Of a stretch of DNA of 20,088 nucleotides, positions 1-20,088 are shown one piece after another (positions within the stretch are counted from its first letter, which is position 1; each line of letters starts with the position of its first letter). The notes under the pieces are model-generated. The model searched no databases. It saw only the letters and a program-made list of their open reading frames with translations, and had not been told where the DNA came from. Location: positions 1 through 20,088 of IMG/VR virus record IMGVR_UViG_3300021139_001508, one strand, 5' to 3'. The position numbers and the translations under genes are program-made. The DNA is from a virus.

Positions 1-365
1 CTCCTATTTCTAGATTTTTCTACGCCGATTCCAAAAATAATACTTTATCTATCTTATTGCAATATACCACTATTAATAAAGAAATAGAGACTGTTCGAAA
101 TGATATTTTAAATCATTTTAGTGAACAATTTTTACTTTTACAAGCAATTGAATCTATTCAATGGATTATAGATATTTCTAAATTAAAAAATATTAATTTA
201 ATTCTAGCAACTTACGATGAAGAAGTTCTTCAACTAATTAAGACAGCATTTAGAAAAGATATAATCCTAATGAATCACATAGACACTTGTAGAGATAATC
301 ATCACGGAGAAAAATCTCATAAGAAATTTGCTGAAGATATAATTAAAACTATTAATATCCTATAA
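1..365 (+). CDS. SGNH/GDSL-type hydrolase-like protein, C-terminal part
   Basis: The reading frame is open from the left edge (first complete codon at base 3) to a TAA at 363-365, so the real start lies outside the window. A TTG at 57 is in frame, but nothing marks it as the true start. Near the C-terminus is a D-x-x-H-H-G-E-K-S-H-x-x-x-A motif, which resembles the last catalytic block (Asp and His of the triad) of SGNH hydrolases. These enzymes remove or transfer acyl groups, often acetyl groups on glycans. Only about 120 residues are visible, and the Ser-containing block I is missing because of the window edge. The gene converges with the oxygenase gene on the other strand and overlaps its end by 14 bases. 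A second SGNH gene lies at 5322. The family call rests on one motif and is moderate. Confidence 0.6.
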   Translation, partial: PISRFFYADSKNNTLSILLQYTTINKEIETVRNDILNHFSEQFLLLQAIESIQWIIDISKLKNINLILATYDEEVLQLIKTAFRKDIILMNHIDTCRDNHHGEKSHKKFAEDIIKTINIL

Positions 366-843
366 TGTGAAACATATATTTGTTTTCAAGTCCGCCGTTG
401 ATTCCATCGTGCCATTCTTTATAGTTTCCCCATTTAACAATCGTGCCTTGTGGTTTGTTATAAAGGTATTCTTTTCCTAATATAAACAGGTGGCCAACTG
501 CGGGTTTGCTCATAAAAATAGAATAGCGTTTTAGATAACCTTTTTCCAAATATACTTGTTCGTTATCATCTATATCATAGTGATAGCCTGTCATGTATCC
601 AGGCTCAACACAGCTTATCCAGCTACGTACAGGAGTAATGCTTAGTTCTTGGGCTATCTCCAATTCTATATCTTTAGTATCATAATAGTTTGTCCATTTA
701 ACACTATCAGTATTAAAATTGTTATCCTGCCACAATTTAAGCATATCGGCATATTCAGGATTGTTCATATCCCACCTAGCAGGATCTACGGTAACAATCT
801 TGCCGTCTTTAAGGTTAGATATAATCTTATCCCAATTAATCAT
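352..843 (-). CDS. 2OG-Fe(II)/aspartyl-hydroxylase-like dioxygenase (163 aa)
   Basis: This is a likely non-heme iron oxygenase with a double-stranded beta-helix fold. The core reads PGYMTGYHYD, with His88 and Asp90 forming the H-x-D iron pair. It continues through an R-Y-x-I-F-M-S-K-P-A-x-G-H stretch to a distal His145 in EWHDGING and ends in NKYMFHIIGY. This layout resembles phage 2-oxoglutarate oxygenases related to aspartyl/asparaginyl beta-hydroxylases. The ATG at 843 is chosen over an upstream in-frame start at 864 because AAGGAG lies 7 bases before it. It overlaps the kinase-like gene by 8 bases (ATGATTAA). It is the last gene of the leftward operon that also contains another H-x-D oxygenase and a radical SAM enzyme, so it probably hydroxylates an intermediate of that pathway. 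The substrate is unknown, and only the iron ligands are clear. Confidence 0.75.
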   Translation of the reverse strand: MINWDKIISNLKDGKIVTVDPARWDMNNPEYADMLKLWQDNNFNTDSVKWTNYYDTKDIELEIAQELSITPVRSWISCVEPGYMTGYHYDIDDNEQVYLEKGYLKRYSIFMSKPAVGHLFILGKEYLYNKPQGTIVKWGNYKEWHDGINGGLENKYMFHIIGY

Positions 844-1528
844 TGTATATCTCCTTAAACACATCTGAAAATATATAGTAAGGCCATGTCATAGATAAGT
901 GTTTGGTAACTGTAATTTCAAAGAATTTCTTAAAATCGATGTGCCCATTATCGTCAGTAGAAGCATCAAATCTGTATGCACCGTGCTTGCCTATGACTCC
1001 CTCTATTACCTTTCTTTCTATAAACCGTTCTTCGAATGGAACTACGGAATAATAATCTATAGTTTTGAGTATTTGGTCTTTGTTAATATAAAAACAATGA
1101 GGATACAGAGCCATCTTCCAAAATTTGTTTTCTTTAGATACAATCAAAAAATCTCTAATCTGGTCTTGCCAATTAGGAAGTTCATTATCTAGGTTTCTGC
1201 CAGGAGTAAACAATACTTGCGATAATGTTTCTTTATTCCATTCTATAAAAATCTTTCTATTTTCCAAATCAATTTCGTAGACTTCTGGTGTAGTTTTCAA
1301 ATGAGATAATTGGTTAATGAATTTTACTTCTCTTTCAAAGAACCATTGTGTAAGTTCTTCACTGACCGTAGTATCCTCATCGGATCTATATATAGGATCA
1401 TTACAATAGTGCATACACATTACCGTTCTTTCATTGTTAACTGTGGGTGTATACAATAAATTTGAACTATGGGGAGTACCATTATTGTTTAATTTATAAT
1501 AGTAATCCCATCTGCTGGTATCTGTCAT
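836..1528 (-). CDS. Kinase/phosphotransferase-like protein (230 aa)
   Basis: I do not recognise a named family with certainty. The middle and C-terminal parts resemble a small, degenerate protein-kinase or aminoglycoside-phosphotransferase fold. There is a Glu-containing helix (FEREVKFINQL, from about residue 66), a hinge-like segment (YEIDLENRKIFIEW) and a catalytic-loop-like LYPHCFYINKDQ (about 141-152). A TIDYYSV segment (about 156-162) sits where a metal-binding Asp would lie. A classical glycine-rich loop is not obvious, so it could be a pseudokinase or a small-molecule kinase. The ATG at 1528 forms an ATGA overlap with the stop of the upstream radical SAM gene and has GGAAAG 4 bases before it. 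A longer form from the TTG at 1540 is less likely. The operon context suggests it acts on the same substrate as the oxygenases. Confidence 0.6.
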   Translation of the reverse strand: MTDTSRWDYYYKLNNNGTPHSSNLLYTPTVNNERTVMCMHYCNDPIYRSDEDTTVSEELTQWFFEREVKFINQLSHLKTTPEVYEIDLENRKIFIEWNKETLSQVLFTPGRNLDNELPNWQDQIRDFLIVSKENKFWKMALYPHCFYINKDQILKTIDYYSVVPFEERFIERKVIEGVIGKHGAYRFDASTDDNGHIDFKKFFEITVTKHLSMTWPYYIFSDVFKEIYND

Positions 1529-3069
1529 TGTGCTTTCCAATTTAATTTATTGTTGATATATGATTGCACTTGATCTTTAAACTTTTGATCAGCGGTGTCT
1601 ATATCAGAAATTTTATAGTCGTATATTTCTTCATACGAATTTGTTTCGTGATAGGCAAACAATCTATCAGATAAAAACGGATTGCATCCACGGAGACCGG
1701 CAAATCCATTATTGCTATAAAATTCTTGTACAAGTGATTCGGCTTGATACCAATCCATTGTATCATGTTTCCAGATAACAATATCATTTCTAGTACTGCC
1801 GACACCGCCGCCTCTAGGTGTAGTAGATTTAAATACAACATTGCCTTTGCTATCCTTGCTAACTTCATAGCCTGGATTCTGTCTAGCTTCTAACTTAATT
1901 AGGCCATTACTTACAAGCTCTTTGGTAAAGCGGCTTTGGTTAGTCAATGACTCATCGTAGTCCGGCACCTCTAGTATATGTGCGCTGGCGCTCTGTCTCA
2001 GCCAATTTGTGTTTAACCATTTGAGACTTTCATACCAAGACTCTTTAGTCTCTCCTGGTATCCCGCATATCATCTGTATATTAGCTCTATAGCGTTTAGG
2101 AGCATGAATGTCAGTATATGCTTGAAAGTCTAATAATCCTTGTTGTAATTTATCTGGGTCCATTCCTTTACGTACTAACTTGCCTGCTTCCTTGTTAAAT
2201 GTTTCAATGCCCATGCTATGTCCGAGGAATCCTAATCTAATATAAGTGTCCCAATGTTCTCTATGTTTAACGACTAAGTCGCCGCGAGCAAATCCGCATA
2301 TCCAAGGATTGTATCCTAACTCATCTACAGCTTCAGCATACTTCTGTAACTTCTCTGGACGATCATTAAATGTTTCGTCCATAACACGCCAGTTGACAAT
2401 GCCCCACTTTTCATAGCCTGTTTGCATTTGACGTTTAAATTCTTCTTTGCTCACACTAACATCTTTGCTCTGTCCCAGTAGAGGAAAGTTACAGTAAGAG
2501 CAACTAAACATACAACCACGTGCTGTTTCAATCTGTGGGCACTCCCAAGGCATCATAAAGTCACGAGCTTCGTAATCTACTAGGTAACTGTCTAATGGTG
2601 TACTAGGATAATGATGCAGTCCACGGATTACATTCTTAACTCCAAAGTATGTAGGATCACGCATTAAAGGTACGCCCAAGGTTCCTGTAAGATGACGGCA
2701 CAATGCTAAGACAGCATTTTCACCATAACTGTCGACCCAATAATCTACATGATTAGCAGGAGTAGTTAGTGCATTATTACCGCCAACCACAATAGCGACC
2801 TTAGGGTATTCTTCTTTAAGCCATTTGGTAAACTCATTAAGGTATGGACTCCAGGGATTCAAGAACGCTGTTCCAAAACAAAACATAACAGTCTTACTGG
2901 TTGTACGTGAACGCACAAACTCTTGTAGTTCTTCTAATTGCCAGAAGGCAGTAAAGTCTACAACTTCGCAGTCCCAGTCTTGTTGTCGTAAGAAGGTAGC
3001 CACGCGATGTGTCCATAGTATACGCTCCCAGCGTTTGCCTGTTAGGCTAAAGAACAACGCATGATTCAT
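1525..3069 (-). CDS. Radical SAM enzyme with B12-binding-like N-terminal domain (514 aa)
   Basis: Residues 1-130 look like a Rossmann domain of the cobalamin-binding type that precedes many radical SAM methyltransferases, with repeated beta-alpha units and VAIVVGGNN at about 91-99. I see no DxHxxG cobalamin-His motif, so base-off B12 binding by His is doubtful. The radical SAM core begins at RGCMFSCSYC, with Cys186, Cys190 and Cys193 forming the CxxxCxxC that holds the 4Fe-4S cluster. A VMDETFN motif about 40 residues later and MICGIPGET are typical of B12-type radical SAM barrels. Family members perform methylations, ring rearrangements or C-C chemistry. The start (ATG 3069) overlaps the upstream oxygenase stop as ATGA. 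It is unrelated at motif level to the other nine radical SAM proteins here and is the only large enzyme of the left operon. Confidence 0.88.
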   Translation of the reverse strand: MNHALFFSLTGKRWERILWTHRVATFLRQQDWDCEVVDFTAFWQLEELQEFVRSRTTSKTVMFCFGTAFLNPWSPYLNEFTKWLKEEYPKVAIVVGGNNALTTPANHVDYWVDSYGENAVLALCRHLTGTLGVPLMRDPTYFGVKNVIRGLHHYPSTPLDSYLVDYEARDFMMPWECPQIETARGCMFSCSYCNFPLLGQSKDVSVSKEEFKRQMQTGYEKWGIVNWRVMDETFNDRPEKLQKYAEAVDELGYNPWICGFARGDLVVKHREHWDTYIRLGFLGHSMGIETFNKEAGKLVRKGMDPDKLQQGLLDFQAYTDIHAPKRYRANIQMICGIPGETKESWYESLKWLNTNWLRQSASAHILEVPDYDESLTNQSRFTKELVSNGLIKLEARQNPGYEVSKDSKGNVVFKSTTPRGGGVGSTRNDIVIWKHDTMDWYQAESLVQEFYSNNGFAGLRGCNPFLSDRLFAYHETNSYEEIYDYKISDIDTADQKFKDQVQSYINNKLNWKAQ

Positions 3070-3725
3070 TCTATGTTAAATCCTTTTGGCAGATAGTTTT
3101 TTAGAACTTCTATAACGCTACGTGCTATTTTAAATCTTACGTGTTCCGGAGAATATTCAAAATCAGTTATATATCCATTTTTAGTTGCAACATTAAGCCA
3201 CGGACTTAAATGATAATCAAACATATACCTAGATTGTATTCCTAGATTAGATGTTACTGTAACTGTTACAGGATCTTCTACATTATTTCTTTTTAATAAT
3301 TTTCTAACTACTAATTGTACCCTATTAGTCTGTCCAAAATTTGTAGCGGTATGTAATAATCCGGCATTCATATCGTACCAAACACCATCGTGTTTTAAAA
3401 AATGCATTTGATTATTTTCCAAATCAATGATATAACTCTTATCGCCCGTAACATTTAAATGATATCTATCATCAATATCAGCATGAGCTTGATAGCATTG
3501 ACCGGGGTCTAAAGTTATAATCCTTGCTTCGCCTTTGCTTACAGGTAATGAATCATATAGAGTTTCCCAGATGGTTCCTTTATATTCATCGCTGATTGCC
3601 CAGGGATCATAGAAGAAATCACCAGTAGGTTGATTAATAGTATTCTTCATGCCTGTCTCGGGCAAATGAATGCAGGCTTCTTTTAGCAAATTTGTATCAA
3701 CCGAATAGGTAGTTGGAGTTAGCAT
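3066..3725 (-). CDS. Aspartyl/asparaginyl beta-hydroxylase-like oxygenase (219 aa)
   Basis: This is the first gene of the leftward operon. LDPGQCYQAHADIDDRYHLN carries the H-x-D pair (His81, Asp83), followed by LLHTATNFG with the distal His125 and by Arg135 in QTNRVQLVVR, where 2-oxoglutarate is normally held. This order, H-x-D ... H ... R, is the cupin-fold aspartyl/asparaginyl hydroxylase pattern. It differs from the oxygenase at 352-843, which lacks an equally clear Arg, so the two are unlikely to be recent duplicates. The ATG at 3725 has no Shine-Dalgarno sequence. A perfect TATAAATA sits only 5 bases before it, which would place transcription initiation at or next to the start codon. A later start (Met26) would leave the catalytic core intact and cannot be excluded. 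Its stop overlaps the next ATG by 4 bases. Confidence 0.75.
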   Translation of the reverse strand: MLTPTTYSVDTNLLKEACIHLPETGMKNTINQPTGDFFYDPWAISDEYKGTIWETLYDSLPVSKGEARIITLDPGQCYQAHADIDDRYHLNVTGDKSYIIDLENNQMHFLKHDGVWYDMNAGLLHTATNFGQTNRVQLVVRKLLKRNNVEDPVTVTVTSNLGIQSRYMFDYHLSPWLNVATKNGYITDFEYSPEHVRFKIARSVIEVLKNYLPKGFNIE

Positions 3726-3767
3726 AGAAATATTTATATGCTACTATAATAGGATTAAATATTTACA
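3726..3767. promoter_or_regulatory. Divergent promoter region with late-promoter-like octamers
   Basis: These 42 bases separate two divergent operons. On the minus strand there is an exact TATAAATA (3738 to 3731), the T4 late-promoter consensus, 5 bases from the oxygenase ATG. On the plus strand ATTAAATA (3754-3761, 6 of 8 matches) is 6 bases from the aminotransferase ATG. Both elements share the 9-mer TAAATATTT, oriented away from each other. A sigma70-like TATAAT (3745-3750) also points right, but no convincing -35 box is present. Neither ATG has a clear Shine-Dalgarno sequence. In T4 the octamer spans about -13 to -6, which would make both messages leaderless or nearly so. The promoter role is inferred from the motif and its position. 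Confidence 0.55.
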
Positions 3768-4625
3768 ATGCGTTATAAGATTGCCCCTACCTACTCAGAA
3801 GACTATCTAGAAATAGATCGTCCACAGCCTCTTGTTGATAATCATATTGAAAATTTAATACAGGATGTGTTAAATGGTAAAATAGGTAAAGATATCAGCG
3901 ATACTGTATATAATGATCTAAAGAAAGAAATGACCAGCTGGTTATTTCAAAGTACCTTTAATAAGCTGTCCGGGTTTGACAATTTTGATCGTGTAGACAT
4001 TATTAATGGCTGTACCCAGTTTATAGACAGCATCTACATGAAGGGTCCTGTACAAATACTAAAGGGCGATTATAGATATCACAGCAGATTAAATCCGGAC
4101 ATGGCTTTTAGTGTTCCTGGATATTTACGTAAAGATTTACCATTAATCATTGCTATGCCATTTCCTAGTACAGGAGACACGCATTCACAGATGAAGGAGA
4201 TATTAGATGAAGCGCAAGACAAAGGAATTAGTGTACATGTGGACGGTGCTTGGCTTACTTGCTGCCGCGGAATTGACTTTGATCTATCACATCCATCTAT
4301 TAAGTCAGTCGCTATCAGTCTGAGCAAGGGATTAGGACTAGGATGGAATCGTATAGGGCTGAGATGGACTAGACAACCCACTCCAGATAGTGTTACAATA
4401 ATGAATGATTTCAATATGAATCTTCGTGCGCCTGCAATGATTGGATTATATTTTATTCGTAATTTACCAATAGACTACTTATGGAGTACATATAGCAACC
4501 AATATTATAAAATCTGCAAAGATTTTAATCTTGTTCCCACCAAGAGCATATACCTTGCATTACGTAACGGTATTCCTGTAGGTGTTAGTCCTTTAATAAG
4601 GTATTTAGAAAATGCAAATAGATGA
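3768..4625 (+). CDS. Fold-type I PLP-dependent aminotransferase-like protein (285 aa)
   Basis: This is a compact relative of class I/II aminotransferases. Visible landmarks in order are INGCTQFIDSIY (about 79-90, corresponding to the TxGxxxA cofactor-phosphate turn), MPFPSTGDTH (about 130-139, corresponding to the NPTG loop), VHVDGAW with Asp159 (pyridine nitrogen ligand) and SLSKGLGLGWNRIGLRW with Lys187 as the Schiff-base lysine and Arg195. At 285 residues it is about 100 shorter than typical enzymes, mainly because the C-terminal small domain is reduced. The carboxylate-binding Arg of that domain is not obvious, so the substrate may not be a standard alpha-amino acid. It is the first gene of the rightward operon, starts right after the divergent promoter region, and overlaps the PP-loop gene by 14 bases. 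It likely installs or removes an amino group in the pathway. Confidence 0.75.
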   Translation: MRYKIAPTYSEDYLEIDRPQPLVDNHIENLIQDVLNGKIGKDISDTVYNDLKKEMTSWLFQSTFNKLSGFDNFDRVDIINGCTQFIDSIYMKGPVQILKGDYRYHSRLNPDMAFSVPGYLRKDLPLIIAMPFPSTGDTHSQMKEILDEAQDKGISVHVDGAWLTCCRGIDFDLSHPSIKSVAISLSKGLGLGWNRIGLRWTRQPTPDSVTIMNDFNMNLRAPAMIGLYFIRNLPIDYLWSTYSNQYYKICKDFNLVPTKSIYLALRNGIPVGVSPLIRYLENANR

Positions 4626-5334
4626 TTTAGACATTCCGTTTAACGGACAGTGGAAAAATATAGCAATAAGTGTGAGCGGAGGTGCTGACTCTGCTTTGTT
4701 GGCTTATATACTCTCTGAACAAGCACAACGATACAATATAAATGTTCACATTATTAATCATATTCGTATGTGGAAAACTAAACCTTGGCAAAAGTACGAT
4801 GCTGAACAAGTTTATGATTATCTGCAAAAGAAATTTAGTAAGGTAAAGTTTATTTTTCATAGAAACTTTATCGCACCAGATATTGAATACGGAAACATTG
4901 GTCCTAGCATTAAAGACGAGTACAATAAACTTGTTAGCGGAGATAATATTCAACAGCGGTCCTACGCAGAATATATATGCCACCTCTTTGATGTAGATGC
5001 TTACTATAATGCAGTAACAAGAAATCCTAGAGAAGTAGATTTAGGAGGTATGAAAGAACGAGATATTGAATTAGACAATACTAATGCACATTTGCAAATT
5101 ATGACACACATGGGCAGACTTGCTTGCCATCCCTTTCGTTTTGTAGAAAAAAGTTGGGTACTGCGTCAGTATAGACAACTAGAAATAATGGATCTATTCA
5201 ATATTACTAGAAGTTGTGAAGGAGAGTTTCCTGGATTGGATTATACTACATATAAGGCCGGAGATGCTGTGCCAGAATGCGGAAACTGTTTTTGGTGCAA
5301 GGAACGAGATTGGGCAGTAAAATGGCGAGGTTGA
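4612..5334 (+). CDS. QueC-like PP-loop ATPase (240 aa)
   Basis: The N-terminus carries the ATP-pyrophosphatase PP-loop SVSGGADSALLAY (about 20-32). Such enzymes adenylate a carbonyl or carboxylate and then pass ammonia or sulfur to it. The C-terminus has a Cys tail, SCEG...ECGNCFWCKER, that matches the zinc-binding C...CGxCxxCxxR of QueC (7-cyano-7-deazaguanine synthase). No other preQ0 genes (FolE, QueD, QueE) are visible here, and the middle region (RSYAEYICHLF, NPREVDLGG) does not look like a standard QueC to me. I therefore call it a QueC-like amidating or nitrile-forming enzyme rather than queC. Related PP-loop proteins also act as sugar amidotransferases in surface glycan loci. It overlaps the aminotransferase-like gene by 14 bases and the SGNH gene by 13, so the three are probably co-translated. 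Confidence 0.78.
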   Translation: MQIDDLDIPFNGQWKNIAISVSGGADSALLAYILSEQAQRYNINVHIINHIRMWKTKPWQKYDAEQVYDYLQKKFSKVKFIFHRNFIAPDIEYGNIGPSIKDEYNKLVSGDNIQQRSYAEYICHLFDVDAYYNAVTRNPREVDLGGMKERDIELDNTNAHLQIMTHMGRLACHPFRFVEKSWVLRQYRQLEIMDLFNITRSCEGEFPGLDYTTYKAGDAVPECGNCFWCKERDWAVKWRG

Positions 5335-5981
5335 TAGCATTTGGTGATAGCTTTACGTATGGACATGGCTTAGAAGATTGCCATGTACCTGCACCAAAAA
5401 TTTTAATAGGTCGTAAAGAAAAAGACTTGCCTGGACCTAATCCTAGTATTTTTGCGTGGCCTCAAATTCTAGGAAATCTATTAGGATTAACAGTTGTTAA
5501 TAAGGCCGTTCCAGGAAACAGTAATCTACAGATACTTAGAGATATCTTAAAATTTGAAAGTTTTGAATCCTCGGATCTAGTAATCGTAGGATGGACTTTT
5601 AAAGAACGAGATACTATATTCAATAAAAATATATTAGGTCAAGAATCAGAAACTCGTATAAGTCCATGGCATAAAAGTACAAAATTGATTAGTCAACATC
5701 TTAATGTTCATAACGGATATGATATGTCTGTTAGGATGGGATTACACATACATCATGCGGAGTGCTATTTAAAAACGAAAGTAACAGAACAACTGCATTT
5801 TTGTGCATTTCATCACGCTTGGTACAATGATCTTGCTGTGTTTATCAAAGAGCCAGATTATTTTATCAGCGATCCTATATTGATACATACAGATAAAGCC
5901 TTAGATGGAAGTCATCCCGGACCTGTGACACACATAAAAGGTGCTAGAAAATTATATGACATCCTTACAGCAACAGAGTAA
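5322..5981 (+). CDS. SGNH/GDSL hydrolase-like protein (219 aa)
   Basis: Block I is IAFGDSFTYGHG with Ser10 as nucleophile. Block II is NKAVPGNSN, whose Gly65 supplies an oxyanion contact. The last block is DGSHPGPVTHIKGA with Asp195 and His198 completing the triad. Block III, normally GxND, reads VIVGWTF here, so the usual oxyanion Asn is absent. That may alter activity or favour acyl transfer. There is no signal peptide, so action is expected inside the cell, perhaps deacylating or acylating a biosynthetic intermediate. The ATG at 5322 is preferred because the GDSL block normally lies at the N-terminus, although the frame is open to an ATG at 5277. It overlaps the PP-loop gene by 13 bases and the next radical SAM gene by 26. 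Confidence 0.8.
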   Translation: MARLIAFGDSFTYGHGLEDCHVPAPKILIGRKEKDLPGPNPSIFAWPQILGNLLGLTVVNKAVPGNSNLQILRDILKFESFESSDLVIVGWTFKERDTIFNKNILGQESETRISPWHKSTKLISQHLNVHNGYDMSVRMGLHIHHAECYLKTKVTEQLHFCAFHHAWYNDLAVFIKEPDYFISDPILIHTDKALDGSHPGPVTHIKGARKLYDILTATE

Positions 5982-7230
5982 AACATTTTGTATGCATCCT
6001 TTTACAGGACTTGCAACTAGAGAAGACGGCGCAATCTGCGTATGTTGCAGAAGCCATCCTGTCGGCTTTATACAAGATGCTACACTGGAAGATATTTGGA
6101 ATAACGATACTATAAAACGTATTCGCAAGCAAGTACTTAATAACGAACGTCCCGCAGAATGTCAGCCTTGTTTTAGTCTAGAGGATCAAGGAGTTGAAAG
6201 TCTACGACAACGACACATAGCAGGCAAGATACCTGAAGCTCGTATTAATCTATATCCTAATGCAGTAGACAAACTGAACGAAGATTATAGCATGCCATTT
6301 GAGATTCCAAGCATCGAGCTTAAATTAAACAATCTATGCAATCTTAAATGCCGTATGTGCCATCCTATGGATAGTACTGCATGGAACGATTGGAGTGAAG
6401 TTAAAGAGTTCTATAAGAAAGAAAGCAACATCATGTATGCTATTATAGAAGAACATAACTTAGAAAACAAACCACACTTGGACAAGTTCCAAGATAGTCC
6501 AGAATGGTGGGCAAGTTTAGAAAAGCTATTGCCCTACTTTAGGCGAGTAGAGTTTGCGGGCGGAGAACCATTAATGGATCCACAGCATTATCGAATATTA
6601 GACATGTTAAAACCTTATGGTGCTAACATTGAATTAAAGTATGCCACTAACGGCACTACATTAGGTATTAGTAAAGGAAGAACAGTACATGAATATTGGC
6701 CAAATTTTAGAAGCGTTGCCGTTAACGTCAGCCTTGACGGCATTGGTAATGTTTACAACTACATTCGCAGTAACAGCGATTGGAAAGAAGTTGTTGCTCA
6801 CATCAAAGAGATAAAAACAATTCCAAACGTTAGTAGAGTTGTAGGAGCAGTTGCAGTACAAGTCAGTAACATTTTGATATTAGATAAAATGATAGAACAT
6901 TTTCTAAATGATTTAGAAATAGTCTTTCATGCACACATTGTAAAGTATCCAAATGTTCTATCAGTGCAGGTGTTACCAAAAGAACTAAAGATGGATGCTA
7001 TTATAAAACTTGCCGCAGTATATCATAGAGTCAGCGAGTTTGCATTAGTTAAAAAACATCCTGTATTGTTAGAACTAACACAGAATCATATTCTAGGAAT
7101 TTTAAACTATCTAAAAGCAGAAGATCAAAGCGACAAATGGAAAGACTGCGTAGAATTTAACACTCGATTAGATAAAACACGTAATCAAAGTTTTGTTGAT
7201 GTAACCCCGGAGTTTAACGGGTATGCGTAA
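5956..7230 (+). CDS. Radical SAM enzyme, N-terminal twitch type, family A (424 aa)
   Basis: The radical SAM core starts at LNNLCNLKCRMC with Cys128, Cys132 and Cys135, and AGGEPLMD (GGEP about 202-205) binds the SAM amino group. Before the core lies a Cys-rich region with Cys12, Cys28, Cys30, Cys31, Cys69 and Cys72 (FCMHPF, ICVCCRSHP, ECQPCF). It ends in LEDIWNNDTIKRIRKQVL, the sequence style of a SPASM/twitch auxiliary-cluster domain. In most SPASM enzymes this part follows the barrel, so this is the permuted, N-terminal twitch arrangement. The C-terminal segment (KTRNQSFVDVTPEF) is the family-A tail in degenerate form. A GTG at 5941 is an alternative start. It overlaps the next gene by 8 bases (ATGCGTAA). 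The substrate is unknown; SPASM/twitch relatives modify peptides, proteins or sugars. Confidence 0.87.
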   Translation: MTSLQQQSKTFCMHPFTGLATREDGAICVCCRSHPVGFIQDATLEDIWNNDTIKRIRKQVLNNERPAECQPCFSLEDQGVESLRQRHIAGKIPEARINLYPNAVDKLNEDYSMPFEIPSIELKLNNLCNLKCRMCHPMDSTAWNDWSEVKEFYKKESNIMYAIIEEHNLENKPHLDKFQDSPEWWASLEKLLPYFRRVEFAGGEPLMDPQHYRILDMLKPYGANIELKYATNGTTLGISKGRTVHEYWPNFRSVAVNVSLDGIGNVYNYIRSNSDWKEVVAHIKEIKTIPNVSRVVGAVAVQVSNILILDKMIEHFLNDLEIVFHAHIVKYPNVLSVQVLPKELKMDAIIKLAAVYHRVSEFALVKKHPVLLELTQNHILGILNYLKAEDQSDKWKDCVEFNTRLDKTRNQSFVDVTPEFNGYA

Positions 7231-8158
7231 CAATATTAAAGACATGTTTTATAACACAGTCGGTAATAATACTGCTAGAATTGTAGTTGATACAGACAAC
7301 GGTCCTATATCGTTGTACTACCATTTGAATGATAACCCTGTACAGCACATATGGCAAGAAATACACAAAGACTCTAGTAAGTTTACTATGGGAGTTATAC
7401 ATGGCAAAAGCGTAGAACAATTAGTTGAAGAAATCAACGAAGTACTTCAAAGAACAAACAGATCTACATTAACGCTACCTATATCACAAGATCAATTAAA
7501 CAAATTACACAACAGTTTTGTAGAACAATCTAAAATAAAACCAACTAAAGACGAACTAAAAATTAACTCGTTAATACATGCTATTGAATCTAAAAATAAT
7601 ATTCTATCTGATTATGATGTTACTGTTAAGTTCTACAAGGATCCCGATAATGTTAGAATCCCTATCAAAGAAGAATACAAACTTTGGTTAGTAAACGATT
7701 ACAAATGGGGTCATTTAAGATTAGGTTATTGCACTCTAGGTAAAGCATGGTGCGACATTGTTAATAGCAACGACAACATAGATGATTTAAATTATCAAAC
7801 TAACATCAGTTCAGAAACCCTTATGGTGTTTAATGCAGATTATCCGTTTTTGAAAACATCCGAAAAGCGTTTATACGACTGGGCAAAGAATTCTGGCTAT
7901 AATGTGCCATTAGATAATTTAAACGAACTATCGTTAGGAGAATACCTGCTAGGAGAGATTATTATTACTGATACATTTTTAAATTTTCATCCTATAATTA
8001 GCGATTGGTATGTGCCAAATCACTATTGCAAACTGGCATGGAATAAAGAAGTATTAGGGTATAATGCAACTGTTAAACAGATTAATTTTTTCAATAGCGA
8101 CATGTGCTTTGACACATTAAACAAACATGCAGGACTAGAATCATTATGTTTAAAGTAA
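7223..8158 (+). CDS. Uncharacterised protein between two radical SAM genes (311 aa)
   Basis: I do not recognise this protein. It has no signal peptide, no clear membrane segment, no cysteine cluster and no P-loop. The N-terminal half (about 1-130) is rich in Asn, Lys and Glu and includes helical stretches (SVEQLVEEINEVL, DQLNKLHNSFVEQSK). The C-terminal half is aromatic-rich, with YKLWLVNDYKWGHLRLGYC and TLGKAWCDIVNSNDN, and ends with a conserved-looking DWYVPNHYCKLAWNKEVLGY. The ATG at 7223 overlaps the upstream stop by 8 bases, and the end overlaps the next radical SAM gene by 13, so it is coupled to both. It could be a partner or substrate-binding protein of the flanking enzymes, much as the glycosyltransferase-like gene sits between families A and C at 16146. 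That role is inferred only from position. Confidence 0.7.
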   Translation: MRNNIKDMFYNTVGNNTARIVVDTDNGPISLYYHLNDNPVQHIWQEIHKDSSKFTMGVIHGKSVEQLVEEINEVLQRTNRSTLTLPISQDQLNKLHNSFVEQSKIKPTKDELKINSLIHAIESKNNILSDYDVTVKFYKDPDNVRIPIKEEYKLWLVNDYKWGHLRLGYCTLGKAWCDIVNSNDNIDDLNYQTNISSETLMVFNADYPFLKTSEKRLYDWAKNSGYNVPLDNLNELSLGEYLLGEIIITDTFLNFHPIISDWYVPNHYCKLAWNKEVLGYNATVKQINFFNSDMCFDTLNKHAGLESLCLK

Positions 8159-9042
8159 CAAGTCGTTGGCCGCATCAAGATTCTATTAAGATTGAATGGA
8201 ATCTTGGAAAGAGGTGCAATTTTGATTGTAGCTACTGTCCTAGTGAAATACATGATAGTACCAGCCCCCATACAGATATAGAAATATTAAAGTCTGCGGT
8301 AGACAAACTTATAACATTAGGTAAACCTGTACGCCTTAGTTTTACAGGAGGAGAACCGTGTGTGCATCCAAAGTTTTCTGAACTTGTCAAGTATGCAAAA
8401 CACATGGGCATAAGCTGGATTAGTGTAACAACTAATGGATCTAGAAAAGCAGTATGGTATGAAAATTTACCAGTTGACCAGTATGTGTTTAGTATACATA
8501 TGGAACACGATCCAATGCGTATAATGAACACGATTGTTAATGTTCATATGAATAATCCTAAGATATCGTTAGTTGCTCAAATTATGGCACTACACACACA
8601 TATGAAAACAGTTAAGGTAGTAGCCGACGCTTGTCAAGCACATAATATATCTTATAACATACGTAGAATAAGATGGACCGAAGGTGATCATAATATATTC
8701 GATGATATGAGATATGAGCCCGACGACTATAAATGGATCATTGAAAACACATCAACAGTACAGGCAAATTGCGTTATAGACGACGATCCAAATCAATTAT
8801 ATCATGCAAATGATATAATAAAACTTCATATGAACAAGTATAAAGGCTGGTCCTGCAACGCCGGAATTGAAAGTCTAATGATAAATTGGGACGGCGAAGT
8901 ACACAGAGCAACTTGTAGGGTTGGAGGTAGCTTAGGAAATATATACGAAGGAAACTTTAATATTCCTACCAGCCCTGTAATATGCACAAGAGATTTCTGT
9001 ACGTGTGCGGCCGATATTCCGTTAAGTAAGTCTGTGCTTTGA
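8146..9042 (+). CDS. Radical SAM enzyme with C-terminal SPASM-like cluster, family C (298 aa)
   Basis: The core motif is GKRCNFDCSYC (Cys24, Cys28, Cys31) and the SAM-binding motif is TGGEPCVH (about 68-71). After the barrel comes a SPASM-like region: GWSCNAGIESLMINWDGEV, then ATCRVGGSLGNI, then ICTRDFCTCAAD. This supplies five Cys (about 237, 257, 280, 285 and 287) for one or more auxiliary Fe-S clusters. The sequence order (Cys, xIxxDGxV, Cys, LGNI, CxxxxCxC) follows the classic SPASM pattern. It is the last gene of the rightward operon, and its end overlaps the end of the opposing family-C gene at 9022 by 21 bases, with no terminator hairpin visible at the junction. The other family-C genes are at 9022 and 15194. 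The substrate is unknown. Confidence 0.87.
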   Translation: MFKVTSRWPHQDSIKIEWNLGKRCNFDCSYCPSEIHDSTSPHTDIEILKSAVDKLITLGKPVRLSFTGGEPCVHPKFSELVKYAKHMGISWISVTTNGSRKAVWYENLPVDQYVFSIHMEHDPMRIMNTIVNVHMNNPKISLVAQIMALHTHMKTVKVVADACQAHNISYNIRRIRWTEGDHNIFDDMRYEPDDYKWIIENTSTVQANCVIDDDPNQLYHANDIIKLHMNKYKGWSCNAGIESLMINWDGEVHRATCRVGGSLGNIYEGNFNIPTSPVICTRDFCTCAADIPLSKSVL

Positions 9043-10059
9043 TTGATGCGTTTCGCAAGTACAGAAGCAATTTTTAATTGAACAGATAGAAGATTTAAAT
9101 TCAGGATCAAACTTTTCTACGAAGTCTTCATCTAAAATATTAAAACTATAATCTAATCCGTATATCTTTTGTGTGCAAGCACCTTGGATGGTTCCGTCCC
9201 AGTAAATATATACATTATCTAAACCTATATCGCAACTCCATCCTTCGAAGCCAATCCACTTGTTATCGATATAAGTATTGGCCATTGCCTTCTTAGTTTT
9301 TCCATTTTCAAAGTGTGCTACGCTTTCAAATAGTCGCACATGTCCATCTGATATTAACTTTCTATTCTTCCAGAACCAAAATATACTAGGAATTCGTTTT
9401 AAGGAATTTTTTAGGAATCCTTTTTGTTCTTTTGTAAGATGCACATCGTCAGCATTTATAACTTTAATACCCTTAAGCTCTACAGCATCCGGCTCAATAA
9501 CTTCAAACGTAGTTATAAACCATTTATATTTGCTGTTCTTTTTCATGTACTCGATTACGTCCACGCCTTCTTGCCAATGCTTTCTATCCATTAGGACTTT
9601 TACAGTAACTTTCTTACCTAATTCATATAATGTATCTGCTACTGCAATCATGTGATCAGGATCAGCTTGTGCAATATGATATGACAATCCTGCGTTGTCA
9701 ATTAAATGGCCGTACTCTTTCCACCAACGTAGTGTTCTTGAACCATTACTGATTATTGTAAAATAAACATCGTTATCTTTTTTGATCGCTTCTATAAACT
9801 TACCAAGGTCTTTCCATAGTGTGGGCTCTCCGCCTGCTATACTAAGTTGTACTACTGTCTTACCTAATTTTGTTCGATATCTTTCAATAAGATGATTAAA
9901 ATTCTTTATTACAAGATCTAGATTCTTTGGACTTTGATGTGTGCCTGCGTGAGCCATGGGCCAGCAGTAAGAACATTCGTAGTTACAAAGGTTATTTGGA
10001 TCCCATCTTATTGCTAAGATATTAGGCTTTTGTGTTGATACGATTTTTATAGGTGTCAT
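9022..10059 (-). CDS. Radical SAM enzyme with C-terminal SPASM-like cluster, family C (345 aa)
   Basis: Cys25, Cys29 and Cys32 form CNYECSYC, and AGGEPTLW (about 75-82) is the SAM-binding loop. The C-terminus repeats the family-C plan with GWSCDIGLDNVYIYWDGTI, GACTQKIYG and a Cys-dense SICSIKNCFCTCETHQSK. This is the richest auxiliary-cluster region of the three family members. About 45 extra residues relative to the 8146 gene lie between barrel and cluster (EQKGFLKNSLKRIPSIFWFW). The ATG at 10059 makes an ATGA overlap with the stop of the upstream family-A gene, so the two are probably made together. It is the last gene of the long leftward operon and converges with the rightward operon. SPASM proteins with such clusters typically act on peptides or carbohydrates. 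Confidence 0.87.
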   Translation of the reverse strand: MTPIKIVSTQKPNILAIRWDPNNLCNYECSYCWPMAHAGTHQSPKNLDLVIKNFNHLIERYRTKLGKTVVQLSIAGGEPTLWKDLGKFIEAIKKDNDVYFTIISNGSRTLRWWKEYGHLIDNAGLSYHIAQADPDHMIAVADTLYELGKKVTVKVLMDRKHWQEGVDVIEYMKKNSKYKWFITTFEVIEPDAVELKGIKVINADDVHLTKEQKGFLKNSLKRIPSIFWFWKNRKLISDGHVRLFESVAHFENGKTKKAMANTYIDNKWIGFEGWSCDIGLDNVYIYWDGTIQGACTQKIYGLDYSFNILDEDFVEKFDPEFKSSICSIKNCFCTCETHQSKHRLT

Positions 10060-11468
10060 AATAAATGTTGCAATTCCGGAAAAGTTTTTCTAAAGTCTGT
10101 GCCACGCTGTTTGTCCATTGTATTGATATACTCACGGAAGTCTGGAAGCAGATGTGTGTCATCTTCTTCGTCCATCCAATCTAATATACCTTCCCAACGT
10201 TTCCAGCCCCAAGGATTCATACCTAGTGATTCATCGTCTTTGTTGTTTTGCTCTAACCATTCTTTAAGTTCGTTAAACTTTTCACGCACTTCCAGTTTAT
10301 CTTCTTTAGGCAATACACGTATGCTTAACCATGTAGGAATCCATAACAAGTGAACTCCAATCAATCCACCGCCTTGTGTATATCCGCTGGCATTTACTTG
10401 TTTGTTTAGCTTTTTAAAGTTGCTAGACACTTTCCATTTAATAAGATCTGGAATGTGTTTGATGTTTAGTATCTGTGCGGCAAGAGCAATAGTAACTTGT
10501 ATGTTATCAGGTGTATTGTCTAGTTTGTGCAAATTTTGCACAATAGTATCCCACTTAGACGGATAGCGTATATAATAGTTTCTATCATCTAGACCGTCTA
10601 GGCTTACACCAACCTTAACTATTTTAAACTTCTTCCATAACTCAATAATGGAATCATCTAGCATCAATACGTTTGTATTGTAGCGTAGGTGTATATGCCC
10701 AGCATATCCTCTGCGAACTATTTCTTCTAAGAATGCTTTATGCTCTTTGATAATCAATGGCTCACCGCCTGCAAAGTACAACTGTTTAATGTTAGGTATC
10801 TGTGCATAGATTTCTTCCCAGAACGCAGGATTCTCGTGCCAATAGTTATTAAACTCCTTTTGATCCCATTCCATTTGTTTTTTGATCAATGGACTTTGGA
10901 ATATAGGAAATACTTTCTTATGATCAGCTACCCACATACTGCTATCGTGCGGACTGCACATAACACATTTCAAATTGCATGTATGTCCAAGTCTAAGATC
11001 TAAGTATTGCAACTTATAGGGAATAGTTCCATCCTCTTCAGTTTCTTCTATGAGCTTAGGAATATTAACATTATCTAAATGCCATGCTCCTGTTTCCCAG
11101 ATGCGTTTGCTAACAATGCCTTTAGATTCTTCTTCAAAGCATTTTGTACAACTGCTAGGTATCTTACCTTCTAGCATTGTCTTACGAACGGAACGCATGT
11201 ATTCATTATTGAATATTTGGCTAGGAAGCTCGCGTCCAAAGTTACTAGGATCGCCATCTTCTTTCTTAACAAGCCCTACACTATAATCTCCGGAATAGGA
11301 TCCGGACGCATTAGCTACGCAACAGATACGAGCATCGCCGTTTGGTCTTGTGGCAAGATGCAACCACGGAATAACACAGAAAGACGCAGAACCAGTAACC
11401 TGCTCTAACTGTCCTTGCCAGTTAGCTAATTCGCTGTTGTCATGCTTCATCCAAAATACTTTATTCAT
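10056..11468 (-). CDS. Radical SAM enzyme, N-terminal twitch type, family A (470 aa)
   Basis: The N-terminal Cys region has Cys31 (SFCVIPWLHLATRPNGDARI), the pair Cys49-Cys50, and Cys107/Cys110 (SSCTKCFEEE), with an IFNNEYMRSVRKTML helix typical of twitch/SPASM domains. The barrel starts at LGHTCNLKCVMC (Cys164, Cys168, Cys171), and FAGGEPLII (GGEP 234-237) follows about 65 residues later. VSLDGLDDRNYYIRYPSKW is a conserved family-A segment. The C-terminus ends in TDFRKTFPELQHLL, matching the tail of the 17356 gene (SFENTFPELAEF). It overlaps the upstream family-B gene by 8 bases (ATGAATAA) and the downstream family-C gene by 4. No Shine-Dalgarno sequence is visible, so translation probably depends on coupling. 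It most resembles the gene at 5956 in the Cys-rich region. Confidence 0.88.
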   Translation of the reverse strand: MNKVFWMKHDNSELANWQGQLEQVTGSASFCVIPWLHLATRPNGDARICCVANASGSYSGDYSVGLVKKEDGDPSNFGRELPSQIFNNEYMRSVRKTMLEGKIPSSCTKCFEEESKGIVSKRIWETGAWHLDNVNIPKLIEETEEDGTIPYKLQYLDLRLGHTCNLKCVMCSPHDSSMWVADHKKVFPIFQSPLIKKQMEWDQKEFNNYWHENPAFWEEIYAQIPNIKQLYFAGGEPLIIKEHKAFLEEIVRRGYAGHIHLRYNTNVLMLDDSIIELWKKFKIVKVGVSLDGLDDRNYYIRYPSKWDTIVQNLHKLDNTPDNIQVTIALAAQILNIKHIPDLIKWKVSSNFKKLNKQVNASGYTQGGGLIGVHLLWIPTWLSIRVLPKEDKLEVREKFNELKEWLEQNNKDDESLGMNPWGWKRWEGILDWMDEEDDTHLLPDFREYINTMDKQRGTDFRKTFPELQHLL

Positions 11469-12555
11469 TGGTCATTTTACTCATTGTTATTTTTTTCTGT
11501 TCAGATATACTTATAAAAGGTTTACTGTCACTACACATTATTATGCAAGTTGAACTAGACTTATCTTTCCATTTCTGTTGCCACATTGTTTGCCACTGTT
11601 CAGTTTCGATAATGTTTCTTAGCCCGGACTCTAATACATTTAATCTTGGAAAGCCTAATACTTGCTCGCGCACTTTTGCACCTTCCTCTACAACAGAGTC
11701 TTCTTGAAATAGATCATATGACTTTAATAAATCAACATCATAGTTTGTGTACAAGAATGCTCCAATCATGCAACAAGGACTTAGCTGATAATGCGCATCG
11801 ATATACAGTTCCTTATCTTTAATTGACATACAATTTATTCTATCTGCATGTGGCCAATCTCGATGTCCTTGTACATCAGACTTGCTTACAAATTTAATAG
11901 TGCTGTCTGAAGGCTGTTCAAGATTGTATAAAAATGTGCCTTGATTATCAACAACAGGAAAGGGTCTAGCATGACGTCTGCTGTCTCTTACTTGAAAGTT
12001 TTTAAAATTTAATGTTTTAGATATTTCTTCAGCGGCACTAACTTGATGTTCATTGTGTTTAAATCTAATAAACATCCATTCAGCAATACCTCCTGCATCA
12101 ATGAATGTTTTAGCATTTTTTAAAATTAAGTTGTAGTTAGTGCCAACTCGATAAAGACTATGAGTATCTTCCAATCCGTCAAGGGCAAACACTACTATAT
12201 GATCACTAGGCAATGCACTGTATAGCTTTTTCCACCAATCAGTTGATCTTAAACTACCGTTGGTATGTATCTCTACTTTGATGTTAGGAGCGTTAATTTT
12301 AATGTATTCACACATCTTAATAAGGTCGTTGTTCATTAACGGATCGCCAAAGTTTCCACAGAAGTTAATTATTTCAAGTTGCTCCAAAACATCTAATGGA
12401 AATATCTTTACAAAATCATCTATTGTCCATTCGTTAATGGATAGTAAAGGATTGTCGATTCCGCCATGTATGTTTCTAGGACACATAGGACAGGATGCCT
12501 GGCATCTATTGCTAATTTCTAAGTGAACCCTATTAAGTTCATTAAAGTTAAACAT
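11461..12555 (-). CDS. Radical SAM/SPASM-like enzyme, family B, intact Cys set (364 aa)
   Basis: The protein opens directly with the barrel: HLEISNRCQASCPMC (Cys18, Cys22, Cys25) and RNIHGGIDNP. Where other radical SAM proteins have GGEP, this one has CGNFGDPLMN (about 66-75). The C-terminal part contains Cys242, a YIDAHYQLSPCCMIG segment with Cys261-Cys262, and Cys337/Cys341 near the end, enough for an auxiliary cluster. A strong AAAGGA lies 5 bases before the ATG at 12555, and the start overlaps the upstream paralogue by 8 bases (ATGTTTAA). It lies next to its paralogue at 12548 and one gene away from the third at 14215. The C-terminal tail after Cys341 (EQKKITMSKMTNE) is not shared with the paralogues. 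Confidence 0.86.
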   Translation of the reverse strand: MFNFNELNRVHLEISNRCQASCPMCPRNIHGGIDNPLLSINEWTIDDFVKIFPLDVLEQLEIINFCGNFGDPLMNNDLIKMCEYIKINAPNIKVEIHTNGSLRSTDWWKKLYSALPSDHIVVFALDGLEDTHSLYRVGTNYNLILKNAKTFIDAGGIAEWMFIRFKHNEHQVSAAEEISKTLNFKNFQVRDSRRHARPFPVVDNQGTFLYNLEQPSDSTIKFVSKSDVQGHRDWPHADRINCMSIKDKELYIDAHYQLSPCCMIGAFLYTNYDVDLLKSYDLFQEDSVVEEGAKVREQVLGFPRLNVLESGLRNIIETEQWQTMWQQKWKDKSSSTCIIMCSDSKPFISISEQKKITMSKMTNE

Positions 12556-13639
12556 TGAATTCCTTTAAATCTAATAATTCTTGTTGTGGCTGGCTGATCT
12601 TATTTTCTGCAAACTTTCCACAAACTCTAACACACATCAATATAGATTTATTTTCAAAGCTCGCATTCCAAACAGTTTGCCATTCCTTGCTATCAACTAT
12701 TTCTTCTATACTTTTATTTTCTAAATCTAATCCTTCTGGCCCGCCAAATTCTTTAATAGTAGATATTAACGAACTGATACTATCATTTACAAAATCATAA
12801 ACTAGGTCATCAGGCGGTGAATATTGATAAAGAACACTACCAATGAAGAATGAAGGCCATAAACGACCTTGTGCATCTATATAGATACGTTTTTCTCTTT
12901 CGGCTTCGCAACTAATTATTGCTGTATCAAATAACGACTTGTAGTTTTTTATTGTATCTTTATCAATAAATTCAATTTTTGATTCTACAGGAGTTGACAA
13001 CTTGTAAATTTCAGTACCTGTTTTATCGAGCACTTTAAATTCATTTGATCCAACAAATCGTGTAGTTTGTTTTTCTTGGAATCTTACAAATCCTAGCTCT
13101 TCTGCCAATTCTCTGCATTCGTCTAACTGATGCTGATTATGTTGAAACGTAATAAAATTCCATTGTGCTTTGCCACCGTTATCAATAAATGTTTTAGCGT
13201 TACGTATAATAGTGTTAAAGTCTGTTCCTATTCGATATAGACTATGTGTGTCTGCAAGCCCGTCTATTCCAAAAAACACTAAATGATTCCTTGGGAGTGC
13301 ATTAGCAAGTTCAGTCCACCACTTAATCGATCTAGCACTTCCGTTTGTATATATGTATATAGTAATATCTGGATTCTGCTCTACCGCATATCTAACCATA
13401 TCTATCAAATCATTATTCATTATTGGATCGCCATAGTTTCCAGACATTGTTATAGTTTTTAATTGCTTTAAAAAATTAGAAGTAAGTGCTGTTTTGAAAA
13501 AATCTAAACGCAGGTTTTTTTCAGGTAATTTAGGATTAGGTAAGCCGCCGTGGTAGTTTCTAGCACACATAGGACATGATGCCTGACATAGAGAAGATAT
13601 CTCCATGTGCAAATGTTCAATTTCTTTAAATTTATACAC
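12548..13639 (-). CDS. Radical SAM enzyme, family B, lacking the CC ligand pair (363 aa)
   Basis: The barrel motif HMEISSLCQASCPMC (Cys18, Cys22, Cys25) and the GGEP replacement SGNYGDPIMNND (about 66-77) match its neighbours. The segment where the paralogues have PCC reads YIDAQGRLWPSFFIG, so two probable auxiliary-cluster ligands are Ser263 and Phe264. Cys244 and the C-terminal Cys336/Cys340 (LMCVRVCGKF) remain. The protein may therefore hold a different cluster, none, or work with a partner. The start codon is GTG (13639), overlapping the methyltransferase stop as GTGTATAA, with only a weak TAGG upstream, which suggests translational coupling. Apart from the loss, length and overall sequence track the 11461 gene closely, including THSLYR and NAKTFID. 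Confidence 0.85.
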   Translation of the reverse strand: MYKFKEIEHLHMEISSLCQASCPMCARNYHGGLPNPKLPEKNLRLDFFKTALTSNFLKQLKTITMSGNYGDPIMNNDLIDMVRYAVEQNPDITIYIYTNGSARSIKWWTELANALPRNHLVFFGIDGLADTHSLYRIGTDFNTIIRNAKTFIDNGGKAQWNFITFQHNQHQLDECRELAEELGFVRFQEKQTTRFVGSNEFKVLDKTGTEIYKLSTPVESKIEFIDKDTIKNYKSLFDTAIISCEAEREKRIYIDAQGRLWPSFFIGSVLYQYSPPDDLVYDFVNDSISSLISTIKEFGGPEGLDLENKSIEEIVDSKEWQTVWNASFENKSILMCVRVCGKFAENKISQPQQELLDLKEFNV

Positions 13640-14225
13640 GGCCTATAATCATCCATCTAGTATATAACGGCAATTCTAATTTACCTGCCCATAAGACATT
13701 GACACCGCATTGTGTCTTAAATTCTTCTAGGTCTTTGGCTGTTCTAATATGTTCAGGTATATCATAATTATTACTTTGTAACACAAGTAAACTATCTTTA
13801 GGAGCATAATTTAACCAACTATCGTACTGTGCCTGTGTAAGATGTTCACAGCTTGTATTAATAATTATATCAGCACTCATATGCATAGGCTGACTTATAT
13901 CTACTACGCTGGCACGGAATCTACCCTGCATCTCCTCTATTTTATTCATAGATTCTGCAATAGGTTTACAAGTAGGATCAATGTCATAGCTGGCGATATG
14001 CGTAATTGGTATATTGCTTTGGAACAACATACTGGCTAATACTCCTACCCAACCTGCACATATTTCTATGCTAGATGCTGAGTGTACATGCTCGTCTAGA
14101 TTATCAATTAGCCATTCTTTGCTTTTAAGTTGTCCGGACCAAAAGGCATCCATAGTCCTTATAGGATCTGGACTTTGTCGTATGGCCTGCATCCAATGAT
14201 GCAAGTGTTCTGTATCAATGTTCAA
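13632..14225 (-). CDS. Class I SAM-dependent methyltransferase-like protein (197 aa)
   Basis: A Rossmann-type SAM site is visible: SSIEICAGWVGVLASMLF (about 51-68) is motif I with an acidic residue and Gly-x-x-Gly, ASYDIDPTCKPIAESMN (about 78-94) is motif II with the ribose-binding Asp, and ADIIINTSCEHL (about 118-129) is motif IV. The N-terminal 50 residues form a helical cap (HHWMQAIRQSPDPIRTMDAF). The protein is short, lacking an extra substrate domain, so a small-molecule or shallow substrate is plausible. I choose TTG at 14225 because TAGGAG lies 6 bases before it, although an in-frame ATG (Met12) exists. It overlaps the upstream family-B gene by 11 bases. It lies between two family-B radical SAM genes and probably methylates a product or intermediate of theirs. 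Confidence 0.8.
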   Translation of the reverse strand: MNIDTEHLHHWMQAIRQSPDPIRTMDAFWSGQLKSKEWLIDNLDEHVHSASSIEICAGWVGVLASMLFQSNIPITHIASYDIDPTCKPIAESMNKIEEMQGRFRASVVDISQPMHMSADIIINTSCEHLTQAQYDSWLNYAPKDSLLVLQSNNYDIPEHIRTAKDLEEFKTQCGVNVLWAGKLELPLYTRWMIIGRV

Positions 14226-15201
14226 ACTGTGCTCCTAGTTTATCAAACTTACCACATTGCTTTGAGCATTCTTTAATTCCACATGTCGTCCAGCTTTGTT
14301 CTATTTGATTAAAATATCCGCTGTTGAATATTTCATTTAGAGTTTGTGTGTTAAGATTTGGCCAGTATCCTATTGTATCAAGATACTGTATTCTTGAATC
14401 CTGTGTAGGAGGCATTGGTCGTAAGTCTATCCAGCAACATGGAGTTACTGTTCCATCTGCACTTATATACAGTTGACTATCTCGTTGTGCTTTGCAATTG
14501 ATAGTTGGCAGTATGTCTTGTTCAGCTGTTGCTACCTTACTAATCATGTGATTACTTTTAGTTGTAGGATACAGTATATACTGTGTTTTTCCTTTTTCAT
14601 CTAACACATTGAACTTGCCGTCTTTAAAACGACTTGTGTGTTTAACATAAAAATCTTTAAATCCTAGCTCTTGGCTAAGAGTTCTGCAAGCATCTATCTG
14701 ATGTTCGTTATGTTGGAAAGCTAACATATCCCAACGAGCATCTCCGCCGGCATTTATAAATGCTTTGGCATTATTAATAATCTTATTCCAATCAGTGTCA
14801 ACTCTATATAGATGATGGGTATCTTCCAAACCATCAATGCCAAATACTATTTTTACTCTTAATTTAGCTAGGGATTCAAACCACTCAGTTGTTCTTGCAC
14901 TACCGTTAGTGTGCATTATTAACGACATAGTATCGTTATTATCTCTTAGGTATTGATATATTTCTAGTGTATCTTTAGCAACAATAGGATCACCAAGATT
15001 GCCACACATGCTAAGATGATTTAACTGTTGTACAAAGTCAGCAGAGAACCAATTGGTAAATTGCTCTGTGGTTATTTCGTTTAAATTGATAAAAGGATTT
15101 AGTACTCCTCCGTTAATCCTGCGAGGACACATAGGACATCTAGCTTGACACTTAGATGTAACCTCGAGATGTATTGCACGTATGTCGCTAAGATTATACA
15201 T
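14215..15201 (-). CDS. Radical SAM/SPASM-like enzyme, family B (328 aa)
   Basis: The barrel starts with HLEVTSKCQARCPMC (Cys18, Cys22, Cys25) and RRINGGVLNP. The GGEP position reads CGNLGDPIVAKD (about 66-77). The auxiliary region keeps Cys236 (INCKAQ), the pair Cys255-Cys256 in YISADGTVTPCCWID, and a C-terminal Cys307, Cys312, Cys316 (TTCGIKECSKQCGKF), the fullest Cys set in family B and the closest to a standard SPASM domain. The start at ATG 15201 (MYNLSDI) is chosen rather than an upstream codon at 15231, because it aligns with the paralogues and gives the 8-base overlap ATGTATAA with the family-C gene. No Shine-Dalgarno sequence is present. It is the shortest of the three paralogues because the segment before the last Cys group is reduced. 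Confidence 0.86.
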   Translation of the reverse strand: MYNLSDIRAIHLEVTSKCQARCPMCPRRINGGVLNPFINLNEITTEQFTNWFSADFVQQLNHLSMCGNLGDPIVAKDTLEIYQYLRDNNDTMSLIMHTNGSARTTEWFESLAKLRVKIVFGIDGLEDTHHLYRVDTDWNKIINNAKAFINAGGDARWDMLAFQHNEHQIDACRTLSQELGFKDFYVKHTSRFKDGKFNVLDEKGKTQYILYPTTKSNHMISKVATAEQDILPTINCKAQRDSQLYISADGTVTPCCWIDLRPMPPTQDSRIQYLDTIGYWPNLNTQTLNEIFNSGYFNQIEQSWTTCGIKECSKQCGKFDKLGAQFEH

Positions 15202-16153
15202 TTTTAATTTTAGGTATTTTACTATCCGCACTACTGACGCATCTATCAGTTATGCATATCTTAGGAGCAGGAAACAAGGTAAAATTATCTATAGTACCTA
15301 AGACTTCTTCCTTACAGCTATATGCTCTTTTAACCTCAGCACCTTTTATTATAACACTTTGGTACCCTGCATTGCAAGTCCAATTGGTAAAACTATTAAA
15401 TCCTAGTGCGTTAAATCGCTCTGCTTGATCTATAAAATAGTCTTGTGTGCCATCTGTAAGTCTAATCTGATATCCTTCTTGTTGTTCAAAATCTTCTTGC
15501 ATGATCTTGATCATGTCAGGAGTGTACCCATCTACAATAGCTGTTGCACTTGTATTGCTTTGTGGTTTAAGAGTTACGTTAATTCCGCGACTGCGTAAAC
15601 GATTACAACGTTCTAAGGTATCGTAAAACACATCAGGGACCATAACTTGATTAACTGTTACATGAACACGCTCATACATCAGCTGTAGACATTTGTCTCC
15701 AAACTCTTGTTCTTTAGCATGTTCTGCATGGAAGCTGGCTGTGATACTTCTACGCTGTAATGAACCTGTGTAGTCACACCAGATCTTCCACCATTTAGAT
15801 CCAGGTGACAAATTAGTTGTCATGTGTACGCTTTGATAAGAACTAACAGTTTCATCTAAATGTTTAATTATATCAGGCAGTTGTTTATATGCTGTAGGCT
15901 CTCCTCCGCTAAATGACCAATGAAATTGTGTAAACCCATTTGCACGAGCCTGTCTTTTGATTTCATCTATAGCATTGATATAAACTTCTAGAGGTTGATA
16001 GTCTAGTTGATCTGTCCTAGCATATGGCCAGCAATAGCTACATTTATAATTACAGAAACGTCCTAATATCCAACTAACATTGAATAAGGGACGATCCAAC
16101 ATAGTCTGTTGACCAAATCGGGTTATCTTATCAAATGGTATTAGGTTATACAT
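15194..16153 (-). CDS. Radical SAM enzyme with partial SPASM-like cluster, family C (319 aa)
   Basis: The core is GRFCNYKCSYC (Cys34, Cys38, Cys41) with FSGGEPTAY (GGEP about 83-86). The C-terminal SPASM-like region repeats the family plan: NWTCNAGYQSVIIKGAEVK, YSCKEEVLGTI and ICITDRCVSSADSKIPK. Relative to the 8146 and 9022 genes, the CxC near the end has become CVS, and the usual DG turn is KGAE, so at least one cluster ligand is lost. HMTTNLSPGSKWWK (about 119-132) replaces the TNGS motif of the others. It starts at ATG 16153 with an 8-base overlap (ATGTATAA) and ends with the same 8-base overlap into the family-B gene. No Shine-Dalgarno sequence is visible. It follows the family-A gene at 17356 with one gene between. 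Confidence 0.85.
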   Translation of the reverse strand: MYNLIPFDKITRFGQQTMLDRPLFNVSWILGRFCNYKCSYCWPYARTDQLDYQPLEVYINAIDEIKRQARANGFTQFHWSFSGGEPTAYKQLPDIIKHLDETVSSYQSVHMTTNLSPGSKWWKIWCDYTGSLQRRSITASFHAEHAKEQEFGDKCLQLMYERVHVTVNQVMVPDVFYDTLERCNRLRSRGINVTLKPQSNTSATAIVDGYTPDMIKIMQEDFEQQEGYQIRLTDGTQDYFIDQAERFNALGFNSFTNWTCNAGYQSVIIKGAEVKRAYSCKEEVLGTIDNFTLFPAPKICITDRCVSSADSKIPKIKNV

Positions 16154-17396
16154 TAAAATATTCTCTGTAATAGGCTGTTAGTTCGTTGAATACAGCTATC
16201 TGATTGTTGTTTGAATTATGAAATACATTATAGTTATGTTCCAGTATATCTCGCATTCCTTCAAACCACGACAGCTTATCTTCTATAGCATCTATTCTCT
16301 TTAACTCGTTGATTATAGCATCTATTCTCTCAAAAGTCGATAGTGTATCATATGATTCATTGATAAAACCATCAAAGGTTTTATAGCCCATATCTCGCAT
16401 AGCCTGTAGACTACCGGCACTACCTAATATGATAAAAGGATGCATACAGGCAATGGGCTTAAAGGTCTTTTCACTTATGAATAGTGCATTGTCACTGTCT
16501 GCAAATATAGGCTCGCTTATTACAGTTACCCATGTATCTTTGTACACTTGATCTACAATCCTGTCTATGTAATAACCGTCATCAAATTGGACATTTGATT
16601 TGCCATAAACTTCTAAAGGTAGCACGGTCCTTGCTTCCTGCAGGAGTAGATTGTCAGTAGCACGGCCATCTAAATTGTTTACATGTGTACCATAGTCATT
16701 CATACTAACCAGTCCTGAATCTAATAGGCCGGCTTTATATAACTCTCCATAAAACCATATGCGATGTGTTCTTAAACGTTTCTGTAAACAATTAAAAGTC
16801 TTGATCTCATTAACCTGTTTATAAGCAATATTGTCTGCCCAATTAGAACAAATACCGTGTTTGTCTGCGATAAACTTAACATAGGATTCAAAATGTGTAT
16901 AGGCTATAGTTTTGATCTTGTGTGCCTTATCCTGTGCCCATTGTGCATAATCTCTTTGTGTATTCCAATTGCCTGTAACATATACTACCGCTTCTGGAGG
17001 AATATTATATTTGCTACAACTATCATGGAACCATTGCCAAAGATACGCAGTATGGTATCCTTCTAGGCATTGATCTAATAACAACATAGCGTTACCTTCT
17101 TGTAGGTCTTTGAGATACGTTGGACTGAGCCAACTAAAGAGATCTACTCGACCTCTAGGTGTAGTCCAATTATCTGGATGGTGTCTTACTCCGGAAGCAA
17201 TTATATAAGGGTATTCTCCTTTGTTAGGAGTTATATCATAAGTCTGTAACATCTTACCTGCGACTACAGATGGATGACAACGACTAAGTCCTGACGGATT
17301 AACATCAGGGCATGCTATAAAGTTTTCAAAGGTAGTTGTATCTTCAAATGTAAAGTTAGGCAGAAACTTTGGCGCAGTTGTGATAGAACTCTGCAA
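16146..17396 (-). CDS. Uncharacterised protein with glycosyltransferase-like C-terminal motif (about 416 aa)
   Basis: I do not recognise a named family. The C-terminal half contains VTVISEPIFADSDNALFISE, then KTFKPIACMHPFIILGSAGS and MGYKTFDGFINESYD. This E-K-x-x-K-P-I ... HPFI pattern resembles the donor-side motif of GT-B glycosyltransferases such as the fucosyltransferase group. The N-terminal half has an alpha/beta character (YPYIIASGVRHHPDNW, AVVYVTGNWNTQRDY). The start is unclear: the frame runs 143 bases into the upstream gene. TTG at 17396 is reported, CTG at 17363 would restore the 8-base overlap seen at the other junctions, and the first ATG is at 17252. No start has a good ribosome site. 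A 30-base tandem duplication lies near the C-terminus. The context suggests it glycosylates the pathway product. Confidence 0.65.
   Translation of the reverse strand: MQSSITTAPKFLPNFTFEDTTTFENFIACPDVNPSGLSRCHPSVVAGKMLQTYDITPNKGEYPYIIASGVRHHPDNWTTPRGRVDLFSWLSPTYLKDLQEGNAMLLLDQCLEGYHTAYLWQWFHDSCSKYNIPPEAVVYVTGNWNTQRDYAQWAQDKAHKIKTIAYTHFESYVKFIADKHGICSNWADNIAYKQVNEIKTFNCLQKRLRTHRIWFYGELYKAGLLDSGLVSMNDYGTHVNNLDGRATDNLLLQEARTVLPLEVYGKSNVQFDDGYYIDRIVDQVYKDTWVTVISEPIFADSDNALFISEKTFKPIACMHPFIILGSAGSLQAMRDMGYKTFDGFINESYDTLSTFERIDAIINELKRIDAIEDKLSWFEGMRDILEHNYNVFHNSNNNQIAVFNELTAYYREYFNV
16284..16330. repeat. 17-base direct repeat from an in-frame 30-base duplication
   Basis: TATAGCATCTATTCTCT occurs at 16284-16300 and again at 16314-16330, a period of 30 bases. 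On the coding (minus) strand it encodes two copies of a RIDAI decad (ERIDAIINEL then KRIDAIEDKL) in a helical stretch of the glycosyltransferase-like protein. It looks like a small in-frame tandem duplication that has partly diverged outside the 17-base core. Confidence 0.8.
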
Positions 17397-18702
17397 GTTC
17401 TGGAAAGGTATTTTCAAAAGACGTATTGCGTCTTCTATCATACTCAGTGAACCATTTATAAAAATCTGCACGACCTTCATCAATTTTGTTTTGGTCATAA
17501 TTTGTATTTCTCATATATTCAACAACACGACTAAACTTTTCGCATTCAAGTGTTGAAAATTTATTCCGACGCATATACTCTAAGGAGATTTCCATATAGG
17601 GCATGAACTGTTCTTTTGGCAATAGATTCATATCATATTGCAAGGGTTCTTTTAGATAAGGTGTGTCAAATCTAATGCGCTGTTTGCGGCTAAACCAACC
17701 GTTGTATTTCTTACGCCACTGTTTAATCTTAACCAATAAAGAACTAAAGTTAGTCACAGTTAATATGTTAAATGTACACATGAATGTGATAGGCTGTTTT
17801 GTTTTGGTTAGATATGTATCTAAGTTCTTTTCCCATACTGTTAGATCTAAACCTGTACGTATGTATTCGGCAGGAGCTCCCCAAGTGTCTATGCTGGTAA
17901 ACAATTTAAAATGTTTGATCTTGTTTTCATTTAACAGGGCATTTACTTTTGTTACCAAGCGTTCCATCATTACAGGCTTGATACCCAAATTGCTGTTAAT
18001 GTTAAGCTCAAGATTAGGTTTAGGGTTAATATATAAATCATCTAGTAATCTCCATGTTGATTGTTGTAGTAAGGGCTCTCCTCCTGTAATGCGGAGAATG
18101 TTTAGGGTCTTTGAAACTTCAGGCCACCAAGCCCACCATGCATCAACATAGGGATTAGTTTCTTCTTCGTATAAATGTAGATAGTCTATATCGTTACGAT
18201 GATTCTTTACCATTGTGTAAGGACCAAAGTCTTTTATTTCTTTGTAGTAAGCAGAGCTGTGCTTTGGATGGCAATATCCACATTTGAAATTACATTCATT
18301 GCCAAAGCTGATCTCAATGTATTCTGGGTTTACAGGAGCTAGAGGATCCTTAACAATAGCTCCTAGACGTTCTGGGATATAGATGCTGGCATTGCGTTCA
18401 TGTCTATCGCTTACATGATCACCTGGCAAGTCTTCTATGTTCCAGCAATACTGACACCCATTAGGTCTTTTACCATCTACCATCATTTGGCGTTCTTGTC
18501 TTTTACCGGGTGTGTTGTGCAATACGCTAGGATCCTGGGCTAGGAGATCTAAGGGGATGGCATGTGGACGTGGATGATAACAACTGTGTGTCTGCCCACT
18601 TTGCAGATAGATAGTAGTATGATGCCATTTGGCTAAACAGAACGTGGGGCTAACTTCGTTGACTATAGGAATGATTTTTTGTATTCTGCTAATTTCGTTC
18701 AA
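17356..18702 (-). CDS. Radical SAM enzyme, N-terminal twitch type, family A, operon leader (448 aa)
   Basis: This is the first gene of the long leftward operon. The N-terminal Cys region has Cys22 (FCLAKWHHTTIYLQSGQTHS), Cys41 (CYHPRPH) and Cys83/Cys86 (GCQYCWNIED), four ligands and therefore probably one auxiliary cluster. The other family-A proteins carry one or two additional Cys. The core is GNECNFKCGYC (Cys137, Cys141, Cys144), with ITGGEPLLQ (GGEP 207-210). FTSIDTWGAPAEYIRTGLDL corresponds to the family's conserved post-barrel strand. The C-terminus has the family tail (DRRRNTSFENTFPELAEF). The start is a TTG, supported by AGGGG 6 bases before it and by a stop codon four codons upstream in the same frame. 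That ribosome site is inside the 3' arm of a strong hairpin (18707-18743), so translation may be controlled by RNA folding. Confidence 0.85.
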   Translation of the reverse strand: MNEISRIQKIIPIVNEVSPTFCLAKWHHTTIYLQSGQTHSCYHPRPHAIPLDLLAQDPSVLHNTPGKRQERQMMVDGKRPNGCQYCWNIEDLPGDHVSDRHERNASIYIPERLGAIVKDPLAPVNPEYIEISFGNECNFKCGYCHPKHSSAYYKEIKDFGPYTMVKNHRNDIDYLHLYEEETNPYVDAWWAWWPEVSKTLNILRITGGEPLLQQSTWRLLDDLYINPKPNLELNINSNLGIKPVMMERLVTKVNALLNENKIKHFKLFTSIDTWGAPAEYIRTGLDLTVWEKNLDTYLTKTKQPITFMCTFNILTVTNFSSLLVKIKQWRKKYNGWFSRKQRIRFDTPYLKEPLQYDMNLLPKEQFMPYMEISLEYMRRNKFSTLECEKFSRVVEYMRNTNYDQNKIDEGRADFYKWFTEYDRRRNTSFENTFPELAEFYHNCAKVSA

Positions 18703-18706
18703 GAGA

Positions 18707-18743
18707 AACCCCTAGTAATTGTATATGTAATTATCTAGGGGTT
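18707..18743 (-). terminator. Hairpin: terminator and/or ribosome-site sequestering stem
   Basis: On the minus strand, AACCCCTAG (18743 to 18735) pairs perfectly with CTAGGGGTT (18715 to 18707). Inside these arms TAATT pairs with AATTA, with one bulged A and the loop ACATATAC. The 3' arm is followed by TTTCTCTT, so it can act as an intrinsic terminator for the SleB group. The AGGGG in the 3' arm is also the Shine-Dalgarno sequence of the TTG-initiated radical SAM gene. The hairpin could therefore attenuate transcription, hide the ribosome site, or both. The fold is read by eye. Confidence 0.7.
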
Positions 18744-18760
18744 GTAGTGTGATGTAGCTG

Positions 18761-18871
18761 TTATGATTTAACAGTTATCTTTACCAATTTAGCAATCACT
18801 GTGATCAATGTCTCCGTGATAGCATTTGGAACTCGCAATACCTGTGCGAGATATGTGTCTATTAAGACCAT
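18761..18871 (-). CDS. Small peptide ORF (36 aa), unknown function
   Basis: An ATG at 18871 is preceded by AAGGAG with a 6-base spacer, one of the best ribosome sites in the window. The frame encodes 36 residues, starting MVLIDTYLAQVLRVPNAITE and ending LVKITVKS, with TAA at 18761. It has no Cys, Trp, Gly or His, one Pro, and is rich in Ile, Val, Leu and Thr, with four basic and two acidic residues. It could form an amphipathic helix or strand. The ribosome site overlaps the stop of the 83-aa gene (TAAGGAG), so the two are coupled. It lies between the SleB lysis-type gene and the radical SAM operon. Possible roles are a small phage lysis or host-interaction peptide, or a substrate for the downstream enzymes. 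I recognise no family. Confidence 0.55.
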   Translation of the reverse strand: MVLIDTYLAQVLRVPNAITETLITVIAKLVKITVKS

Positions 18872-18881
18872 TGTTTTCTCC

Positions 18882-19133
18882 TTATTTGCCGCTGTAGTCT
18901 TTGACTTTGCCGCCGTGTCTTTCGCTTTGCCCTTTGGCTCCTTCTTTACCTCTTAGGTGTACTCCGGATCCTTTCTCACCTTGTTTACCAGTACCATCTG
19001 TGTGGTCTGAGTCATGTGGTAAGTACCCTAGGCTAACGCATTGGTTGTAGCGAACACGGCTTTTTGTGTTGCCACTCTTACATTGGCTTCGGGTTGGGTT
19101 TGCGATTTCTGATATGAATTCAATGGCTCTCAT
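18882..19133 (-). CDS. Gly/Lys-rich hypothetical protein (83 aa)
   Basis: The ATG at 19133 starts one base after the SleB stop (TGATATG), giving MRAIEFISEIANPTRSQ. The N-terminal ten residues resemble an N-terminal signature (MRAxEFIxE) that I associate with several structural or late proteins of marine T4-like phages. I recall this from general knowledge and have not checked it. The second half is low-complexity and probably disordered: HTDGTGKQGEKGSGVHLRG, KEGAKGQSERHGGKVKDYSG. Two Cys (18 and 32) lie in the first half. There is no signal peptide. A longer in-frame extension to 19289 would lie inside the SleB gene and is unlikely. It is co-transcribed with SleB and the 36-aa ORF. Its function is unknown; a small virion or scaffold-associated protein would fit the composition. 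Confidence 0.65.
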   Translation of the reverse strand: MRAIEFISEIANPTRSQCKSGNTKSRVRYNQCVSLGYLPHDSDHTDGTGKQGEKGSGVHLRGKEGAKGQSERHGGKVKDYSGK

Positions 19134-19134
19134 A

Positions 19135-19845
19135 TCAATATTTAGCGTATTCACGCTCCTTGTAAAAGATGTGACCGCCAATCTTGCTGACTCGTTCTTT
19201 AGTCCTAGCCCACGATGGTTTAATCGCAGTAGCGTGGAAATAAAGTGCATCAGCATACTTGTTTCTGAGAGACTCATAATTCTCTTCATCCGCTAAAAGC
19301 TCACGAGCTACTCGTTGGCTTTCAACCCAACGCTCGTCATCTTTCATAGGGGGTCTGACAAACATGCAACGCCAGCTAAACTGGCAAACGCTGGCCTTAA
19401 GCCATGTTGTTTGTTTTTCTGTTTGAGTTTCTGTTTTACCAAACCAGCCCACTTTGACCTGTTTAGTCACTGTGTGAGTTCTTGGAACTTCGAAGACTGC
19501 TTTCTGATCAACAACACCACATACGGTGTTACTAAATCTGCCATCTTGAGCACGGTTAAGTGTTACAAGACCTACGGCTACTTTGCCTTCTTCTGGTTGG
19601 TTGCCTGCTTCATAAAATATGTTCTTAGCAAGGCAAGTTAACTCTCTTTGATTGATTACAGGATTCGCAATAGTTCTTGCTACTGCCTGTACTTTGTCTT
19701 CAGCCATTCCTATAAAGTCCTGTGCTGTAAAACTAGAGCCATCTGATAATGCTACCTGATAACTCTCTTCTGCATGACCGGGTGCCATTACGGTCAGGGC
19801 GTATACTGCTACTAACACTCCAAAAAATCGTTGTGTTATTGACAT
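19135..19845 (-). CDS. Cell wall hydrolase, SleB family (Hydrolase_2), with signal peptide (236 aa)
   Basis: The first 25 residues form a Sec signal peptide (basic start, hydrophobic core, ending APGHA before EES). The mature protein contains LTCLAKNIFYEAGNQPEEGK followed by VAVGLVTLNRAQDGRFSNTVCGVV, the conserved N-terminal part of the SleB catalytic domain, with the catalytic Glu in YEAGNQ. Further on come VCQFSWRC, ALYFHATAIKPSWA and IGGHIFY, the usual C-terminal motifs. SleB-type enzymes cleave peptidoglycan glycan strands and are common in marine myoviruses. A basic insert of about 25 residues (TVTKQVKVGWFGKTETQTEK) separates the two motif groups. AAGGAGG lies 9 bases before the ATG, an excellent ribosome site. 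A secreted hydrolase suggests lysis or an exported virion enzyme in a Gram-negative host. Confidence 0.9.
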   Translation of the reverse strand: MSITQRFFGVLVAVYALTVMAPGHAEESYQVALSDGSSFTAQDFIGMAEDKVQAVARTIANPVINQRELTCLAKNIFYEAGNQPEEGKVAVGLVTLNRAQDGRFSNTVCGVVDQKAVFEVPRTHTVTKQVKVGWFGKTETQTEKQTTWLKASVCQFSWRCMFVRPPMKDDERWVESQRVARELLADEENYESLRNKYADALYFHATAIKPSWARTKERVSKIGGHIFYKEREYAKY

Positions 19846-19865
19846 AATCGTGTCCTCCTTTTGAT

Positions 19866-19871
19866 TGTATA
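19866..19871 (-). promoter_or_regulatory. Possible -10 element upstream of SleB
   Basis: On the minus strand TATACAAT begins 26 bases before the SleB ATG and ends 4 bases before the AAGGAGG ribosome site. The first six bases match a -10 box in 4 of 6 positions. No good -35 box at 16-18 bases is present, although TTTACA occurs 14 bases upstream. The same octamer occurs in the hairpin loop region before the 17356 gene. The support is weak in AT-rich DNA. Confidence 0.25.
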
Positions 19872-19933
19872 CTGCGGTCTGTGTGTGTAAAAATCCTCTG
19901 TGGGTAAGTTTAGTTACTTTATTTTGTCATATC

Positions 19934-19950
19934 GGCCCTAAAATAGGGCC
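19934..19950. terminator. Perfect 7-bp hairpin in the gap before SleB
   Basis: GGCCCTA and TAGGGCC form a perfect 7-bp stem with a 3-base loop, GC-rich against the AT-rich surroundings. It lies 33 bases after the stop of the gene at the right edge and 88 bases before SleB, the place expected for a terminator of the right-hand gene. On the minus strand the following bases (GATATGAC) are not a U-tract, so termination may be weak, or the stem may protect or process the RNA. Confidence 0.5.
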
Positions 19951-19983
19951 AAAATGACTCGTTTTGAACAATAAGTAGGTATA

Positions 19984-20088
19984 TTATTCACTATCTGCTA
20001 CAACGTCAGTTAAAGGTGTGTTAGTACCTTTGTATTCACGCTTTTCTTTCTTTGGAGCAAGAGCGCCATACAATTCTGCCTGTATCAT
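19984..20088 (-). CDS. C-terminal end of an unidentified leftward gene (at least 34 aa)
   Basis: A minus-strand frame is open from the right edge to a TAA at 19984. The last base triplet of the window happens to read ATG, giving MIQAELYGALAPKKEKREYK and ending DVVADSE. Whether that ATG is the start or an internal Met cannot be told. The segment is charged, with a Lys/Glu-rich stretch and an acidic end, as is common at protein C-termini. The hairpin at 19934-19950 follows its stop, which supports a real gene end. No family is recognisable from 34 residues. Confidence 0.5.
   Translation of the reverse strand: MIQAELYGALAPKKEKREYKGTNTPLTDVVADSE

Follow-up and report, generated by a model that had tools for sequence, protein, structure and literature searches.

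The window, meaning the whole 20,088-nucleotide stretch that was analysed (positions 1 to 20,088 of IMGVR_UViG_3300021139_001508, labelled as a virus in IMG/VR), carries the genes listed here, which are named in the text by their start coordinate within the window.

3..365, plus strand: putative SGNH hydrolase, C-terminal fragment truncated by the window edge (DNxHxxxxSH block, seen by eye)
352..864, minus strand: HxD...H iron/2OG-oxygenase-like protein, 170 aa
836..1540, minus strand: protein-kinase fold, pseudokinase-like (predicted structure)
1525..3069, minus strand: B12-binding radical SAM (PF04055 51.7 bits, PF02310 20.8 bits)
3066..3725, minus strand: aspartyl/asparaginyl beta-hydroxylase-like oxygenase (PF05118 17.3 bits, below cut-off)
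3768..4625, plus strand: PLP-dependent aminotransferase-like enzyme
4612..5334, plus strand: QueC/TilS-like N-type ATP pyrophosphatase with a CxxCxxC motif
5277..5981, plus strand: SGNH/GDSL hydrolase-like protein (PF13472 E 2e-5, below cut-off)
5956..7230, plus strand: radical SAM, N-terminal twitch domain (NF033640, 331 bits)
7223..8158, plus strand: accessory protein with no assigned function, found in few islands
8146..9042, plus strand: radical SAM, STM4011/viperin-like core, Cys motif at the C-terminus
9022..10059, minus strand: radical SAM, viperin/QueE-like core, Cys motif at the C-terminus
10056..11468, minus strand: radical SAM, N-terminal twitch domain (NF033640, 410.6 bits)
11461..12555, minus strand: radical SAM, paralogue of 12548 and 14215
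12548..13639, minus strand: radical SAM, paralogue of 11461 and 14215
13632..14225, minus strand: methyltransferase-like protein, called from motifs seen by eye
14215..15231, minus strand: radical SAM with SPASM domain (PF04055 35.1 bits, PF13186 29.1 bits)
15194..16153, minus strand: radical SAM, 43-48% identical to Bdellovibrionota relatives
16146..17498, minus strand: GT-B-fold glycosyltransferase (predicted fold)
17356..18702, minus strand: radical SAM, N-terminal twitch domain (NF033640, 305 bits)
19135..19845, minus strand: SleB-like cell-wall hydrolase at the edge of the island

A sequence-only reading had counted ten radical SAM (rSAM) genes here, and all ten are confirmed, with their motifs intact, and are tightly packed and under purifying selection (dN/dS ~0.03-0.16 for the island genes). 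Adjacent genes overlap by 4-58 nt, with a single pair at 143 nt, and there are only two intergenic gaps, of 42 and 432 nt. Each of the ten proteins has exactly one CxxxCxxC motif, whereas shuffling their residues gave a mean of 0.07 motifs in total. The Pfam model PF04055 is matched above its cut-off by nine of the ten; 17356 falls below it (22.9 vs 29.5 bits), yet reaches 305.4 bits against the NCBIfam family NF033640, for which the cut-off is 170 bits. The ten divide into four subfamilies of three, three, three and one genes. The first, with the N-terminal twitch domain of NF033640, comprises 5956, 10056 and 17356, and none of the other seven reaches the cut-off of that family. The second consists of the paralogues 11461, 12548 and 14215, which are 35-41% identical, and the third (8146, 9022 and 15194) shares an STM4011/viperin/MoaA-like core. 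The single member of the fourth is the B12-binding 1525, the best-conserved gene of the island with a median identity of 88%. Viperin, PhpK and QueE identities for individual rSAM proteins were rejected, as the matches are partial and far under cut-off: prokaryotic viperin (NF038283) gave at most 56.4 bits, for 9022, against a cut-off of 180, and the PhpK P-methyltransferase family (TIGR04479) gave only 61.8 bits for 1525 against a cut-off of 600. Searches of PDB sequences with 1525 and 14215 returned no informative neighbour.

The accompanying enzymes are identified with varying firmness. An aminotransferase-like gene had been proposed, and 3768 retains both the PLP-binding Asp (D159) and Lys (SLSK187G) in an alignment with Bdellovibrionota relatives of 32-35% identity, one of which gives a PF00155 match of E 0.002 that falls short of the cut-off. 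The QueC-like call for 4612 is borne out by profile matches to phrog_1550 (E 2.5e-5), PF01171 (E 8e-4) and TIGR02432 (E 2.8e-6), and the glycosyltransferase-like call for 16146 by a predicted GT-B fold (AlphaFold2 pLDDT 86), which both Foldseek and VIA match to glycosyltransferases with Z up to 12.2; the true start of this gene probably lies downstream, near codon 40-45. Of two proposed H-x-D oxygenases, 352 stands, with H95, D97 and H152 invariant in the alignment and a relative present in 54 of the 68 long loci, although Pfam gave no match and a PDB profile search nothing convincing. For 3066 the match to the Asp/Arg-hydroxylase family is weak, but a relative on a Bdellovibrionota chromosome (in L288), 32% identical to the 3066 orthologue of contig G001, scores 25.9 bits against the PF05118 cut-off of 22.6. 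The proposed SGNH hydrolase is retained for 5277 as SGNH/GDSL-like, short of the Pfam cut-off. The methyltransferase remains a call by eye for 13632, whose relatives occur in 61 of the 68 long loci; it has no Pfam match and nothing meaningful in a PDB profile search. At the left edge, relatives of the fragment at 3..365 occur in 24 of 68 long loci with a median identity of ~52%. The kinase fold of 836 is predicted with a pLDDT of 92.6 (AlphaFold2) and matched by Foldseek (E 4e-6) and VIA (Z 14.3 vs kinases), and neither the catalytic Lys nor the HRD Asp is recognisable in its alignment. The hydrolase 19135 matches phrog_938 (E 7e-18) and TIGR02869 (53 bits), and its relatives likewise lie at the island edge in contigs G003 and G031.

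This mixture of rSAM, PLP, oxygenase, QueC-like and methyltransferase-like enzymes is akin to that of natural-product clusters, and the island might make a small-molecule cofactor or secondary metabolite for use during infection, such as an inhibitor of competitors or host enzymes. PhpK is indeed the best NCBIfam match of the B12-binding enzyme, but at one tenth of the cut-off, and nothing in the window was recognisable as an exporter or assembly-line gene. We regard this as improbable.

The island was found again in ~130 of the IMG/VR contigs fetched, with its gene order conserved. At least three window genes are present at >=40% identity in 165 of 172 fetched viral loci, and at least eight in 128. 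Relatives of 5956 alone number at least 550 among viruses, with none among cellular genomes in a first scan of 84,980 (pattern scan plus tblastn); for 9022 there are 44 viral loci. Conserved synteny across many viral contigs, together with purifying selection, supports the earlier proposal of a multigene and presumably multistep pathway. A T4-type gp23 capsid gene accompanies the island on two contigs, G019 (80 kb) and G031 (353 kb; IMGVR_UViG_3300020045_006153, with the island at 4-28 kb), as befits T4-type jumbo myoviruses; the 20-kb window itself has no gp23 but is tied to these contigs by synteny. The genes flanking the island include those for tail fibres and the baseplate wedge. In a small comparison of four contigs, picked because they share the island, 94 of 157 island genes were held in common at >=40% identity, against 20 of 150 flanking genes. 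As part of our best model, itself tentative, the window may be seen as the greater part of an accessory island of 20-40 kb, situated near the tail-fibre genes of such phages. The nearest gp23 sequences come from phages of Vibrio, Sinorhizobium, Xanthomonas and enterobacteria, and were uninformative as to host.

The viral label is in this way supported by synteny with contigs bearing phage genes, gp23 included. Related clusters do occur on Bdellovibrionota chromosomes, as would be expected of a bacterial chromosome misfiled as viral. Nevertheless, the closest relative of every gene is in a viral contig (60-92% identity, against at most 48% for secure cellular contigs), and gp23 on two island-bearing contigs contradicts a cellular origin, which we consider scarcely credible.

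The nearest cellular relatives of the island are gene clusters of the Bdellovibrio group, a link newly recognised here. Those of 10056 lie on chromosomal contigs of Bdellovibrionota, where they adjoin relatives of 15194, 14215/12548, 13632 and 3768 as well as glycosyltransferases. In trees, the phage clade of 10056 is sister to a Bdellovibrionota clade (support 100/98) and that of 5956 branches with Bdellovibrionota sequences (97/90); the corresponding grouping for 17356 is weak (91/62). Relatives of 10056 and 13632 co-occur, with 11/12 vs 18/132 genomes (p 4e-8); where 13632 relatives were found in genomes lacking 10056 (L286, L287, L289 and L290) there is little context, with GT2 genes near some. 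Across the NF033640-rich chromosomal clusters (L196-L207, L288 and L292/L293) we see relatives of 10056, 15194, 14215/12548, 13632, 3768, 5956, 8146, 17356 and the hydroxylase, along with a QueC-like gene. In contrast to the phage island, these genes are scattered over separate clusters, mostly at 30-48% identity, in company with GT2 glycosyltransferases (PF00535). One compact cluster, at 3745-9388 of L288, has relatives of 15194, 3768, 3066, 14215 and 13632. No close relative of 1525 was seen in the fetched Bdellovibrionota stretches. Small secreted or Tat-signal proteins noted by eye beside the clusters share no motif common to all of them. As much of the pathway has a Bdellovibrionota chromosomal counterpart, this is not phage-only chemistry.

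The QueC-like gene raises the idea of a hypermodified DNA base, for example a 7-deazaguanine derivative, shielding the phage genome, and QueD-like (PTPS) genes are present in 6 of 12 related contigs. Where QueD could be placed, however, it is not part of the island (G031 has it at 163 kb and the island at 4-28 kb), many islands have no QueC-like gene, and the bacterial chromosomal relatives adjoin GT2 genes. TGT-family proteins (PF01702) were found in 0 of 12 contigs, most of which are fragments and in which a divergent DpdA could escape detection. We consider a modified base very unlikely.

We prefer, with slightly less than even confidence, a borrowed pathway for tailoring envelope glycoconjugates that would remodel the surface of the infected cell or the virion, and which is related to, and was probably acquired from, Bdellovibrionota-type chromosomal clusters. 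The rSAM, aminotransferase-like, beta-hydroxylase-like and methyltransferase-like enzymes would make or modify a group containing an amino acid or amino sugar, which the QueC-like enzyme may amidate. The GT-B glycosyltransferase would then link the group to tail fibres or to a glycoconjugate in the infected cell's envelope, where the SGNH hydrolase might trim it, and the outcome could be altered receptors (superinfection exclusion) or a disguised virion. The analysis itself establishes the gene families, their conservation and purifying selection, the T4-type viral setting and the homology with glycosyltransferase-containing chromosomal clusters; what the pathway acts on and makes, in which order and host it does so, and to what end, is inferred. 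A glycosyltransferase, as a surface-glycoconjugate cluster should have, is found both in the window (16146, GT-B) and in the chromosomal counterparts (GT2). Two points weigh against the model: the window showed no genes for sugar-nucleotide synthesis, and the types of aminotransferase and hydroxylase present suggest amino acids or proteins as substrates no less than sugars.

Peptides or proteins are the typical substrates of SPASM/twitch rSAM enzymes and Asp/Asn hydroxylases. The island's enzymes may modify protein side chains in a RiPP-like manner, most likely those of the long tail and tail-fibre proteins encoded beside the island, with the glycosyltransferase adding a protein-linked sugar. 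Those neighbouring tail proteins are very large, and Asp_Arg_Hydrox genes score above the family cut-off in related islands, but no phage tail genes were seen in the chromosomal clusters and the packed part of the window has no space for a small precursor gene. A classical RiPP precursor is disfavoured on that ground, the 432-nt gap apart; a larger substrate protein could be encoded elsewhere. We consider protein modification an unlikely alternative to glycoconjugate tailoring. On the boldest reading, the rSAM pathway of T4-type jumbo phages would be compact, multi-enzyme, derived from hosts and of Bdellovibrionota type, and would add a group not seen before to envelope glycoconjugates or virion proteins; this is possible but doubtful.

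The sequence-only reading held that no characterised phage pathway has this composition. None was found in searchable papers, but rSAM-rich phage islands do have precedents. Campylobacter phages CP220 and CPt10 encode 11-12 rSAM proteins, with clusters of five and with nucleotide-diphosphosugar-transferase-like genes nearby, published in 2010 without function (PMC2853527). They hold relatives of 11461 at ~25% identity, but differ in host, in gene order and in a putative glycine amidinotransferase; searches with 10056, 5956, 9022 and 3768 did not match CP220. An amidinotransferase-like gene noted by eye in L293 had no Pfam match, and so no link to CP220 is claimed from it. Host-recognition clusters of pelagimyophages also hold rSAM cassettes without assigned function (PMC7029224). 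Like our island, those of phages such as Pelagibacter phage Mosig EXVC030M adjoin tail-fibre genes and combine rSAM genes with aminotransferases, Asp_Arg_Hydrox and TauD oxygenases and methyltransferases (PMC7029224). They differ in having fewer rSAM genes (three, annotated as molybdenum-cofactor enzymes), identities of only ~25%, and additional nitroreductases and a carbamoyltransferase. The pelagimyophage cluster sits between VrlC and gp14, neither of which was identified around our island. CBB/BF-like jumbo phages resemble the island-bearing contigs in gp23 (68-71% identity for G019) and in genome size (353 kb for G031), and searches of these isolates with 10056, 5956, 9022 and 3768 gave no close relatives. 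For Bdellovibrio-group or jumbo phages, no publication describing an rSAM island turned up in the literature searched; papers beyond it may exist. Given the examples from CP220 and the pelagimyophages, the present island is a new form of a known, unexplained kind.

With 20-40 kb devoted to one conserved set of genes that includes some ten radical enzymes, the product must benefit the phage. As the same kind of chemistry occurs in Bdellovibrio-group chromosomes, solving one would explain both, and the Bdellovibrionota link offers a hypothesis that can be tested about the host of these jumbo phages, apparently a common group. Such a solution would be relevant, too, to the unexplained rSAM islands known from Campylobacter and SAR11 phages.

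All ten ORFs in this linear IMG/VR virus record of 20,088 bases that the sequence-only reading had called radical SAM (rSAM) enzymes were borne out. In a profile search nine exceed the PF04055 cut-off, and the tenth, 17356 (genes are named by first coordinate), passes NF033640 with 305 bits. Each protein carries one CxxxCxxC motif, where residue shuffling predicts 0.07 in all ten together, and the set splits into four subfamilies.

rSAM genes of the window by subfamily
5956, 10056, 17356: NF033640
11461, 12548, 14215: subfamily of paralogues
8146, 9022, 15194: STM4011/viperin-like
1525: B12-type

Adjacent genes share 4-58 nt, with 143 nt shared by 16146 and 17356 (window 17356-17498), and there are only two gaps (42 and 432 nt). 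Compared with their closest relatives, genes of the island (the multi-rSAM block that the window largely covers) show mostly synonymous changes, with dN/dS of about 0.03-0.16, approximate values as dS is often near saturation.

The other proposed activities fared variously. The aminotransferase-like 3768 retains the PLP Asp and Lys, 4612 is indeed QueC/TilS-like, with a CxxCxxC motif, and the glycosyltransferase-like 16146 has a predicted GT-B fold (pLDDT 86, Z 12.2); because the model is of lower quality up to about residue 40, the true start probably lies downstream of the annotated one. For the two H-x-D oxygenases, 352 has an invariant HxD...H, from which its putative function is assigned, while 3066 gave a weak Asp_Arg_Hydrox-like match; a related chromosomal protein (locus L288) exceeds that family's cut-off. 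The supposed SGNH hydrolase, 5277, is SGNH-like but scores below cut-off, and 13632 appears methyltransferase-like from motifs read by eye. Structure prediction gives 836 a protein-kinase fold (pLDDT 92.6, VIA Z 14.3), but no β3 Lys or HRD Asp is recognisable in its alignment, which makes it a probable pseudokinase. In 4/4 long contigs another family related to it (G001_76) is encoded further along the island.

Scans with single island proteins and the 5956 alignment yielded 176 viral loci on about 137 distinct contigs, mostly fragments. Window genes co-occur consistently: at ≥40% identity, at least three are found in 165 of the 172 loci with a match, and at least eight in 128. Gene order is strongly conserved among 68 long loci; for each of 5956, 13632, 8146, 3066, 836 and 10056, a relative occurs in 58-61 of them. 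Across 30 contigs, 29 carry 4-15 rSAM genes each; the other, reached through a distant match, has one. Viral relatives of the 5956 family number at least 550, and a pattern scan found no cellular one. Contig G001 holds two more island rSAM genes (L099:17785-18855 and L100:3485-4534) with an HMPTM N-terminal zinc-ribbon domain (PF23545).

Phage hallmark genes were found on island-bearing contigs. The T4-type capsid gene gp23 occurs on G019 (80 kb), where it shares 68-71% identity with its counterparts in CBB/BF-like jumbo phages, and on G031 (353 kb); the genes flanking the island include ones for tail-fibre and baseplate-wedge proteins. On G031 the island spans about 4-28 kb, and relatives of the SleB-like gene and 16146 both lie at its edge, matching the window. 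The window itself is assigned as viral from the IMG/VR label and its synteny with these contigs. In four contigs, 94/157 island genes have a relative at ≥40% identity in another contig versus 20/150 flanking genes, a contrast somewhat overstated because the contigs were selected for sharing the island.

What the analysis shows are enzyme families, conservation, setting and homology; beyond that we favour, tentatively and at somewhat less than even confidence, a tailoring pathway acting on an envelope glycoconjugate or tail fibres. The rSAM enzymes, together with the aminotransferase, the hydroxylases and the methyltransferase, would tailor an amino-acid- or amino-sugar-bearing group, which the QueC-like enzyme would amidate; the GT-B enzyme would attach it to the glycoconjugate or fibres, where the SGNH hydrolase may trim it. 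We consider it unlikely that the enzymes instead modify virion proteins, and more unlikely still that the product is a free metabolite. A modified DNA base is very improbable: no TGT-family gene was found in 12 contigs, and QueD occurs in six of these, outside the island where its position is known. These QueD-like (PTPS) genes (G002:19717-20238, G032:62942-63475 and four other contigs) suggest a separate 7-deazaguanine or pterin pathway.

The sequence-only reading knew of no characterised phage pathway of this composition. Islands of this kind are already known, since Campylobacter phages CP220/CPt10, in which 11461 has distant relatives, encode 11-12 rSAM proteins, termed 'highly unusual' in 2010 (PMC2853527), and pelagimyophages carry rSAM cassettes within a host-recognition cluster (PMC7029224), the island of pelagimyophage Mosig being similar in make-up. 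This core, its jumbo-phage carriers and a Bdellovibrionota counterpart appear new in the literature searched.

When genomes were scanned with the 10056 alignment, the nearest secure cellular matches came from Bdellovibrionota (43-48% identity). A 58% match on a 3,537-base contig of a 'Thermoplasmata' MAG falls inside the phage clade, so that contig is probably a misbinned phage fragment. Several of the Bdellovibrionota contigs, which reach 936 kb, are clearly chromosomal; in L213 an apparent pheT precedes the 10056 relative. Neighbours include relatives of 15194, 14215/12548, 13632 and 3768, GT2 glycosyltransferases, a QueC-like gene and a small family carrying a DxD-like motif. A small protein family marked by a VDGDN/VDADN motif (L207:9159-9851, L107:336-1905, L276 = G031 about 23-27 kb), glycosyltransferase-like by eye and with no Pfam match found, adjoins the cluster at nine loci in Bdellovibrionota and is found in phage islands too. 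L288 compactly groups relatives of 15194, 3768, 3066, 14215 and 13632, and a second island in Bdellovibrionota genome G045 (L292/L293) combines relatives of 17356, 8146, 5956 and 3768 with PF05118 hydroxylases. Near chromosomal rSAM clusters we also observed small proteins with Tat-like signals (L205:930-1337, L209:19623-20051, L206:8185-8658), two of them, seemingly homologous to one another, being possible substrates, and a GT2-type protein with long C-terminal 'IYWLPGKxxR'-type repeats (L199:12138-14063). A further cellular cluster, on a 335-kb Neomarinimicrobiota contig (L244), includes two 17356 relatives along with relatives of 16146, 13632 and the SGNH hydrolase.

Within the class, 12/144 genomes have a 10056 orthologue and 29/144 a 13632 relative, the latter in 11 of those 12 (Fisher p 4e-8). 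In trees the phage sequences of the 10056 family form a clade whose sister group is a Bdellovibrionota clade (100/98), within a Bdellovibrionota-rich group; 5956 joins Bdellovibrionota (97/90), as does 17356 weakly (91/62). The simplest reading of these relationships is that the phage genes were acquired from a Bdellovibrionota lineage, which suggests, short of proof, that this lineage is the phage host.
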